Below are positions 1-64,000 of a DNA stretch of 64,000 nucleotides, piece after piece; position 1 is the first letter of the stretch, and every line of letters begins with the position of its first letter. This DNA is from Rhodoferax antarcticus ANT.BR (lineage in GTDB: Bacteria; Pseudomonadota; Gammaproteobacteria; Burkholderiales; Burkholderiaceae_C). A program made the translations under genes and the position numbers. The stretch spans positions 186,001 through 250,000 of the forward strand of contig NZ_MSYM01000011.1 of the NCBI RefSeq assembly GCF_001938565.1. Reading direction: 5' to 3'. A model generated the notes under the pieces. It did not search any database. It saw only the letters and a program-made list of their open reading frames with translations, and had not been told where the DNA came from.

Positions 1-470
1 CCGACATCATGGGCGAAATCAGCGCCGCCAGCACCGAGCAAAGCCAGGGCGTGAGCCAAGTGGGTGAGGCGGTCTCGCAGATGGACGAAGTGACCCAGCA
101 AAACGCTGCGCTGGTGGAGCAAATGGCCGCCGCCGCCAGCAGCTTGAAGGTTCAGGCGCAAGAACTGGTGCAAACCGTGGCGGTGTTCAAGCTGGGTAAC
201 GCCAGCAGCGCAGGCCCGTCTGGCGTGGGCGGTTCGGGTGCGGGTTTGTCGGTGGCGCGATCGCGTGCCCACCCGGCCCGACCCAGCACTTTCAGCGGTG
301 TTGACCGCCGAGCAGTGGGCGTGCCTCAAGGGGCTGCCGCGCGCGGTCGCGTCAAGCCACAGGGCCAGGCTTTGCCAGCCGCGCCTACCACGCCGCCTGT
401 CAAAGCCCCTGCGCTGCCGACTCCGGCGGCGGCCACCGGTACCAGTGATGCGGACTGGGAAACCTTTTAA
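1..470 (+). CDS. methyl-accepting chemotaxis protein, C-terminal part (5' end outside window)
   Basis: The reading frame enters from the left edge and ends at a TAA. The first ~65 residues are the end of a receptor signalling domain: a glutamine- and alanine-rich coiled coil with [20 protein letters not shown] and then [11 protein letters not shown], typical of transducers that signal to CheA/CheW. The remaining ~90 residues are a Pro/Ala/Gly-rich tail ending in DADWETF. In other receptors such tails are flexible tethers that may end in a CheR-docking pentapeptide; WETF is close to that class (NWETF-like), which is inference. Ligand and membrane regions are not in the window. The stop is followed at once by a mini-repeat that separates this gene from convergent recQ. 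Confidence 0.9.
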
Positions 471-486
471 AATGCTGCGTTATTTA

Positions 487-534
487 TAGCTGCTGGCGCT
501 TATTGAATAAGGGCTAGAGGCTGTTTTGGCCTAT
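487..534 (+). repeat. mini-repeat copy 1 (TAGCTG...GAGGC family)
   Basis: Near-consensus copy. TAGCTGCTGGCGCTTATTG is followed directly by AATAAGGGCTAGAGGC and a short T-rich tail. The core is an imperfect palindrome (GCGCTTATT / AATAAGGGC). It lies between the convergent receptor gene and recQ, where a hairpin could serve as a terminator. Confidence 0.85.
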
Positions 535-537
535 AAA

Positions 538-2391
538 TTAGGGGCTGAGCGCGCCCTCAATCACTTCCAGCACCGCATCACCATAGGCTTCGAGCTTGCG
601 CACTCCCAGGCCACTGATGCCTTGCAACTCCAGCCGCGACTGTGGTGCGGTCTGGGCGATGGCCACCAGTGTCGCATCGTGAAAAATCACATAGGCGGGC
701 AGGTTGTGCTCCCGGGCCACCTCGGCGCGCCAAGCTTTCAGCGCGGCAAAACGCTGCTGCTCGGCCGCATCCAGCACGGCAGCCACCTTGGGCGCGGGCA
801 CCTGGCTGGTGCGCCGGGTTTTGCGCGCAGCGGCTTTGGGTTGCGTCACGCGCAGGGTGATGGGCACCGCGCCTTTGAGCACCGCACGCGACACCTCGGT
901 GAGCGCCAGCGTGTTGAAGGCCTGCGCATCCACCGCTACCGCGCCAATCGCCAGTAACTGACGCAGTACGGCGCGCCATTGGGTCTCCGACAAATCGGCA
1001 CCAATGCCAAAAGTGCTCAGGGCCTGGTGCCCGCGCTGGGCGACCTTCTCGGTGACCTTGCCGCGCAGGATGTCGACGATGTGACCGGCGCCAAAACCGA
1101 AACCGCTCATCTGCTGCACCCGGTAAACGGTGGACAGCAGCTTGCGTGCGGCGTCAGTGGCGTCCCAGACATCCGGGCTTTGCAGACAGTTGTCGCAATT
1201 ACCGCATTCCGTGCTGGCTTCATCAAAGTAGCGCAGCAGGCGCACGCGGCGGCAGTCGGTGGCCTCACTCAGGCCCAAGAGCGCGTCGAGCTTGCCGCGC
1301 AGGCCTTGTTTGAAGGCTTCTTCGGCGGGGCTCTCATCAATCATGCGGCGCTGGTTCACCACGTCTTGCAGGCCGTAACACATCCAGGCGTCGGCTGGCT
1401 CGCCGTCGCGCCCGGCGCGGCCGGTTTCCTGGTAATAGCCTTCAATGTTTTTAGGCATATCCAAATGCGCCACAAAGCGCACGTCGGGCTTGTCGATACC
1501 CATGCCAAAGGCGATGGTCGCCACCATCACAATGCCTTCGCTGCGCAAAAATTGGTCCTGGTTGGCCTGGCGCACTTTCACGTCTAACCCGGCGTGGTAG
1601 GGCAGGGCGGCAATGCCGTTGTCGCACAGCAGGTCGGCGGTGTCTTCGACCTTTTTGCGCGACTGGCAATACACCACACCGGCATCGCCCATGTGCTCGT
1701 CCTGGATGAAGCGCAGCAGTTGCTGGGTGGCTTCACGCTTTTCAACAATCGTGTAGCGGATGTTGGGCCGGTCGAAACTGCTGATGAACAGGCGCGCTTC
1801 CTGCAGTTGCAGGCGCTCAATAATGTCGGCGCGCGTCAGCGCGTCGGCGGTGGCGGTTAGCGCTACCCGCGGCACGCTGGGGTAGCGCTCATGCAGCAAG
1901 GTCAGCGCGCGGTATTCAGGCCGGAAATCATGGCCCCACTGGCTAACGCAATGCACCTCGTCAATGGCAAACAGGCTTAACAGCCCGCGTTCGAGTAACG
2001 AGTCCAACTGCGCCAGAAAACGAGGTGTGTTCACACGCTCTGGTGCGGCGTAAAGCAGGGTGATGTCGCCGGCCAGCAGGCGCCGCTCGATCTGGCTGGC
2101 TTGCTCGAAAGACTGCGTGGAGTTTAAAAACTCGGCCTTGACACCGGCCTCATGCAGCGCGCCGACCTGGTCGTGCATCAGCGCGATCAGCGGCGAGATC
2201 ACCAGGGTAATGCCCTGACCTGCCTGCTGGCGGGCAATGGCGGGAATCTGGTAACACAGGCTTTTGCCGCCGCCGGTGGGCATCAGTACCAGCGCATCGC
2301 CGCCAGCGGTCACGTGCTCGATGATGTCTTGTTGCGGGCCGCGAAAGGCTTGGTAGCCAAAGACTTCGGCAAGGATGGTGTGAATGGACAC
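538..2391 (-). CDS. recQ: ATP-dependent DNA helicase RecQ
   Basis: 3'-5' superfamily 2 DNA helicase for recombination and fork repair. The 617-residue length is normal. Visible motifs are FRGPQQ (Q motif), [15 protein letters not shown] (Walker A), [16 protein letters not shown] (DEVH box and aromatic loop), and [12 protein letters not shown] with [10 protein letters not shown] in the second RecA lobe. A zinc module follows ([10 protein letters not shown], then CGNCDNC), then a winged-helix RQC region and a C-terminal HRDC domain ([19 protein letters not shown]). The start is GTG; the 5' flank carries a mini-repeat. It stands alone, convergent with the receptor gene and divergent from the antiporter gene. 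Confidence 0.96.
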
Positions 2392-2410
2392 AATTATGTT
2401 GCTACTTAAA

Positions 2411-2455
2411 TAGTAGCTTTAACCGCACTGTTTATAAGGGTTAGAAGGTCAAATG
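2411..2455 (+). repeat. mini-repeat copy 2
   Basis: Diverged copy: TAGCTTTAACCGCACTG, then TTTATAAGGGTTAGAAGG. It sits in the divergent promoter region between recQ and the antiporter gene, about 20 bp upstream of the recQ GTG. Confidence 0.6.
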
Positions 2456-2596
2456 GCATGATATTGTAACCACTTGGCGGCTTGCACATCAGGCCGCTTT
2501 AAAGCGCCAGCCTTGTCAGTCATTACCCAAATTGTGGCATTGCAAAAGTGCGAGAATCCGCGCCGCGGCAGCTTCTAGACACCTTAGGATATCTCC

Positions 2597-3691
2597 ATGA
2601 CCTTGTTAACTTTTCTGGCTGGACTGGCGCTTCTTGTCCTGGGTGCCGAACTGCTCGTTCGCGGCGCCTCCAAACTGGCGCTGTCGTTTGGCATATCGCC
2701 CCTAGTGGTGGGCTTGACGATTGTGGCGTTTGGCACCAGCGCACCCGAGATGGCGGTATCCACCGGCGCCGTGCTCGACGGCAAGACCGACCTGGCGTTG
2801 GGCAACGTGGTCGGCAGCAACATTTTTAACATTCTGTTCATCTTGGGCCTGTCCGCGCTGATCACCCCGCTGGTTGTCAATGTGCAACTGATTCGCCAAG
2901 AGGTGCCGGTGATGGTGGGTGGCGCGCTGCTGCTGCTGGCGCTCAGTCTGGACGGCCAGATTGGCCTGGCCGATGGCGCCATCCTGATGGGGCTGATGCT
3001 GGCTTACACCGCGTTTTTGGTTGTCCAGTCGCGCAAGCAAGTCAATCAAACGCAAGGCGACTATGCGGCTGACAGCGCACCGGCGGCACCGGGTGGCTGG
3101 GACGCCAAGCTGCCCGCCCAACTCGGGCTGATTGTGGTGGGCCTGGGGCTGCTGGTGCTGGGGTCGGAGTGGTTAGTAAGTTCGTCGGTCATTTTTGCCA
3201 AAGCCTTGGGCGTTAGCGACCTGGTCATTGGCCTGACCATCGTGGCGGCGGGCACCTCCATGCCTGAGGTGGCCACCTCCATCATGGCTGCCCTCAAGGG
3301 CGAGCGTGACATTGCCGTGGGCAATGTGGTGGGCAGTTGTACCTTCAACACCTTTGGCTGCCTGGGTCTTGCGAGTTTGGCGGCGGGTGATGCCGGTCTG
3401 ATGGTGCCAGCGGCGGTGCTCAACTTTGACCTGTGGGTGATGATTGCCGTGTCGCTGGCCTGCCTGCCGGTGTTCATCACCGGGCGTGAAATTGCCCGCT
3501 GGGAAGGCGGCGTTTTTCTGGCCTACTATCTCGCGTATGTCACCTACTTGGTGCTGGCCAACCAGCGTCATGATGCGCTGAGCGCGTACTCTTGGACAAT
3601 GATGAGCTTTGTCATCCCCCTCACGGTGATCACGCTGGTGGTGTCGCTGCTACGCAGACCCATCACGGCCCAACCCACCAAAACCAACTGA
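2597..3691 (+). CDS. calcium/sodium antiporter, CaCA family (YrbG-like)
   Basis: Inner-membrane cation/Ca exchanger of 364 residues with the inverted duplication typical of the family. The first alpha repeat has VAFGTSAPEMAVS and GNVVGSNIFN (about residues 45-85); the second has VAAGTSMPEVATS and GNVVGSCTFN (about 215-255). In the second repeat the usual Asn of GSNxFN is Cys, a mild oddity in an otherwise well-kept ion-binding region. About ten hydrophobic segments are visible, with a hydrophilic central loop near residues 140-170. An AGGA element precedes the ATG. The next gene starts 12 bp downstream. Confidence 0.92.
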   Translation: MTLLTFLAGLALLVLGAELLVRGASKLALSFGISPLVVGLTIVAFGTSAPEMAVSTGAVLDGKTDLALGNVVGSNIFNILFILGLSALITPLVVNVQLIRQEVPVMVGGALLLLALSLDGQIGLADGAILMGLMLAYTAFLVVQSRKQVNQTQGDYAADSAPAAPGGWDAKLPAQLGLIVVGLGLLVLGSEWLVSSSVIFAKALGVSDLVIGLTIVAAGTSMPEVATSIMAALKGERDIAVGNVVGSCTFNTFGCLGLASLAAGDAGLMVPAAVLNFDLWVMIAVSLACLPVFITGREIARWEGGVFLAYYLAYVTYLVLANQRHDALSAYSWTMMSFVIPLTVITLVVSLLRRPITAQPTKTN

Positions 3692-3703
3692 CAAAATTCC
3701 GCC

Positions 3704-4768
3704 ATGACCAAACCTATCTACACCCGCGCACAGGCGCTGCCCGCGCTTCTTGAGCAACGCATTCTGGTCCTTGACGGTGCCATGGGCACCATGATTCAGC
3801 GCTTTAGGCTCACCGAGGAACAATACCGGGGCGAGCGCTTTAAAGACTTTGGCAAAACCCCAGGTCAGCACAAAGACGTGAAGGGCAACAACGAGTTGCT
3901 AAGCCTGACCCGCCCGGAGGTCATTGCCGACATCCATGAGCGCTACCTGGGCGCTGGCGCCGACATGATCGAGACCAACACCTTTGGCGCCACCCGCGTT
4001 GCCCAGGCGGATTACGACATGGCGGATTTGGCATTTGAGATGAATCTGGCCTCGGCCAAGCTGGCGCGCGCTGCCTGCGACAAGTTTTCTACCCCCGAGA
4101 AACCGCGTTTTGTGCTGGGCACGCTAGGGCCCACACCCAAAACCGCCAGCATCAGCCCCGACGTGAACGACCCCGGCGCGCGCAATGTGACTTTTGAAGA
4201 ACTGCGCGCCTCGTATTACGAACAGGTGGAGGCCCTGGTGCAGGGCGGCTCCGACGTGCTGCTGGTAGAAACCATTTTTGACACCCTCAACGCGAAAGCG
4301 GCGCTATTTGCCATTGACGAGTTTTTCGAAGCCAGCGGCGAGTGCCTGCCGATCATGATCAGCGGCACCGTCACCGACGCCTCCGGGCGGATTTTGAGCG
4401 GCCAGACGGTCACCGCCTTCTGGCACAGCGTGCGCCACGCGCAGCCGCTGACTATCGGCCTGAACTGCGCGCTGGGCGCCGCGCTGATGCGTCCGTATAT
4501 TCAAGAGTTGAACAAGTGCGCCCCCGACACCTTCATCAGCTGTCACCCTAACGCCGGCTTGCCCAACCCGATGAGCGAAACCGGCTTTGATGAAACCCCA
4601 GAAGTTACCAGCCGACTGGTGGGCGAGTTTGCGGCGGACGGTTTGGTCAACATCGTCGGCGGCTGCTGCGGCACCACGCCGGATCACATCGCTGCCATTC
4701 ACGACAAGGTGGCGCCGCTGGCCGGCCGCAAATTACAACGGGCGTTTTTCTATAAAGAGGCGGCTTAA
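3704..4768 (+). CDS. metH: homocysteine S-methyltransferase half of cobalamin-dependent methionine synthase (split MetH)
   Basis: Transfers a methyl group to homocysteine in methionine synthesis. The 354 residues match only the N-terminal module of Met[12 protein letters not shown] at the start, [15 protein letters not shown], then the zinc site with GLNCALGA and the terminal [14 protein letters not shown] cysteine pair. The folate, cobalamin and reactivation modules are absent, and the protein ends cleanly after [14 protein letters not shown]. Burkholderiales often carry metH as two genes, so this is probably the natural first half. The second half does not follow here and should lie elsewhere. 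A short basic protein gene comes next. Confidence 0.9.
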
Positions 4769-4821
4769 CGGAAAAATAGGATAATGCTCGTTTTTCACCA
4801 ACTCGCCGGAGCCCATTCATC

Positions 4822-4989
4822 ATGGCCAAAGAATTTCGTACCGAAGCTGAGCGCAAAGCAACCCCTCGTCCCGCGGCCCCCAAGGGCGTCTGCTTTACTG
4901 CCCCCCGCGGCCAAAAGCGCAGCCTCGAGCGCGGCCTGGCCACCAACAGCAAGAAAAACCCCGGCAAGCGCTGCGGCCAAGGCGGCTAA
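4822..4989 (+). CDS. small basic hypothetical protein, 55 aa
   Basis: Short frame from ATG at 4822 to TAA, with a GGAG element about 10 bp upstream. The peptide begins MAKEFRTEAERKATPRPA and ends KKNPGKRCGQGG. It is strongly basic (Lys/Arg-rich) and Pro/Gly-containing, with two cysteines and no membrane segment. I do not recognise the family. Support for coding: its own ribosome site, a position just before a strong terminator, and a composition unlike random GC-rich frames. A nucleic-acid-binding role would be a guess. Confidence 0.6.
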   Translation: MAKEFRTEAERKATPRPAAPKGVCFTAPRGQKRSLERGLATNSKKNPGKRCGQGG

Positions 4990-5019
4990 GTCGTCTTACG
5001 GCCGCTGTACGCGGCCTGC

Positions 5020-5052
5020 AATAAAAAAGGCCCGGTGAGGGCTTTTTTTATT
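5020..5052. terminator. bidirectional intrinsic terminator
   Basis: AATAAAAAAGGCCC, then GGTGA, then GGGCTTTTTTTATT. The 14-bp arms pair with a single G-T wobble, with a T-run on either strand. It ends the metH/small-protein unit and also faces the 3' end of icmF. Confidence 0.9.
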
Positions 5053-5069
5053 GAGCTTGTGTGTTTTAT

Positions 5070-5105
5070 GCCTCTAGCCCTTGTCTTGTAAGGGCTGGTA
5101 GCTAT
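5070..5105 (-). repeat. mini-repeat copy 3
   Basis: GCCTCTAGCCCTTG, then TCTTGTAAGGGCTGGTAGCTA. This is the reverse orientation of the family consensus. It lies between the terminator and the icmF stop codon. Confidence 0.8.
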
Positions 5106-5125
5106 CGTAAAGACAGCAAATCGCC

Positions 5126-8100
5126 TTACATATTGCGCCGGTACTGCCCACCCACTTCGAAGAGTGCATTGGTGATCTGGCCCAGTGAGCACACGCGCAC
5201 CGCATCCATCAGCACCTCAAACACGTTCTGGTTGTCGATCACCGCTTGTTGCAGGCGTTTGATCTGCGCCGGGCTTTCGGCTGCGTGGCGTGTGTGGAAG
5301 TCGGCCAGCCGTGCCAGTTGCGACTGTTTTTCTTCGTCGGTTGAGCGGGCCAGTTCCAGCTTGTCGTTGACCGGGTCGCCATGCGGGTTGCGGAAGGTGT
5401 TGACGCCGATGATGGGCAGCTCGCCGGTGTGTTTGAGCATTTCGTAATGCATGGATTCATCCTGAATCTTGCCGCGCTGGTAGCCGGTTTCCATGGCGCC
5501 GAGCACACCGCCGCGCTCGGTGATGCGCTCAAACTCCAGCAGCACAGCTTCTTCCAGCAGCTCGGTCAATTCTTCGATGATGAACGCGCCCTGTGACGGG
5601 TTCTCGTTCTTGGCCAGGCCCCATTCACGGTTGATGATGAGCTGGATCGCCATGGCGCGGCGCACACTGTCTTCGGTGGGCGTAGTGATGGCTTCGTCAA
5701 AGGCATTGGTGTGCAGGCTGTTGCAGTTGTCGTAAATGGCAATCAGCGCCTGCAGCGTGGTGCGGATGTCGTTGAACTGGATTTCCTGTGCGTGCAGGCT
5801 GCGCCCGCTGGTCTGGATGTGGTATTTCAGCTTCTGGCTGCGCTCGTTGGCACCATACTTTTCTTTCATGGCCACGGCCCAGATGCGCCGTGCGACTCGG
5901 CCCATCACGGTGTACTCGGGGTCCATGCCGTTGCTGAAGAAGAAGCTCAGGTTGGGCGCAAAGTCGTCAATGTGCATGCCGCGCGCCAGGTAGGCTTCGA
6001 CAAAGGTGAAGCCGTTGGATAGCGTGAAGGCCAGTTGGCTGATCGGGTTGGCCCCGGCTTCGGCAATGTGGTAGCCACTGATCGACACGCTGTAGAAGTT
6101 GCGCACGTTGTGGTGCACAAAGTAGCTGGCAATGTCGCCCATCACCTTCAGGCTGAATTCGGTGCTGAAGATGCAGGTGTTTTGGCCTTGGTCTTCTTTC
6201 AGAATGTCGGCCTGCACGGTGCCACGCACATTGGCCAGCACCCATTCCTTGATCTTGGCAGCCTCGGTGTCGGTGGGGTCACGGCCGTTGTCGGTGTTAA
6301 ATTTTTCCAGGTTCTGGTCGATTGCGGCATTCATGAACATCGCCAGGATGCTCGGCGCCGGCCCGTTGATGGTCATGCTCACGCTGGTGTTGGGGCTGCA
6401 CAGATCGAAACCACCGTAAAGCACTTTCAGGTCGTCAATGGTGGCAATAGAGACCCCGGAGTTGCCGACTTTGCCGTAGATGTCCGGACGCGGATCGGGG
6501 TCGTTGCCGTAGAGCGTGACCGAGTCAAATGCGGTGGACAGCCGCTTGGCGGCCATGCCCGAGCTAAGCAGCTTGAAGCGCTTGTTGGTGCGAAACGGGT
6601 CGCCTTCACCGGCGAACATGCGGGTGGGGTCTTCGCCTTCGCGCTTGAAGGCAAAGGTGCCGGCGGTGTAGGGGTAGCTGCCAGGCACGTTGTCGAGCAT
6701 CAGCCATTTCAGGATTTCGCCATGGTCCTCGTATTGGGGCAAGGCCACTTTGCGAATCACCGTGCCGCTCAAGGACTTGGTGGTGAGCGCGGTGCGGATT
6801 TCCTTGTCGCGGATCTTCACCACGTACACATCGCCTGCGTAGGCCTTTTGCATTTCGGGCCACTGGGCTACCAGTTTCCTGGCTGCCGGGTCCTGGTTTT
6901 GTTCGCGCCGCTGGGCCAGTTCGGTGGCGGCCTGCGCCGCATCACCCTGGCTGGGCTTGTCTTGCGTCAGCAGGGTGGCGGCACCGTGCAGTTGCTGAAT
7001 CTCGCGGGCCAGGCGCGCCTGGGCCAGCGCGTTGCGTTTGTAGCCACGCACCGTGTCGCTGATCTCGGCCAGGTAGCGGGTGCGTGCGGCAGGCACCACC
7101 GGCATCTGGTTGGAGCTAAAGCGCACCGCCACACAGGGCAGAACACTTGTCTTGACCGGCATGCCCAGCGCCTGCAGACGTGCCAGCAAGGCTTGGTACA
7201 GCGCGGTGACACCGTCGTCATTGAAACGTGCGGCCATGGTGCCAAACACCGGCATCTCGTCGACGGGCGTGGTCCAGGCTTCTTTGTTGCGCTGCACTTG
7301 TTTGGATACATCGCGCAGCGCATCGCTGGCGCCCTTGCGGTCAAACTTGTTGATGGCGACAAACTCGGCAAAGTCGAGCATGTCGATTTTTTCCAGCTGG
7401 CTGGCCGCGCCAAATTCAGGCGTCATCACATACAGCGGCACATCCACATGCGGCACGATGGCCGCGTCGCCCTGGCCGATGCCGGACGTTTCCACAATGA
7501 TCAGATCGAAACCCGCCACCTTGCAGGCGGCAATCACATGGGGCAGCGCGGCGCTGATCTCAGAGCCGAAATCGCGCGTGGCCAGACTGCGCATAAAAAC
7601 CCGCGCGCCGGTATCGCCGTCGGGCCGCCCCAAGGCGATTCCAGCCCCCTCGGGGGGCAGCGAATCACACGCAGTGGGGAGCGTGGGGGCATGTTTTGTC
7701 CACGGCGTGATCGCGTTCATGCGGATACGGTCGCCCAAGAGTGCGCCACCGCTCTTGCGCCGACTCGGGTCGATGCTGATCACCGCCACCCGCAGCACGT
7801 CGCCTTGATCGAGCCTAAGGCGGCGGACCAGCTCGTCGGTGAGCGACGATTTGCCCGCACCTCCGGTGCCTGTGATTCCCAAAACCGGTATCTTTTTAGT
7901 AGCTGCTAGCGCTTGTATATCAAGGGTTAGCGCCTTAAAAGACTCTGAAAAATCACCTTTGTCGACGCCGGAGGCTTGTTCATTCTCCAGCGCAGTGATG
8001 AGCTGCGCCAGTGCGCGCCAGTTCTGGTCGGTGTGGCCCTGAATCGCCTCGATGCTGGTGGGGGCAAAGCCGCTGATGTCTGTGTCGCAGTGCATCACCA

Positions 8101-8536
8101 TCTCGCCAATCATGCCAGCCAGACCCATGCGCTGACCGTCTTCTGGGCTGAAGATGTGCTGCACGCCGTAGGCATGCAACTCGGCGATTTCACTGGGTAC
8201 GATCACGCCGCCGCCGCCGCCAAAGACCTTGATATGTTCGCCGCCACGTGCGCGTAACAGGTCCACCATGTATTTGAAATACTCCACATGCCCGCCCTGA
8301 TAAGAGCTGATGGCAATGCCCTGCACATCTTCCTGCAAGGCGGCGGTGACGACCTCGTCGACGCTGCGGTTGTGGCCCAGGTGGATCACCTCCGTGCCCA
8401 TGCTTTGCAGGATGCGGCGCATGATGTTGATGGCAGCATCGTGCCCGTCAAACAGGCTGGCCGCGGTGACAAAACGCACCTTATGGGTGGGGCGGTAGCT
8501 GGCGAGGGCCTTCAAATCGGTGGACAGGTCGGTCAT
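5126..8536 (-). CDS. icmF: fused isobutyryl-CoA mutase IcmF (B12 domain, G-protein chaperone, mutase)
   Basis: Adenosylcobalamin enzyme interconverting isobutyryl-CoA and n-butyryl-CoA. With the ATG at 8536 the protein has 1136 residues, slightly longer than usual for IcmF. Domain order: B12-binding domain (FDGHDAAIN near 29-36, [18 protein letters not shown] near 104-113); MeaB-like GTPase (GTGGAGKSS near 223-231, [17 protein letters not shown]); substrate-binding mutase domain from about 560 ([25 protein letters not shown] in pieces, [21 protein letters not shown]). Two segments look like repeat DNA translated in frame: residues ~199-214 just before the GTPase domain and ~277-309 inside it (see repeats at 7897 and 7612). 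The frame stays open through both. Upstream in-frame ATGs up to 8698 run into non-coding sequence and were rejected. Confidence 0.93.
7612..7708. repeat. GC-rich palindromic repeat inserted in frame in icmF
   Basis: About 97 bp containing CCCCCTCGGGGGG and flanking GCGTGGGGGC / GCCGTCGGGCCGCCC. From memory, sequences of this kind are common between genes in Comamonadaceae. Here it lies inside the GTPase domain of icmF, encoding roughly [12 protein letters not shown] then [17 protein letters not shown] between LGDRIRMN and ARVFMRS, two motifs I recall as nearly adjacent in relatives. Confidence 0.6.
7897..7940 (+). repeat. mini-repeat copy 4, inside icmF
   Basis: TAGTAGCTGCTAGCGCTTG, then TATATCAAGGGTTAGCGCC. 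In icmF it encodes [14 protein letters not shown], in the linker between the B12 domain and the GTPase P-loop. It runs opposite to the gene, unlike the other intragenic copies. Confidence 0.8.
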
Positions 8537-8670
8537 GGGGTAGGTCTCTGTTGACTTGTTTTGCGAGGTTGACGTTGACGTAAACGTCAATGCAGGCGGC
8601 GATGTTAGCGGGTTTCGCGGCAAAAGGGGCGCAACTGCGCCCCTTTTGCCGAGACAGGTTGGCGCTGGCG

Positions 8671-10719
8671 CTATTTGTACAGAACCTGCGGCAGCCACAG
8701 GCCAATCGCCGGGAACAGGTACAACAGCACGATGGCAACCACTTGGATGCCCATGAAGGGAAGCATCCCGGCAAAAATCTGGTTCAGCGTGACATGCGGC
8801 GGGCTCACCCCTTTCAGGTAAAACGCCGACATGGCCACTGGCGGGCTCAGGAAGGCCGTTTGCAGATTCAGCGCCACCAGCAGGCCAAAGAACAGCGGGT
8901 CAATGCCAAAGTGCGGCAGCAGCGGGATGAAGATCGGCATGAAGATGACGATGATCTCGGTCCACTCCAGAGGCCAGCCCAGCAAAAAGATGATCACCTG
9001 CGCCATGATCATGAATTGCACCGGCGTCAAATCCATGGACAGCACCCAGGTGTTGACCAAGTCTTGCCCGCCCAGCAGCGCAAACGCTGCCGAGAAGATG
9101 CTGGAGCCAACAAATAGCCAGCAGACCATGGCGCTGGTCTTGGCTGTGAGGTAGACCGACTCGCGCATTACCGTCATGTTCAGCCGCCGGTAGGCTGCTG
9201 CCAACAGCAGCCCACCCATGGAGCCCATGGCTGCCGCCTCGGTAGGCGTGGCCAAGCCAAAGACGATGGTGCCTAGCACCGCCATGATCATCACTGCCAG
9301 CGGGAAGAAAGAACCCAGCAGCATCTTGAAGATTTCCAACTGCGCGAAGCTGAAAAACGCATAGAACAGCGCCAAACCAGCCACACAAATGACGACAGCC
9401 ACCCAGTAGCTATTAGGCGTTGGCTGGCGCTCGGCAACGGCCACTGGGGTTGTGGCGTTGGGGCTGGCAGCGGCGGCCGACTGAGCGGTTGGCGTCGCCA
9501 TTACTGTGGTAGCTGGGGCAGAGGGCGCAGCCGTTTTGACGGCATCGTCTGCCGCCAAGCCCATCGGTTCGGGTGCAGCATCAAACCCCATTGGTTCAGG
9601 CTCGAAATCTCCACCCAGGGACTGAAGTGCTTCGTCGGCGGGGGGCTCGCTTAAGCCTCCATCTACCTCTGGTTCTGCCAGGCCGCCATCGCCAGCAGAG
9701 CTGTCTTCGGCGCTGTCAAACGAACCGAAGCCCATGGCTTGCACACCCTCAGTTTCATCAACAGGCAATGGTGCGGTCAGTTGCATATAAGCCAGCCCCA
9801 AGGCGCCAGCTACAACCAGTGCTGGTAGCAGGGTGATGCCCAACTGGCCCAGCAGCGTGCCCATGGGCACATGCGCGTTGCACTTGCCCTTGAGGGCACC
9901 CAGCAGCCCACTGAGGGCCTTGCTGGTGCCAGACTCAGTGATGGCGGTTGCCAAAGGAGGCAAGGGCACATAGCGTTCCTCAGCCGACATCGGCGGTGCC
10001 ATTTTGGGCTTCAGTTTAGCCAGAATGACCACGTACACGATATACAGGCAGGCCAGCATCAGGCCAGGGAAAAACGCCCCGGCGTAGAGCTTGACCACCG
10101 ACACCCCAGCTGTGGCGCCATATACGATCAACATCACCGATGGCGGAATCAAAATACCCAGGCATCCGCCTGCGGTGATGGCCCCGGCTGACAGCTGCAC
10201 GCTGTAACCCGCTTTGAGCATGGCGGGCAGCGCCAGCAAGCCCATCAACGTGACCACCGCGCCGACGATACCGGTGGCGGTAGCAAAAATAGCGCAGGTG
10301 ATGATGGTGGCCACCGCCAGAGAGCCCGGCAGGCGCGCCGTGGCCAGGTGCATGCTCTTGAACAGCTTTTCGATCAGGTTCGCACGCTCGATCAAGTAGC
10401 CCATGAACACAAACAGCGGGATAGAGATCAGCACGTCGTTGGCCATGACCGCGTAGGTGCGTTGCACCATCAGGTCCAGTGTTTGCTGCACCGCCAGACT
10501 CGGATTTTCACTTTGATAGGCAAACCATGCAAACACCATGCCCATGCCCATGAGAGTAAAGGCGGTGGGAAACCCCAGCATGATCGCCACCACCACCAGG
10601 GCCAACATGAGCAGCCCCACGTGGCCATTGGTCATCGACTCAAAGGGCGGCAGTAGCAAAAAAGCAGCCAGAACCACGCCTGCCATGATGGTCAGACCGA
10701 ACCAAACTTCGCGTCTCAT
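8671..10719 (-). CDS. dctM: TRAP transporter large permease DctM, with long hydrophilic insert
   Basis: Membrane subunit of a tripartite ATP-independent transporter for organic acids. At 682 residues it is far longer than the ~430 of a typical DctM. The N-terminal half ([43 protein letters not shown] in part, [18 protein letters not shown]) and C-terminal half ([59 protein letters not shown]) are normal. Between them, about residues 280-465, is a stretch with a hydrophobic segment, an acidic Glu/Asp/Gly-rich part with repeated PMGF/EPMG motifs, and an Ala/Thr/Pro-rich part. The start overlaps the dctQ stop by 4 bp (ATGA), implying coupled translation. Confidence 0.9.
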
Positions 10720-11348
10720 GAAGGCTTCCTGTTGGGGTTGTCGATGTACTCGTCCAGCTTGGCAATGTCTTCGTCTTTGACATGCACCATGTCTTTGAGC
10801 TTCTTAATGTCGACCTCAGCCACGTCATCTCCGCGTGAGGGCCAGTCACCCACTTTCAGACAAATGATGCAGCGAATGATTTCTGCCAAACCCTGTAGCA
10901 GCAAAATCGCGCCAGCTATGGGGATGATGGTCTTGAACGGGTAAATCGGCGGGCCATCGGCGGTGATGTTCGAGTGCTCGTTGATGGCCCAGGAATCGGC
11001 GGCGAAGCTGTACCCAGCCCAAGCCAGCGCGACCACGCCCGGTATGAAAAACAGCAGATAAAGCGTCAGATCCAGGCCGGCTTGCAAGCGGGGCGGAAAA
11101 AAGCCGTACAGCACATCGCCCCGCACATGGCCGTTTTGCGACAGGGTGTAGGCCCCGGCGGTCATGAACAAGGTGCCGTACATCATGCTCATCACATCAA
11201 ACGCCCAGGGGTGGGGGTTGTCCAGCACGTAACGCGAGAACACCTCCCAGGAAATCATCAGCGTGAGTGCCAGGATCAGCCAGGCGCAGGTTCGACCCAC
11301 AAAGGCGCTGATCTTGTCTACCGACAGCAGAAATTTTTGCATCTTCAA
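10716..11348 (-). CDS. dctQ: TRAP transporter small permease DctQ
   Basis: Small membrane subunit that pairs with DctM. It has 210 residues and four hydrophobic segments (about 15-40, 50-70, 95-120, 145-170), with SWEVFSRYVLDNPHPWAFD matching the usual DctQ core. An unusual charged C-terminal tail (DVAEVDIKKLKDMVHVKDEDIAKLDEY, given in part) follows the last membrane segment; its role is unknown. It is separated from dctP by a hairpin-terminator, so it is probably expressed by partial read-through. Confidence 0.88.
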   Translation of the reverse strand: MKMQKFLLSVDKISAFVGRTCAWLILALTLMISWEVFSRYVLDNPHPWAFDVMSMMYGTLFMTAGAYTLSQNGHVRGDVLYGFFPPRLQAGLDLTLYLLFFIPGVVALAWAGYSFAADSWAINEHSNITADGPPIYPFKTIIPIAGAILLLQGLAEIIRCIICLKVGDWPSRGDDVAEVDIKKLKDMVHVKDEDIAKLDEYIDNPNRKPS

Positions 11349-11354
11349 CCCACA

Positions 11355-11394
11355 TCAAAAAATCAGCCATTCAGAGCAACCCTGAATGGCTGAT
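11355..11394 (-). terminator. hairpin between dctP and dctQ, likely attenuating terminator
   Basis: Perfect 13-bp inverted repeat ATCAGCCATTCAG / CTGAATGGCTGAT with a 7-nt loop. On the minus strand it is followed by TTTTTT. It sits directly after the dctP stop, so it could set a high binding-protein to permease ratio. Confidence 0.85.
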
Positions 11395-11417
11395 GAACGA
11401 GCGCCTAGAACAGGCGA

Positions 11418-12536
11418 TCAGGCTTTTTTGGCACCAAAGAAGTGGTTCACTGCCATGCGGCGGTTAACGTTGGTGTCCTGGTCCCACTTCACGGCGCGCA
11501 TAGCAAACACACGTTGCGACTCAAGAATTTCCTTGAACATGGGGTTTTCGGCAGATTTCTTCTCGATGATCTCTGACCACAGCTTGAGCTGGTCTTGCAG
11601 CACCGTGTCGGGTGTTTTGTAAAACTTGACCTTATCTTTGGTTTGCAGCTCGACATAGTCCTGCGAGTAGCGGTCGATGGCTTTCCATGACATATCTGCC
11701 GAGGCCGCCTCGGTAGCCCCGGCGATGACGGCTTTCATCTTGGCTGGCAGCGCGTCGTACTTGGTTTTGTTGAACATGATCTCGAAGGTTTCCGAGCACT
11801 GGTGGAAGCTTTGCAGCATGCAGACTTTGGACACATCCGGGAAACCTAATATGCGGTCAGACGACGCATTGTTGAACTCGGCGCCGTCCAGCAAACCTCG
11901 GTCCATGGCGGGCACAATCTCGCCGCCTGGCAGCGCGTTCACCGCGGCGCCCATGGCCGTGAACATGTCAATGGCCAAGCCATTTGTGCGGAACTTGAGG
12001 CCCTTGAAGTCAGCCGACTTGGTGATGGGCTTCTTGAACCAACCCAACGGCTGGGTCGCCATCGGGCCATACAGGAAGGACTGCACGTTCATGCCAATAG
12101 ACCCGTACAGCTTGGACAACAGCTCAGCGCCACCACCGTACTTGTGCCAGGCCAAGAGCATGTTGGCATCCATGCCGAAGGCCGGGCCGGAGTTCCACAG
12201 CGCCAGCGCGTTTTGCTTGCCGTAGTGATAACCCAGCACACCGTGTCCGCCGTCAAGCGTGCCTTTGGACACCGCTTCCAACAGGCTGAAAGCCGGCACC
12301 ACCGAACCCGCAGGCAACACTTCAATTTTCAGGTCGCCACCGGTCATGTCGTTGACCTTTTTGGCATAGTCCAGCGCGAATTCGTGGAAGATGTCTTTGG
12401 CAGGCCAAGTGCTTTGCCAGCGCATGCTGATCGGGCCGGTCTGCGCCTTGGCGATCATCGGTGCGGAAACGGCACCAGCGGCAACAACGGCGCCTTTAAG
12501 TAGGCTGCGCCGGCGAGGGGTTTTGCTATCGTTCAA
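11418..12536 (-). CDS. dctP: TRAP transporter substrate-binding protein DctP (Tat-exported)
   Basis: Periplasmic solute receptor for the adjacent DctQM. The start is set at a TTG (12536) because AGGAG lies 7 bp upstream on the minus strand. This gives NDSKTPRRRSLLKGAVVAAG, a twin-arginine signal peptide, with cleavage near IAKAQ. An ATG further upstream (12629) lacks such a site. The mature part (ISMRWQSTWPAKDIFHEFA, DGGHGVLGYHYGKQNALAL, LKFRTNGLAIDMFTAMGA) resembles the 2-oxoacid/lactate-type TRAP receptors (COG4663, TakP-like). The substrate is inferred only as a monocarboxylate or keto acid. 372 residues. Confidence 0.9.
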   Translation of the reverse strand: MNDSKTPRRRSLLKGAVVAAGAVSAPMIAKAQTGPISMRWQSTWPAKDIFHEFALDYAKKVNDMTGGDLKIEVLPAGSVVPAFSLLEAVSKGTLDGGHGVLGYHYGKQNALALWNSGPAFGMDANMLLAWHKYGGGAELLSKLYGSIGMNVQSFLYGPMATQPLGWFKKPITKSADFKGLKFRTNGLAIDMFTAMGAAVNALPGGEIVPAMDRGLLDGAEFNNASSDRILGFPDVSKVCMLQSFHQCSETFEIMFNKTKYDALPAKMKAVIAGATEAASADMSWKAIDRYSQDYVELQTKDKVKFYKTPDTVLQDQLKLWSEIIEKKSAENPMFKEILESQRVFAMRAVKWDQDTNVNRRMAVNHFFGAKKA

Positions 12537-12814
12537 GGGAGTCTCCTGTGGATGGAATGGGAAGGGTTGATTTTTATCAGTATCCAGATAGCGCAGCGCT
12601 AGGGTTTTCACTCGTCTCGGGTGAAGCATTCAAAAAAGACTTTTTACTTTTTTGCAGGCTATGGCGTCCCAAACACCGTATTGCCTTGTCGTGTTGGTGA
12701 CAATGGCGGCGCGGTCATTGGCTTGGCCTGGCATCTGTCGGTATATTTAAGGCCAGCGCCGTCGTCCGACGGCAACCCTGACTCTTTGTGATTTAACCAA
12801 CCGGACTGCTCACC

Positions 12815-13927
12815 ATGAAACCTATCCAACTGTTTGATACCGCCTCTTCAACCTTCACCTATATTTTGTTTGACGCCGCCAGCCGCGAGGCGGTCATCAT
12901 TGACCCGGTGGACGACCAGGTGCAGCGCGACCTGGAGGTGCTGCGTGAGTACGGCCTGAAACTCATTTGGGCGCTGGAAACTCACGCCCATGCCGACCAC
13001 ATCACCAGCGCGGGTCAACTGGCCGAGCTGGCGGGTGCCAAAACCACGGCGCCTGCAGGCTGCGGCATCACCACCGCGTCAGTGCAGCTGGCCGATGGCG
13101 AGGTGCTGCGCTTTGGCGCCGAGCAAATCCGTGCGCTGCACACCCCCGGTCACACTGCGGGCAGCATGAGTTTTGTCTGGCGCGACCATGTGTTTACCGG
13201 TGACACGCTGTTGATCGACGGTTGCGGCCGCACCGATTTTCAATCAGGCAGCAGTGCGGCGCTGTTCCACAGCCTGACCGAGGTGCTTTTCAAGCTGCCC
13301 GACGACACCACCGTCTGGCCAGGGCACGATTACCAGGGGCTCACCCAGTCCAGTATTGGCCGGGAAAAAGCCACCAACGCCCGTGTAGCGGGCAAAACCC
13401 AGGCCGAGTTCGTCGCCATCATGGACGCTTTGAACCTGCCCCCGCCCAAGCGCATTCAGGAAGCGGTGCCTGCCAACCTGCAATCGGGCCTGCGGCACGA
13501 CGCGCCCGTAGCGCACGAACTGGTGCAGCGCCAGGCTGACGGGTATGCGGGCGATGTGTCTGCCACCCTGGCTTACCAGTGGTTTGAGGCGGGTGAGGCG
13601 GTGCTGGTGGATGTGCGCACCGACGCCGAGCGCGCTTGGGTGGGCTTTGTGCCCGGCGCCGTTCCGGTAGCCTGGAAGCAGTGGCCCGGCATGGACATGA
13701 ACCCTGAATTTGACAACCAGGTGCTGGCGGCCGGGCCCGCGGACAAGAAGGTGCTGTTTTTGTGCCGCAGCGGGGTGCGCTCAGTGGCGGCAGCCAAGCG
13801 TGCCACCGAGTTGGGCTTGCAGGCTTACAACATTCTGGAAGGTTTTGAAGGCGACCCCGATACGAACGCCCAGCGCAACCGCCGTGGCGGCTGGCGCTTC
13901 AACGGGCTGCCCTGGCGCCAGGGCTAG
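12815..13927 (+). CDS. persulfide dioxygenase-rhodanese fusion protein
   Basis: Two-domain sulfur enzyme of 370 residues. Residues ~1-235 are an ETHE1-like metallo-beta-lactamase fold with the iron site [26 protein letters not shown] and [19 protein letters not shown]; in this family it oxidises glutathione persulfide to sulfite. Residues ~265-370 are a rhodanese domain with [15 protein letters not shown] and the active loop CRSGVRS, whose Cys accepts sulfane sulfur. The same architecture is known from Burkholderia (PRF). It detoxifies sulfide-derived persulfides. It is transcribed alone from a ~280-bp region shared divergently with dctP, which holds the short hairpin GCCGTCG-TCC-GACGGC. Confidence 0.93.
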
Positions 13928-13985
13928 CAGCTTTGCCCCAAGTTGGGGCGCTTTTCGCCCCTGTTTTGTGCCGATAATCCGCGCC

Positions 13986-14750
13986 ATGACTTTTTTGGCG
14001 ATCGACATTGGCAACACCCGGCTCAAGTGGTCGCTGTATGCCTCGGCAACGCGTGACGCAGCGATGCTGGCGCAGGGCGTTGAATTTCTGGAGCACATCG
14101 AAAAACTGGCCGAAGGCGGCTGGGCCAGCATTGCCCCGCCGCGCCATGTGCTGGGTTGCGTGGTGGCGGGTGATACGGTGCGCCGCCGGGTTCAAGAGCA
14201 GATGGAGCAGTGGGACGTGTTCCCTCAGTGGGTGGTGGCCAGTAGCTATGAGGCGGGCGTGAACAATGGCTACGACTACCCGGCCCGCCTGGGTGCTGAC
14301 CGCTGGGTGGCGATGATTGGCGCCTGGCACCGCTGTCTGGCGCGCGGCCCGGCCCGCCCGTTGGTGGTGGTGATGGTGGGTACCGCCGTCACGGTGGATG
14401 CCATTGACGCCAGCGGCCGCTTTCTGGGCGGGCTGATCCTGCCGGGCCACGGCATCATGTTGCGTGCCCTGGAATCTGGCACCGCCGGGCTGCATGTGCC
14501 TACCGGCAATGTTGTCGAATTCCCCACCAACACCAGCGATGCGCTCACCAGCGGCGGCACCTTTGCCATCGCCGGGGCAGTAGAGCGCATGGTGGCGCAT
14601 CTGCGCCAGCGTTGCGGTGCTGAGCCCTGCTGCGTGATGACCGGCGGCGCCGGCTGGAAGATGGCCCCCAGCATGCCCAGCCAGTTTGAGCTGGTGGATA
14701 ACCTGCTGTTTGACGGCTTGCTGGAAATGGCAGCCCGCCGGTTTGTGTAA
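13986..14750 (+). CDS. coaX: type III pantothenate kinase CoaX
   Basis: First step of coenzyme A synthesis: ATP-dependent phosphorylation of pantothenate. The ATG at 13986 gives 254 residues beginning [20 protein letters not shown], the phosphate-binding DIGNT motif of the ASKHA fold. [20 protein letters not shown] and [15 protein letters not shown] carry the catalytic Asp and metal site, and [20 protein letters not shown] follows. In many Betaproteobacteria coaX follows birA; here it follows the persulfide gene by 58 bp. Confidence 0.93.
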
Positions 14751-14765
14751 ATAAGCCGATAATCT

Positions 14766-14785
14766 AACTGTAAATAAATACAGTT
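14766..14785. promoter_or_regulatory. inverted repeat directly before the methyltransferase start
   Basis: AACTGT, 8 bp of A/T, then ACAGTT. It ends one base before the first ATG of the methyltransferase gene. The position fits an operator or a translation-blocking hairpin; no controller gene is visible nearby. Confidence 0.45.
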
Positions 14786-14786
14786 A

Positions 14787-15758
14787 ATGATGTCAAACAT
14801 GAATTCTCTTGAACTCTGCGCTGGTGCTGGTGGACAGGCCCTAGGACTGGAACGCTCTGGTTTTGAGCACGAAGCTTTGGTCGAGATTGATGCGGCTGCC
14901 TGCAACACGCTGCGGCAAAATCGTCCGCATTGGAACGTGATTGAGGGCGATTTGTCGCAATTTGACGCGACTTCTTTTCGCGGTGTGGATTTGGTAGCGG
15001 GTGGCGTGCCTTGCCCCCCGTTTTCAAAAGCGGGCAAACAACTGGGTGCAAGCGACGCCCGTGACATGTTCCCCCAGGCGATTCGCATCGTCAGCGAGAC
15101 ACGCCCGCAAGCGGTCATGCTGGAAAACGTCAGAGGTTTGCTGGACGCAGCCTTTGCAGATTATCGGCAGCACATTGCGACGCAGCTGACAGCCATGGGC
15201 TACTGGGTCGACTGGCATCTCTTCAATGCAGCTGACTTCGGCGTCAGCCAACTTCGCCCGCGTGTCATTTGCGTGGCCCTTCGCCATGAAGTTGCTGAAC
15301 ATTTTCATTGGCCAGTTCCAAGTCTGCAACTGCCACCGACGGTGGGGAACCTTCTTGACGACTTGATGAAAGCCAAGGGCTGGAGAGGTGCTGAGGCTTG
15401 GCGCATGAAAGCCAACGGTATCGCGCCCACCTTAGTGGGCGGCAGCAAAAAGCATGGCGGACCAGACCTTGGGCCGACGCGCTCACGGCAGGCCTGGTTG
15501 ACACTTGGCGTGGACGCAAGGGGCTTGGCTGATGAAGCGCCCGACGAGGACTTTACTGGCATGCCACGTCTGACCACGCGCATGTGTGCACGTGTTCAGG
15601 GTTTTCCTGATGGCTGGCAGTTTGCAGGAAAGAAAACCCCTGTCTATCGGCAAGTTGGCAATGCCTTCCCACCACCCGTTGCACATGCGGTCAGTGCCGA
15701 AATTGCGCTGGCCATTGAAAAAGCTGCGGCAACCCGACTGTTTAAAAGGGCGGCGTAA
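14787..15758 (+). CDS. DNA (cytosine-5)-methyltransferase of a restriction-modification pair
   Basis: C5-methylates a DNA site using S-adenosylmethionine. The 323 residues hold the ordered motifs: LELCAGAGGQALGLERSGF (I), VPCPPFSKAG (IV, catalytic Cys), MLENVRGLL (VI, ENV), FGVSQLRPRVICVAL (VIII, QxRxR), a variable target-recognition region around 200-265, and YRQVGNAFPPPVAHAV (X). Two possible starts lie 12 bp apart (ATGATG or the ATG of MNSLEL). The stop overlaps the next start (TAATG), so translation is coupled to the HNH gene. The recognition site cannot be read from sequence. Confidence 0.92.
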   Translation: MMSNMNSLELCAGAGGQALGLERSGFEHEALVEIDAAACNTLRQNRPHWNVIEGDLSQFDATSFRGVDLVAGGVPCPPFSKAGKQLGASDARDMFPQAIRIVSETRPQAVMLENVRGLLDAAFADYRQHIATQLTAMGYWVDWHLFNAADFGVSQLRPRVICVALRHEVAEHFHWPVPSLQLPPTVGNLLDDLMKAKGWRGAEAWRMKANGIAPTLVGGSKKHGGPDLGPTRSRQAWLTLGVDARGLADEAPDEDFTGMPRLTTRMCARVQGFPDGWQFAGKKTPVYRQVGNAFPPPVAHAVSAEIALAIEKAAATRLFKRAA

Positions 15759-16345
15759 TGGCCATTCCTAAGGTTAAACAACACGCCATAGCCAGAGGTG
15801 CACGCGCCAAGTTGAGGGCCTACTTTCTTGCGCATCTGGGTCTTGTGTTGGGATCAGATGAACTCCGATTGGTCGCAGGCAACATCAGTGAATGGGCGCG
15901 GCGCATTCGCGAGTTACGCTCAGAAGAGGGTTATCTCATCCTGACCCACAACGATAGGGCTGATTTGAAACCCGGCGAATACTTGCTTGAGACTGCCAAG
16001 CCCTAACCCGCTTTTGCCAGAGGCGTTTCCAAAGAAACCCGCGCCTTTGTACTGGATCGCAACGGGTTTACCTGTCAGATGTGTGGTGCCGTCGCAGGCG
16101 AAGCACATCCCTATGACCCAACCAGAAAAACCCGCTTGCACATCGGCCATGTCCTAGACAAGAGCTTGGGTGGTTCTGACGACGCCAACAATCTGAAAGC
16201 CATCTGTTCGGTCTGCAATGAAGGTGCCGCGAACGTCACCCTGCAACGCCCCGACCTGAACAAACTCCTGGTGCAAGTCCGACGCGCCACCGCTGCCGAT
16301 CAGCGCGAACTGCTTAAGTGGTTGAAGACAAAATTCAAGGAATGA
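15758..16345 (+). pseudogene. HNH restriction endonuclease gene split by one in-frame stop
   Basis: Two open segments share one frame: 15758-16006 (82 aa, MAIPKVKQHAIARGARAKLR to GEYLLETAKP), TAA at 16004-16006, then PAFARGVSKETRAFVLDRNG running on to 16345. Read through the stop it gives a ~195-residue HNH nuclease: CQMC and CSVC zinc pairs, RLHIGHVLDKSLGG as the HNH core, then NNLKAICSVCNEG. The N-terminal half has RIRELRSEEGY and HNDRADLKPGEYLLE, which I recall from nucleases paired with C5-methyltransferases. Either the nuclease is dead, leaving an orphan methylase, or the stop is read through, or it is a sequence error. An ATG at 16079 could start a shortened HNH protein, but that would lose the N-terminal domain and the first residues before CQMC. 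Confidence 0.8.
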
Positions 16346-16435
16346 ATTTGGCGGCAAATTTTGCGCGAATGTCATCGGCCTTAGTAAGCGGTGACGGTAA
16401 TAACAACAGACAAAGCGATCATTTGCATAAAAAAT

Positions 16436-16480
16436 GCCTGTAGCCCTTGTTCAGACTGCATATCGCGCTACAGTTTTGAT
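16436..16480 (-). repeat. mini-repeat copy 5
   Basis: GCCTGTAGCCCTTGTTCAG, then ACTGCATATCGCGCTACAG. A diverged reverse-orientation copy between the convergent HNH and amidohydrolase genes. It overlaps the last codons of the amidohydrolase. Confidence 0.65.
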
Positions 16481-17679
16481 AAGGGTTGCGTCAACCACTT
16501 TTGCGCCAGCCGCACCCAGTAAGTGGCCCCCAGCGGCAGCAGCGCGTCGTTGAAGTCGTAACTGGCGTTGTGCAGCATGCACGGCCCGGCGCCGTGGCCC
16601 ATTTCGCGGTGGTCGCCGTCACCGTTGGCGATGAACGCATAGCACCCCGGCTTTTGCAGCAGCATGAAAGAAAAGTCTTCCGCGCCCATGGTCGGTTCCT
16701 GCACCTGGACCTTGTCGGCGCCCACAATGTCGGCCATCACCTGGCGGCAAAACTCGGCCTCAGCGGCGCTGTTGATGGTGGGCGGGTAATTGCGCCGGAA
16801 TTCAAACTCGGCACTCAGGCCAAACGCCGCGCAGAGCTGTGTCGTCATGTCCTGCATGCGCTGCTCAATGGCATCCAGTACCTCCAGCGAAAAGGTGCGC
16901 ACCGTGCCTTGCAGCTCCACTGTATTGGGGATGACGTTGGTAGCTTCGCCCGCGTGGATCATGGTGACCGAGATCACCCCAGCGTCGATCGGTTTGATAT
17001 TGCGGCTGATGATGCTCTGAAACCCCTGCACCAGTTGACACGCCACTGGCACCGGGTCCAGCGCGTTATGCGGCATGGCGGCGTGGCCGCCTTTGCCTTG
17101 AATGATGATCTTGAATTCGTTGCTCGACGCCATCACCGGCCCGGCGCTGGCGGCAAAAAAACCGACATCGGAGCCCGGCCAGTTGTGCAGGCCAAACACG
17201 GCTTGCATGGGAAACTGTTCAAACAGGCCGTCTTTGATCATCTCGCGCGCGCCGCCGCCGCCTTCTTCGGCGGGCTGGAAGATCAGGTAAACCGTACCGT
17301 CAAAGTCGCGATTTTTTGCCAGGTACTGCGCAGCCGCCAGCAGCATGGCGGTGTGACCGTCGTGGCCGCAGGCGTGCATCTTGCCGGGCTCAAGGCTGGC
17401 GTGGGAAAAGGTGTTGGCCTCCTGCATGGGCAGCGCGTCCATGTCGGCGCGCAGGCCCAAAGCGCGGCCATTGGCACCGCCGTCACGCCCATGAACGATG
17501 CCGACCACGCCGGTGGTGCCGAGCCCGCGATGGATCGAGATGCCCCATTCGGTGAGCTTTTGCGCCACCACCTCAGCGGTGCGGATCTCTTTGAAGCACA
17601 GCTCCGGGTGGGCGTGAATGTCGCGGCGCAGGGTGGCGATTTCTGGGCTGTTCTGGGCGATGGCGTCGATGAGTTTCAT
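16468..17679 (-). CDS. M20 family amidohydrolase (hippurate hydrolase-like)
   Basis: Zinc-dependent cleavage of N-acyl amino acids. The ATG at 17679 gives 403 residues starting MKLIDAIAQNSPEIATLRRD. Typical sites are RRDIHAHPELCFKE, ALGLRADMDALPMQE, HACGHDGHTAMLLAAA (metal ligands), LIFQPAEEGGGGAREMI (catalytic Glu), the dimerisation domain from about 185, and GAEDFSFMLLQKPGCY near the end. Substrate is unassigned; hippurate or indole-acetyl amino acids are usual for this branch. The gene starts at the edge of the repeat island upstream. Confidence 0.9.
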   Translation of the reverse strand: MKLIDAIAQNSPEIATLRRDIHAHPELCFKEIRTAEVVAQKLTEWGISIHRGLGTTGVVGIVHGRDGGANGRALGLRADMDALPMQEANTFSHASLEPGKMHACGHDGHTAMLLAAAQYLAKNRDFDGTVYLIFQPAEEGGGGAREMIKDGLFEQFPMQAVFGLHNWPGSDVGFFAASAGPVMASSNEFKIIIQGKGGHAAMPHNALDPVPVACQLVQGFQSIISRNIKPIDAGVISVTMIHAGEATNVIPNTVELQGTVRTFSLEVLDAIEQRMQDMTTQLCAAFGLSAEFEFRRNYPPTINSAAEAEFCRQVMADIVGADKVQVQEPTMGAEDFSFMLLQKPGCYAFIANGDGDHREMGHGAGPCMLHNASYDFNDALLPLGATYWVRLAQKWLTQPLSKL

Positions 17680-17810
17680 GGCGGGTGGGGCAGGTTGCGT
17701 GGGGCCAAGTAGCTGGAAAGGCATTATGGTGCTGGGCTGGGAATCCTTTTTGTGGGTGGTGCTGTTGTGGCTTTAGGTTGTTGCTGGTGTTGGTGTTTTT
17801 GTGCATCGTT

Positions 17811-17863
17811 TGTGGGTCGTGGGTTGTGGGTTGTGGGTTGTGGGTTGTGGCTTGTGGCTTGTA
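17811..17863. repeat. short tandem TGTGGGT repeats
   Basis: About seven head-to-tail 7-mers (TGTGGGT, later TGTGGCT), a simple-sequence tract at the left of the repeat island. Confidence 0.85.
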
Positions 17864-17871
17864 GGTGCGCC

Positions 17872-17940
17872 GGGGTGGGTATGGCTGGGGGCCTCATGCT
17901 GGGGTTACCAGAAAAATCGGCCCCCAGCCATACCCACCCC
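17872..17940. repeat. long hairpin A of the repeat island
   Basis: Perfect 21-bp inverted repeat: left arm 17872-17892 (GGGGTGGGTATGGCTGGGGGC), counted here as GGGGTGGGTATGG plus CTGGGGGC, and right arm 17920-17940. The 27-nt loop is CTCATGCTGGGG then TTACCAGAAAAATCG. The loop is the reverse complement, with two differences, of the loop of hairpin B at 18161. Confidence 0.9.
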
Positions 17941-18160
17941 AGCTTGACCGGCGACTCGGATGTGCGAAGGATGGGAGACAGAACACCGAGGGCCGACCAC
18001 TTAAAGTTCGATGTTGTATCTGACTTGCGGTCGCAGCCACAACCACAGCCACAGCCGGCTTGGTCGTTGCGCCTACCGTTACGTTCACCGTCACCGTCAC
18101 TTCTGCCGTCTGATTTTGGCAACTGGTTTTCAAACCTCCGCGCCCCAAAGTCGTTGGTAG

Positions 18161-18236
18161 CACTGGGGCTGGCAGGGCCGGGTGCCGATTTTTCTGGTAC
18201 TCCAGCATGAGGCGCCCGGCCCTGCCTGCCCCAGTG
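18161..18236. repeat. long hairpin B of the repeat island
   Basis: Arms 18161-18186 and 18211-18236 (26 bp, two mismatches), loop GATTTTTCTGGTA then CTCCAGCATGA. Its stem sequence is unrelated to hairpin A while the loop is shared in inverted orientation. The right arm runs straight into the first unit of the 35-bp tandem array. Confidence 0.88.
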
Positions 18237-18702
18237 CCACCTGAGCCAGACGCACCACCCGTGCCCCAGTGCCACCTGAGCCAGACGCACCACCCGTGCC
18301 CCAGTGCCACCTGAGCCAGACGCACCACCCGTGCCCCCAGTGCCACCTGAGCCAGACGCACCACCCGTGCCCCAGTGCCACCTGAGCCAGACGCACCACC
18401 CGTGCCCCAGTGCCACCTGAGCCAGACGCACCACCCGTGCCCCAGTGCCACCTGAGCCAGACGCACCACCCGTGCCCCAGTGCCACCTGAGCCAGACGCA
18501 CCACCCGTGCCCCAGTGCCACCTGAGCCAGACGCACCACCCGTGCCCCAGTGCCACCTGAGCCAGACGCACCACCCGTGCCCCAGTGCCACCTGAGCCAG
18601 ACGCACCACCCGTGCCCCAGTGCCACCTGAGCCAGACGCACCACCCGTGCCCCGGTGCCACCTGAGCCAGACACACCACCCGTGCCCCAGTGCCACCTGA
18701 GC
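18232..18702. repeat. 35-bp minisatellite, 13 full units plus a partial
   Basis: Unit CAGTGCCACCTGAGCCAG then ACGCACCACCCGTGCCC. One unit (around 18302-18337) has an extra C, and the last full unit has two substitutions (CGGTGCC, ACACACC); otherwise the copies are identical. Since 35 is not a multiple of 3, any frame reads all three frames in turn, giving Gly/Trp/Val-rich artefact proteins. With hairpins A and B it fills the gene-free stretch 17680-18833, in which I see no credible gene. Confidence 0.95.
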
Positions 18703-18833
18703 AAGCGGTTTCACCGGTTTCCCTGTGCCCCAATGGCTCCAACTGCACGACCCGCAAGTTGGCAGTTTGGCTGTTGTGGATGCTCAAACCGGGATATGCT
18801 CTTTCCCACCTTTTCGCCCCGAAACAGCCCACC

Positions 18834-20927
18834 ATGCCCCACAGCAATCCCCGTCCCGGCCCGCAATCGATTCAGATCATCGGCGCCTGCCCGCACGACT
18901 GTCCGGACACCTGCTCGATGCTCACCACCGTTGAAAACGGTGTGGCCGTCAAAGTGCAGGGCAATCCGAACCACCCGCATACCGACGGCGCGCTGTGTGC
19001 GAAGGTCTCGCGCTATACCGAGCGCACCTACCACCCTGAGCGCACCCTGCAGCCCATGAAGCGCGTTGGTACCAAAGGCAGCGGCCAGTTTGAGCCAGTG
19101 AGCTGGGACGAGGCATTGGGCGACATTGCCAACCGCCTCAAAGCCATTGCCGCGCAAGACCCGCAAGCCATTCAGCCCTACAGCTACGCTGGCACCATGG
19201 GCCTGGTGCAGGGCGAGGGTATGGCCGGGCGGTTTTTCAACAAGCTGGGTGCGTCAATGCTGGAGCGCACCATCTGCGCCTCTGCTGGCGGGGCGGGGCT
19301 GGTGCACACGCTGGGCGCCAAGGTTGGCATGCGGGTGGAATTTTTTGCCGAGGCCAAGCTGATCATCATCTGGGGCAGCAACTCGATCACCAGCAATTTG
19401 CACTTCTGGCGCTACGCCAACCAGGCCAAACGCGCCGGCGCCAAACTTATCTGCATCGACCCGCGCAAAAGCGAAACGGCTGACAAATGCCATGCGCATA
19501 TTGCCCTTCTGCCCGGTACAGACGGTGCTTTGGCGCTGTCGATCATGCAGCAGCTCGTTGTCAATGACCGGCTCGACCATGACTACCTGGCGCGTTACAC
19601 GCTGGGTTGGGCGCAGCTGCGTGAGCGCGCTCTGCAGTGGCCGCCAGAGCGCGCCGCTGCCGTCTGCGGCATTGAAGCAGCGCAGATTGAAGCGCTGGCG
19701 CGCGACTACGGCGCGTGTGCTGCCAGCGCCAGCCAGTCCACAGGCGCGCAAGGCCCAGCCGCCATCCGCATGAACTATGGGCTGCAGCGGGTGCACGGCG
19801 GTGGCAACGCGGTACGGCTGATCGCCATGCTGCCGGCGCTGATCGGCGCTTGGCGGCATCGCGCCGGGGGCGTGTTGTTGTCGAGTTCGGGCGCGTTTGC
19901 GGTGCAGCGCGCCAAGCTGGAGCGGCCTGACCTGCTGGCCGGGCGCACGCCACGCACCATCAACATGACCACCATTGGCAACGATTTGCTGCGCCCGGCC
20001 AGCCCCGAGTTTGGCCCGAAGGTGGCGGCGTTGATCGTCTACAACAGCAACCCGGTGGCCATCGCACCAGACTCGGCCAAGGTGGTGGCGGGTTTTGCGC
20101 GTGAGGATTTGTTCACCGTGGTGCTGGAGCATTTTCAGACCGACACCGCCGATTACGCCGACTACATCCTGCCCGCGACCACCCAACTGGAGCACTGGGA
20201 CGTGCACTCAAGCTACGGCCATACCGACGCGCTGTTGAACCGCCCAGCCATCGCGCCGCTGGGCCAGGCCAAGCCCAACACGCAGATTTTTCGTGAGCTG
20301 GCCGCGCGCATGGGGTTCGATGAGCCATGTTTTCAGGACACCGACGAAGCCCTGTGCCGCCTAGCTTACGGTGATGCGGTCGATTTCAATGCGCTGCTGG
20401 AAAAAGGCTTTGTCACCTTGCCCATGTCCGAGGCCCCGTTTGCCCAGGGCAACTTCCCCACGCCATCGGGCCAATGCGAGTTTTTCAGCCAGCGCCTGGC
20501 AGACCGTGGGCTGGACGGCTTGCCCGACCATGTGCCGAACCACGAAGCGGCCCACAGCTCCAAAGCCTACCCGCTGGCGATGATTTCACCGCCGGCGCGC
20601 AACTTCCTGAACTCGACCTTTGTCAACGTGACCAGCCTGCGCAACAGTGAAGGCGAGCCACTGCTGGAAATGCACCCCGTAAACGCCGCAGCCCGCCAGA
20701 TTCAGGACGGCAGCACGGTGCGCGTTTTCAACGCGCGTGGCGAGCACCGCTGCCGCGTCAGCCTGAATCACCGCGCCCGTGTTGGCGTGGTGCACGGCCT
20801 GGGCGTGTGGTGGCGCAAGTTTGGGCTGGACGGCACCAATGTCAATCAGCTCACCAGTCAGGCGCTGACCGACTTGGGTAACGGACCGACGTTTTACGAC
20901 TGTCTGGTGGAAGTGCAGGCGGCCTGA
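18834..20927 (+). CDS. molybdopterin oxidoreductase (formate dehydrogenase/BisC-like family)
   Basis: Molybdenum-bis-MGD enzyme of about 697 residues from the ATG at 18834; earlier starts would read the minisatellite. An N-terminal Fe-S site is visible: GACPHDCPDTCSM with a later Cys in GALCAKVSRY. The Mo domain has ICASAGGAGLVHT and IIIWGSNSITSNLHFW, and the C-terminal MGD domain has LEMHPVNAAARQIQDG and VRVFNARGEHRCRV. There is no Tat signal and no partner Fe-S or membrane subunit nearby, so it looks cytoplasmic. It resembles stand-alone COG0243 proteins of unknown substrate. It ends 30 bp before the convergent exporter gene. Confidence 0.88.
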   Translation: MPHSNPRPGPQSIQIIGACPHDCPDTCSMLTTVENGVAVKVQGNPNHPHTDGALCAKVSRYTERTYHPERTLQPMKRVGTKGSGQFEPVSWDEALGDIANRLKAIAAQDPQAIQPYSYAGTMGLVQGEGMAGRFFNKLGASMLERTICASAGGAGLVHTLGAKVGMRVEFFAEAKLIIIWGSNSITSNLHFWRYANQAKRAGAKLICIDPRKSETADKCHAHIALLPGTDGALALSIMQQLVVNDRLDHDYLARYTLGWAQLRERALQWPPERAAAVCGIEAAQIEALARDYGACAASASQSTGAQGPAAIRMNYGLQRVHGGGNAVRLIAMLPALIGAWRHRAGGVLLSSSGAFAVQRAKLERPDLLAGRTPRTINMTTIGNDLLRPASPEFGPKVAALIVYNSNPVAIAPDSAKVVAGFAREDLFTVVLEHFQTDTADYADYILPATTQLEHWDVHSSYGHTDALLNRPAIAPLGQAKPNTQIFRELAARMGFDEPCFQDTDEALCRLAYGDAVDFNALLEKGFVTLPMSEAPFAQGNFPTPSGQCEFFSQRLADRGLDGLPDHVPNHEAAHSSKAYPLAMISPPARNFLNSTFVNVTSLRNSEGEPLLEMHPVNAAARQIQDGSTVRVFNARGEHRCRVSLNHRARVGVVHGLGVWWRKFGLDGTNVNQLTSQALTDLGNGPTFYDCLVEVQAA

Positions 20928-20957
20928 GCTGCGCCCCGCGATGAAAGCAGAGTCACC

Positions 20958-21554
20958 TCAGCCGCGCAGTAGCAGCACCGCCAGCGACCCCATCACCAGC
21001 GCAATCAGCGCGTCGAGCGCGCGCCAGGCGGTGTCGCGCTGGAACAGCGGCGCCAGATAGCGTGCGCCAAACCCCAACGCTGAAAACCACAGCACGCTGC
21101 CAGTAGCAGCACCGGCGCCAAACACCCAGCGCCCGGCTTCGCCATGCTGGTTGGCAAGCGCGCCCAGCAGCACCACCGTGTCCAGATACACATGCGGGTT
21201 CAAAAAGGTGAAGCCAAAGCAGGCTGCCAGCGCCCGGCCCAGTGTGGCGCCCTGTCTGGCATCGAGGTTCATGTGCCCGCCCACCCAGGCGCGCCGCGCT
21301 GCCAGCAGGCCGTAGCTGGCCAGAAACAGCGCGCCGCCATAGCGCGCCAGGGCCAGCAGCTTGGCATTGCCCTGGATCAGCATGCCCGCGCCGCCAATGC
21401 CAGCGGCAATCAGCAGCGCGTCTGATAGAGCGCAAAACAGCACGATGGGCAACACATGCTCGCGGCGGATGCCCTGGCGCAGCACGTAGGCGTTTTGCGA
21501 ACCAATGGCGACGATCAGCGCCAGCCCGGTGGCAAAACCACTCCAGAAAATCAC
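20958..21554 (-). CDS. argO: LysE/ArgO family amino-acid exporter
   Basis: Inner-membrane exporter of basic amino acids, 198 residues with six hydrophobic segments. Family signatures: ALIVAIGSQNAYVLRQGIRR at the start, ALSDALLIAAGIGG, FGFTFLNPHVYLDTVVLLG and a final membrane helix. The GSQNAYVLRQG and NPHVYLDT signatures point to the LysE/ArgO branch rather than RhtB. Arginine export is inferred. A diverged mini-repeat lies upstream, between this start and the OB-fold gene. Confidence 0.9.
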   Translation of the reverse strand: MIFWSGFATGLALIVAIGSQNAYVLRQGIRREHVLPIVLFCALSDALLIAAGIGGAGMLIQGNAKLLALARYGGALFLASYGLLAARRAWVGGHMNLDARQGATLGRALAACFGFTFLNPHVYLDTVVLLGALANQHGEAGRWVFGAGAATGSVLWFSALGFGARYLAPLFQRDTAWRALDALIALVMGSLAVLLLRG

Positions 21555-21597
21555 CGATCGGACTCCGGGCTGGAGGTGAAAGCTATATACAAAATCA

Positions 21598-21637
21598 GGC
21601 TCTATCCCTTGAAGCTAAAGCGGTGATAGCTATCTAA
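21598..21637 (-). repeat. mini-repeat copy 6
   Basis: GGCTCTATCCCTTGAAG, then CTAAAGCGGTGATAGCTATC. Diverged reverse-orientation copy upstream of argO and downstream of the OB-fold gene. Confidence 0.6.
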
Positions 21638-21663
21638 AAAAGAGCAATCAGGGCTTGAAAAAT

Positions 21664-22377
21664 TCAAGGCTTGGATAACGTGGCGCTTTCAATCAGCACT
21701 TTGTAGGTATAGCCCATGCCCAGGTCGACGTTGCTGCGTAGCGTGCCAGACACGGTGAGCACGTCGCCAATTTGCGCGCTGGCGCTCGAGGTGGCCAGAA
21801 TGTCGTGGTTTTGGGTGACCGCGCTGCCGCTGCCGTCTTGCAGGTGCAGCCAGTTTTTGCCCATGATGTCGGCGCTGAACTTGACTACCGTGGCGCTCAG
21901 GCGCACCGGTTTGTTATTGAGCTGCCCCGCCTTGGCATACAGATCGGCCACGGTGTAGGCGTTGTTGCCGCTGGCCTTGGCCAGTTTGGCGACCGCCACG
22001 GGTGCGACCTGGGCGACTCCTTCATGCGGGTTGCCTGCCCCGGCGGGCGCACCCACGAGGCTGCCAAAAACGATGCTGGTGAAAGTTTTGCCGAGCGATT
22101 TGCTCTCAAAGTTGTCCATCACCATCTGCGCCTCGACGCTTACGGTGCTGCCTTTAGCCACAGCCGCCTTGTCCACCACCGCCCATTGCTCGCCCTTACC
22201 TGTTTTGATGCGAAGGTAGGTGTAGGGCGCCACGTCACGCACTTGCAGCACCACGCCGGTGATTTTTTCGCCAGCAGTCGGCTTGGCCGATGGCGTGGCG
22301 TGCAGCAAGGGCGCAGCGGCGATCAGGCCGACGCCCAGAAGTTTGTGCAGAGTGAACAGTTTCATAGTCGCTTTCAT
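21664..22377 (-). CDS. exported OB-fold nucleic-acid-binding-like protein
   Basis: 237 residues with a signal peptide (MKLFTLHKLLGVGLIAAAPLL, cleavage near LHATPS) and two OB-like modules. Module 1 has VVLQVRDVAPYTYLRIKTGK and GEQWAVVDKAAVAKGSTVSV; module 2 has NWLHLQDGSGSAVTQNHDIL and IGDVLTVSGTLRSNVDLG. Similar periplasmic proteins (NrfJ/DUF5666-like) are known but their role is unsettled. The start overlaps the pncC stop by 4 bp (ATGA), so it is co-translated. An internal ATG 12 bp downstream is an alternative start. Confidence 0.75.
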   Translation of the reverse strand: MKATMKLFTLHKLLGVGLIAAAPLLHATPSAKPTAGEKITGVVLQVRDVAPYTYLRIKTGKGEQWAVVDKAAVAKGSTVSVEAQMVMDNFESKSLGKTFTSIVFGSLVGAPAGAGNPHEGVAQVAPVAVAKLAKASGNNAYTVADLYAKAGQLNNKPVRLSATVVKFSADIMGKNWLHLQDGSGSAVTQNHDILATSSASAQIGDVLTVSGTLRSNVDLGMGYTYKVLIESATLSKP

Positions 22378-22937
22378 ATCAATGGGTCGATCGGGTGCAA
22401 GGTAGGGTGCAAGGGCTTCGCCTTGTCTTCGGGCAATTCGATCAGGCTCAGCAGCCGCGTCAGCGCATGTTGAACGGTAGCCTGGCGCACGGCGGCGCGG
22501 TCGCCATCAAAGTGCCTGACTTCGCTTGTCACGCCAGCCGGTGTGGCCCAGCCAAACCACACGGTGCCAATCGGTTTTTCCGGGCTGCCACCGCCCGGGC
22601 CAGCCACACCGGTGACCGCTATCGCCACCTGGGCGTGTGAGTGCGCCAGCGCACCGGCGGCCATGGCGCGTGCCACGGGCTCGCTGACCGCGCCAAACTG
22701 GTCAATCAGGCTGGCGTCCACAGCCAGCAACTCGGTTTTGGCGGCGTTGGAGTAGGTGACAAAACCGCGCTCAAACCAGTTGCTCGACCCTGCCAGATCG
22801 GTGCAGGCCGCAGCAATCATGCCGCCAGTGCAGCTCTCAGCGGTGGCCAGCAGCCACTGGCGTTTACATAAGAAATCGGCCACTAGCCCGCATAGCGCTT
22901 GCGTGGATAGCTCTTGATTTAAGAGTGTTTCAGACAT
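22374..22937 (-). CDS. pncC: nicotinamide-nucleotide amidohydrolase PncC (CinA C-terminal family)
   Basis: Deamidates NMN to nicotinate mononucleotide in NAD recycling. 187 residues; contains TAESCTGGMIAAACTDLAGS, FERGFVTYSNAAKTELL, AIAVTGVAGPGGGSPEKP and GTVWFGWA, all hallmarks of the CinA C-terminal domain. It starts 5 bp after pgpA ends, so the pgpA-pncC-OB genes form one unit. The N-terminal MoaB-like CinA domain is absent, as usual for stand-alone PncC. Confidence 0.93.
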   Translation of the reverse strand: MSETLLNQELSTQALCGLVADFLCKRQWLLATAESCTGGMIAAACTDLAGSSNWFERGFVTYSNAAKTELLAVDASLIDQFGAVSEPVARAMAAGALAHSHAQVAIAVTGVAGPGGGSPEKPIGTVWFGWATPAGVTSEVRHFDGDRAAVRQATVQHALTRLLSLIELPEDKAKPLHPTLHPIDPLI

Positions 22938-22942
22938 GCTTT

Positions 22943-23527
22943 TTACCACCAGACGCGCCACAGCGCGATCACCAGCAGCGTGCAAAACGCGGCTACCAAG
23001 TCGTCCAGCATGATGCCCCAGCCCGCTTTGCGCCAGGCGGCAGGGTCGGTGGCCGGGTCTACGCCATGGTAGAGCTGGTCGGCCCAAGCCACCGGGCCGG
23101 GCTTGGCGGCGTCAAAAAACCGGAACAGCGCAAACGCCGCCGCCTGGCCCCAAAACTCCATCGGGCTGGCCAGCCACAACACCCCCCAGAAGGCGGCAAT
23201 TTCGTCCCAGACGATGCTGCCCGGGTCCATCACCCGCATGTGCCGCGCGGTGATCGTGCAGGCCCACCAGCCGAGCAGCACACTGACGGCGATCAGCACG
23301 CCCCATTGCGTGTCTGACAAGCGGTTTTGCAGCAGCGCAAAGCTCAGCCAGGCCCACAGCGTGCCAGCGGTGCCGGGCGCTTTGGGGCTCAGCCCCGAGC
23401 CAAAACCCAGCGCCATCACATGCGCTGGGTGCGCCATCATGAAGCGGCTGGTGGGCGCAATGGGGTCCAGCGGCGCGTCGGCTCCGCGATAGGGTACGTC
23501 CTGGGCGGTTGACGAGTCGGTTTGCAT
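22943..23527 (-). CDS. pgpA: phosphatidylglycerophosphatase A
   Basis: Membrane phosphatase making phosphatidylglycerol. 194 residues. GSGLSPKAPGTAGTLWAW is the PgpA N-terminal signature, followed by RHMRVMDPGSIVWDEIAAFW (acidic catalytic residues) and PGPVAWADQLYHGVDPATDP before the last hydrophobic segment DDLVAAFCTLLVIALW. It may start at the first ATG (MQTDSS) or at MMAHPAHVMALGFG further in. In relatives thiL lies just upstream; here a zinc-ribbon gene on the other strand sits between. Confidence 0.92.
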   Translation of the reverse strand: MQTDSSTAQDVPYRGADAPLDPIAPTSRFMMAHPAHVMALGFGSGLSPKAPGTAGTLWAWLSFALLQNRLSDTQWGVLIAVSVLLGWWACTITARHMRVMDPGSIVWDEIAAFWGVLWLASPMEFWGQAAAFALFRFFDAAKPGPVAWADQLYHGVDPATDPAAWRKAGWGIMLDDLVAAFCTLLVIALWRVWW

Positions 23528-23636
23528 GGCGCAATTATCGGTTTCAAACTTGCGCTTGTTGATGCCGTGCGCTTATCGCATGCGCCTCGGTTTAATATCA
23601 GTGCCGCCCTGCCCACACGCCTCACCTGCTGCTGCC

Positions 23637-24374
23637 ATGCTTCGCCCGCCCGCCTGTCCCTCCTGCAAAACCGTCATGACGGCACATTCCCTGCCCAGTG
23701 TGGCGGGGGGGCAGGTCGAGATTGACCTGTGTTTTTCCTGCCGGGGACTCTGGTTTGACCCAATGGAAAATCTGAAGCTCTCCCCGGCCGCGGTGGTCGA
23801 ATTGTTCAAGGTGTTGCACGCCCACCGTCATGAGGGGGTAACGGCGCTGGCGCAAAAGCTGGCTTGCCCGCGCTGCAACCGCGTGCTCGTCCAAGGCTTT
23901 GACGTGGTGAAAAGTGGTCGCTATATCACCCAGCGCTGCCCGCAGCGGCATGGCCGTTTCAGCACCTTTTCCGCTTTCATGATCGAAAAAGGCTTTGTGC
24001 GCCAGCTCACCGCGCTGGAGATTGACGACATGGCGCAGCGCCTGGGGGTGATCAACTGCAGTAATTGCGGCGCGCCGGTGGACTTGCGCAAAGACCAGGC
24101 TTGCCCGCATTGCCGCTCTGCGCTGTCGCTCTTGGACCCACAGGCAGTGGAGCGGGCGCTGGTGGGTTACGAGTCTGCCGCGCGGGCGTCAGAAGGCGTC
24201 AAATTGCCGCAACTGGCCGACGCGCTGGTGATGCTGGAGCGCGACCGCGTGCAGGCTGCGTGCGAAGCCAAAACCCACCAGACGGGCCGCCTGACCTGGC
24301 CCGATGGCCGTGCACAGGGCGCGGTGGATTTGTGGGCGGCCGGCCTGTCGCTGGTGTGGAAGGTGTTGAAGTAA
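23637..24374 (+). CDS. zinc-ribbon protein (TFIIB-type zinc-finger domains)
   Basis: 245 residues with three zinc-binding pairs: CPSCKTVM with CFSCRGLWFDPMEN (the typical zf-TFIIB pattern of a Cys pair and GLWFD), then CPRCNRVL and CSNCGAPVDLRKDQACPHCR. The middle helical region has no recognised catalytic motif, and the C-terminus holds a Trp-rich segment (AVDLWAAGLSLVWKVLK). The function is unknown; protein-protein or nucleic-acid binding is inferred. It lies on the opposite strand between thiL and pgpA. An earlier in-frame ATG (23526) is possible but less likely. Confidence 0.72.
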   Translation: MLRPPACPSCKTVMTAHSLPSVAGGQVEIDLCFSCRGLWFDPMENLKLSPAAVVELFKVLHAHRHEGVTALAQKLACPRCNRVLVQGFDVVKSGRYITQRCPQRHGRFSTFSAFMIEKGFVRQLTALEIDDMAQRLGVINCSNCGAPVDLRKDQACPHCRSALSLLDPQAVERALVGYESAARASEGVKLPQLADALVMLERDRVQAACEAKTHQTGRLTWPDGRAQGAVDLWAAGLSLVWKVLK

Positions 24375-24404
24375 GGGACTTCAAGGCGACGGTTTAACGT
24401 GAAA

Positions 24405-24520
24405 TACAGCCGTTATTGCGCCCCCCGCTGCGTCGTTGCGAACGCATTGAAACCATCCATGTCGGCGCATTGCATGGATTGCAGCGTCGCTACGCTCCTC
24501 GCAATGGCGGTTTTTTCATG
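24405..24520. repeat. REP-like palindromic element between convergent genes
   Basis: Outer arms CCGTTATTGCG (24410 region) and CGCAATGGCGG (24500 region) pair with two mismatches. An inner hairpin pairs ATCCATG with CATGGAT (24454-24478). The motif GCGTCGCTACGCTCCTCGCA belongs to a widely seen class of extragenic palindromes. It fills the gap between the zinc-ribbon gene and thiL and ends in TTTTTT, so it may terminate both. Confidence 0.75.
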
Positions 24521-24549
24521 TGTCTGGGTAGCTGATTGAACCCGCCGTT

Positions 24550-25548
24550 TTAAGCAAAGTGATCAAACGACGTGTAGCTGTTGGCCAGTGGCTGGCCCTG
24601 GCTGTCAATCAGCCGCAGCCCGGGCTCGGCGTTGATCTGGCCGATGCGGGTCACCGGGGTTTGGCTGGCGCGGCTGGCGGCCTGCACCGCCTCACGCAAG
24701 TGCGCTGGGGCGGTGAACAGCAGTTCGTAATCATCGCCGCCAGACAGCGCGTAGCGGCGCCACTTGTCTTCTGATAAATTTATATTAAATTGGCCTCTAA
24801 CCCTTATGGATAAAGCGCGAGTAGCTATTAAAGATGTAGCGACATCAGCATCCACAGTGGCACCCATGGCCGAGCTTTCCAGGATGTGACCTAGGTCGCC
24901 GAGCAGGCCGTCGCTCACATCTAGCGCTGCACTGGCGACGTCGCGCAAAGCCAGCCCCAGGGCGACGCGGGGTGTGGGCTGCTCCAGCCGCAGGCGGGTG
25001 GCGACCAACACGTCATCCGGCAGGACCGTTTTGCCGAGCAAAGCGTCTAGCGCGAGCCGGGCATCACCCAGCGTGCCGCTCACATAGATGTCGTCACCCG
25101 GCTGCGCACCCGAGCGCAGCAGCGCCTGCGAGCGGCCAGCCACGACAGGCACCTCGCCAAACACGGTGATGCAAATATTCAGCGGCCCGCAAGTGGTGTC
25201 GCCGCCGATCAGCTCGCAGCCATGCGCGTCTGCCAGCGCCAACAAGCCTTGTGCAAAGGCCGCCAGCCAGGACTCGTCCACTCTGGGCAAAGACAGCGCC
25301 AGGGTAAAGGCGAGCGGTTGCGCGCCACAGGCCGCCAGATCGCTCAGGTTTACTGCCAAAGATTTGTGACCCAGCCGGCAAGGGTCGGTCTCAGTCAAAA
25401 AATGGCGGCCTGCCACCAGCATGTCGGTTGAGATGGCCATCTGCGTGCCCGGGCGCGGTTGCAGCAGGGCACAGTCGTCACCCACGCCCAGCACCGCACG
25501 GCGCGCCGGGCGTTTGAAGTAGCGGGCGATCAGGTCAAATTCACCCAT
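24550..25548 (-). CDS. thiL: thiamine-monophosphate kinase ThiL
   Basis: Phosphorylates thiamine phosphate to thiamine diphosphate. The start at 25548 gives 332 residues, MGEFDLIARYFKRPA. Motifs: AVLGVGDDCALLQPRPG, ISTDMLVAGRHFL, LAACGAQPLAFTLALSLP, LIGGDTTCGPLNI and ALDVSDGLLGDLGHIL. Residues ~240-255 (SLIATRALSIRVRGQFNINL) coincide with a mini-repeat read in frame, just before the conserved ALSGGDDYELLFT. The gene follows the recombinase-family gene by 4 bp on the same strand. Confidence 0.93.
   Translation of the reverse strand: MGEFDLIARYFKRPARRAVLGVGDDCALLQPRPGTQMAISTDMLVAGRHFLTETDPCRLGHKSLAVNLSDLAACGAQPLAFTLALSLPRVDESWLAAFAQGLLALADAHGCELIGGDTTCGPLNICITVFGEVPVVAGRSQALLRSGAQPGDDIYVSGTLGDARLALDALLGKTVLPDDVLVATRLRLEQPTPRVALGLALRDVASAALDVSDGLLGDLGHILESSAMGATVDADVATSLIATRALSIRVRGQFNINLSEDKWRRYALSGGDDYELLFTAPAHLREAVQAASRASQTPVTRIGQINAEPGLRLIDSQGQPLANSYTSFDHFA
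24792..24832 (-). repeat. mini-repeat copy 7, inside thiL
   Basis: GGCCTCTAACCCTTATGGAT, then AAAGCGCGAGTAGCTATTAA. In thiL it is read in the frame (L)-IA-TRA-LSIRVRG, in the loop region before the conserved GGDDYEL motif. Confidence 0.85.
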
Positions 25549-25552
25549 GAAC

Positions 25553-27658
25553 TCACTCCTGCGTGGTGCCATCTTTAGTGGTTTGGTTTGCAGCGTTGGG
25601 CGGCGCTGCCGGGGTATGGGCGTGGGTGTCGGTGTCGGTTACCACGCCAGCGGCTTCGGGTTCTGGCAAGAAAAAGCTGCGAGTGCGACGGCGAAGGCGT
25701 TGGCGCAGGGCCGCATAGATGTTGTCGCGCTGCACGCCGGTCAGGTTGTGCGCGCGCAGGGCCAGCTGGAAAGCCATGTAAAAACTCACCCCCACGTTGA
25801 GCAAACCCGTCACCACGATCCCAAGCACGCACCACCAGAAGGCACTTTGGTAAAAAATCTCCAGCCCCAAGCTGGCCGCGGCAGCGGCCAGCTGTCCGGT
25901 GGACAGGGTGACGTGGCGCACATCCAGGCCGAGCCCGAAAAACCCGGCAAAGGCCGGCACCAGCCCGAGCATCAGCCCCAGCGACACATTGGCGCTCAGG
26001 CCCGAGATGTTGTTGCGCATGAAGGTGGCCCAGCGGTCGGCACGCGCAGTGCCCAGCACCGCAGTGAAGCGCGGGTTGTAGCGCATGGCCGATTCCAGCC
26101 GGTGCAGGGCAAACCAGTTTTCGGTCCAGCCCGCGATGATGCTCGACGCAAACAGCAGCACACCGGTGAAGGCGGCAAACAGCGCGGTGGGGCCCAGCAA
26201 GGTCAATTCGTTCAGCACATGCTCGGCCGTCGCCGCATCGATCATCGGGCGGCCGACGCTGAACCACAGCACGGTGCTGATCAGCAGCACCGCAGGCGCA
26301 ACCAGCGCCAGGTTGCCCACAATGGCAGCCGCCTGTGAGCGCACCAGGTGCGCTACCTCGTCCACAAAACCGTCGATGGCACCGGGGTTGCTCAGGTCTT
26401 TGAGCTTGGCCGCCATCGCCGGTGCCGTCATGGCCGGCTGTTTGGTGGCCACCGTCCAGTGCAGCAGTTGGATCAGTACAAAGCTCAGCGCGTAGTTCAT
26501 GCCGGCGAAAAAACCGCCCCAGAAGGCCGACAGACCTGCCGACAGCACCACAAACTTGACCAGTGTGGTGATCGACATCACCGCACCGCCGCCTGCGGCG
26601 TCGCGCAGCATCTGCATGTACTCGCCGCGGTTGCGGGTGATGTAGTGCTCGCCGGTTTCCGAACTGCGCTCAGCCACCTTGGCGGCCAGCATGGAGGAGT
26701 TGGTGGCGATCAGCGCGCGCAGGCTCCGGCGTTTCTGCCCGACGGTGACCAGGTGCGCCAACAACTGCGCGGTGTCACGCTGCGGCGTGGCGGAAAACAG
26801 GCAGTCCAGCAGAGCGCGCACGCGCAGCAGCCGCTCGCGCAACTGGCGCAACTGGAACACCAGATTGACCGAGATGCCGTGCGCCTGCAGATGGGTGTAC
26901 ACCGATGCCGCCGCCTGGCGGCATTGATCCAACTGCTTCCGGTAGTGCTGCAGCGCGTGCTTGCACTGCTGCGTGGGTTGCTGCGGGTTCTCGCGCCAGG
27001 CGCTGAGCAGTGTCTCCAGGTCTGAGGTCAGGGCATGAAACTGTCCCGCATCGCGCGCAGATGCACTCATGCGCAGGCGCAACTCCGGTGAAAACCCGGC
27101 GGCGCGGATCTGGCTGGCGCAGAAGTTGACGGCTTCCATCAGCTCCGCCTGCCAGGTGCTGGGCTCTGTGTGCGCGGTGTCCTGCGCTTGGGCGGGCGGG
27201 GGGCATTCGTTGCGCAGCAGGTCGCCTAGGCGCGCCAGCAGCGTGGCGTCCAATTTGCTCAACCATTGCGCGTCCATCGGATGGTTCAGCACCAAGGTAA
27301 ACAGGGTCGAGGCGTCAGTGGTTTCCGGGGTGCCGGGTAGCAGCTTGAGGCGGATGCGCTCCAGCAACTCGCTCAGGAAGGCGCTGCGCGAGGCAAACCC
27401 GTGGTCGGCCAGCAGGGCGGTGGCATCAACCGTGTCAAGCAGGCGCTGCCACCAGAGTTGAAAGCGCACCCGATCCGTGGGGCGCTGCTGCAGTGCGTCT
27501 AGCAGCAGGCTCACCCGGGCGTGTGTTGCAGTGACTGAGCGTGCATCGCCGCGCAACCAGGCCACCAGCTTGATCAGCCACAAATGGCGTTGCACCCCGC
27601 TAGCGTCGGGGTCAAGCTGGGTCAGCAGTTCGCACAGGTCGGTGGATGACGGCTGCAT
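25553..27658 (-). CDS. membrane protein of the 'site-specific recombinase' family (COG4389)
   Basis: 701 residues. The N-terminal ~330 are soluble and helical (WLIKLVAWLRGDARSVTATH, FQLWWQRLLDTVDATALLAD). From ~340 several hydrophobic segments appear (VVLSAGLSAFWGGFFAGMNY, IVGNLALVAPAVLLISTVLW, GLMLGLVPAFAGFFGLGLD). This matches the Neisseria Gcr-type 'site-specific recombinase' family, whose name rests on weak evidence: no tyrosine- or serine-recombinase catalytic motif is visible and the membrane topology argues against a DNA role. It is upstream of thiL in the same unit, and its last codons lie 4 bp before the thiL start. Confidence 0.8.
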   Translation of the reverse strand: MQPSSTDLCELLTQLDPDASGVQRHLWLIKLVAWLRGDARSVTATHARVSLLLDALQQRPTDRVRFQLWWQRLLDTVDATALLADHGFASRSAFLSELLERIRLKLLPGTPETTDASTLFTLVLNHPMDAQWLSKLDATLLARLGDLLRNECPPPAQAQDTAHTEPSTWQAELMEAVNFCASQIRAAGFSPELRLRMSASARDAGQFHALTSDLETLLSAWRENPQQPTQQCKHALQHYRKQLDQCRQAAASVYTHLQAHGISVNLVFQLRQLRERLLRVRALLDCLFSATPQRDTAQLLAHLVTVGQKRRSLRALIATNSSMLAAKVAERSSETGEHYITRNRGEYMQMLRDAAGGGAVMSITTLVKFVVLSAGLSAFWGGFFAGMNYALSFVLIQLLHWTVATKQPAMTAPAMAAKLKDLSNPGAIDGFVDEVAHLVRSQAAAIVGNLALVAPAVLLISTVLWFSVGRPMIDAATAEHVLNELTLLGPTALFAAFTGVLLFASSIIAGWTENWFALHRLESAMRYNPRFTAVLGTARADRWATFMRNNISGLSANVSLGLMLGLVPAFAGFFGLGLDVRHVTLSTGQLAAAAASLGLEIFYQSAFWWCVLGIVVTGLLNVGVSFYMAFQLALRAHNLTGVQRDNIYAALRQRLRRRTRSFFLPEPEAAGVVTDTDTHAHTPAAPPNAANQTTKDGTTQE

Positions 27659-27670
27659 GCAGGTTCAGGG

Positions 27671-28066
27671 TCAGTCCCGTTGGCCCGCGCTGGCGCTCAG
27701 GGCGTCCAGCACAAACATGGGCACATCCACATCGAACTTTTCGCCGTCTTCGGCCACGCAGAAATAACTGCCGTGCATGGTGCCGGTAGGTGTCTGCAAG
27801 CGGGTGCCGCTGGTGTACTCAAACGCTTCGCCGGGCTGTAGCAGCGGCTGGCGCCCAACCACGCCCAGGCCCTTGACCTTTTCGTGGTGGCCGTCGGCGT
27901 CGTTGACGTTCCAGGTGCGCGAGATCAGCTGCGCCGCCAGCGTGCCAGTGTTGCGCACCGTGATGGTGTAGGTGAAAAAATAGATCGCCTGCGCAGGGTC
28001 AGACCGCTGTGGCTGGTAACGCGGCTTGACCTGAACGTGGAACTGATAAGTGGGTGGTTTTGGCAT
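27671..28066 (-). CDS. apaG: ApaG family protein
   Basis: 131 residues from the ATG at 28066 (MPKPPTYQFHVQVKPRY). An immunoglobulin-like FN3 fold with YFFTYTITVRNTGTLAAQLI, SRTWNVNDADGHHEKVKGLG, VVGRQPLLQPGEAFEYTSGT and GTMHGSYFCVAEDG, all family hallmarks. In enterobacteria it is linked to cobalt/magnesium efflux by genetics; a molecular role is not established. It precedes the recombinase-family gene by 12 bp. Confidence 0.93.
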   Translation of the reverse strand: MPKPPTYQFHVQVKPRYQPQRSDPAQAIYFFTYTITVRNTGTLAAQLISRTWNVNDADGHHEKVKGLGVVGRQPLLQPGEAFEYTSGTRLQTPTGTMHGSYFCVAEDGEKFDVDVPMFVLDALSASAGQRD

Positions 28067-28219
28067 GGCAGTGCAAAGGGCCAACAAGAGGTTCAGACCG
28101 CACCAGCGCCCCTAAAGGCGTGTGTGCAGCGGCGAAAGCGGATTATGAACGCAAGCGCAAAGGAGCTGAAGTGGCCTAGCCAAGTTAGGGTGATGCATAT
28201 GCGTTTAAGCATCAAATAA

Positions 28220-28271
28220 GCCTCTAGCCCTTATTCTATATGCGCCAGCAGCTACATATTAAATAGCTACC
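28220..28271 (-). repeat. mini-repeat copy 8, supplies the pldA stop codon
   Basis: GCCTCTAGCCCTTATTC, then TATATGCGCCAGCAGCTA and a second TAGCTA-like end (AATAGCTACC). The TAG that ends pldA lies in the outer end of this element. Confidence 0.8.
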
Positions 28272-29397
28272 AGTCGACCAAACTGAGCCCTACGCTGAGC
28301 ACGGTGCGCCGGCGGTTGTAGTCAATGAGCGAATCACCGTAGCCTGAGAACACTTGGGTGTGCAATTGCAGGCCACCGGGTTTGCCGCCGCCGTCGTCGG
28401 TGCTGTTGAGCTTGCGCAGCCACTCCAGCTTGACCGAGCCGTTGGCCTTGGAGCGCAACGAATGGCGCATGGTCAGGCCAAACGTGTTTTTCAAGTCAGG
28501 GTTCCACAGGCCTGTGAGCTCGCTGCGGCCGACTAGGTCGCTGATCTCGGGGTTGTCGTCGCTGCCACTTTTCTCGGGCAGGCGGTACCAGAGCTTGCCG
28601 AGCAGCTGAAACTCAGGGCCGTTTTCCAGCCCGGCCATCAGTATGGCGCGGTTCCAGCTGCGTGACAGCGGCAGCGGCTGGCCGTTGGAATTGTGGTTCA
28701 GCGCCAGCCCGGCGTAGCGCAGCCGCCAGTTGCCCGGCAAATCCAGGTCGGTCGGGTAGATGTAGATCAGCTCAGGCTCGTGGTCGGTGGTGCGAAACGG
28801 GCGCGACAGGTCGCCGCTGAAGATTTGCCAGTTGGACTGCTGGGAGTAGCCAAACCACAGCGAGTCGCGCTTGAGCGGCTGGTTCTGCGTCAACATGCCC
28901 TCGGCGATTTTTGTGCGCACCGAGAGCTGGATACGTGTCTCGGTGGTGCGGAAAGCCAGCGCGCTGGTGGCCCGGTGGTCGGGCAGCACCGAGTCGGGTT
29001 GGGTGTTGACGCTGTTCGAGCCAATCACCGACAGACTGATCGGCTTATAGCCGCGTATGCCAAAGGTGCCGCAATTTGTACCGGCTTCCAGTTCCCAAAA
29101 GCGAGACAGTTCCGAGAATTGAGCGTCTTTGCAGTCATGGGCGGTGGGCGCCACCATGGCGATAACCACTGGCGCGGTGGCGGGCTGTGGGGGTGCTTCA
29201 GGCGCAGACGCAAGAGGTGGCGGGCTGGCTTGCGTCGCCGCCCACTGGTCAAAGCAGTGCAGGCGAGCCGCGGTGTCACCGCTCAAGGCGCTGCATTGCT
29301 GCCAGCCGGGTACCTGAGTTTTTGTGGCATTTTCGGCTGTAGCCCATGTGGGTAATGCGGTTATAGCTATTAATAGTGAAGCAAATAAAGGTTTCAT
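28267..29397 (-). CDS. pldA: outer-membrane phospholipase A
   Basis: Outer-membrane beta-barrel hydrolase of phospholipids, 376 residues. The signal peptide is MKPLFASLLIAITALPTWA with likely cleavage after TWATA; it coincides with a mini-repeat. A Pro/Ala-rich linker (~60-85) precedes the barrel. The catalytic stretch ALNHNSNGQPLPLSRSWNR carries the His and Ser of the HxSNG site, and KLWYRLPEKSGSDDNPEI matches the family's calcium/active-site region. The C-terminus ends in TVLSVGLSLVDW, a barrel-assembly signal with a terminal aromatic residue. Confidence 0.92.
   Translation of the reverse strand: MKPLFASLLIAITALPTWATAENATKTQVPGWQQCSALSGDTAARLHCFDQWAATQASPPPLASAPEAPPQPATAPVVIAMVAPTAHDCKDAQFSELSRFWELEAGTNCGTFGIRGYKPISLSVIGSNSVNTQPDSVLPDHRATSALAFRTTETRIQLSVRTKIAEGMLTQNQPLKRDSLWFGYSQQSNWQIFSGDLSRPFRTTDHEPELIYIYPTDLDLPGNWRLRYAGLALNHNSNGQPLPLSRSWNRAILMAGLENGPEFQLLGKLWYRLPEKSGSDDNPEISDLVGRSELTGLWNPDLKNTFGLTMRHSLRSKANGSVKLEWLRKLNSTDDGGGKPGGLQLHTQVFSGYGDSLIDYNRRRTVLSVGLSLVDW
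29335..29373 (-). repeat. mini-repeat copy 9, encodes the PldA signal peptide
   Basis: On the coding strand TAGCTATAACCGCATTACC, then CACATGGGCTACAGCC. It keeps the outer TAGCT and GGGCTA blocks and is read as (I)AITALPTWATA. Same variant type as copies 12 and 13. Confidence 0.65.
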
Positions 29398-29649
29398 GAC
29401 GGGTGGCGTTGCGGTTGATCCGGTGCCGTTTGAGTCGCTGGCGGCAAGGGATAAGGCTCACATTTTGCCTTGTGGCGATATCAGCGCTGTGCGCCGCCCT
29501 CGCGCCACGTGCGCGGCTGCCTAACCGGGCGGGTACGCCGACGCACGGACGCTGTGTGGGCGCAGCACCTACAAACAGGGCTGAACCCACCCAGCCAGCC
29601 GACCGCGCTGGTGGTTGGCCCCGTCCCTCCACTTCAAAGGCGCGTCATC

Positions 29650-30126
29650 ATGAAAACATCCGTCTCCATCCTCGCACTCTCCTTGGCCGGCGCTTTTGCG
29701 GTTCATGGGTCGGCCACCGCCCAAGTGGCGGGCACCACCACCACCACCGGCGTCAGCATTGTGGAATCGACCCAGCTTGCACTGGGCTGGAGCGTCAAGA
29801 AAACTTTGCTGGGCGCCACCATCTACAACGAAACTGGGCAGAAGGTTGGCAACGTGCAGGACATCATCATTGCGCCGGACCAATCCGTGTCCTACGTCAT
29901 CGTCGGTGCGGGTGGTTTTATTGGCATCGGTCGGCACGACGTGGCTATTGCCGCCACACAGATCCAGAGTCAGGCGGGCAAACTGGTGATTGCCGGCGCT
30001 ACGGTCAATCTGATCAGAGCCATGCCGCAATTTGAATACGCCGACGACAGCGACATTGCACGGCGCGCCCAGTTTGTGAGCGCCGCTGAAAAAGACATCA
30101 CCCGCGGCAGGGCCCTAGCTGGCTGA
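29650..30126 (+). CDS. exported PRC-barrel domain protein
   Basis: 158 residues. Signal peptide MKTSVSILALSLAGAFAVHG with cleavage near ATAQ. The PRC-barrel core is KTLLGATIYNETGQKVGNVQ, DIIIAPDQSVSYVIVGAGGF and IGIGRHDVAIAATQIQ. Such proteins are small periplasmic or surface adaptors induced by stress in Burkholderiales; the function is not known. The divergent 250-bp region to pldA shows no further gene. The next small frame starts 10 bp downstream. Confidence 0.82.
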   Translation: MKTSVSILALSLAGAFAVHGSATAQVAGTTTTTGVSIVESTQLALGWSVKKTLLGATIYNETGQKVGNVQDIIIAPDQSVSYVIVGAGGFIGIGRHDVAIAATQIQSQAGKLVIAGATVNLIRAMPQFEYADDSDIARRAQFVSAAEKDITRGRALAG

Positions 30127-30136
30127 ACTGGACAGG

Positions 30137-30337
30137 ATGGCCGCTGACGCCAGCGCCGACGCCAAAGCCAAGATCGACCTGGACATCACCACCCTGCGGC
30201 TGGACGTGGAGTCTGCCCAGGCCAAGGTGGCCAAGCTCAACCAGGCGGCAGCGAACCGCTGGCGTGAATTTGAAGCCAGCGTGAGTGACGCCACCGCACG
30301 GCTGCGTGAGTCCATCGAACAGACACGGGCACAGTGA
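30137..30337 (+). CDS. small coiled-coil protein, 66 aa
   Basis: Ala/Lys/Glu-rich helix: MAADASADAKAKIDLDITTL, then LRLDVESAQAKVAKLNQAA. The frame stays open upstream as LAELDRM and overlaps the end of the PRC-barrel gene, so either a GTG/CTG start or a truncation of a longer coiled-coil protein is possible. It resembles the C-terminal part of sll1863-type stress proteins, which often sit beside PRC-barrel genes (inference). No ribosome site is convincing. Confidence 0.5.
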   Translation: MAADASADAKAKIDLDITTLRLDVESAQAKVAKLNQAAANRWREFEASVSDATARLRESIEQTRAQ

Positions 30338-30376
30338 AGTAGCGCGCCAGCGGCCGGTAAACGGCTGCTGGCTGGG

Positions 30377-30775
30377 TCACTCAAGTTGGCAGTTGCCAGC
30401 CCGTAGGCCGTACTGGGCAAAGTACTTGCGCGCGATCACGACCAACTCGGCCTGCGAGGGGTGGCCCACCCTTTCATACCCAGCGATGAGCTTGGCGGTG
30501 TGTGGCCGGTGTTGGTCAACAAAGCGCCCAAAGTCCGCCAATACCTGCTGCCTGCCGCTGATCAATGCCTGGGTAACGCCATCAAGGGCATCACAGACCT
30601 CACCAAAAAATGCGTGCTTTGAGTGCGTGTCGTTGGCGTGCTGGCATGTCACATGCTGAGGCACCTGCGACTTGTCGTCCTGGGGATGTCTGCGGCCAAA
30701 CCGCACCACCAAGGCGCAATGGTCATCGACAAAGACCACGGCGTGCAAGAGGTTCATAGCTATGGCGTCGTTCAT
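30377..30775 (-). CDS. baeRF-like 'translational machinery' family protein
   Basis: 132 residues from the ATG at 30775, with AGGA about 10 bp upstream. MNLLHAVVFVDDHCALVVRF is followed by a His-rich middle (PQHVTCQHANDTHSKHAFF), GEVCDALDGVTQALISGRQQ and GYERVGHPSQAELVVIARKYF. This pattern (short strand with D/H, His-rich loop, FF..A..L, VGxxxV.HPT..QLVA.AR.YF) matches small proteobacterial proteins annotated as translational machinery proteins, related to eRF1-like folds. The exact role is unknown. A longer frame upstream would read the CRISPR-like repeat and was rejected. Confidence 0.68.
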   Translation of the reverse strand: MNDAIAMNLLHAVVFVDDHCALVVRFGRRHPQDDKSQVPQHVTCQHANDTHSKHAFFGEVCDALDGVTQALISGRQQVLADFGRFVDQHRPHTAKLIAGYERVGHPSQAELVVIARKYFAQYGLRAGNCQLE

Positions 30776-30851
30776 CAAAAACTGATCCTGGTTTGAAACC
30801 TCCCCCTTCAGGGGGATAGAATTCATTTGGGAGAGGGGTAACCTCTTCCAA

Positions 30852-30881
30852 ATTCGCCCCGTAAGGGGCGTGGATTGAAAC
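30852..30881 (+). repeat. orphan CRISPR-type repeat (single copy)
   Basis: ATTCGCCCCGTAAGGGGC, then GTGGATTGAAAC. The palindrome plus the GTGGATTGAAAC end is the form of subtype I-C repeats. There is no second copy, array or cas gene in the window. A second CCCCCT-GAA-GGGGG hairpin with a TTTGAAACC flank lies 35 bp to the left in the opposite orientation. Confidence 0.5.
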
Positions 30882-30947
30882 ATAAACGGCTTGGCAAGTA
30901 GGAAATGCGCTGTGGCGGGGCGCCAGTGGTTTAGAAGAAGTCGGACC

Positions 30948-31073
30948 TTAGACCTGCTGCGGCTTGTGATCTGTGCGATAGAACACTGAGTTCACCCCGG
31001 CGTGATTTCCTCGCTCCAGACGATGCATTCTTTCATGGTGTTCGGGGGCCAAGGGTGCTGGCCAGTGCCGCAT
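30948..31073 (-). CDS. possible 41-aa small protein
   Basis: Short frame in the 360-bp gap before the helicase gene. The peptide MRHWPAPLAPEHHERMHRLE, then RGNHAGVNSVFYRTDHKPQQV is polar and protein-like. No clear ribosome site was seen and no family is recognised, so this is a weak candidate. The rest of the gap (30776-31135) shows only the CRISPR-type repeat. Confidence 0.25.
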   Translation of the reverse strand: MRHWPAPLAPEHHERMHRLERGNHAGVNSVFYRTDHKPQQV

Positions 31074-31135
31074 CTCGACATTGCGCCAGCGCGCCATCGC
31101 CAAAGAGGCGCGGTCGCGGCACATGCCCTGGCGAG

Positions 31136-33292
31136 TTAACGCGCCAGCGCCCGCGCCGCCGCGCCGTCAGCGGCCCTTAGTGCAAATTCGGCGCGTAGCG
31201 CCTTGAGCTTGGCGCGCGGGTCTTCTTTGGTGGTGGTCTGGTCCAGCCCCATTTCGGCAATAAAACGGCTGGGCTGCGCTGCCACCATCTCGCGGCCTTT
31301 TTTGCGCTTGCGGGTCCAACTCACCGCCAGACTGCGCTGGGCACGGGTGATGCCCACGTACATCAGGCGGCGTTCTTCCTGCAAATGGCTGGTGAGCGTT
31401 TCGCTGGCGGCTTCCTGGGCCAGTGCTTTTTGCGCGGCAGAGGCTGGGCCCGCCGACTCCGCCTCTGGGTTGTCGCGCAGTTTGAACGGCAACATGCCCT
31501 CGGTCACGCCCACCAGCATCACATGCGGCCACTCCAACCCTTTGGAGGCGTGCAAGGTGGACAGCGTGACCACGTTCTGGTCTTTTTCCTGCTCGGAAAT
31601 CGTCGAGATCAGTGACACGGTTTGCGCCACTTCCAGCAGCGACTTGATCTCACCAGCGGCATTCACCCCGGTGGCGTCTTCAATTTGCCCGCCGCAGCGC
31701 CCGCTCATCCAGTCGATGAAGTCCATCACATTGCCCCAGCGCGCCGCGGCCACCTGTTCGCTGTCTTCGCCGTCGTACAGATATTTCTCGTAGCCGATGT
31801 CTTTGAGCCAGTCCAGCAGAAAGGCTTTGGCAGCCTCGGCCCCCAGCGTGTGGCGCGCGCGAAACTCCAGGTCATTCACCTCGCGGCCAAACTCGTGCAG
31901 GCTGCCTAGCGCCTTGCCAGAGATCACCGAGCCCAAACTGCTGGAAAACAGCGCGCCAAACATGCTGACTTTGTATTTGCTGGAAAAGTCGCCCAAAACG
32001 CTAAGCGTCTGGTGGCCAATGCCGCGTTTGGGCGTGGTCACCGCGCGCAAAAAGGCCGGGTCGTCGTTGTTGTTGATCCACAGCCGGAACCAGGCGCACA
32101 GGTCTTTCACCTCGGCGCGGTCAAAAAAGCTGGTGCCACCCGACACCTTGTACGGAATCTGCGCCCGGCGCAAAGCCTTCTCAAACGGTTTGGCCTGGTG
32201 GTTGGCGCGGTACAGCACCGCAAAGTCCCTGAACTCCTTGAACTGCGGCCCGGCGTGCGGCAGGCCGTTGATTCGCAGGCTCTGGATGCGGGCCACAGCG
32301 CGTTCGGCTTCGTGTTCTTCGGTGTCGGCATCCACCACCCGCACCGGCTCACCTTCGCCCAGGTCGCTCCACAGGTTTTTTGGGAACAGCTTGGGGTTGG
32401 GGCCGATCACGTTGTTGGCGGCGCGAAGGATGGCGGAAGTCGACCGGTAGTTCTGCTCCAACTTGATCACTTTCAGGTTGGGGAAGTCGATGGGTAGCTT
32501 TTTCAAGTTGTCCAGCGTGGCACCGCGCCAGCCGTAAATGCTCTGGTCGTCATCGCCCACGGCGGTAAAACGCGCCTGAAGGGGGCCTTTGCCACCGACC
32601 AGCAGTTTCAGTAACTCGTATTGCGTGGCATTGGTGTCCTGGTATTCATCCACAAGCAAATGACCCGCTAGCCCTTGCCACTTATGCCTCACCTGCTCAT
32701 GATTTTGTAGTAATTTGAGCGGCAGACCAATCAGGTCGTCAAAGTCCACGGCCTGAAAAGCGGTGAGGCGTTCTTCATAGTGCGCCATCACCCGGGCAAT
32801 GATGCGCTCGTTGTCGGTGGCAGCAGCGGCTAGGGCGCTGGCGGAGTTGAGGCCCTGGTTTTTCCACAGGCTGATGGTCCATTGCCAGCTGCGCGCGGTG
32901 GCTGCATCGACGCTGCCGCCCGCGTCTTTCAGAATGCTGGTGACGTCGTCACTGTCCAGAATGCTGAAGTTGGGTTTCAGGCCGAGTGCCGCACCGTCTT
33001 CACGCAGCAGGCGCACGCCAAGCGCGTGAAAAGTACAGATCACCGCGTCCCTGGCGGCTTTGCCGATCAGGGCTCGGGCGCGCTCGCGCATTTCCGCGGC
33101 GGCCTTGTTGGTGAAGGTGATGGCAAAAATGCGCTTGGGCACCACGCCAGACTGGATCAGCCGGCCAATCTTGTGCGTGATCACCCGGGTTTTGCCCGAA
33201 CCGGCACCCGCCAGCACCAGGCACGGGCCGTGCAGGTAGTTCACCGCTTCTTGTTGGGCGAGGTTGAGACCGGTGTTGGGGGAGGGGGGCAT
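31136..33292 (-). CDS. UvrD/Rep-family DNA helicase
   Basis: Superfamily 1A 3'-5' helicase, 718 residues from the ATG at 33292. Motifs in order: LNLAQQEAVNYLHGPCLVLA then GAGSGKTRV (I), FTNKAAAEMRERA (Ia), LLVDEYQDTNATQYELL (II), VGDDDQSIYGWRGA (III), LEQNYRST (IV), STLHASKGLEWPHVMLVGV (V) and EERRLMYVGITRAQRSL (VI). Closest in style to Rep/UvrD2-type repair helicases; Rep or UvrD cannot be chosen from motifs alone. Just before motif II the usual sequence is replaced by KWQGLAGH, where a degenerate mini-repeat may lie. The C-terminus ends GAAARALAR. Confidence 0.92.
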   Translation of the reverse strand: MPPSPNTGLNLAQQEAVNYLHGPCLVLAGAGSGKTRVITHKIGRLIQSGVVPKRIFAITFTNKAAAEMRERARALIGKAARDAVICTFHALGVRLLREDGAALGLKPNFSILDSDDVTSILKDAGGSVDAATARSWQWTISLWKNQGLNSASALAAAATDNERIIARVMAHYEERLTAFQAVDFDDLIGLPLKLLQNHEQVRHKWQGLAGHLLVDEYQDTNATQYELLKLLVGGKGPLQARFTAVGDDDQSIYGWRGATLDNLKKLPIDFPNLKVIKLEQNYRSTSAILRAANNVIGPNPKLFPKNLWSDLGEGEPVRVVDADTEEHEAERAVARIQSLRINGLPHAGPQFKEFRDFAVLYRANHQAKPFEKALRRAQIPYKVSGGTSFFDRAEVKDLCAWFRLWINNNDDPAFLRAVTTPKRGIGHQTLSVLGDFSSKYKVSMFGALFSSSLGSVISGKALGSLHEFGREVNDLEFRARHTLGAEAAKAFLLDWLKDIGYEKYLYDGEDSEQVAAARWGNVMDFIDWMSGRCGGQIEDATGVNAAGEIKSLLEVAQTVSLISTISEQEKDQNVVTLSTLHASKGLEWPHVMLVGVTEGMLPFKLRDNPEAESAGPASAAQKALAQEAASETLTSHLQEERRLMYVGITRAQRSLAVSWTRKRKKGREMVAAQPSRFIAEMGLDQTTTKEDPRAKLKALRAEFALRAADGAAARALAR
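32664..32720 (-). repeat. possible degenerate mini-repeat in the uvrD-like gene
   Basis: CCGCTAGCCCTTGCCA, followed 40 bp later by TTGTAGTAATTT. Only the AGGGCTAG end is convincing. If real it lies immediately before the Walker B motif. Confidence 0.3.
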
Positions 33293-33759
33293 GAGCGGAC
33301 TTGGGGCGGGGGGACGAATCATAGCTAGCGCGGGTTTTACTGATGGCTGCTGTAGTGGCGGTCTTACAGTGTTACTTGATTGAACACCAATTCTTGACCA
33401 ATGAGGGCATTGGGTTTGTCAGAGTGCCTACCGATAGTTGGCGCATACAGCGGTTACTGAAACTGGAAAGTGCCTCTATCTGCAGTTGGTCGGATCCTTA
33501 TTTTCAGCTTGCCGGGTCCAATGAGCGCAAACGCAGCATTGTTGACGTTGACTGCCTGAGTCCGAGTGCGGGCCGCGGATCCAAACCAAGCAGTTTGAGT
33601 CGAGCAGAGAGGCTATGCTGAACTGATCGCACCAAAAGTCCAGTTCTGCGGCCGCCATGCGTCATCCACCGCCGGAATGTCACACAAACCTGACGCACCT
33701 CAAGACCATAGACCGGTAAAGCCGCTAACCTGCTGCCTTACTCCCTGATAAAACACCCC
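33293..33759. other. gene-free stretch between the uvrD-like gene and rquA
   Basis: About 470 bp. One weak frame (33343-33621, 92 aa) has no recognisable motif or good start. No repeat, RNA gene or terminator was identified. A possible -10 element (GATAAA near 33747) lies just before the palindrome at 33760. Confidence 0.5.
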
Positions 33760-33775
33760 CGATCAGCTCTGATCG
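33760..33775. promoter_or_regulatory. palindromic operator-like site before rquA
   Basis: CGATCAG-CT-CTGATCG, a perfect inverted repeat with a 2-bp centre, 12 bp upstream of the rquA start and just before its AAGGA ribosome site. It does not match the FNR consensus. Confidence 0.5.
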
Positions 33776-33787
33776 CAAAGGAAACGC

Positions 33788-34582
33788 ATGCTCCCCTGGT
33801 TGACCTATACCGTGTTTGGCGTCGTGGCGGCGCTGGCCAGCTTCGCGCTGTTCTTTTTCGTCTTGACCCGTGGTGCGCTGCTGGTGCGTGCAGCCCGGGG
33901 CCGGATGCAGCGCGATGCTGCGCACGTTTATCCGCTGTATTCAAATATGCGGCTGATCCGTTTTGTCGACTTTCAGCCGGTGATTGCCGCCATTTTGCTG
34001 TTTCAATACAGCCGCTTGGTGTCGATCATTACCGAGGGGTTGCAAAGTGCCGACCTCAAGGGCAAGCAAGTGTTGATCACCTCCTGCGCGTTTGGCAATG
34101 TGATGCCGCGTGTGGTGAAGGCGGCAGTGCAGGCGGGTGTGCAAAAGGTTCTGGTGGCTGACCTCATCCAAAACGAACTCGACCATGCCAAAGGCAAATT
34201 GACGGCATATGCCGGCAAGGTGGTTTACCAGCGCGACAACGCCATTGCCATGAAGCAGGCAGACCGCTCGGTCAGCGCCAACGTCATCTTCTTTTTGCTG
34301 CATGAGTTGCCGCACCACCTCCAGGGCGAGGCCGTCAGCGAAGCGGTTCGGGTGCTGGCGCCCGGTGGCCGGCTGTATCTGGCTGAATTTCACCGGCCTC
34401 ATGGCTGGCTGCTGCGCCTACTGAGCTGGACCTATTTCAAGGTGTTTGAGCCCTTTGGCTTGGCCCTGTGGGACACCCACGACCCGGTGCAGCAGTTGCA
34501 AGCCATGCCCGGTGTGACCTGCGAGCGGCATACCGTGTTTTTTGGCAACTTCCAGGTCATTGTGGCAACAAAAGCAGCCTGA
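33788..34582 (+). CDS. rquA: RquA-like methyltransferase, probable rhodoquinone biosynthesis
   Basis: RquA converts ubiquinone to rhodoquinone for fumarate-linked anaerobic respiration. 264 residues: an N-terminal hydrophobic helix (TVFGVVAALASFALFFFVL), then a class I methyltransferase-like fold with QVLITSCAFGNVMPRVVKAA (a Rossmann glycine region lacking the classic GxGxG), VLVADLIQNELDHAKGKL, ANVIFFLLHELPHHLQGEAV and ALRVLAPGG-like VRVLAPGGRLYLAEFHRPHG. The FFLLHE.P signature and the altered SAM motif are what I recall as typical of RquA rather than UbiE/UbiG. The stop codon lies inside a mini-repeat shared with priA. ATG with AAGGA. Confidence 0.72.
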   Translation: MLPWLTYTVFGVVAALASFALFFFVLTRGALLVRAARGRMQRDAAHVYPLYSNMRLIRFVDFQPVIAAILLFQYSRLVSIITEGLQSADLKGKQVLITSCAFGNVMPRVVKAAVQAGVQKVLVADLIQNELDHAKGKLTAYAGKVVYQRDNAIAMKQADRSVSANVIFFLLHELPHHLQGEAVSEAVRVLAPGGRLYLAEFHRPHGWLLRLLSWTYFKVFEPFGLALWDTHDPVQQLQAMPGVTCERHTVFFGNFQVIVATKAA

Positions 34583-34620
34583 GCCCTTACGCAGTAAGCG
34601 CGAGAAGCTCTTAAATTAAG
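34577..34620 (-). repeat. mini-repeat copy 10, supplies stop codons of rquA and priA
   Basis: GCCTGAGCCCTTACGCAG, then TAAGCGCGAGAAGCTC and TTAAATTAAG. The TGA of rquA and the TAA of convergent priA both fall within it. Confidence 0.75.
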
Positions 34621-36941
34621 AGCGGGTCAACATCCACCGCCCAGCGCAGCAGACCTTTGCACTCGGGTTTTGCGCGGGAGGCGTGCAGGGTGGTTTGCCA
34701 GCCGCTCAGAAAACGCTGCAACGCGGTGCGCGACGAGCATTCCAGCAGCATCTGGGCGCGCTCCACATTGGCCACGCGCGCAATACTCATCGGCACCGCT
34801 GGGTACAGGCTGACGTGGGCACGCCACGCGGCCAGTTCGGGCACCTCTAGGCTGGCTTGACTGGCGGCGTTCAAAAAGGCTTGCGCGGCCTCTTGGGTGC
34901 GGGCGTCGGCGCGCACCAGCGCCTGAAAGCTGAACGGCGGCATGCCCGCCTGCTCGCGCTCCACCAGTTGCGATTGGGCAAACGCTGGGTAATCGTGCTG
35001 CTTCAGGGCTTCATACAGCGGGTGCGTGGGGTGGAAGGTTTGCACCCACATTTCGCTGCGGCTGGTGTTGCTGGCATCGCGCCCGGCGCGCCCTGCGGCC
35101 TGCATCAGCAGGCCAAACAGCCGCTCGGGCGAGCGGAAGTCGCTGGAAAACAGCGCGCCGTCGGGGTTGATGGCTGCCACCAGGGTGATGCGGCGAAAGT
35201 CGTGGCCCTTGGCAATCATTTGTGTGCCCACCAACACATCGACCTCGCCCGAGTGCACTTGCGCCAACTGGGTTTCCAGCGAGCCCTTGAGTTTGGTGGT
35301 GTCGGCGTCGATGCGGGCAATGCGCACCGCGCTGCCGTCTGGCCGGCTGATGCCGCCCAGCAGCAAGGCCAGTTGTTCTTCAAGCCGCTCGGTGCCACGC
35401 CCGACCGGGGCAATGTCCAGGCTGCCGCAGTCTGGGCAAGCGCGCGGCACGCGTTCGCTAAAGCCGCAGTGGTGGCAGCGCAGGCTGCGGTCAATCTTGT
35501 GGAAAACGCGGTAGGCGCTGCAATGTGGGCAGGTGCTTTTCCAGTCGCAATCACTGCAGCTCAGTACCGGGGCGTAGCCGCGCCGGTTCAAAAACACCAT
35601 GCTTTGCTCGCCACGGGCGATGCGCTGGCCGATGGCATCGAGCAGCGGTGGCGAGATCACGCAGCCCTTGGGCTGGTGGCTCATGTCGACGCGGCGCACC
35701 AGTGGTAAAACGCCTGCGGTGCTGGGTAAAACACCTGCGATGTTGGGCAGAACCGCGTTGGCGCCAACCCGGCTGGGCATCTCCAGGCGCAAGTAGCGCC
35801 CGCCCTCAGCGGCGGGGCGGCTGTGGTACCAGCTCTCCAGTGACGGGGTGGCTGAGCCGAGGATGACCTTGGCGCCATTGAGGCGGGCGCGGTACACCGC
35901 CAGGTCGCGCGCCGAGTAGCGTGCGCCCTCACCGCTTTTGTAGCTGGGGTCGTGTTCCTCATCCACCACAATCAGTTTGAGGTGCGGCATGGAGGCAAAC
36001 ACAGCCATGCGCGTGCCCAGCACAATGCGCGCCACGCCGCTATGCGCCGCCAGCCAGCTCTTCAGCCGCTGTGCCGGGGTCATGCCGCTGTGCATCGACA
36101 CCACCGCATCCATGCCGTAGACAGCGCAGAAGCGCGCCTGAAAGCGCTCTTCCAGCTGGGGTGTAAGGTTGATCTCGGGCACCATCACCAGCACTTGGGC
36201 GCAGGCGCTGGCGGCCAGTGCGTCTGCGGTGCAGCGCATGAAGACCTCGGTTTTGCCGCTGCCGGTGGCACCAAACAGCAGAAAAGGACCGGGATTTATA
36301 GAAAAATGGTCGATAGCCCTTGTCTGCTCTGCGGTAAGTGCTATTAATTCAGTAGTTTCTGACCCGCTGCCGCTGCCGCTGCCGCTGCCGCTGCCGCTGC
36401 CGCTGCCGCTGCTGCTGCTGTTGCTGTTGCCGCTGTTGCCGCTGTTGCCGCTTGCGACTGCCTGGTCGCTGTCCGGCTGCCCTGCGGACAGAGCGGTGGC
36501 GGTGGCCTTTGCCGCTTCGGCCTTAAGCTGCGCTGCCGCCTTCTTTTTCAGCTTGCGCGCCAGCTGCAGGCCAGTGATTTCACGCAGTTGTGGCGGCAGG
36601 GCCGCCAGCGCCACTTCACCGGCCGAGCGCTGGTAGTAGCTCGCAGCAAAGCTGATCAGCGCGCGCCAGCTCGGGCTCAATGGGGTCAGCGCGTCGAGCA
36701 CGGCCGTCACCGGGCGCAGCTTGGCGGGGTCGAGTGCGGGCGCAGGGTTGCCTTGGGGCGTGTCCCACACCACGCCGAGCAACTCACGCTGCCCCAGCGG
36801 CACCCGCACCAGAGTACCGGCGGGCAGCGGTTGGGGGCTGAGGTAGGTCAGCGCACCGGCCATCTGGCTGTAGGCTGGCGTGTGAACCAGTACCGAGACC
36901 TGGACGGGCTCGGTTGGGCTGGTTTGGGGTGTTTTGTTCAA
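34611..36941 (-). CDS. priA: primosomal protein N' (replication restart helicase PriA)
   Basis: Restarts stalled forks. 776 residues. The N-terminal DNA-binding region has VLVHTPAYSQMAGALTYLSP; the helicase has LLFGATGSGKTEVFMR (Walker A), VVDEEHDPSYKSGEGARYSA (DEEH), and the zinc part CSDCDWKSTCPHC with CHHCGFSERVPRACPDCG. Lobe 2 has GTERLEEQL and AAGRAGR. Between the N-terminal domain and the helicase (~165-205) lies a low-complexity linker of alternating Gly-Ser plus Asn/Ser, encoded by GCTGCC-type repeats. Next comes ELIALTAEQTRAIDHFSI, matching a mini-repeat read in frame. A triplicated AGVLP motif occurs near residue 395-410. It ends convergent with rquA. Confidence 0.95.
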   Translation of the reverse strand: MNKTPQTSPTEPVQVSVLVHTPAYSQMAGALTYLSPQPLPAGTLVRVPLGQRELLGVVWDTPQGNPAPALDPAKLRPVTAVLDALTPLSPSWRALISFAASYYQRSAGEVALAALPPQLREITGLQLARKLKKKAAAQLKAEAAKATATALSAGQPDSDQAVASGNSGNSGNSNSSSSGSGSGSGSGSGSGSGSETTELIALTAEQTRAIDHFSINPGPFLLFGATGSGKTEVFMRCTADALAASACAQVLVMVPEINLTPQLEERFQARFCAVYGMDAVVSMHSGMTPAQRLKSWLAAHSGVARIVLGTRMAVFASMPHLKLIVVDEEHDPSYKSGEGARYSARDLAVYRARLNGAKVILGSATPSLESWYHSRPAAEGGRYLRLEMPSRVGANAVLPNIAGVLPSTAGVLPLVRRVDMSHQPKGCVISPPLLDAIGQRIARGEQSMVFLNRRGYAPVLSCSDCDWKSTCPHCSAYRVFHKIDRSLRCHHCGFSERVPRACPDCGSLDIAPVGRGTERLEEQLALLLGGISRPDGSAVRIARIDADTTKLKGSLETQLAQVHSGEVDVLVGTQMIAKGHDFRRITLVAAINPDGALFSSDFRSPERLFGLLMQAAGRAGRDASNTSRSEMWVQTFHPTHPLYEALKQHDYPAFAQSQLVEREQAGMPPFSFQALVRADARTQEAAQAFLNAASQASLEVPELAAWRAHVSLYPAVPMSIARVANVERAQMLLECSSRTALQRFLSGWQTTLHASRAKPECKGLLRWAVDVDPLLI
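36312..36348 (-). repeat. mini-repeat copy 11, inside priA
   Basis: On the coding strand TAGCACTTACCGCAGAGCAG, then ACAAGGGCTATCGACC. Read as (I)ALTAEQTRAIDH, it overlaps the conserved LT.EQ..A motif that opens the helicase domain, so similarity may be partly functional convergence. Confidence 0.5.
36364..36453. repeat. hexanucleotide microsatellite in priA
   Basis: CCGCTG / GCTGCC units, about 9 tandem, then degenerate CTG and TTGCCG units. Unit length is a multiple of 3, so copy-number change alters only the Gly-Ser linker length. Confidence 0.92.
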
Positions 36942-37006
36942 GTGAACTTGCGAAATTCGCCTTAAGTCATTGATTCTGCGGGGTTTTAAAGGTCATCCAA
37001 GTTTTC

Positions 37007-37027
37007 TGTGGATAACTTTGTGGATAC
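37007..37027. promoter_or_regulatory. pair of DnaA-box-like sites between priA and hemE
   Basis: TGTGGATAA (37007-37015; reverse complement TTATCCACA, a perfect box) and TGTGGATAC (37019-37027; one mismatch), 12 bp start to start. They sit in an AT-rich 330-bp gap (36942-37269). Confidence 0.5.
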
Positions 37028-37185
37028 CTCGTCAATAGACCGTGCTGAGCCTTGTAAATCAAGGCTTTTGTTAATTTGCCCAAAAATGAAGCAAAAATTA
37101 ATTTCCTTTAAAATCAAGCACTTACATGTGCTATGCGTTTAATAGTACAGCTGGATGAATACTTGACTTACCGCAAGGTAGCACA

Positions 37186-37237
37186 CCATTTTTGTGCATA
37201 AGTCATTCATTTTTTTGAGCGCTCAACACAAAAATGG
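37186..37237. repeat. nested inverted repeats before the hemE 3' end
   Basis: CCATTTTTGTG (37186-37196) pairs with CACAAAAATGG (37227-37237). Inside lies the perfect 12-bp palindrome TTGAGCGCTCAA (37215-37226). Another palindrome, AGCAC-TTACAT-GTGCT, is at 37117-37132. The outer pair could be a terminator or protein-binding structure. Confidence 0.6.
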
Positions 37238-37269
37238 GTGAAAAAGTGCTAGCCGACCCGCCTTGCCCT

Positions 37270-38382
37270 TCAGCAAGCGCCGCGCATCAGCCGCGAATGT
37301 TTGTGCACCGCTTCCACCAATGCTGCCACATGCTCAGGCGGGGTGTGCTGGCTGATGCCGTGGCCTAGGTTGAAGATGTGCGTCGGGCCCAAACCTGGGC
37401 CGCTGTGCGGTGTGCCAAAGGCGTTGAGCACCTTGATGACTTCGGCTTCGATCTTTTCCGGTGGGGCAAATAACACGTTCGGGTCCAGGTTGCCTTGCAG
37501 CGCCTTGCTGCCGCCCACCAGGGCGCGTGCCTTGGTCAGGTTGGCCGTCCAGTCCAGGCCCAGCGCGTTGCAGTCGAGATCGGCCATCTCGTCAAGCCAC
37601 AAGGCACCGCCTTTGGTGAAGACGATGCTGGGAATGGTGGCGCCATTCCAGGTTTTGTGCAACTTGGCCAGCACACGGCGGGTGTAGGCCAGGCTGAATT
37701 CCTGAAACGCACCGTCGGCCAGCACGCCGCCCCAGCTGTCAAACACCATCACCGCCTGGGCGCCAGCTTCAATCTGGTGGTTCAGGTACACCGCTACCGC
37801 TTCGGCGTTGATCTCCAGAATACGGTGCATCAGGTCCGGGCGGCTGTACATCATGGTTTTGACTAGGCGGTAGTCGTCGCTGCCAGCGCCTTCAACCATG
37901 TAGCAGGCCAGCGTCCACGGGCTGCCGGAAAAACCGATCAGCGGCACCCGGCCGTTGAGCGCCTTGCGGATCGAGGTGACCGCGTCAAACACATACTGCA
38001 GCTTGGCCATGTCGGGCACTTCAAGCTTGGCCACCGCAGCTTCGTCGCGCACCGAATGGGCAAACTTGGGGCCTTCGCCCAAGGCAAACGACAGGCCCAG
38101 GCCCATCGCGTCTGGCACCGTCAGGATGTCGCTGAACAAAATGGCCGCGTCGATGGGGAAACGGTCCAGCGGCTGCAAGGTGACTTCGGTGGCGTAGTCG
38201 GTGTTGGTGGCCAGCCCCATGAAACTGCCGGCCTTGGCGCGGGTGGCGCGGTATTCGGGCAGAAAACGCCCGGCCTGACGCATCATCCACATGGGTGTGT
38301 AGTCAGTCGCTTGGCGCATGCACGCTCGCAGAAAGGTGTCGTTCTTGAGAGGGGCGAAAGTGGAGGTAGAGGTGGTATTCAT
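37270..38382 (-). CDS. hemE: uroporphyrinogen decarboxylase HemE
   Basis: Decarboxylates uroporphyrinogen III to coproporphyrinogen III in heme synthesis. 370 residues from the ATG at 38382. Hallmarks: [18 protein letters not shown] (arginine substrate clamp), [19 protein letters not shown] (catalytic Asp), [37 protein letters not shown] and [16 protein letters not shown] near the end. The upstream in-frame ATG (38460) would add an atypical leader. Expression from its own region next to the two-component system on the same strand is likely. Confidence 0.96.
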
Positions 38383-38428
38383 AGGACGAATTGTCGCATT
38401 CTGTCGTGGTGGGTTGAAACTCGTAAAC

Positions 38429-39838
38429 TCAAATTTGCCGCGATCCTTGATCTGGCGCAATTGGCCAGGTTACCGTGACACACAGGCCGCCCAGGCTTGA
38501 AGGGCCTGCCGCCACCTGCGCCCGGTAGACATCGGCAATACGCCGCACGATGGACCAGCCCAGGCCGCTGCCGCTTTGTGCCGTGCCCAGTCCACGGTAA
38601 AAGCGCTCCCCCAAACGCGCCAGATCGGCCGACGGCACACCAGGGCCACTGTCGTCAATCTGTAGCTTGACCAGGCCACCCTTGCAGGTCAGTGCCACCG
38701 TGACCTGCGCGCCATCAGGGCTGTAACGCAGCGCGTTGTCAAGCAGGTTGCGAATCAGCACACCGGTCAGCAACTCGTCTGCGGCGATGAGGCTGGGGGC
38801 GTCGCAATCGAGTGTCAATACCTGTGAGCGGGCCAGGGCGCCGGGTGCCAGATCGGCGGCAACGCGCCGGGCGATCTGGCATGCGTCCACGCGCACGCCT
38901 GGGGTGGTGTTGCCTGCGGTTTCCAGCCGCGAGAGTGTTAACAGCTGCGCCACCAAATGGGAGGCACGGTCGCAGCCTTCCAGTGTGTGGCGCAACGCCT
39001 GGTCGCGCTGGTCCACATCGTCCCCGGCTCCCTGTGCCACCTGGGCCTGGGCACGGACGGCGGCAATGGGGGTGCGCAATTCATGCGCCGCGTCGGCGGT
39101 AAAGCGGCGCTCGGTCTCCATCATCTGGCCGATGCGCGCCAGCAAGGTGTTGAGCGACTGCACCACAGGCACCATTTCGGTCGGTGTGTCGTCAATGACC
39201 AAGGGCACCACCGCTTGTGGCTGGCGTCGAGCCAACGCCTCGCTCAGCGTGCGCAGCGGTGCCAGGCTCTGACGCACCGCCAGCCAGCCCAGTACCGCCA
39301 AAATGGGCAAGGTCACCAGCAAAGGCATCAACACCGCCTGCATCACCGCCCACAAAATGGACTGGCGCGAGCGCAACTGTTCCCCCACAAAGACCTGCAC
39401 ATCACCCTCGTTGCCTTGCGCCCCGAAGACCCGCCATGCGCCGCCATCGGGTAAATCTACCGTGGCAAAGCCACGCACCTGCGGCGACATCGGTGTTTCT
39501 GGCGCGGTGCCGGAATGCAGCGTCAGCTTGCCGTCGTGAAACACCTGGAACGCCACCCGTGTGGCGTATTTGTGCAAGGTGGGTGCGTCCGGGTGGCGGT
39601 CGTCGTAAGTGTGCAGGCGATATGGCTTGTCGTCGCGCTTGGCCTCGTCGGTGTCGGTTTGTTGGGCCACCAGCAGTGCGGCAGACTGGGCCAGATGCGC
39701 GTCGAGCAATTCGTCGATCTCATGGCGGGTGTCGATCCAGGTCAGCGCTGCTGCCGAAATCCAGACACCGCAGATCATCGTCAGCAGGAGCGCCAAAAGG
39801 CGCGCCTGCAGGGATTCCAGCCGGTTGAACAGGATCAT
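38429..39838 (-). CDS. sensor histidine kinase, QseC-like
   Basis: 469 residues: membrane helix (~15-35), periplasmic domain to ~165, second helix, then HAMP. The catalytic core shows [20 protein letters not shown] (phospho-His), [16 protein letters not shown] (N box), DDSGPGVP (G1) and [13 protein letters not shown] (G2). The domain plan and the HELRTPIAA box match QseC. It overlaps the response-regulator gene by 4 bp. It lies next to the shp-dhc-cytochrome operon on the same strand, which suggests regulation of that operon (inference). Confidence 0.9.
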
Positions 39839-40521
39839 GGCGATGGCTCCCCGGGCGCAACTTTGGGTGGCATCAGCATGTAGCCCACACCCCGCACGGT
39901 CTGGATCAGGTCTGCCTGGAGCTTCTTTCGCAGGTGGTGGATATGCACCTCCACCGCGTTGCTTTCCACCTCGTAGCCCCAGCTGTAAAGCTGCTGCTCC
40001 AGTTGCTCGCGCGACATGACCCGCTGGGCATTGAGCATCAGCACGTGCAGCAGGTCAAATTCACGCAGCGACAGCACCACCGCCTGCCCGGACAGTGTGA
40101 CCGAGCGGGCGGACAGATTGATCTGCAGCGCTGCGCAGGTGAGCAGGTCTTGGGTATGCCCATGGGCGCGGCGCACCAGCGAGCGCAGACGCGCACCCAG
40201 CTCAAACAGGTCGACCGGTTTGACCACATAGTCATCCGCGCCCAGATCCAGCCCTTTAATGCGGTCCGGCACCGCTTCACGGGCGGTGAGCACCAGCACC
40301 GGCAAGGTAATTTTTTGCTGCCGCAACGATTTCAGCACCTCCAGCCCGTCTTTCAGGGGCAGGCCCAAGTCCAACACCGCCGCCTGGTGGTTACCGTTGG
40401 CGATTTCGCGCTCAGCGGCCAGGCCGTCACGCACCCAGTCCACCAGAAAACCCTGCTGGCGCAGGCCCGCGCGCAGGCCATCACCCAGCAGGGGATCGTC
40501 TTCAGCAAGCAGGATGCGCAT
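39835..40521 (-). CDS. OmpR-family response regulator, QseB-like
   Basis: 228 residues. Receiver domain with EDD (acidic triad), Asp51 in AVLDLGLPLKDGLEVLKSLR, VLTARE, and KP in DDYVVKPVDLFELGAR. The C-terminal winged helix has LSLREFDLLHVLMLNAQRVM, SREQLEQQLYSWGYEVESNA and VEVHIHHLRKKL. The QseB/PmrA subclass usually binds CTTAA direct repeats; such a site is seen upstream of shp (42733-42749). Gene order is regulator, then kinase. Confidence 0.92.
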   Translation of the reverse strand: MRILLAEDDPLLGDGLRAGLRQQGFLVDWVRDGLAAEREIANGNHQAAVLDLGLPLKDGLEVLKSLRQQKITLPVLVLTAREAVPDRIKGLDLGADDYVVKPVDLFELGARLRSLVRRAHGHTQDLLTCAALQINLSARSVTLSGQAVVLSLREFDLLHVLMLNAQRVMSREQLEQQLYSWGYEVESNAVEVHIHHLRKKLQADLIQTVRGVGYMLMPPKVAPGEPSP

Positions 40522-40588
40522 GGTGTGGTTGGGTCGTTGGCGGGGACGTCATCGTAGCGGCTGGGTGACAAGCCACGGGCCACCGTGC

Positions 40589-41782
40589 TCAGATTTTGGG
40601 TTTGGGGGCCGGGGCTTTGGGAATGGCCATGGCGCCGTCTTCAAAGGTGCCCGCGTCGGCGTCGGCGTGGCAGGCGGCACAGTTGGCCTTGCTTTTGACC
40701 AGCGGGCTGGCCCAGTCGGAGGCCGTAATTTCGCGGTGCTTGCTTGTCCAGTAATGGGTTTCGGTGATGCGCTGCGGCGCTGCGCCTGCGGGGACGGACT
40801 GACCAATCTTGAATGCTGGTTCGGTCACCTGTGTCTCGGCAGCGTTGGCCACCATGAAGGCCAGCACGGCGGCGGTGGTCGGTGCGTCCAGCGCTAGGTC
40901 GCTGCCAAAGTGCTTATCCTGCTCGGCCATCATTTTCTGCCAAGAGCGTGCGGGCAGCAGACTCGGATGAAATGGCCCGTGACAACTGCCGCACTCGTCA
41001 CGCCATTGCGCGTTGTCAGGCAGTACTGGGCCGACAAACTTCACATGGCGCACAGGAGGCTGTCCGCTGGCAGGCTGGGCTTGCAGCTGATTTTGTAGCG
41101 CGTAGGCAAACCACCAGCCGCCAAAACCGAGCATGGCGACCAGCATGATCCCGGCTACCAGCACTTGTGTTTTGCTTTTCGGCGTACTCGGCCCAGCCTT
41201 CTTAAGGCCTGTGACCATGGAGCGAGCCAGGTTTTCCTTGTGCAGCACGCTTTCCGCCACCACCCCGGCGATGTGGCCGCCCACCACCAGCAGCATCAGG
41301 TTGGCGGCAAATTCATGCACTTCCTTGAAGAAATGCCCCTGGGAAAAACTGAACCAGCCCGCTGCCAGGCCGTGCTGCTCCTCGGCGCCCAGGGTCAGAA
41401 TGCCTGCTGCGCCCACCACCGCGGTCAAGGCCAGCAGGATGTAAATGGCCAGGCTGCCGGTCGGGTTGTGGCCCACATGGCGCGCCGCTTGGCCGCGCAT
41501 CACCTGTTTCAAATAACGGGCTGCGGCTTTGGGGCCAAACCAGAAGCTGGCAAAGCGCGAAAAATGCGAGCCAAGGAAACCCCACAACAGACGGAACCCA
41601 ATCAGCCCAAGCATCAGGTAGCCAGCAAACACATGCACCGCCAGCCAGGCATCGCTGTCACTGGTGAGCCAGGCCAGCGCAAAGCTGCCCGCCAGCACCC
41701 AGTGGAACAACCGGGTGGGCAGGTCCCAGATCAGGGTCGGTTGCAGGTCATTGGCGGGCGGGTTCAGCTCTGATGTGCTCAT
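40589..41782 (-). CDS. cytochrome b561-type membrane protein fused to a diheme cytochrome c
   Basis: 397 residues. N-terminal ~200: cytochrome b with WDLPTRLFHWVLAGSFALAW, HVFAGYLMLGLIGFRLLWG, and HEFAANLMLLVVGGHIAGVV, with His ligands for two b hemes. After a membrane helix (VLVAGIMLVAMLGFGGWWFA) is a periplasmic domain homologous to DHC, with CGSCH near 265 and CAACH near 375. Probably passes quinol electrons to the DHC/SHP proteins. The start overlaps the dhc stop by 4 bp (ATGA). Confidence 0.88.
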   Translation of the reverse strand: MSTSELNPPANDLQPTLIWDLPTRLFHWVLAGSFALAWLTSDSDAWLAVHVFAGYLMLGLIGFRLLWGFLGSHFSRFASFWFGPKAAARYLKQVMRGQAARHVGHNPTGSLAIYILLALTAVVGAAGILTLGAEEQHGLAAGWFSFSQGHFFKEVHEFAANLMLLVVGGHIAGVVAESVLHKENLARSMVTGLKKAGPSTPKSKTQVLVAGIMLVAMLGFGGWWFAYALQNQLQAQPASGQPPVRHVKFVGPVLPDNAQWRDECGSCHGPFHPSLLPARSWQKMMAEQDKHFGSDLALDAPTTAAVLAFMVANAAETQVTEPAFKIGQSVPAGAAPQRITETHYWTSKHREITASDWASPLVKSKANCAACHADADAGTFEDGAMAIPKAPAPKPKI

Positions 41783-42270
41783 TTAGGAATGCGGACGTTG
41801 TCCTCGTCAAAGTCACCTTTGTCGGCATCACCATGGCAAGCCAGGCAGTTGGAGGCGCTCTTCACCGACTCACGCTTCCACACAGCGGGGTCAATTTCAC
41901 CAGCGCGGTGTTTCGACTTGAACCATTCACTGTCGGTGATCTTCAGGGGCGCGGTGTTGGCGCTCCAGCGGTTGGACGCATGCTTGACCAGGTAATCGGT
42001 GATGGCCTGGGTCTGCGCCGCAGGCAGGGAGGCATCGGTTCCAAAGTGCTTGTCCAGCCCGGTCATCACCTTTTTCCAGGAGGCCGCTGGCAGCAGACCG
42101 GGCGGAAAAGCCAAGTGGCAGCCACCACACTCGGTTTGCCATGCTGCGTGTGTCTGCGTGGGCATGACCGGCCTGCCCCGGTCTTCGCCGTTGTACTTGG
42201 CATGGGCTGTGAGCGTGGTCATGGCCAGCGCCGCGAGGGTGGCAAAGGCCCACAAGGGTTTGACGTTCAT
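41779..42270 (-). CDS. diheme cytochrome c (DHC)
   Basis: 163 residues. Signal peptide MNVKPLWAFATLAALAMTTL, cleavage near AHA. Heme motifs CGGCH (~50) and CLACH (~145); HLAFPPGLLPAASWKKVM and DKHFGTDASLPAAQTQAITD match the DHC family of Rhodobacter and Shewanella, the electron donor to SHP. The mature part is homologous to the C-terminal domain of the next gene, implying duplication. Confidence 0.9.
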   Translation of the reverse strand: MNVKPLWAFATLAALAMTTLTAHAKYNGEDRGRPVMPTQTHAAWQTECGGCHLAFPPGLLPAASWKKVMTGLDKHFGTDASLPAAQTQAITDYLVKHASNRWSANTAPLKITDSEWFKSKHRAGEIDPAVWKRESVKSASNCLACHGDADKGDFDEDNVRIPK

Positions 42271-42279
42271 GGTGCCGCC

Positions 42280-42687
42280 TTACTTCACCGACAGCACATA
42301 GGCCATGAAATCACCTTTTTCCTGCGTACTGCAGGCGCGCCCGAGTGCGTCATTGCAATTGCGCTTGAACCATTTTTCGACCTTGGCTGCATCGGTAAAA
42401 CGCTGCGCATTCACGCTGGGCGCCATCGGGTCGATGGCCTTGTTGGTCTTGGCGTGCTTTCCGGCGTTTTTGGGCGAGTCGGTATGGCACGACGCGCACG
42501 CCATCTGGTTGGGGCCCTCGGTGGTGTAGAGCTTGCGGCCAGCCTCCAAGCTAAAGTCCTTGAACGCCGGGTTCTCGGTCTTGGCCTGGGCTTTGTAGCC
42601 GTCCAGAATCGGGTTGGCGCTGGCAACCAGCGGCAAGGCGATGGCCAGGCTGGCGAGCCAGGTGGCGGTGCGAAGTTGAAATTTCAT
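42280..42687 (-). CDS. shp: SHP-type monoheme cytochrome c (DUF1924)
   Basis: 135 residues. Signal peptide MKFQLRTATWLASLAIALPL (cleavage near ASA). Single heme motif CASCH in NQMACASCHTDSPKNAGKH, then AIDPMAPSVNAQRFTDAAKV. SHP is an oxygen- and NO-binding c-type heme protein; the Asn ligand could be the one in SVNAQRF (inference). Two further cysteines (RNCNDALGRACS) fit the known disulfide. First gene of the operon shp-dhc-cytochrome b; ends 9 bp before dhc. Confidence 0.9.
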   Translation of the reverse strand: MKFQLRTATWLASLAIALPLVASANPILDGYKAQAKTENPAFKDFSLEAGRKLYTTEGPNQMACASCHTDSPKNAGKHAKTNKAIDPMAPSVNAQRFTDAAKVEKWFKRNCNDALGRACSTQEKGDFMAYVLSVK

Positions 42688-42732
42688 GCGTAACCCTCAG
42701 TGATGTACTGCGGTCAAGCTTAAAAAGGCTAT

Positions 42733-42749
42733 CTTAAGAAAGTCTTATC
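42733..42749. promoter_or_regulatory. candidate QseB/PmrA-type binding site upstream of shp
   Basis: CTTAAG, 5 bp, CTTATC, with another CTTAA at 42719. It is an 11-bp-phased direct repeat of the kind bound by OmpR-family PmrA/QseB regulators, 45 bp upstream of the shp start. Confidence 0.5.
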
Positions 42750-42852
42750 GCCGTTGCCGTTGATTGCGCTTAGGCTGATTGTGAGTGGGGAGGCAACCGC
42801 GCCGCAGGCGCAAGGAAGTTTGGCTACGCGCAGCCGGATGGCAAAAAAAGTT

Positions 42853-45012
42853 TTACAAACCAGCAATCGCCGCCCGAACCTCACTCACCGAGAGGATTTC
42901 AGACAACACCACCGGCGCCTTGCCAGCCTGGTAAAACACATACACAGGCACGCCGTTGCGCCCGAGTTGTGCCAGCGCAGCGGTGATGGCTGGGTCGCGG
43001 CGCGTCCAGTCAGCGCGCAGCAGGATGGTTTTTTTCGCATCGAAGTCCGCCAGAACGCCTGAGTCCGCCAGGGCGGTCCGCTTGTTGTACTGGCAAGTCA
43101 CGCACCAGGCGGCGGTGAAATCGACAAACACCGGCGAGCCGGCAGCCACCAGTTCGTCCACCTTGCCCGGCGCCCAGGCCTGCCAGCGCGCGCTGCTGGC
43201 GACCCCACCCGCAGGCTCGGAGAATGTAACGATGTTTTTGCCTGTAGCCCATGTCATGCTTGCGAAAGCAGCTATACAAATTGCAGCAATCGGCAACCGA
43301 CTCTTGCCCCGCAGGGTGAATGCCCAGATGACCATCGCCACGCCCACCAGCAGCGCTAGCAGGGCACTGGCACCGTCGATGCCGGTTTGCTGGCCCAGCA
43401 CCCACACCAGCCAGACCACCGTGGCAAACATCGGAAACGCCATGGCGCGGCGGAAGCTGTCCATCCATGCGCCAGGGCGCGGCAGCAGACGCGCCAGCGC
43501 TGGCGACCAACTGGCCGCCAGATACGGCAGCGCCATGCCGACGCCAAGCGTGGCAAAGATCGCCAGCGCCTGCAGAGCGGGCAAACTCAGCGCCAGCCCG
43601 AGCGATGCGCCCATGAACGGCGCGGTGCAGGGCGAGGCAATCACCACCGCCAGAATGCCCGATAAAAAAGCGTTGACCGACGGGTTTTTGGCCTCCAGCG
43701 TGGCCAGACCAGAGGGCACAAACTGGCCAATTTCAAAAAGCCCGGCCAGGTTCAGTCCGATCACCGTGAACAGCACCGCCAACGCGGCCACCACCACCGG
43801 CGACTGCAGCTGAAAGCCCCAGCCCAACTGCTGCCCAGCGCTACGCAAAGCCAGCATTAGTGCACCCAGCGCCAGAAACGACAGCACCACGCCGGCGCTG
43901 TAAGCCAAGCCGCTGACACGGTGGCCGCGGCGGTCATCCGCGTGGCGGGTGAAGCTCACCACTTTGATGGCCAGCACCGGGAACACGCACGGCATCAGGT
44001 TCAGGATCATGCCGCCCAGCAGCGCGCCGGCCAGCGCCAGCCAGAAGCTGGTGGGCAGTGCGCCGCTGGCTGCAGCAGAGCTGACGGTGAAAGTTGATGG
44101 GCCGTCTGACGCTGGCGCTGGCTCACCGGGCGCCGGTGTGGCTGGCCAGCTACCGCTGATTTGGGCGGTGGTGGCAAATCCGCTCAGTTGGCCGTCCACC
44201 TCGCTGGTGATCACCATCGGCAGTTCGGTCGGGCTGGCGCTGCGGTGGATAGCCATGGGCACGCTGGCGGTCCAGGTGGCGCCGTTCCAGGCTTGCGACC
44301 AGGGCGCGCCGGGCTCAATCACTTCCGGGGTTTCCGGGAAAAACTCCAGCGTCTTGCCGTGCAGGGCGGTGGGCAGGCCATTGACCGAGACTTTGAGCTG
44401 TGACCCTTCCAGGGTGATGCTGCTGCTGCCCTTGAGCGCCTGCGGCTGCGCTGCAAAGGCGGCCTGAAACACGTTGCCTTGAAGCGCGGTAGAGCTCTTG
44501 ACCGGCAGGCGCAGCACAAATTCGCCGTCCTGCGGCACACATTCCTCCTTGCACACCAGCCAGCTGGCTTGCAGCTTGACTTCTAGCTCGGGCGTCAGCA
44601 GCGAGGGTTTGAACTCGGGGGTGATGGTCAGCGGCACCGGCAGCAGCACGGTGTCGCCAAAGCCGTAGGTCACCAGGCTGCCGGTGGGCAGCTTGCGCGG
44701 CGTGGGCCAGGCCAGGTCGCCAGCGATCACGCCGGGGGGGAGCTTCCAGGTCAGCTGGGTGGGCTGGCCGGAGTCGCCCGAATTCTTCCAGTAGGTGTGC
44801 CAGTGCGGCTGGTGGGTAAGCTGCAGGCCGACCCAGACCGTTTTGCCGGGGTCGGCACCGTCGGGCGCGTAGGCCATCAGCTCGGCACGCACCTGTTCGG
44901 TGGTGACCAGGTTTGTGATGCTATTTTGGGCGTTAGCCCAGGTGGGTATTGCGCCAATAGCTACAAAAATAAAAGCAATCAGGCGGCTCAGAAAAAGGGG
45001 CAGTAAGCTCAT
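42853..45012 (-). CDS. DsbD/ScsB-like thiol:disulfide reductase
   Basis: Transfers reducing power from the cytoplasm to the periplasm. 719 residues: signal peptide (LIAFIFVAIGAIPTWANA), N-terminal periplasmic domain with the CKEEC cysteines (WLVCKEECVPQDG), membrane core with LNLMPCVFPVLAIKVVSFTR and VIASPCTAPFMGASLGLALS (the redox Cys pair), then a C-terminal thioredoxin domain with FTAAWCVTCQYNKRTAL. Architecture is that of ScsB/DsbD-family proteins. Both the signal peptide and the segment just before the thioredoxin domain (CIAAFASMTWATGKNI) coincide with mini-repeat variants. Confidence 0.9.
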   Translation of the reverse strand: MSLLPLFLSRLIAFIFVAIGAIPTWANAQNSITNLVTTEQVRAELMAYAPDGADPGKTVWVGLQLTHQPHWHTYWKNSGDSGQPTQLTWKLPPGVIAGDLAWPTPRKLPTGSLVTYGFGDTVLLPVPLTITPEFKPSLLTPELEVKLQASWLVCKEECVPQDGEFVLRLPVKSSTALQGNVFQAAFAAQPQALKGSSSITLEGSQLKVSVNGLPTALHGKTLEFFPETPEVIEPGAPWSQAWNGATWTASVPMAIHRSASPTELPMVITSEVDGQLSGFATTAQISGSWPATPAPGEPAPASDGPSTFTVSSAAASGALPTSFWLALAGALLGGMILNLMPCVFPVLAIKVVSFTRHADDRRGHRVSGLAYSAGVVLSFLALGALMLALRSAGQQLGWGFQLQSPVVVAALAVLFTVIGLNLAGLFEIGQFVPSGLATLEAKNPSVNAFLSGILAVVIASPCTAPFMGASLGLALSLPALQALAIFATLGVGMALPYLAASWSPALARLLPRPGAWMDSFRRAMAFPMFATVVWLVWVLGQQTGIDGASALLALLVGVAMVIWAFTLRGKSRLPIAAICIAAFASMTWATGKNIVTFSEPAGGVASSARWQAWAPGKVDELVAAGSPVFVDFTAAWCVTCQYNKRTALADSGVLADFDAKKTILLRADWTRRDPAITAALAQLGRNGVPVYVFYQAGKAPVVLSEILSVSEVRAAIAGL
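43239..43278 (-). repeat. mini-repeat copy 12, inside dsbD
   Basis: On the coding strand TAGCTGCTTTCGCAAGCATG, then ACATGGGCTACAGGC. Read as (I)AAFASMTWATG, within the last membrane helix of the reductase. Confidence 0.65.
44928..44968 (-). repeat. mini-repeat copy 13, encodes the DsbD-like signal peptide
   Basis: On the coding strand TAGCTATTGGCGCAATACCC, then ACCTGGGCTAACGCC. Read as (V)AIGAIPTWANA, the hydrophobic core and cleavage site of the signal peptide. Confidence 0.65.
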
Positions 45013-45060
45013 GGCGGGTAGGACTCAGGCGCTGGCAAAGGGTTCCGTGGCGGCCAGCAC

Positions 45061-45510
45061 TCAGGCGGCGTAGGGGTTCTCAAACCCGAGTCGGGCCATG
45101 ATCTCGCTCTCGCGCAGTTCCATCACCTGCGCGTCTTCGTCCTCGTTATGGTCCCAGCCCTGGGCGTGCAGGGTGCCGTGCACCAGCAGGTGCGCGTAAT
45201 GCTCTTCCAGGGTTTTGTTTTGCTCTTTGGCTTCCTGCGCCACCACCGGCGCGCACAGCACCAGGTCGGCGGTGACGATGGGCTCTTGCGTGTAGTCAAA
45301 AGTCAGCACGTTGGTGGCATGGTCTTTGTGGCGGTAATCACGGTTCAAGGCCTGGCCTTCTTCGGCATCAACGATGCGCACGGTGATTTCGGCCTCACTC
45401 TGCAGCGCGTGACGAATCCACTTGGCGACCTTGTGGCGCGGCAATGCGGCGCGGTGCAGCGTCGCGTCAGGGAACTTGGCGAACTGCAGGGAGAGGGTAA
45501 GCTGGCTCAT
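45061..45510 (-). CDS. ybeY: endoribonuclease YbeY
   Basis: Single-strand RNase acting in 16S rRNA maturation and ribosome quality control. 149 residues with the zinc site LLVHGTLHAQGWDH (three His) and EEGQALNRDYRHKDHATNVL before it. Normal length. Follows phoH on the same strand, the standard ybeZ-ybeY order. Confidence 0.96.
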   Translation of the reverse strand: MSQLTLSLQFAKFPDATLHRAALPRHKVAKWIRHALQSEAEITVRIVDAEEGQALNRDYRHKDHATNVLTFDYTQEPIVTADLVLCAPVVAQEAKEQNKTLEEHYAHLLVHGTLHAQGWDHNEDEDAQVMELRESEIMARLGFENPYAA

Positions 45511-45536
45511 GTCGCTTGGTCGAAGTATATAAGAAA

Positions 45537-45576
45537 TTGGCCTCTAGCCCTTTATTTATAAGCGCTAGCAGCTATG
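45537..45576 (-). repeat. mini-repeat copy 14 (near-consensus)
   Basis: TTGGCCTCTAGCCCTTTATT, then TATAAGCGCTAGCAGCTATG. The best reverse-orientation copy. It lies between phoH and ybeY inside the operon. Confidence 0.9.
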
Positions 45577-45589
45577 AAGTTAGTAGCGT

Positions 45590-46648
45590 TTACTCCGTCA
45601 GCTTCTTGTGGCTGCGGGCTGCACGCAGGGCCTGCACCGGCGATTTGGGCGCGGCAGCGGCGCTGGCAAGAGGCGATGCCAGGGGTGGCAGCAACACGGC
45701 ATCGGCACGCGGGTGTGGGTTGTAGCGCCCAGGCGCGTCGTAGGCCTCCACAATGCGCGCGACCAGCGGGTGGCGCACCACGTCGATGCTGGTCAGGCGG
45801 CAGATGGCAATGCCGTCCACGCTGCGCAGCACCCGCTCGGCGTCAATCAGGCCGCTGAGCTGGGTGGCGGGCAGGTCGATCTGGCTCACATCGCCGGTCA
45901 CCACCGCTTTGGAGCCAAAGCCGATGCGCGTCAGAAACATTTTCATTTGCTCGGGCGTGGTGTTTTGCGCCTCGTCCAAAATCACAAATGCGGTGTTCAG
46001 CGTGCGCCCGCGCATGAAGGCCAGCGGCGCGATCTCGATGGTTTGCCGCTCAAAGGCTTTTTGCACCGCCTCAAACCCCATCAGGTCGTACAGCGCGTCG
46101 TACAGCGGGCGCAGATACGGGTCGATCTTTTGCGCCAGATCACCGGGCAGGTAGCCCAGGCGCTCGCCGGCTTCCACGGCGGGGCGGGTCAGCACAATAC
46201 GCTGCACCGTGCTGCGCTGCAGCGCGTCCACGGCCATGGCCACCGCCAGATACGTCTTGCCGGTGCCGGCCGGGCCAATGCCAAAGGTGATGTCATGGCT
46301 GGCAATGCAGTCCAGGTAGTTCGCCTGGTTAATGGAGCGCGGCTTCAGGTCGGCGCGGCGGGTTTTGAGCGCCGGGCCCTCTGCGCCGTTCACATCACCA
46401 TCGCCCGAGAGCATCAGCTGCACGGTGCGCGGCTCAATCGGGCGCGCCGCCATTTCGTACATCGCCTGCAGCATTTCCATGGCGCGCTGGGCGTGGACCT
46501 TGAGGCCATCCACCTTGAACTGCTCATGGCGGTGGGCGATCTTCACCTGTAAAGCGGTCTCAATGGTGCGCAAATGCGCGTCCATCGGCCCGCACAGGTG
46601 GCTCAGGCGGGTGTTGTTGGGGGGTGAAAACAGGTGACGAAGGATCAA
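45590..46648 (-). CDS. phoH: PhoH-like ATPase (YbeZ)
   Basis: 352 residues. RNA-linked ATPase partner of Ybe[21 protein letters not shown] (Walker A), [20 protein letters not shown] (Walker B), [20 protein letters not shown]. An N-terminal helical region precedes it, and a C-terminal Pro/Ala tail ends in KKLTE. The start is TTG at 46648 with AAGGA upstream, giving [20 protein letters not shown] as in relatives; an ATG 63 bp downstream is the alternative. The 5' leader overlaps a degenerate copy of the ruvA leader. Confidence 0.93.
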
Positions 46649-46649
46649 G

Positions 46650-46745
46650 TTGATAATTCCTTAAGAAGTCACCCATGATAGGCAAAAAATGCTTGGCAAT
46701 TTGGCGGGCAGGTTGGGTGCCAACAAGCTGACCCGGCTGATCTTT
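46650..46745 (+). repeat. decayed copy of the ruvA leader and 5' end
   Basis: GTTGATAATTC, about 16 bp, then GATAGGCAAAAAATG, the same blocks and spacing (within 1 bp) as at 48104-48147. The next codons read MLGNLAGRLG against [10 protein letters not shown] of RuvA. It forms a direct repeat bracketing the PAP2/relic segment. Confidence 0.6.
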
Positions 46746-46800
46746 GATTATTTTGATCCGCTCAGTGTGCGCTAAGTCTGAAATCGTATTTTCCAAATCA

Positions 46801-46956
46801 CGCAAATATCTGCTTGCAACCACGAATGAATCCGCCCTGAGCACACTCTCCGATCAGGCCTACGACGTGGTTTTGCTCGATCTTGGTCTGCCAAAGAAAG
46901 ACTGAATGGAAGTGCTGCACAGCATTCGCAGCAAAAACAATCCGGTGCCCGTGCTG
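46801..46956 (+). pseudogene. relic of a response-regulator receiver domain
   Basis: One frame reads ALSTLSDQAYDVVLLDLGLP, KKD, stop (TGA 46903-46905), then MEVLHSIRSKNNPVPVL: the phosphoacceptor-Asp stretch of an OmpR-family receiver with the usual Gly after KKD replaced by a stop. The frame is lost before the rest of the domain, and no DNA-binding domain remains. Confidence 0.7.
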
Positions 46957-47095
46957 CGTCGCAAGGGGCTACCGCCGGGCCTGTGCTGTCCAATGAAAAG
47001 ATGTCGCCGGACCCCGCCCGGCGCATTTTTGTCGCAATAAGCTCGGTAGCGCTGTCATTGTCAATGGTTCCAATAGCGCAAGAGATTGACCATAA

Positions 47096-47322
47096 ACGCT
47101 GGTGCGCAACCTGGTTGACAACGCGTTTCGCTACACGCCAGAGGCAGGCAAGGTCATGCGACGTTGCCTGCCAGCGATTCAGGCCCAGGTAGTGCCGAGG
47201 GTGAGCCCGAGCGCGTGTTTGACCCGTTTATCGAATTCTGGGCAGCGACACGGTTGGGTCAGGTTTGGGCCTGTCGATTGTCAAGACCCTGGCGCAGCGG
47301 TTGGGTGCTTCGGTGGGCCTTC
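47096..47322 (+). pseudogene. relic of a sensor-kinase ATPase domain
   Basis: TLVRNLVDNAFRYTPEAGKV (N box), then after a frame change SDSGPG and RVFDPF, then after another change GSDTVGSGLGLSIVKTLAQR (G2 box). At least two frameshifts and large internal deletions. Together with the receiver relic upstream it is the remnant of a regulator-kinase pair. Its end overlaps the PAP2 3' end by 42 bp on the other strand. Confidence 0.75.
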
Positions 47323-48027
47323 AATTCGTCGCGCAAGCAGCAGCCAGATGATGGCCCAGGCAGTGCCGAAGGCCCATCCGCCAAGCACATCGGTGGCCCA
47401 ATGAACACCGAGCGCCACCCGGCTCAGTCCCACCAGCATCGTCATCAGTGCGGCAGCGGTGACGATGTAGGCGCGTTGCGCCAGACGTGGACGAGTGCCT
47501 GCAATCAATGCACCAAGCGTCAGGTAAACCACCGCCGACATGCTGGCATGGCCACTTGGAAAGCTCAGGCTGGGCACCAGAAAGTCCGCATAGGCCAGGG
47601 CGGGCCGCAAACGCCCGAATGCCGCCTTGAAAAGGCTAACAAGAAGGGTTCCCGACAGTGCCGATGCCAGCACCAGAAGGGCGGTGGCCCGGGCTGCGGT
47701 CAGCACAAGGTAGCCTGCGGTTGCACCGATCACAAGTGTCAACACAACCGCGCTGCCCATGCCGCTCAAATCGCGCATGACATCAGCAAGCCCAGGATGA
47801 CCCACCCTGAGCGCCTGTGCCCAATGGAGCAAATACATGTCAAAAGACCGGGTTTCGCCCTCCATCACTTCGCTGCTAAGGGCGGCAAACACCAAGGCCA
47901 GCAATGCCGCCAAAAAGACCAGCAACAGCGGTTGGATCAGCGCGTTGTAGCCGTTGGGGTGCGGTGCCGACTGGTCAATCGTGTTGTGGTGCGGATCGCA
48001 GTCTGGTTGCGGGGGCGTCAGTTTCAT
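47281..48027 (-). CDS. PAP2-family membrane phosphatase
   Basis: 248 residues, about six hydrophobic segments. Phosphatase signature: KAAFGRLRP (KxxxxxxRP), FPSGHASMSA (PSGH) and SRVALGVHWATDVLGG (SRxxxxxHxxxD). Lipid-phosphate or undecaprenyl-PP substrates are typical of the family; not resolved here. The last ~14 residues (RIEGPPKHPTAAPGS) are encoded by the antisense of the kinase relic, so the original C-terminus may have been replaced. Confidence 0.88.
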   Translation of the reverse strand: MKLTPPQPDCDPHHNTIDQSAPHPNGYNALIQPLLLVFLAALLALVFAALSSEVMEGETRSFDMYLLHWAQALRVGHPGLADVMRDLSGMGSAVVLTLVIGATAGYLVLTAARATALLVLASALSGTLLVSLFKAAFGRLRPALAYADFLVPSLSFPSGHASMSAVVYLTLGALIAGTRPRLAQRAYIVTAAALMTMLVGLSRVALGVHWATDVLGGWAFGTAWAIIWLLLARRIEGPPKHPTAAPGS

Positions 48028-48144
48028 CGGCTGATGGTAGCGTCGCTGTTGACGATGCTGCCGGGTTGACTACCGATAAGCCAGCGTAAGTGGGCAGGTT
48101 GACGTTGATAATTCTCCAACTGTTCAATCCACGATAGGCAAAAA

Positions 48145-48717
48145 ATGATCGGCAAACTCACCGGCACGCTGGACCACAAAAACCCGCCCGAACTCATCAT
48201 CGACTGCCACGGCGTGGGCTACGAGGTGCTGGTGCCGATGAGCACCTTCTACAACCTGCCGGAATTGGGGGCCAGGGTGAGCCTGCTGACACACTTTGTG
48301 GTGCGGGAAGATGCGCAGATTTTGTACGGCTTTGCCACGGCGCCCGAGCGCGAGGCGTTTCGCCAGCTCATCAAGATCAGCGGTGTGGGGCCGCGCACAG
48401 CCTTGTCGGTGCTGTCGGGAATGAGCGTGTCGGAGCTGTCCCAGGCCATCACGCTGCAGGAGGCAGGGCGGCTGATCAAGGTACCCGGTATCGGCAAAAA
48501 AACTGCCGAGCGTTTGCTGCTGGAGCTGAAAGGCAAACTGGGGCCAGACATCGGTGTGGTGGCCAGCGTGGCCAGCGATGCGCAGGCCGACATCCTGCAG
48601 GCCCTGCTGGCGCTGGGTTACAACGACAAAGAAGCTGCCGCTGCCCTGAAGGCGCTACCCAAGGAGGTGGGCGTGAGCGATGGCATCAAGCTGGCTTTGA
48701 GAAGCCTGGCGAAGTAG
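48145..48717 (+). CDS. ruvA: Holliday junction DNA helicase subunit RuvA
   Basis: 190 residues, normal length. [20 protein letters not shown] (OB domain), [20 protein letters not shown] and [20 protein letters not shown] (helix-hairpin-helix pair), and the C-terminal [19 protein letters not shown] domain that contacts RuvB. ruvB is 2.7 kb downstream, not adjacent: a PEP-CTERM and a carbonic anhydrase-like gene on the other strand lie between. Confidence 0.96.
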
Positions 48718-48837
48718 GCTGGCAAGCCGTCGTTGCAAACCGGGCAAATCGCTTTCAGGCGATCGGGCTCAACAGAGGCGGCGGAATTTTTGTTCAGCCA
48801 AGCCGTTGGCTTGACCGTACCGCCACCCCCGGACGCG

Positions 48838-49602
48838 TTATTGCGCGCTACCCTTGTTACGGCGTGTGGCGGCCAAGCCAGCCAAGGCCAAGCCCAGCAA
48901 TGCCAGCGAGCCGGGTTCTGGCACCTCTGACGGTGGGTCACCGGCGATCATGTCTTGGTATGTGTCGTTTTTAAACGTCATCACATACATGGGGTCCAGT
49001 GCATCCGTGGTGTCTATCGCTTTTTTGAATTTTTCCCACCAGGTGGTGGTGTCGCTATCTAGGTCCGTCGCCTGGAAGGCGCCGCCAGACAGATCCCAAT
49101 CTTTATGGGTTTCGTACAGACTCTCCCAAATACCGAGCTGAATCGCCGCGCCTAAGGACGCAGATTTTTTTGCATTATTTGGATAAAGACGTAGCCAAGC
49201 ATAGGGATCGTAGGCTTTGCCGGCGCTCAACTCGCTGTTCACCGCGCCCAGAAAATCAAGCGTGCGAGGCATTCCGCCTGCCAGATCGATGGTGTAGTTG
49301 ACAGTCTTTCCGGCTTCAATGTGTTGGTACACGTCATAGCAATACATGTAGAGGTCACTGAGTCCATCCACGAAAATCGAGGCGGGGACACCTGCAAAGC
49401 CAGTCACTGTCCCCTGAAAGCGACCCGCACTGACGCCCTGGAGATTTTTGCCTGGGTAGGTGATGCGCACGTTGTCATATCCTGATCCATTGAAGATAGG
49501 GTTATCGAACTTAACTTGCACAGTGGCAGCGCTAGCGACCGAAGCCGAAAAACCGCAGACGCCGGCAATGGCCAACATAGCAAAAAGTTTTCGAAACATC
49601 AT
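48838..49602 (-). CDS. PEP-CTERM sorting-domain exported protein
   Basis: 254 residues. Signal peptide MMFRKLFAMLAIAGVCGFSA, cleavage near ASAA. Central beta-rich domain of unknown fold (VRITYPGKNLQGVSAGRF, LYMYCYDVYQHIEAGKTVNY, AIQLGIWESLYETHKDWDLS). The C-terminus has the sorting signal VPEPGSLALLGLALAGLAA then TRRNKGSAQ: PEP, membrane helix, Arg cluster. Exosortase EpsH/XrtA would process it; none is in the window. A sigma-54 promoter lies upstream (49639). Confidence 0.88.
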   Translation of the reverse strand: MMFRKLFAMLAIAGVCGFSASVASAATVQVKFDNPIFNGSGYDNVRITYPGKNLQGVSAGRFQGTVTGFAGVPASIFVDGLSDLYMYCYDVYQHIEAGKTVNYTIDLAGGMPRTLDFLGAVNSELSAGKAYDPYAWLRLYPNNAKKSASLGAAIQLGIWESLYETHKDWDLSGGAFQATDLDSDTTTWWEKFKKAIDTTDALDPMYVMTFKNDTYQDMIAGDPPSEVPEPGSLALLGLALAGLAATRRNKGSAQ

Positions 49603-49638
49603 GATTTGGACTCCATAAACAGTTATGTTACAGAATGT

Positions 49639-49654
49639 AGCAATAACCGGGCCA
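49639..49654 (-). promoter_or_regulatory. sigma-54 promoter of the PEP-CTERM gene
   Basis: TGGCCCGGTTATTGCT on the minus strand, GG-N10-GC spacing, one change from the TGGCACG-N4-TTGCW consensus. About 25 nt of leader to the start codon region. Confidence 0.75.
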
Positions 49655-49716
49655 AAATTCTAAGTCATTGATATTAAAGAAGATTTTTTTATTTCAAAAT
49701 GTTGCGAGCCTGTTGC

Positions 49717-49733
49717 TGTAAAGTTTTTCGACA
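49717..49733. promoter_or_regulatory. candidate activator site for the sigma-54 promoter
   Basis: TGTAAAGTTTTTCGACA, an imperfect palindrome about 90-105 bp upstream of the predicted start of transcription. Position suits an enhancer-binding protein such as PrsR of PEP-CTERM systems. The rest of the 49603-49986 gap shows no gene. Confidence 0.45.
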
Positions 49734-49986
49734 CTCGATTGAGCGCCATCACGAGGATTCACCTTGAAATCCTGACGCAGCGCCTAGCGGTATCGCCACG
49801 GCGTGGCCCTCACTTGGCATTTCTACGAAGGCTTCAATAGAGGGTGGCCAGAAGTCTGGCAAGGAAATTTCGTTGAATTGGTAACACACCGGCGCTGTGA
49901 CAGCGCGCCGCGCTTGTGGCACCAGCGCCGGTGCAGCGAACCCGGTCGCGGCGCAGCGTTTCGGGTGCGGCTACCGATGGTGCCGC

Positions 49987-51294
49987 CTACTTCGCGTTCC
50001 TGATCGGGCGGTTGTTGACTGGTTGCACCGGGCGTGCATTGTTGGGGTAGAGCTGCTGAAACAGCCGCAATTGCGCCGCACTGATCTGGGCGGGTTCCTT
50101 GAGCACCATCCACAGCACATCTTCGGTGCACGGCGGCGTGGTCAGTGAGCCCAGAAACTGGTAGTAACGCTGGTCTTTGGGCAGCAAATCATTGATGTCG
50201 AGCAGGCCGGCAGGCATACGCACCTCGTCACCCACGTCCAGCGGCATATAGGTCCAGACCTTGTCAATCATCGCGTTGGTCTGGCCCGGATCAAGCAGCA
50301 CGGCCACCACGGCCAGCTGACCGTCGGCGTTTTTGTGCATAAGGTGCACCCCCATCGCGTAGCTGCGGGCGTTCACCTGTATCTCAGAGGGGCTGTGAAA
50401 TTGCAACTGCACCAGCGAGTAGGTGGTGCCGCGCACCGTTAGCGTGTTGTTGCCCTGCACATTCACCTGGATGCTGTGGCCGTCGTTGACCACCGTGCCG
50501 GTGGACGGCTGGTAGTTGAACAGCAGTGGCTCGGCTGGCCCTTGCAGGGTGTAAGAGTCTTCAATGTTGATCGGTGATTGGCGTTTACCCGAGGCGCAGG
50601 CATTGAACTCGGGCTTGAGCTGGCCCCAGGCTTGTGGCCCGGTGGCGCCCGAGTAGGACCAGTGGCCGCCTTCGTGGCTGCTGTTGGCGTTGGCGTGAGG
50701 CTGGGCATCAGGCTCGTATCCGGCCAGTGAGGCTGCTTTTGCCCGGATGTAGTTGCGGCTGGCCGGGGTGCTGACCAAAGGCTGGTGCACTGCGGCTTTC
50801 GGGTGCGCAGGCGCTGTTGCGTTCGTCCGCGCAGGCGTTGCGCGGGGGCGGGCCACTACCGCTGGTGTTACCGGTTCGGCCTGTTCTGCAGTCTTGGCCG
50901 TGGTTTTCGGCGGTGGGGTTGTTTTTGCCGCAGCTGCTGCTGGTTCGGGGTTGTCCGTGATGACCAGGGTGAGTTTTTTGCGGCCGGGCAGGCTCTCGCG
51001 CAGGGCCTTTTTGAGGTCGTTGCCCAGATCGATTTTTTCCGTGACTATTGCTTCTTCAGAGGACGCGGCCACCGGCTTTTTGGCAGCAGTCTTGCCGCTG
51101 CTGGCGCCCGGCTGGGCGGCGCGGTCAGCCGCGTCGGCAGGGGCTGCGGCGTGTGCCAGGCTCCAGGTGCTGCCGATGAGCAGGGCGCTCAGGCCCAAAA
51201 CCATGGCGCGGGTGCGCCAACCGGCAGCGGGCAGGGCGGTTGCCAGGGCTTTTGAGGCGGCGCTGGGGTGGGGTAAGGTGCAGTGTGTATTCAT
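49987..51294 (-). CDS. alpha-carbonic anhydrase-like protein with altered zinc ligand
   Basis: 435 residues from the ATG at 51294. Signal peptide/anchor (MVLGLSALLIGSTWSLAHAA), then a ~170-residue Ala/Pro/Lys-rich region with KIDLGNDLKKALRESLPGRK. The C-terminal ~230 residues are an alpha-carbonic anhydrase: GGHWSYSGATGPQAWGQLKP, ACASGKRQSPINIE, GVHLMHKNADGQLAVVAVLL, FLGSLTTPPCTEDVLWMVLK. In the zinc site, expected QFHFHxPSE, the sequence is QLQFHSPSE: the first His ligand is Gln (codon CAA), the second is kept, and the Glu before the third is Gly. Activity is doubtful. On the opposite strand between ruvA and ruvB. Confidence 0.88.
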   Translation of the reverse strand: MNTHCTLPHPSAASKALATALPAAGWRTRAMVLGLSALLIGSTWSLAHAAAPADAADRAAQPGASSGKTAAKKPVAASSEEAIVTEKIDLGNDLKKALRESLPGRKKLTLVITDNPEPAAAAAKTTPPPKTTAKTAEQAEPVTPAVVARPRATPARTNATAPAHPKAAVHQPLVSTPASRNYIRAKAASLAGYEPDAQPHANANSSHEGGHWSYSGATGPQAWGQLKPEFNACASGKRQSPINIEDSYTLQGPAEPLLFNYQPSTGTVVNDGHSIQVNVQGNNTLTVRGTTYSLVQLQFHSPSEIQVNARSYAMGVHLMHKNADGQLAVVAVLLDPGQTNAMIDKVWTYMPLDVGDEVRMPAGLLDINDLLPKDQRYYQFLGSLTTPPCTEDVLWMVLKEPAQISAAQLRLFQQLYPNNARPVQPVNNRPIRNAK

Positions 51295-51428
51295 GTCGGG
51301 TCCATGGCCTCTTACTGCGGCGAGCGGGGCGTGAATAGTGTCCATGTCATGTTATCGGCAATCCTGAGCTTCATATTGAGCGCTATAGTGCCAGCCTCCA
51401 TCACCTGACCCTGCCACTTAAGCCCGCT

Positions 51429-52502
51429 GTGAGTATCCAAACCGACGACTTTGCCCCGGCACCCGCCAAACGCGTGGTGTCCAACGCACCCGCCTCGCCC
51501 AACGAAGAAGCCATTGAGCGCGCGCTGCGCCCCAAGCTGCTCGATGATTACGTGGGCCAGGTCAAGGCGCGCGAGCAGCTGGAAATTTTCATCAGCGCCG
51601 CCAAGATGCGTGACGAGGCGCTGGACCATGTGCTGCTGTTTGGCCCGCCAGGCCTGGGCAAAACCACGCTGAGCCACATCATTGCCGCCGAGCTGGGCGT
51701 GAATTTGCGGCAAACCAGCGGCCCGGTGCTGGAAAAACCCAAAGATTTGGCCGCGCTGCTGACCAATCTGGAAAAAAACGATGTGCTCTTCATCGACGAA
51801 ATTCACCGCCTGAGCCCGGTGGTGGAAGAAATTTTGTACCCCGCGCTGGAAGACTACAAGATCGACATCATGATCGGCGAAGGTCCCGCAGCGCGCAGCA
51901 TCAAACTTGACTTGCAACCCTTTACCCTGGTGGGTGCCACCACCCGCGCGGGCATGTTGACCAACCCGCTGCGCGACCGCTTTGGCATCGTGGCGCGGCT
52001 GGAGTTTTACACCGCGCAAGAGCTGGCGCGCATCGTCAAGCGCAGCGCGGGCCTGCTGAAGGTGCCGACCGACGAAAAAGGTGGCTTCGAGATTGCCCGG
52101 CGCAGCCGTGGCACGCCACGCATTGCCAACCGCCTGCTGCGCCGCGTGCGCGACTATGCCGACGTGAAAGGTGTGGGCGAAATCACCTTGGACATTGCCA
52201 ACCGCGCGCTGGCCATGCTCGACGTGGACCCACAAGGCTTTGATTTGATGGACCGCAAGCTGCTAGAGGCGGTGATCCACCGCTTTGACGGCGGCCCGGT
52301 CGGGCTAGACAACATTGCCGCCAGCATTGGCGAAGAGCGCGAAACGATTGAAGATGTGATCGAGCCCTACCTGATCCAGCAGGGCTATCTGCAGCGCACG
52401 CCGCGTGGGCGCATTGCCACGCTAGCGGCCTACCGGCACCTGGGGGTGACACCGCCCGCAACGCAGAATGGGGACGGCTTGTTCGGCCTGTCAAGGCCTT
52501 GA
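51429..52502 (+). CDS. ruvB: Holliday junction branch-migration ATPase RuvB
   Basis: 357 residues, GTG start. [40 protein letters not shown] (Walker A), [20 protein letters not shown] (Walker B), [19 protein letters not shown] (sensor/arginine finger) and a winged helix with [17 protein letters not shown]. Alone on this strand; convergent with thrH at a 22-bp gap. Confidence 0.97.
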
Positions 52503-52524
52503 TGCCCGAAGTGGAACTCAGGGC

Positions 52525-53139
52525 CTAAGCGGCAATACGCTTGGCGGCCAGATCAATCTGGCTGCGCAGTTCGGTGTAATTCATCGTCACCGGAAACTGT
52601 GGGAATTCGTCGATCACGTTTTGCGGCGGGTGAAACAAAATACCGGCGTGGGCCTCTGACAACATGGCTGTGTCGTTGTACGAATCGCCAGCAGCGATGA
52701 CCTGGAACTGGAGTTCCTTGAAGCGCTGCACGGCTTCCTTTTTCTGGTTTGGCATGCGCAAATGGTAGGCCACCAGAAAGCCCTGGGCATCGGCTTGCAG
52801 CTTGTGGCAAAACAGCGCGGGCAGGTTCAATTGCGCCATCAGCGGCATGGCAAATTCGTAAAACGTGTCAGACAAAATAATCACCTGGTAGTCGCGCCGC
52901 AGTGCGTCCAGAAAGTCGCATGCGCCCGGCATCGGGCCCATCTCGGCAATCACTTTTTGAATGTCGGGCAGGCCCAGCTTGTGCGCTTTGAGCAGGCCCA
53001 GCCGGTAGGTCATCAGTTTGTCGTAATCCGGCTCGTCACGCGTGGTGCGCGACAGTTCGGGGATGCCGGTTCGCTTGGAAAACTCAATCCAGATTTCAGG
53101 AACGAGCACGCCTTCAAGGTCAAGACAAACGAGTTGCAC
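52525..53139 (-). CDS. thrH: ThrH-type phosphoserine phosphatase/homoserine phosphotransferase
   Basis: HAD-family enzyme, 204 residues. MQLVCLDLEGVLVPEIWIEF (the DLEGV nucleophile motif typical of ThrH), VIILSDTFYEFAMPLMAQL (motif II) and AAGDSYNDTAMLSEAHAGIL (motif IV). In Pseudomonas ThrH dephosphorylates phosphoserine and can phosphorylate homoserine. Stand-alone gene. Confidence 0.92.
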   Translation of the reverse strand: MQLVCLDLEGVLVPEIWIEFSKRTGIPELSRTTRDEPDYDKLMTYRLGLLKAHKLGLPDIQKVIAEMGPMPGACDFLDALRRDYQVIILSDTFYEFAMPLMAQLNLPALFCHKLQADAQGFLVAYHLRMPNQKKEAVQRFKELQFQVIAAGDSYNDTAMLSEAHAGILFHPPQNVIDEFPQFPVTMNYTELRSQIDLAAKRIAA

Positions 53140-53282
53140 AAAAATTCTCCATCAATGGGTGTTGCAAGGGCGAAGGCCTTGGGGGAAGTGTTAAACCGGG
53201 TTCAGACGCGCAGGAGTGTAGTGGTTTGCAGCCGCATATTTGACCCGGGTAAGGGTCGCAGCCAGGACTCACTGGAGAGTTT

Positions 53283-53888
53283 TCACGCATTGGCTTCCAG
53301 CGGTGGCAGATCGTTGAAAACGGCGGCAACGGTGATGCGCAGGTCGGGGAATGCGCTAGGCCCACATTCGTCCTCCAAGCCAAAAACCGACGGCTTTGCG
53401 TAGGCGCCGCTATCCATGCGGTAGATCGTGACCGACCGGTCACCCGGATGCACCAACCAATACTCAGCTACCCCGTGGCGCTCGTACAGAGCCCGTTTGG
53501 TGCTCTGGTCATACACGGCGGTGCTGGGAGACAAGACTTCAATGACCCAGTCCGGCGCGCCCAGGCAGCCGTGGTTGTCTTTGAGCTGCTCGGGTTTGCA
53601 CACCACGCTGATGTCGGGCTGCACGACCGTGTCAATTTGCGCGTTGGCTGGGCCCGAGACCGGCAGGCGCACGTCAAACGGCGCAACGAATGGGCGGCAG
53701 GGCTTGCCGAGAAAGTAATTGGCAATACATCGAAACAACTCTCCAACGATGAGTTGGTGAAAGTTGCTGGGTGCTGGGCTCATGGCGTAGGCTTGGCCAT
53801 CAATAAGCTCCCAGCGCTCACCTTCGGGCCAGTTCAGATAGTCAGCATAGGTGAAACCATTTTCTCGATGGCGTCGTGGCAGGCCCAT
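53283..53888 (-). CDS. Uma2-family (DUF820) PD-(D/E)XK nuclease-like protein
   Basis: 201 residues. FTYADYLNWPEGERWELIDG (conserved Glu of ELIDG), VQPDISVVCKPEQLKDNHG (PD) and PDWVIEVLSPSTAVYDQSTK (the E-x-L/K of EVLSPST) are the family core; YERHGVAEYWLVHPGDRSV follows. These proteins are restriction-nuclease-like in fold, common in cyanobacteria and some Proteobacteria, with unknown biological role. No toxin-antitoxin partner is apparent. Confidence 0.85.
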   Translation of the reverse strand: MGLPRRHRENGFTYADYLNWPEGERWELIDGQAYAMSPAPSNFHQLIVGELFRCIANYFLGKPCRPFVAPFDVRLPVSGPANAQIDTVVQPDISVVCKPEQLKDNHGCLGAPDWVIEVLSPSTAVYDQSTKRALYERHGVAEYWLVHPGDRSVTIYRMDSGAYAKPSVFGLEDECGPSAFPDLRITVAAVFNDLPPLEANA

Positions 53889-53950
53889 AGTGCAAGCTCC
53901 TGAAAACGTGAGTGGGCGTTCAGTTTAGCCCGGTTAGCGCTTGCAGCTTC

Positions 53951-54589
53951 TTACGCGCTGGTCTCGTCCAGACTGTCGCTCTCCAGGTGCGAGGTATCCG
54001 CCCAGCCTACCAGTGTGAGGCCTTCGGGTGTCCACAGCAGCCGGTTGATGGCGGCGTTGCCAAGCTGCCAGGCGCGTGGGGCTTGCAGGCCCTGGCCGGT
54101 GGCCAGGCGGTAAAGAATGTCCATCACGCCGCCGTGGGCGACCAGCACCATCTGGGCGCCGATGTGCTGCGCGGCCAGCGTGTTGACGGTGGTGAGCACG
54201 CGCTGGCGCAGGGCGGTGAGTGACTCGCCGCCGGGTGGCGCCCAGTCGGGGTCGCGCTTGCGCCATTCTTGTGACATCTCTGGCCAGGTGGTTTCGATTT
54301 CGGCGTAGGTTTTGCCTTCAAACGCGCCAAACCCGCGCTCGCGCAGGCCTGTATGTGGGGCCAGTGGGCAATTGGCAACATTGGCAATCGCCTGGGCGGT
54401 TTGCCAGGCGCGCAGCAGATCGCTGGCGTAAATGGCGTCTATGGGCTCGTCGGCCAGCGCTTGTGCCACGCGAGCGGCCTGCCAGCGGCCAGCGTCGTTG
54501 AGGTCAATGTCCAGGTGACCCTGCAGGCGGGTGTCGACGTTCCAGGCGGTTTCCCCATGGCGGATGGCGATGATGCGGGTGGCTTGCAT
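53951..54589 (-). CDS. histidine phosphatase family protein (GpmB/CobC-like)
   Basis: 212 residues. IIAIRHGETAWNVDTRLQGH carries the phospho-His RHGE motif; AIYASDLLRAWQTAQAI, LRERGFGAFEGKTYAEIE and VLVAHGGVMDILYRLATGQG complete the site (AHGG). Substrate unresolved: phosphoglycerate-mutase-like or alpha-ribazole phosphatase. No cobalamin genes adjoin. A mini-repeat follows between this start and upstream c-di-GMP genes. Confidence 0.88.
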   Translation of the reverse strand: MQATRIIAIRHGETAWNVDTRLQGHLDIDLNDAGRWQAARVAQALADEPIDAIYASDLLRAWQTAQAIANVANCPLAPHTGLRERGFGAFEGKTYAEIETTWPEMSQEWRKRDPDWAPPGGESLTALRQRVLTTVNTLAAQHIGAQMVLVAHGGVMDILYRLATGQGLQAPRAWQLGNAAINRLLWTPEGLTLVGWADTSHLESDSLDETSA

Positions 54590-54623
54590 GAGGCGGTGCA
54601 GTTTAGGTTGATGCTACCAAAAG

Positions 54624-54672
54624 TATAGCTGCTGGCGCTTATTTAATAAGGGCTAGAGCCGTATTTGTCATA
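54624..54672 (+). repeat. mini-repeat copy 15 (near-consensus)
   Basis: TATAGCTGCTGGCGCTTATT, then TAATAAGGGCTAGAGCC and a T-rich tail. Lies between the phosphatase start and the GGDEF-EAL stop codon; a second partial AAGGGCTGG occurs at 54683. Confidence 0.9.
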
Positions 54673-54729
54673 TGAAATTATAAGGGCTGGCATCGCTGGC
54701 GGTGCCGCCGTCTTGTCTAGCCTAAGCGC

Positions 54730-57144
54730 TCAGGCGGTGCTGGGCGGCAGGCTGGCGATGAGTTCTTCAAACTTGTCTGCGGCCAGGCCTGGCGCGCACA
54801 AAAAACCCTGAAAAGACGCGCAGCCCAGGCTGGCCAGGTAGTCGCGCTGGGCGGTGGTTTCCACGCCTTCGGCCACCACCTTGAGTTTGAGACCACGCGC
54901 CATGCCGACAGTGGCACTGACAATGGCGCGATCACTCTCGTCGTCGGGCAGGCCGGTGACAAATGATCGGTCGATCTTGAGTTTCGAGATCGGGAAACGC
55001 TTCAAATACGCGAGGCTGGAGTAGCCGGTGCCAAAGTCATCAATCGATAGCGCCACACCCAGCTGTGACAAGGCATGCAGGCGGCTCAGGGTCTCGTTGG
55101 CATCCTGGATCAGGATCGATTCGGTGAGCTCCAGCTCCAGCAGCTGCGGCTGCAGCCCCGCAATGTTGATCACCGCGGCCACCGTTTCGACAAAATCCGG
55201 CTGCTGAAACTGCAGCGCCGAAACGTTGATGGACACCGTCACTGGCGTGCCCCGGTTTTGCCACAACGTGGCCTGGCGCACCGCCTCTTCCAGCACCCAG
55301 GTGCCAAGGGTGGTGATGAAGCCGGAGGCTTCGGCCAGCGGAATGAAAAGCCCCGGCGACACCACGCCCAGTTCGTCGTCGGTCCAGCGGAGCAGCGCCT
55401 CGGCACCCTGCAGGCTGCCGTTGGCCAGTGAAATCTGTGGCTGGTAATGCAGCCGGAACAGCCCTTTGTCCATGGCCAGACGCATGGCGTGGTCCATCTT
55501 CAGGTGAGACAACAGGTTCACATTCATCTGCGGCTGGTAAAAGCGAAAGCTATTGCGCCCGCGCGCCTTCACAAGGTACATGGCGGTGTCGGCGCATTTG
55601 ATCAGCGCGTCCAGCGTTTTACCGTCTTCCGGGTACAGCGCCACGCCAATGCTGCAGCCGATGGAAAACTGCATGTCATCAATCTGCAAGGCGTGGCCCA
55701 TGGACGCCAGAATGCGCTGCGCCAGTACCTCGGCACCACGCGCGTCAATGTCTTGCAAAAAGATCACAAATTCGTCACCACCCAGTCGGCACAGGGTGTC
55801 GGTATCGCGCAGGCAACGCATGAGCCGCTGCGCCACTTCCACCAGCACCCGGTCACCAAAGGTGTGGCCCATCGAGTCGTTGATGTTTTTGAAGCGGTCC
55901 AGATCGATAAAAAACACCCCGCACTCGCCAGCGTTGCGCTCGGCCACGCGCAGCGCAAACTCGGCTCGCTGCGACAGCATCAGCCGGTTGGGTAGGCCGG
56001 TCAGCACATCGTTGTAGGCCAGCTGCTCAATGCGTTTCTGCGCCGCGTTCTCTTCGGTCAGGTCGCGAAAGAAGCCGATGCTGTGGGTCACCTGACCAGC
56101 ATCGTCACGCAGCAGCACCCATGACATCTGTACCGCGCAGGCGCTCAGGTCTTGCTGGCGAACCCACAGCTGGCCACGCCAGAAACCCTGCTCCAACAGT
56201 GTGGCGGCCATGGCGGCCATCAGCTCCGGGTCTTGCGGGTCATAAAAAACATCTTGCGCCGGTACGCCGAGCAGCTTGCCTGGCGCGCATTGCATCAGGC
56301 ACTCACACGCAGGGTTGACTGCGACGATCTCAAAATCCGGGTTGGTGATAAAGATCGCTTCCAGGCTGGACTCAAACACCTTGGCCGCCAGCTTGAGCTG
56401 CGACTGCGCCGCCAGGCTTTGCGTGATGTCGCGAAACGATGCCACCCGCCCGGTGGGTTGCCCGCGGCTGTACAGCGGGCGGGTCACACGCTCCAGCACG
56501 CGCCCGCTGGTGAGCACCAGAACATCATAGGTTTCCAGCAAGGGGTTGTCGGCTATCTCCAGCAGCCGCTGCCGGTAGCGCTGCACATCACTGACCTGGC
56601 TGGCCAGGTGGGCATACAGCGCAGCATCGTCGCGCTGGTGCAGCCGTGCCTCTGGCACGGCCCAGAGCTCGCTGAAGTGGCGGTTGTAGTTGCGAATGGC
56701 CCCGGACAGGTCGCTGACCAGGATGCCATCGGCGGTGGATTCCAGCGTCGCGCGCAATTCGGCCAGCAACTGTTCCAACTCGTTTTCAGTGTCGTGCTGT
56801 TGGCGCAGATCGCGCATGCCTACCAGGTACACCGAGCGATCTGTCTCGGGCCAGACCAGGCTAACACGGCGCTCTACCGCTACCGCCATGCCGTCCGCGC
56901 CACGCAGCAGGGTCTCGGAGTGGATGCTCTCGGTCAGGCCAGCGGCCACGTCCTCCCAAAAAAACTGGTCCTCTGGCGTGGCGGTGAGCTCAATGGCAGG
57001 TTTGCCCACCATGGCTTGTCGCTCCAGGCCCAGCAGGTCACAGGCCGCCTGGTTGACCGCCAGAATGCGCAGGTCTACCGGGTCCACCAGCCAGACGGAT
57101 TCCAGCAAGCCTTCAATCAACGGGCGCCAGACGTCGCGTGTCAT
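54730..57144 (-). CDS. c-di-GMP enzyme with PAS, GGDEF and EAL domains
   Basis: 804 residues, no membrane segment. PAS-like domains at ~8-120 (AVNQAACDLLGLERQAMVGK), ~140-250 and ~262-375 (VFESSLEAIFITNPDFEIVA). GGDEF domain ~385-540 with LCRLGGDEFVIFLQDID, intact. EAL domain ~555-800 with GAEALLRWTDDELGVVSPG, ELELTESILI and DDFGTGYSSLAYLKRFPISK, intact. Both activities may exist; balance unknown. It overlaps the HD-GYP gene by 4 bp, forming a two-gene signalling unit. Confidence 0.93.
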   Translation of the reverse strand: MTRDVWRPLIEGLLESVWLVDPVDLRILAVNQAACDLLGLERQAMVGKPAIELTATPEDQFFWEDVAAGLTESIHSETLLRGADGMAVAVERRVSLVWPETDRSVYLVGMRDLRQQHDTENELEQLLAELRATLESTADGILVSDLSGAIRNYNRHFSELWAVPEARLHQRDDAALYAHLASQVSDVQRYRQRLLEIADNPLLETYDVLVLTSGRVLERVTRPLYSRGQPTGRVASFRDITQSLAAQSQLKLAAKVFESSLEAIFITNPDFEIVAVNPACECLMQCAPGKLLGVPAQDVFYDPQDPELMAAMAATLLEQGFWRGQLWVRQQDLSACAVQMSWVLLRDDAGQVTHSIGFFRDLTEENAAQKRIEQLAYNDVLTGLPNRLMLSQRAEFALRVAERNAGECGVFFIDLDRFKNINDSMGHTFGDRVLVEVAQRLMRCLRDTDTLCRLGGDEFVIFLQDIDARGAEVLAQRILASMGHALQIDDMQFSIGCSIGVALYPEDGKTLDALIKCADTAMYLVKARGRNSFRFYQPQMNVNLLSHLKMDHAMRLAMDKGLFRLHYQPQISLANGSLQGAEALLRWTDDELGVVSPGLFIPLAEASGFITTLGTWVLEEAVRQATLWQNRGTPVTVSINVSALQFQQPDFVETVAAVINIAGLQPQLLELELTESILIQDANETLSRLHALSQLGVALSIDDFGTGYSSLAYLKRFPISKLKIDRSFVTGLPDDESDRAIVSATVGMARGLKLKVVAEGVETTAQRDYLASLGCASFQGFLCAPGLAADKFEELIASLPPSTA

Positions 57145-58568
57145 GGTGCACTCTGCGTTGGCGACACATCCACGGCGCGCTCAAAAAAGTAGCACATGCG
57201 CTGACGCGGTGACAAATAGTCCAGCGCTGCGCGGGGCAGGCTAGCGGGTTTGAGGCTGCGTTTGATGCCCAGATCAGGCGCAGTTTCCAGGTCGAGAATC
57301 AGCGCCTCGTGCCTGGGCACCTTGGCATCAAAAACGATCAGTCGCGGTTTCAGTGGCCGCGCCGAATTGACCGACACCACCATCGCATAACGCTGGTCAT
57401 TGAGTTGCACCACCGAGCCCGTTGGATACACGCCCATCATGCGGATGAAGGCCCGCAGCACGATCGGATCAAAACGGCTCTTGAGCTGTGCAAAGATCAG
57501 CGCCAAGGCTTCGTGCGGCGTCACGGCCGCCGCGGGTCGGCTGGGGTTGCACAGGTTTTCATAGCGGTTGACAAGGGCCAGGATTTTCGCCGGTAGCGTG
57601 ATGCTGTCGCCCTTGAGGTGCGCCGGAAAACCGCTGCCGTCCACCATCTCGTGGTGCTGCGCGATGGCCAAAAGGGCACCGGCCGGTAGCCCAATGCTTT
57701 GGCCCAATCGCACGCCTTGGGCCACGTGCTCCTGGTAAACCTTGATCTCATTGGCAGAAAAACTGTCGTCCAGCCAGCGTACCCTGTCGGGGAGCTCCAG
57801 CTTGCCGATGTCATGCAAAAACGCTGCTAGGCCGAGGTCGGTCATGTCGGCAGCGCTTAGGCCCAGTTGCTTGCCCAGCAGCAAACAGATGATGCTGATG
57901 TTCACCGGGTGCATGGCCAGTTTGTCGCCCATGCTGTCTGAGAGCAGGCGGATGGCTGAGTCGTCCTCGCATAGCATCTCGGTGACGAAGCCGGTGACGA
58001 GCGTCAGGCATTGCGTCATCACCGTGTGGGGTTGGCTGTGCACCTGCTCAATGGCTTGCTTGTACTGGCGCACAGTCTGACCAAACCGTCGCTCGCACAC
58101 CGCCAGGTCGCGCTGCTGCGTAGCCAGCCGCTCAGCGCGCGCTCTGCGAAGGTGCTGCTCTTGGGCGGCGCGTTGGGCAGGAGTGTCAGCCTTGTCCGCT
58201 GGGGCAGAAGTCACGTCCGCTGGGGCAGAAGTCACGTCCGCTGGGGCAGAAGTCACGTCCGCTGGGGCAGAAGTCACGTCCGCTGGGGCAGAAGTCGTGC
58301 TGGGTGAGGCTGACGTCGCGTCGGGAGCGGTTGCCGCGGGCGACGGCGCAACAATCGTTGGCGCCACGGGTCGACTCAGGTCACTTTTGCTAGGCACATA
58401 GCGAATTTGCTTGCGCCCAAGGCTGCGAATGATCTCGATTTGCTTGTCGGAAGTGATCTTGAAACTGCCAGTGGGAAACGGATGCGCCAGCCAGCCCAAC
58501 TCAAGCTCGACGTACATGCCGGGCTGCAAGCGCTCGACATCAATGATTTCCGACCGAATTTCTTCCAT
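57141..58568 (-). CDS. HD-GYP phosphodiesterase with N-terminal DUF3391
   Basis: 475 residues. DUF3391 at ~1-70 (VERLQPGMYVELELGWLAHP). A Thr/Ser/Ala/Pro/Asp/Val linker (~85-135) contains five TSAPADV-type heptapeptides from a 21-bp DNA repeat. HD-GYP core ~165-400: AAFLHDIGKLELPDRVRW, HVAQGVRLG, AIAQHHEMVDGSGFPAHLKG (Phe in place of Tyr in the GYP motif). Cleaves c-di-GMP in this family. Promoter upstream at 58569-58600; first gene of the pair. Confidence 0.92.
   Translation of the reverse strand: MEEIRSEIIDVERLQPGMYVELELGWLAHPFPTGSFKITSDKQIEIIRSLGRKQIRYVPSKSDLSRPVAPTIVAPSPAATAPDATSASPSTTSAPADVTSAPADVTSAPADVTSAPADVTSAPADKADTPAQRAAQEQHLRRARAERLATQQRDLAVCERRFGQTVRQYKQAIEQVHSQPHTVMTQCLTLVTGFVTEMLCEDDSAIRLLSDSMGDKLAMHPVNISIICLLLGKQLGLSAADMTDLGLAAFLHDIGKLELPDRVRWLDDSFSANEIKVYQEHVAQGVRLGQSIGLPAGALLAIAQHHEMVDGSGFPAHLKGDSITLPAKILALVNRYENLCNPSRPAAAVTPHEALALIFAQLKSRFDPIVLRAFIRMMGVYPTGSVVQLNDQRYAMVVSVNSARPLKPRLIVFDAKVPRHEALILDLETAPDLGIKRSLKPASLPRAALDYLSPRQRMCYFFERAVDVSPTQSAP
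58194..58298. repeat. 21-bp tandem repeat in the HD-GYP gene, five units
   Basis: Unit GTCCGCTGGGGCAGAAG then TCAC; four identical copies and a final one ending GTCGT. In frame, so copy-number change only lengthens the linker between DUF3391 and HD-GYP. Confidence 0.93.
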
Positions 58569-58599
58569 GAACCGTTATGTAGGCGCAGACAGTGCGCTG

Positions 58600-59181
58600 T
58601 TAGCGTGGGATTTCAATATTAACGCGACGCTCGCCAGCGGGCGGGTTGGGCAAGCCCTGCAACGCGGCATCCAGCATAGCACTCAGGATGGCATCGCTGT
58701 CTGACCAGGGGCCTTCGTGCACCGCGCGCGACTCGAACACCACCGCTTGGCTGGCACGCTCACGCACGATCAGCCCCACCTCGCGCCAGTAACTGGTGCG
58801 CGCGTCCAGCCTCGGGAAAAGCATGCCGTTGCCCACTGAAATACCGCCGTTGCCAAACATCCAGCCCAGGTTCCAGCCTAGGGCAGGGCGGTCCAGCACG
58901 AGTTGCTGTGCGCGTTGGGTGGCTGACACCTGCACGCTGTAGCGGGCGGCTTGGTCGTCGCGGGTCAAACCGACTTGGGCCAAAGCCTGCTCGGCCATGT
59001 GTTCCAGGCGGTCTTGCGCCGGGTTGGCTTGCTGTGACGGCAACCGCTCAAAGCGATAGCGACTACCCGCAGGCACGCTGGCTGGCGCAAAGCTGTTGAC
59101 CTGGCTGTCCACCAGCCTCATACCACTGCAGCCAGTAAGCAGGGTTACTACGAAAAGTAGAGCTGTTAGCGCTTTGTACAT
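58600..59181 (-). CDS. DUF4136-like outer-membrane lipoprotein
   Basis: 193 residues. Lipoprotein signal ALTALLFVVTLLTGCSGM with lipobox LTGC, giving a lipidated Cys. The mature protein has GSRYRFERLPSQQANPAQDR, YSVQVSATQRAQQLVLDRPA, and a Gly-rich middle (GWNLGWMFGNGGISVGNGM), similar to DUF4136 proteins. Function unknown. The first codons (MYKALTAL) lie in a mini-repeat. Confidence 0.75.
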   Translation of the reverse strand: MYKALTALLFVVTLLTGCSGMRLVDSQVNSFAPASVPAGSRYRFERLPSQQANPAQDRLEHMAEQALAQVGLTRDDQAARYSVQVSATQRAQQLVLDRPALGWNLGWMFGNGGISVGNGMLFPRLDARTSYWREVGLIVRERASQAVVFESRAVHEGPWSDSDAILSAMLDAALQGLPNPPAGERRVNIEIPR

Positions 59182-59205
59182 AAGGGCTAGAGGCTTTTTT
59201 TATAT
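59158..59205 (+). repeat. mini-repeat copy 16, spans the lipoprotein start
   Basis: TAGAGCTGTTAGCGCTTTG, then TACATAAGGGCTAGAGGC and a T-run. It contains the lipoprotein start codon and first ~8 codons on the minus strand; the T-run lies next to the ttcA stop. Confidence 0.85.
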
Positions 59206-60117
59206 TTAAAAAGTGGCTACTGCCAGGGGAATTCCTGGCCGTGTGGATAAGGGAAATTCTTCTTCGTCAAACACTTTGTCGCCATCCACATCGGCCTGAC
59301 CGGTGGTCTGGATGTTGTGAAAGTCGTGGCGGCTGCGGTCCATCAAATGCGAGGGCACCACGTTTTGCAACGCGGTGAACATCGTCTCGGTGCGCCCCGG
59401 GTACTGGCGCTCCCACTGGTGCATCATGCGCTTGATTTCCTGGCGCTGCAAGTTCTCCTGGCTGCCACACAGGCTGCACGGAATCAAGGGAAACTCGCGG
59501 TGTTTAGCCCAGGCAATCAGGTCTTTTTCAGCCACATTGGTCAGCGGGCGGATGACGATGTGGCCACCATCGTCGCTCACCAGTTTGGGCGGCATGCCCT
59601 TGAGCTTGCCAGCAAAGAACATGTTCAGAAAAAAGGTGTGCAGCATGTCGTCGCGGTGGTGGCCCAGCGCGATTTTGGTGATTTTCAGCTCGTCTGCCAC
59701 GCGGTACAAAATGCCACGGCGCAAGCGGCTGCACAGGCTGCACATGGTTTTGCCCTCAGGCACCACCTGTTTGACGATGCTGTAGGTGTCCTGGGTTTCG
59801 ATGTGGTACTCGATGCCGAGCTTGCTCAGATAGTCGGGCAGGATGTGCGCCGGAAAACCGGGTTGCTTCTGGTCCAGATTGACGGCGATCAGGTCAAAGT
59901 GGATCGGCGCGCGCTTTTGCAGCTTCAGCAAAATGTCGAGCAGGCCAAAGCTGTCTTTGCCGCCGCTGACGCAGACCATCACGCGGTCACCTTCCTCGAT
60001 CATGTTGAAGTCGATGATCGCCTGGCCAACCTGGCGGCACAGGCGCTTCTCGAGTTTGTGGGCTTCGCGCGCGGCGCGCACCGTGGCTTCGTGGGGGGTG
60101 GGTGCGTGGGTGGTCAT
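59206..60117 (-). CDS. ttcA: tRNA 2-thiocytidine biosynthesis protein TtcA
   Basis: Thiolates C32 of some tRNAs. 303 residues from the ATG at 60117. PP-loop [20 protein letters not shown], then Fe-S cysteines in [20 protein letters not shown] and [40 protein letters not shown] is the usual core. Downstream of folB in the standard order; the last residues (LAVATF) are at the edge of a mini-repeat. Confidence 0.95.
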
Positions 60118-60130
60118 GATGGGATGCCCC

Positions 60131-60523
60131 TTACCACTGCCCGGTTTCCATGCGGATCGCCACTTCGCAGTCGTCAAAAATCTCCAGCTTGGCAATTTTT
60201 ACCCGCACGCCTTTCACATTGGGCAGACGTAGCAGGCGGTTGCAGAGCTTGCCGATCAGGGTTTCCAGCAGGTTCACATGGACGGCGGTGCATTCGTCAA
60301 TGATGATTTTGCGCACTTTGCGGTAATCCAGCACATGGCAAATGTCGTCGTCGTGCGGCAGCAGCGGTTGGGGGCCCAGACTGAGTTCGGCGTCCACCTG
60401 GATGGGTTGTGGCGCGGTTTTTTCAGCTTCCAGGATGCCCAGGCTGGCATCAAAACGCAGCCCGGTGAGGGTCAGGGTCTGCAGGCCCTGGGTGTAGGTG
60501 GCCAGGGAGATGTTGGCGTTCAT
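60131..60523 (-). CDS. folB: dihydroneopterin aldolase, FolB family (copy 1)
   Basis: 130 residues. Retro-aldol step to hydroxymethyl-dihydropterin in folate synthesis. [60 protein letters not shown] and [20 protein letters not shown]. The usual active-site Glu may be in LLETL. Located 13 bp upstream of ttcA, in the conserved order; probably the housekeeping copy. Confidence 0.86.
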
Positions 60524-60533
60524 TGGGTGGTGC

Positions 60534-60923
60534 CTATTTGGTGTGAAACACTTCAACACCCACGCCCGCGCAGTCTGGGTAAACGTCAGGCTTGCAACTG
60601 GACAGTCGCACTGCTTTAACTTGTGGGTGCGCCAGCAATGCAGCAGCGATGTCGTCACAAAGCGTTTCCTGCAAAACGACGGGGCCAGACCCCAGGCGTC
60701 GTCTGATGACATCGCGAACGAAGTCGTAGTCCACGACCTCGGTCAATTGGTCTGCTTTAGGTGTGGAGTATTCATAGGGCACAAACAAATCGACATTGAA
60801 GATCACGCGTTGAGGATGACTTTTTTCAAAGTCATGTGCACCGATCATGACCTCGACGACGTGGTCGCGCAAAAACAGCCTGCGGCAGGTCAGCGCCAGA
60901 TTGGCGAGTTCTATGGGATTCAT
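60534..60923 (-). CDS. FolB/FolX-like dihydroneopterin enzyme (copy 2)
   Basis: 129 residues. LFLRDHVVEVMIGAHDFEKS, QRVIFNVDLFVPYEYSTPKA, VVDYDFVRDVIRRRLGSGPV, VVLQETLCDDIAAALLAHPQ. Same fold as copy 1 but divergent. Could be an epimerase (FolX) or aldolase; not decided. Overlaps the SDR gene upstream by 4 bp (ATGA), so the two are co-translated. Confidence 0.8.
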   Translation of the reverse strand: MNPIELANLALTCRRLFLRDHVVEVMIGAHDFEKSHPQRVIFNVDLFVPYEYSTPKADQLTEVVDYDFVRDVIRRRLGSGPVVLQETLCDDIAAALLAHPQVKAVRLSSCKPDVYPDCAGVGVEVFHTK

Positions 60924-61705
60924 TGGCTATCTTTCAAAAGATCTTGGACCATGAACATCACGTCCCGCGGCAGTGGCACCAAATGCTGGCCGTTGTCCAC
61001 GGTAAGTGTTACCCCGGTAATGCACTGGTTATCGGCGAGAAACAGGCAACTTGCTGCTACCTGCGCCGGACTCGTGGGCCGGCGCATCAGGTTGATCCGA
61101 CTTGCCTTGTCAAAATTTTGTTGGGTTTGTGGCCCGCTTAAAAACATCAGACCGGGCGCGACGCCGCATACGCGGAGTTGGGGTGACAGCGCTTGAGCTT
61201 GCAGCGCAACCAGTCGCTCTAGGGCAAGTTTGGATGTCGTATAGGAAAAATAATCAGGATTTAGATTGAAGACTTTTTGATCTAGAACATGAATGATGCT
61301 TCGCCCGCCTGAAGTATCACTGCAGGGAATGCCTTGGGCCATCAAAGCAGAGAGGGCCATGGGTGCCAGCAGGTTGACTTCGAGTTGTTGGCGCGCTGCG
61401 TCGATGTCAAAGTCCCGGGCACTGTCAGGCTCAAAACTGGACGCGTTATTGACCAGACAGTACAGCGGTCCAGACTGCACCATGATGTGGTTCATCATTT
61501 GCCGACGCTGTGCATCATCGGCCAAATCGGCTTGAATGGTTCGAATAGAGAAGCCTTGCTGTTCCAACTCGTAGCGCAGTAGCTCGGCCGCGCTGGAGGA
61601 TCTCTGGTAGTGGCACCACACATCCCAGCCTGCTTTAGCAAAGCAGCGGCAGAGCATGCTGCCCAGCCTATGCGCACCGCCTGTGATTAAGACGCTTCTA
61701 GCCAT
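60920..61705 (-). CDS. SDR-family pteridine reductase-like protein (FolM-type, copy 2)
   Basis: 261 residues. Rossmann motif VLITGGAHRLGSMLCRCFAK, LVNNASSFEPDSARDFD (NNAS), DYFSYTTSKLALERLVALQA (YxxxK) and VAPGLMFLSGPQTQQNFDKA. FolM-type enzymes reduce dihydrofolate/dihydromonapterin. Paired with the second FolB-like gene, suggesting a pterin side pathway. Overlaps the preceding gene by 8 bp. Confidence 0.84.
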   Translation of the reverse strand: MARSVLITGGAHRLGSMLCRCFAKAGWDVWCHYQRSSSAAELLRYELEQQGFSIRTIQADLADDAQRRQMMNHIMVQSGPLYCLVNNASSFEPDSARDFDIDAARQQLEVNLLAPMALSALMAQGIPCSDTSGGRSIIHVLDQKVFNLNPDYFSYTTSKLALERLVALQAQALSPQLRVCGVAPGLMFLSGPQTQQNFDKASRINLMRRPTSPAQVAASCLFLADNQCITGVTLTVDNGQHLVPLPRDVMFMVQDLLKDSQ

Positions 61706-62051
61706 GTTGTGAGTTCGTGGCGACGCTTAGAAGCGCCCTGACAAAAAAGGCCAAGTCTTGAGCAAAATAAAGCCTATCACCCGGATTAAGCAAAAAATCA
61801 TCTCCAAGTAGTTTGATGAAAACGAACCCCAGATAACCAAGCCTGGCATCGGTGATGGGCGCCGCATTTTGAATGTAACCCTCTGCCAGAGCTCCCGCCA
61901 AGACGTGCTGATAGTTCTCTACACCTTGGAGGGATTGAGGCGTGGACTCGTCTCCAGGGACTGGAATCCAAATCACTACATTGGCCTTTTTGACGTTGAG
62001 TTCAACTTTGAACTGCAGCGTCACAGCCTTGCTGTCTCTGCCCCTGATCAT
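61698..62051 (-). CDS. hypothetical protein, 117 aa
   Basis: MIRGRDSKAVTLQFKVELNV, KKANVVIWIPVPGDESTPQS, ITDARLGYLGFVFIKLLGDD. No recognised family. It looks soluble and mixed alpha/beta. In its frame the DNA upstream stays open as CAIGHENTVG before the ATG, so it could be the displaced C-terminal part of the upstream protein. Base composition is less GC-rich than neighbours. Confidence 0.6.
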   Translation of the reverse strand: MIRGRDSKAVTLQFKVELNVKKANVVIWIPVPGDESTPQSLQGVENYQHVLAGALAEGYIQNAAPITDARLGYLGFVFIKLLGDDFLLNPGDRLYFAQDLAFFVRALLSVATNSQHG

Positions 62052-62473
62052 GCCAACGGTGTTCTCGTGGCCGATAGCACATAGTCTGCAATGCAGTCGC
62101 TCAACGTGGGCAGCACTTTTGGATTGTTGTAGCTCGTATCGCCCGAGGTGGAACCGAGATTTTGAAGAATTGCTTCAGGGATCTCTTTGGTTAGTACGAT
62201 TTTTGTCAATTCGGCGAGTTTTCGGGATCCGCCGTCACCGAAAACCAGGGCGACAACGATCAGACCAATGGGCAATCCAACTGTCAACATGGCAACAGCG
62301 GACGAAATGATCTCCAGTTTTGCGTTTAGCAACCCCCAAATCAGCATTCCCAATGCGCTGAAAAGTGTCAGTAGCATCACAACAGCAATCAATAACTTGG
62401 CCCAGCTGGGCAAGGTAAGCATCTTCAGCCAGCGGATTAGATCGCTGGATGCTTTCATCGATTCGTCGTTCAT
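62048..62473 (-). CDS. hypothetical two-helix membrane protein, 141 aa
   Basis: From the ATG at 62473 (MNDESMKASSDLIRWLKMLT). Two hydrophobic segments (LLIAVVMLLTLFSALGMLIW, ISSAVAMLTVGLPIGLIVVA), then a soluble tail SRKLAELTKIVLTKEIPEAI to LSDCIADYVLSATRTPLA. Family not recognised. Overlaps the next gene by 4 bp. Either two co-translated genes or one gene with a frameshift; see findings. Confidence 0.6.
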   Translation of the reverse strand: MNDESMKASSDLIRWLKMLTLPSWAKLLIAVVMLLTLFSALGMLIWGLLNAKLEIISSAVAMLTVGLPIGLIVVALVFGDGGSRKLAELTKIVLTKEIPEAILQNLGSTSGDTSYNNPKVLPTLSDCIADYVLSATRTPLA

Positions 62474-62537
62474 GGGTGGTTTTTTTGAACAACGAAAGCG
62501 AATGGTTTGACAACGGTTTTCATTTTGTTGGCAAGCG

Positions 62538-63335
62538 CTATTGTTGTGATGTCTCGTTTTGCGGGCGGACGTCAGTGGTGACCAGATGCTGACCGCCATC
62601 CACCAGAATGGTGGTGCCCGTGATTGATTTGTTGTTCAAGGCAAAGGCCACTGTCGCGGCCACATCAGTAGCAGTGGAGGCGTGCCCCAAAGGTGACAAT
62701 TTATTGACGGCATCAAACTTTTCCGGACTCAACATGTGGCTGGAAAGCGTCAAGCCGGGGGCCACGCCCACCACCCGCATGCGCGGTGCCAACTCAATGG
62801 CCAGCATGGTGTTGGCGGCCTCCAGTGCGGCCTTGGACAGCGTGTAACTCATGAAATCCGGATTTTGGTTCCACAGCTTCTGGTCCAGCAGGTTGACGAT
62901 GGTGCCCCGGCTGTCGGCACCTTGGGTTTGTAAGTGCTCAAACAAGGCACGGCTGAGCAAAATGGCTGCCCCCGCGTTGGAGCGCACGTGTTTTTCCAGC
63001 GCGGCAAAGGTGAAGGTGGCAGAGGTGTCGTGCTCAAAGGTGGAGGCGCTGTTGACCAGTGCATCGACATGGCCGAATTCTTCAATCACCGTGGGCAGCA
63101 ATTTGCGCACCGCGGTCTCATTGGCCAAATTAGCACGAAAAGCGGCGCTAGCCCCCGCCAGTCTTTTGCAGTCTGCTACCGTTTTTACTGCATCTTCAAC
63201 CGAATCGCGGTAGTGCACCGCAACCCGCCAGCCCTCTTTGGCAAGCAGCAGGGCGATCTCGCGGCCCAGGCGCTTGGCAGCACCGGTGATCAAAACCGTA
63301 GGTTGACGCGGAGTGGGGTTGGGATCGGTGGGCAT
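62538..63335 (-). CDS. SDR-family pteridine reductase-like protein (FolM-type, copy 1)
   Basis: 265 residues. VLITGAAKRLGREIALLLAK (glycine motif), LVNSASTFEHDTSATFTFA (the NSAS form), PDFMSYTLSKAALEAANTML (YxxxK), VAPGLTLSSHMLSPEKFDAV. In relatives an SDR of this type lies directly upstream of folB and ttcA and divergent from the MidA-type methyltransferase, so this is probably the original copy. 20 bp separates it from the divergent gene on the right. Confidence 0.87.
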   Translation of the reverse strand: MPTDPNPTPRQPTVLITGAAKRLGREIALLLAKEGWRVAVHYRDSVEDAVKTVADCKRLAGASAAFRANLANETAVRKLLPTVIEEFGHVDALVNSASTFEHDTSATFTFAALEKHVRSNAGAAILLSRALFEHLQTQGADSRGTIVNLLDQKLWNQNPDFMSYTLSKAALEAANTMLAIELAPRMRVVGVAPGLTLSSHMLSPEKFDAVNKLSPLGHASTATDVAATVAFALNNKSITGTTILVDGGQHLVTTDVRPQNETSQQ

Positions 63336-63355
63336 TCGGGGACAATCCGCAGGTT

Positions 63356-64000
63356 ATGACGACACCCCCAAGTTTAACGACGCTGCTTGCGCCGTGCATT
63401 GCCCAAAATATTCTTGCGGCGGGTGGCTGGCTTGGCTTTGATGCCTTCATGCACCAAGCGCTGTATGCGCCTGGCCTGGGCTACTACGCCCACGGCAGCA
63501 CCAAGTTCGGCACGCTGCCTTACACCGTGCAGGGCGGGGCGCGTGTGGCTGGCAGCGACTTTGTTACCGCACCCGAGATGACGCCGCTGTTTGGCTGGAC
63601 ACTGGCCAACCAGGTGGCACAGGCGCTGCAAGTGACTGGCACCAGCGCGGTCTGGGAGTTTGGCGCAGGCTCGGGCGCCTTGGCCCTGCAAGTGCTGCAG
63701 GCCCTGAAGGCACAGGGCGTGGTGCTATCAACTTACACCATCGTCGACATCTCGGAGAGCTTGCGCGCGCGCCAGCAGGCTACCTTGGCAGAGTTCGCTG
63801 AGCAAGTGCGCTGGGTGGACGCGCTGCCCAGCACCCTGCAAGGCGTGGTGCTGGGCAATGAGGTGCTGGACGCCATGCCTGTCAAGCTGCTGGCGCGCAG
63901 CAACGGCGTGTGGCATGAGCGTGGTGTGGCGCTGGGCGAGATGGGGCTGGATGGCGTGCCCACCTTTGTCTGGCAAGACCGCCCAACTGACTTGCGCCCG
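63356..64000 (+). CDS. MidA/NDUFAF7-type SAM-dependent methyltransferase (3' end outside window)
   Basis: Frame from ATG at 63356 to the right edge, 215 residues visible. AGGWLGFDAFMHQALYAPGL, GYYAHGSTKFG, SDFVTAPEMTPLFGWTLANQ and VWEFGAGSGALALQVLQAL (SAM glycine loop), then VVLGNEVLDAMPVKLL. This is COG1565; the mitochondrial homologue methylates complex I. Bacterial role unclear. Divergent from the SDR gene. Confidence 0.9.
   Translation, partial: MTTPPSLTTLLAPCIAQNILAAGGWLGFDAFMHQALYAPGLGYYAHGSTKFGTLPYTVQGGARVAGSDFVTAPEMTPLFGWTLANQVAQALQVTGTSAVWEFGAGSGALALQVLQALKAQGVVLSTYTIVDISESLRARQQATLAEFAEQVRWVDALPSTLQGVVLGNEVLDAMPVKLLARSNGVWHERGVALGEMGLDGVPTFVWQDRPTDLRP

Follow-up and report, generated by a model that had tools for sequence, protein, structure and literature searches.

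What is the palindrome-like sequence that recurs along a 64,000-nucleotide stretch of the Rhodoferax antarcticus ANT.BR genome (contig NZ_MSYM01000011.1, positions 186,001 to 250,000; hereafter the window)? A preliminary description had proposed a dense family of about 16 palindromic repeats; the family is real, and larger than first thought. The core CTAGCSCTTATT, with at most 2 mismatches, matched 21 times in the window against 3.92 matches expected, a count reached by none of 100 shuffles. We also scored the window with a matrix built from 176 sites that lie outside it, in 800 kb of sequence. This test is not fully independent, because those sites were found via a matrix seeded from the window copies. 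All 17 places proposed earlier (16 copies and a "doubtful" one at 32664) scored 25.8 to 69.3, whereas the best score among 20 Markov resamples of the window was 4.6. The doubtful copy proved to be a genuine motif (score 35.3), and two further places emerged: 22889, where the copy is strong (39.2), and 63154, where it is weak (17.9).

The 17 copies align gap-free, with no indels among them, and the motif runs from about -39 to +16 around a GGG, its conservation tailing off as far as -41 and +28. The unit is thus about 56 bp (traces extend to ~70 bp) rather than the ~40 bp with a variable gap of 0-2 nt described before, and it carries ~50 bits of information. Its consensus is roughly TTGCTACT, an A/T stretch, ATAGCTnCTnGCGCTT, AnAAGGGCTAGAGGCCnATTT and a second A/T stretch, at one fixed length: a long pseudo-palindrome with spaced A/T stretches. 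The earlier view of a dense, oriented family was right, and Rfam gave no match in the window. The sites are listed below, with scores from the outside-trained matrix and gene context from our own gene caller.

472..527, + strand: intergenic site directly after the stop of ORF 9..470; score 66.9
2399..2454, + strand: intergenic site between divergent genes; score 45.7
5064..5119, - strand: intergenic site 7 nt past a stop; score 54.5
7885..7940, + strand: site within ORF 5126..8536(-), antisense; score 47.4
16430..16485, - strand: divergent copy that overlaps the ORF 16468..17679(-) stop; score 25.8
21592..21647, - strand: intergenic site 17 nt past a stop; score 55.0
22873..22928, - strand: site absent from the preliminary description, in the 5' extension of ORF 22374..22820(-); score 39.2
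24787..24842, - strand: site within ORF 24550..25548(-), sense; score 69.3
28214..28269, - strand: site at the stop codon of a phospholipase A1 gene (assigned by PF02253); score 68.0
29329..29384, - strand: site coding the signal-peptide-like stretch LLIAITALPTWATA at the phospholipase A1 N-terminus (by translation); score 52.4
32658..32713, - strand: the formerly doubtful copy, within ORF 31136..33292(-); score 35.3
34570..34625, - strand: site spanning the priA stop codon; score 40.5
36303..36358, - strand: site within priA, at the same place in other loci; score 40.3
43234..43289, - strand: site coding hydrophobic residues close to the DsbD C-terminus (by inspection its last membrane helix), also seen in orthologues; score 43.0
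44923..44978, - strand: site coding a signal-peptide-like stretch at the DsbD N-terminus (VAIGAIPTWANA), also seen in orthologues; score 49.7
45534..45589, - strand: intergenic site 1 nt past a stop, kept in loci L067, L049 and L032 and worn in L031; score 63.3
54611..54666, + strand: intergenic site; score 65.5
59145..59200, + strand: site classed as intergenic, lying where ORF 58600..59121/59181(-) starts; score 64.0
63138..63193, - strand: weak, doubtful candidate in ORF 62538..63335(-); score 17.9

Eight window copies lie within reading frames as assigned by this crude gene caller (7924, 22889, 24803, 29345, 32674, 36319, 43250 and 44939). Beyond the window, one contig of 1.059 Mb held 255 sites (118 on the + and 137 on the - strand; none in the reversed sequence), which by extrapolation gives ~965 per 4.0 Mb, or about 1000 per genome, the order of magnitude first estimated. 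A strict pattern matched 504 times genome-wide (control pattern, 0). Sites occur on both strands, in genes and between them, with intergenic DNA preferred. By our gene caller, 105 of 202 copies are coding, 52 sense and 53 antisense, without strand bias, and most of them occupy preferred reading frames (40/52 sense and 41/53 antisense). Among the 97 intergenic copies, 59 lie within 25 bases of a neighbouring stop and 37 within 25 bases after a same-strand stop.

Such proximity to stops, together with the hairpin-like core and T-rich end, is what an RNA element or transcription terminator would look like. We nevertheless consider this extremely improbable: the even division between sense and antisense copies shows that strand is not tied to transcription, Rfam gave no match in the window, and in some of the dialects described below inner Watson-Crick pairs are lost or become G.T, which weakens the case for a hairpin without removing it.

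On the contig examined, spacing between sites was no more even than random (CV 0.98; 42 pairs under 1 kb versus 54.2 +/- 5.8). Although the motif is AT-rich, low-GC 5-kb intervals of this contig were site-poor (rho 0.38, p 1e-8), with densities of 0.18 versus 1.58 sites per interval. The strict pattern matched once in a viral collection, compared with 15 times in 1.06 Mb of the own genome. The site-empty low-GC region, however, also takes in a respiratory complex I operon, and such an operon is unlikely to be foreign DNA.

The motif is present in other Comamonadaceae: at least 77 of 397 family genomes, in at least 28 of 126 genera, are site-rich, and many relatives are not. Copy number ranges from 0 to ~500 between genomes, and site loss is patchy within genera. 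The motif occurs in dialects that are coherent within a genome and differ among related species in the several genomes compared (GCGCTT..AAGGGC in G000, GCGCTT..AAGCGC in G010, GCCCTT..AAGGGC in G040 and G042, and ..ACGGGGGC in G041, each read from the first listed places of the genome only). Copies recur at the same codons of DsbD and PriA in other genera. The in-gene PriA sites match the dialect of their locus where it is clear (the window, L032, L037, L044 and L069); the PriA residue reads TKA in L067, and 6 of the 12 loci have no clear dialect.

Worn sites were seen in L031. Its genome is site-poor (28-37 matches) and not site-free, because two of our genome entries, G105 (L031) and G068, appear to be the same genome, as do G106 and G004. 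All four alignable orthologous sites in L031 were worn by substitution and not excised (flank identity 0.81-0.87), and neither a clean empty site nor a target duplication was seen at these four. Elsewhere, L032 and L067 share the site found at L049:3410, whereas the window lacks it, again with no clean empty site; for L049:15736, neither the window nor L067 gave an alignment. The earlier prediction of presence/absence differences at orthologous loci was therefore borne out in part: L049:3410 and the range of copy numbers indicate, from sequence comparison, that there is some site turnover among relatives, while the L031 sites show wear in place of excision.

These observations bear on the original proposal of a mini-repeat that is still spreading, REP-like or MITE-like and moved by a RAYT or another transposase. 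High copy number, an imperfect palindrome, the 37 copies just past same-strand stops, the commonness of RAYT-family genes in the genus and some presence/absence turnover all suit a mobile repeat. About half of the copies, however, lie in genes, some at codons shared across genera; the window copies are free of indels; and the alignable sites of L031 are worn by substitution without excision, so that continuing spread is not supported. Of 89 genus genomes, 79 carry RAYT-family genes (PF01797), whether or not they have sites, and one 97% complete genome (G097) has 46-50 sites and no PF01797 match. Since PF01797 presence does not follow the sites, we rejected RAYT as the driver and regard a mobile repeat as very unlikely.

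On balance, we think it probable that the copies are double-stranded DNA recognition sites belonging to one system that many relatives share, and that they serve natural transformation, most likely as DNA uptake signals; this uptake role is an inference. In its favour are the single motif of fixed length, its copy number, its placement on both strands and in genes, its recurrence at orthologous places, the dialects, the wear in L031 and the scarcity in low-GC DNA; the random spacing, the empty complex I operon and the length of the motif speak against it. Competent cells would bind site-bearing DNA via a minor-pilin tip complex, putatively encoded between nrdR and ribD (fimT-pilV-pilW-pilX-pilY1-comP/pilE), and import it preferentially. 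Transformation would then copy good sites back into the genome, driving the motif even inside genes. Were the pilin cluster exchanged, specificity would be altered or lost, and the sites would afterwards shift dialect or decay. A reading-frame preference has been reported for known uptake sequences (PMC2346458).

Alternatively, the sites could bind a chromosome-organising protein of the nucleoid or segregation machinery. This protein, which may be a dimer, would differ in specificity from lineage to lineage and would have been lost in some. The long pseudo-palindrome with spaced A/T stretches fits such a protein, as do sites on both strands, the intergenic preference and the recurring places, and newly acquired DNA would likewise be without sites. 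This seems to us unlikely, as ~50 bits far exceeds the information required to locate ~1000 sites, altering that many without a drive would presumably be hard, and patchy loss within genera is odd for a core function. A different gene-exchange process could also be at work, for example a gene transfer agent that packages DNA with a sequence bias, or a recombination hot spot. It would account for the drive, the dialects and the lack of sites in foreign DNA no less well than uptake. The recombination hot spots that are known have short sequences, which counts against it, and we regard this account as quite unlikely.

If the sites are uptake signals, what reads them? The core competence genes do not track the sites: ComEC was found in 87 and ComEA in 83 of 89 genus genomes, and both were rejected as site-tracking factors because they are near universal in the genus. 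A prepilin scan of 14 genomes pointed to the nrdR-ribD cluster, whose last pilin matches Pfam ComP_DUS, and our guess is that this exchanged minor-pilin cluster with its ComP-family pilin is the candidate receptor. ComP_DUS matched 18/18 tested site-rich pilins (of 19 sequences) and also 15/15 tested others (of 27; 14 site-poor plus the worn G068), and so does not discriminate between the two groups.

Pilin-cluster classes 1-3, set by eye with the counts already seen and with several loci partial, account for 22 of the 23 site-rich genomes with a cluster at the locus, and other kinds for 28 of 34 site-poor genomes; these counts exclude genomes without an nrdR match or a retrieved locus, and come from 68 nrdR loci read, with L271, L284 and L297 left out (contig ends under 600 bases). 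Six site-poor genomes have class 1-3 clusters, and seven site-rich genomes lack a cluster at nrdR-ribD. Site labels changed 5 times on the PilY1 tree (41 genomes) and 7 times on the NrdR tree (38); on a matched set of 23 genomes the changes were equal, 4 and 4, so the link between pilin cluster and sites is not separable from phylogeny. Loci of this short length carried too few sites per genome for dialect to be set against pilin clade. A separate idea, that G105 has no minor pilins at all, was abandoned, since its minor-pilin set is merely a different one.

Taken further, the uptake reading would make this a third, independent uptake-signal system, in at least 28 genera around Comamonadaceae. 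At fixed codons its ~56-70-bp pseudo-palindromic signal would take precedence over the protein sequence (a residue of PriA changes with the dialect), and minor-pilin cassettes, swappable at one chromosomal locus, would set specificity, each swap starting decay or dialect change. We advance this fuller version tentatively, rating it a little short of an even chance. Self-specific DNA uptake is well established in Neisseriaceae and Pasteurellaceae, the two families in which it is chiefly known (PMC4212676; PMC7811141), and the sites may be tags that separate free DNA of a cell's own kind from foreign DNA. If so, a further lineage would be available in which dialects are many, losses have occurred many times separately and a candidate receptor locus swaps. 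The origin, change and death of such signals, and their reading by receptors, would become directly testable; priA and dsbD would also be examples of core genes whose protein sequence is shaped by a DNA signal. Within Comamonadaceae, selective transformation has been reported in Acidovorax and Verminephrobacter without a named signal: Acidovorax temperans was transformed only by its own species' DNA, and uptake in Verminephrobacter eiseniae is selective and pilus-dependent (PMC4212676). Uptake signals would offer an explanation for the Acidovorax result, which could also reflect poor homology.

Finally, we compared the motif with known systems. REP/RAYT elements are likewise imperfect palindromes in hundreds of copies, many near stops, but the Rhodoferax sites also lie in genes, have a fixed length, are worn and are untied to RAYT genes. 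The consensus lacks both the USS core AAGTGCGGT and the DUS core, and the motif is therefore a member of neither known family. Two spaced motifs published in 2017, GCTTAT(N)5AAGCG in Acidovorax ebreus TPSY and ATAGCT(N)22CAAAAG in Polaromonas naphthalenivorans CJ2, are each termed a "potential novel motif" in a report that assigns them no function, counts 114 and 125 copies near gene ends and does not join the two (PMC5217627). By inspection, the former, and ATAGCT of the latter, fit the Rhodoferax motif in letters and spacing, whereas CAAAAG differs from the own Rhodoferax dialect; that report places 94% and 81% of these motifs in intergenic DNA, versus about half of the Rhodoferax sites. The USS of Pasteurellaceae (Haemophilus influenzae) resemble our sites in having over a thousand copies, a specific core whose effect on uptake is increased by AT-rich tracts (PMC7811141) and preferred reading frames (PMC2346458), and differ in their unrelated sequence and 9-bp core, compared with a pseudo-palindrome of ~56 bp. 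The DUS of Neisseriaceae, about 10 bp long (PMC7811141) and also unrelated in sequence, share with the Rhodoferax motif genome-coherent dialects in related species (PMC3630211) and a Pfam ComP_DUS pilin, which Rhodoferax encodes, as do site-poor genomes, and whose receptor role here is putative. The Rhodoferax motif is far longer than the known uptake signals.

The window (G000:C2:186001-250000) is part of a 4.0-Mb genome that we place in Rhodoferax, since its DsbD is most similar to entries from Rhodoferax and other Comamonadaceae. The 17 places in the window that had been grouped as mini-repeats in the preliminary description, a doubtful one included, proved to be one family, alignable without gaps around an invariant GGG. 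A position matrix refined on 216 hits, in some of which one pseudo-palindromic site was hit again on its other strand, showed conserved positions from -41 to +28 around the GGG, with about 50 bits of information over -39 to +16 (matrix table summed by hand). The motif consists, in order, of GCT at -37 to -35, mostly A/T at -32 to -25, TAGCT, CTnGCGC, AnAAGGGCTAGAGGC, and A/T at 13 to 16 and 22 to 27. In this genome the inner arms GCGCTT and AAGGGC mirror each other, which is why a hairpin had been seen. Contig C4 (1,059,282 bases) carries 255 non-overlapping sites, 118 on the plus and 137 on the minus strand; the reversed C4 sequence, used as a control, gave 0 sites.

Using a dialect-tolerant pattern, we found at least 20 matches in 40 of 89 genomes of the genus, 10 to 19 in 3, and fewer than 10 in 46. 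Family-wide, at least 20 matches were reached by 77 of 397 genomes, which fall in 28 of 126 genera (counted by hand); several of those genera also include species with no matches. A protein of ~240 aa matching PF01797 occurs in most Rhodoferax genomes, with or without sites. The inner arms vary by genome, and we refer to these variants as dialects.

Examples of inner-arm dialects, with genomes that carry them.
GCGCTT..AAGGGC: own genome
GCCCTT..AAGGGC: G040, G042
GCGCTT..AAGCGC: G010, G023
GAGCTT..AAGCTC: G366, few sites
GCGCWT..ACGGGSGC: G041, G301, G466, G421

In the last of these, the apparent hairpin has lost its inner Watson-Crick pairs or has G.T pairs in their place.

By our own crude gene calls, 202 sites in 864 kb comprise 105 coding (52 sense, 53 antisense) and 97 intergenic sites. 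Among the intergenic sites, 37 start within the 25 bases that follow a same-strand stop; counting both sides, a neighbouring stop lies 25 bases or less from 59 of them. Sense in-gene sites mostly share one frame (40/52), reading I-A-x-S-A-Y-x-I-R-A-R-G-Q-F, and antisense sites another (41/53), reading N-x-P-L-A-L-M-D-K-A-x-x-A-I-K. Four in-gene sites of the window lie in genes identified by Pfam and NCBIfam.

In-gene sites of the window (window numbering).
29345: phospholipase A1 gene, encoding the N-terminus
36319: priA, encoding part of PriA
43250: DsbD gene, encoding a hydrophobic stretch near the protein end
44939: DsbD gene, encoding an N-terminal signal-like stretch

Other repeats were seen in the window: a CCGCTG-type repeat inside priA (36352-36453) directly adjoining its in-gene site, a 35-bp GC-rich tandem unit (18159-18789; about fourteen overlapping register copies) amid conflicting long ORFs, and an array of a 21-bp repeat (58173-58340) within ORF 57141..58568(-).

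Among the 80 DsbD loci retrieved, 29 carried at least one site above threshold. The two DsbD sites and the PriA site recur, singly or together, at identical codons in records named Rhodoferax, Polaromonas, Hylemonella, Curvibacter and Acidovorax; the Acidovorax record (L109) has only the DsbD N-terminal one. The PriA site was matched in twelve loci, window included, and its residues agree with the dialect of the locus's other sites wherever that dialect is clear.

PriA residues and dialect of the same locus.
TRA: AAGGGCT, window and L032
GA: GGGGGCT, L044 and L069
TSA: AAGCGCT, L037

PriA of L067 reads TKA; for the six remaining loci, no dialect is evident from the stretch compared. An in-gene site near ribD likewise seems to alternate between CGCTT..ACGCTGCAG and CCCTT..GGGCTACAG with dialect (L264, L256, L241 and others).

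The preliminary description had also proposed a mobile mini-repeat. The closest relative's locus (L067) has a site, by position, at 5/5 window places covered by its stretch, plus one absent from the window. Some turnover was seen: the site at L049:3410 is common to L032 and L067 and was not found in the window; for that at L049:15736, no alignment was possible in the window or L067. In the locus of a site-poor relative (L031), whose flanks are 0.81 to 0.87 identical, the four sites that can be aligned have scores of 15.5, 1.6, -22.9 and -23.1, and their orthologues in L032, L049, L067 and the window score 7 to 51, the second DsbD site being weak in L032 (7.1) and L049 (14.6) as well. The worn sequence is still present in L031, where the alignments contain gaps of 0 to 3 bases and insertions of 0 to 12, and some of the changes are synonymous (GCT to GCG, ATA to ATC, GTAGCACTG to GTCGCCCTC). 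Such mobility was not supported; judged from these alignments, the four sites of L031 decayed in place and were not excised.

On C4, site density in 5-kb windows drops with lower GC (rho 0.38, p 1e-8) although the motif is AT-rich, from 1.58 sites per window in the top GC quarter to 0.18 in the lowest tenth. The emptiest stretch, 379-443 kb (G000:C4:379000-443000, L129-L133), is low in GC and has nearly no sites; its magnesium chelatase and protochlorophyllide reductase genes mark a photosynthesis cluster, adjoined by a complex I operon. The photosynthesis cluster may be of foreign origin, but the operon is hardly so, and since the site-empty stretch covers both, low GC is an imperfect proxy for foreign DNA. 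A strict pattern matched once in IMG/VR, which may hold few phages of this family (L321:2552-2587, on a 42.7-kb contig), versus 15 times in contig C4.

As a lead to the receptor of the sites, we considered the minor pilins that lie between glyA-nrdR and ribD in most loci read, in sets differing between species. Across 68 nrdR loci, a cluster was present in 23 of the 30 from site-rich genomes (at least 20 matches), where 22 belong to classes 1-3 and one, G068, to class 4. It was present in 34 of the 38 from site-poor genomes, where 6 belong to classes 1-3, 27 belong to classes 4-7 and one is unclear. The classes were assigned by eye after site counts had been seen. Classes 1-3 comprise fimT, pilV, pilW, pilX, pilY1 and pilE in varying order, some only partly seen. 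In loci L241-L320, our own sorting of this interval gave about seven kinds of set, some of which contain pilV-like fusions of 427-696 aa and lack a PilY1 match. G040 and G004 have a common dialect and pilin clusters 68-93% identical; between G068 and G004, NrdR is 94% identical and the pilin set only 27-40% where alignable. Site labels change 5 times on the PilY1 tree (41 genomes; shuffled mean 14.0), 7 times on that of PilW (45 genomes) and 7 times on that of NrdR (38 genomes; shuffled mean 12.8). For 23 matched genomes, the PilY1 and NrdR trees each require 4 changes; these trees do not tell pilin history from species history. In the own cluster, the final pilin scores 81 bits against Pfam ComP_DUS, and among solved structures its globular part is best covered by a PilE (4noa). 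Matches to ComP_DUS were equally obtained for 18/18 tested pilins from site-rich genomes and 15/15 tested from the rest. ComEC and ComEA are near universal; site loss is therefore not a wholesale loss of competence genes.

Sites that occur on either strand and within genes, come in dialects, wear after loss and apparently avoid atypical DNA together match, by analogy, the behaviour of uptake signals; the evidence on foreign DNA and on the tracking of a receptor points both ways. We consider a family of recognition sites with a coevolving reader very probable; that the sites are a DNA uptake signal is somewhat favoured, uptake itself being what we infer. The motif has already been glimpsed in print, as two motif pairs in the part of PMC5217627 consulted, given as potential novel motifs, overlap it; of the genomes there, that of Rhodoferax ferrireducens T118 is said to contain the largest number of motif pairs. 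No explanation of the motif was found in searches of an open-licence library. The most telling literature support for an uptake signal is the selective natural transformation reported in Comamonadaceae (PMC4212676, in part). There, A. temperans gave transformants only with its own species' DNA, for which poor homology could be an alternative cause, and uptake by V. eiseniae depended on pili, salmon DNA in large excess reducing it about ten-fold at most; the first part of the discussion and the specificity section name no signal.

From the portions of the literature consulted, the USS of Pasteurellaceae combines a core with AT tracts that promote uptake (PMC7811141), with a minor pilin proposed as its receptor (PMC12616744), dialects of the DUS of Neisseriaceae act as barriers to exchange (PMC3630211), and uptake sequences in genes show a frame preference (PMC2346458). 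By sequence, the present motif is neither DUS nor USS; on several features that sequence can test, it behaves like both.
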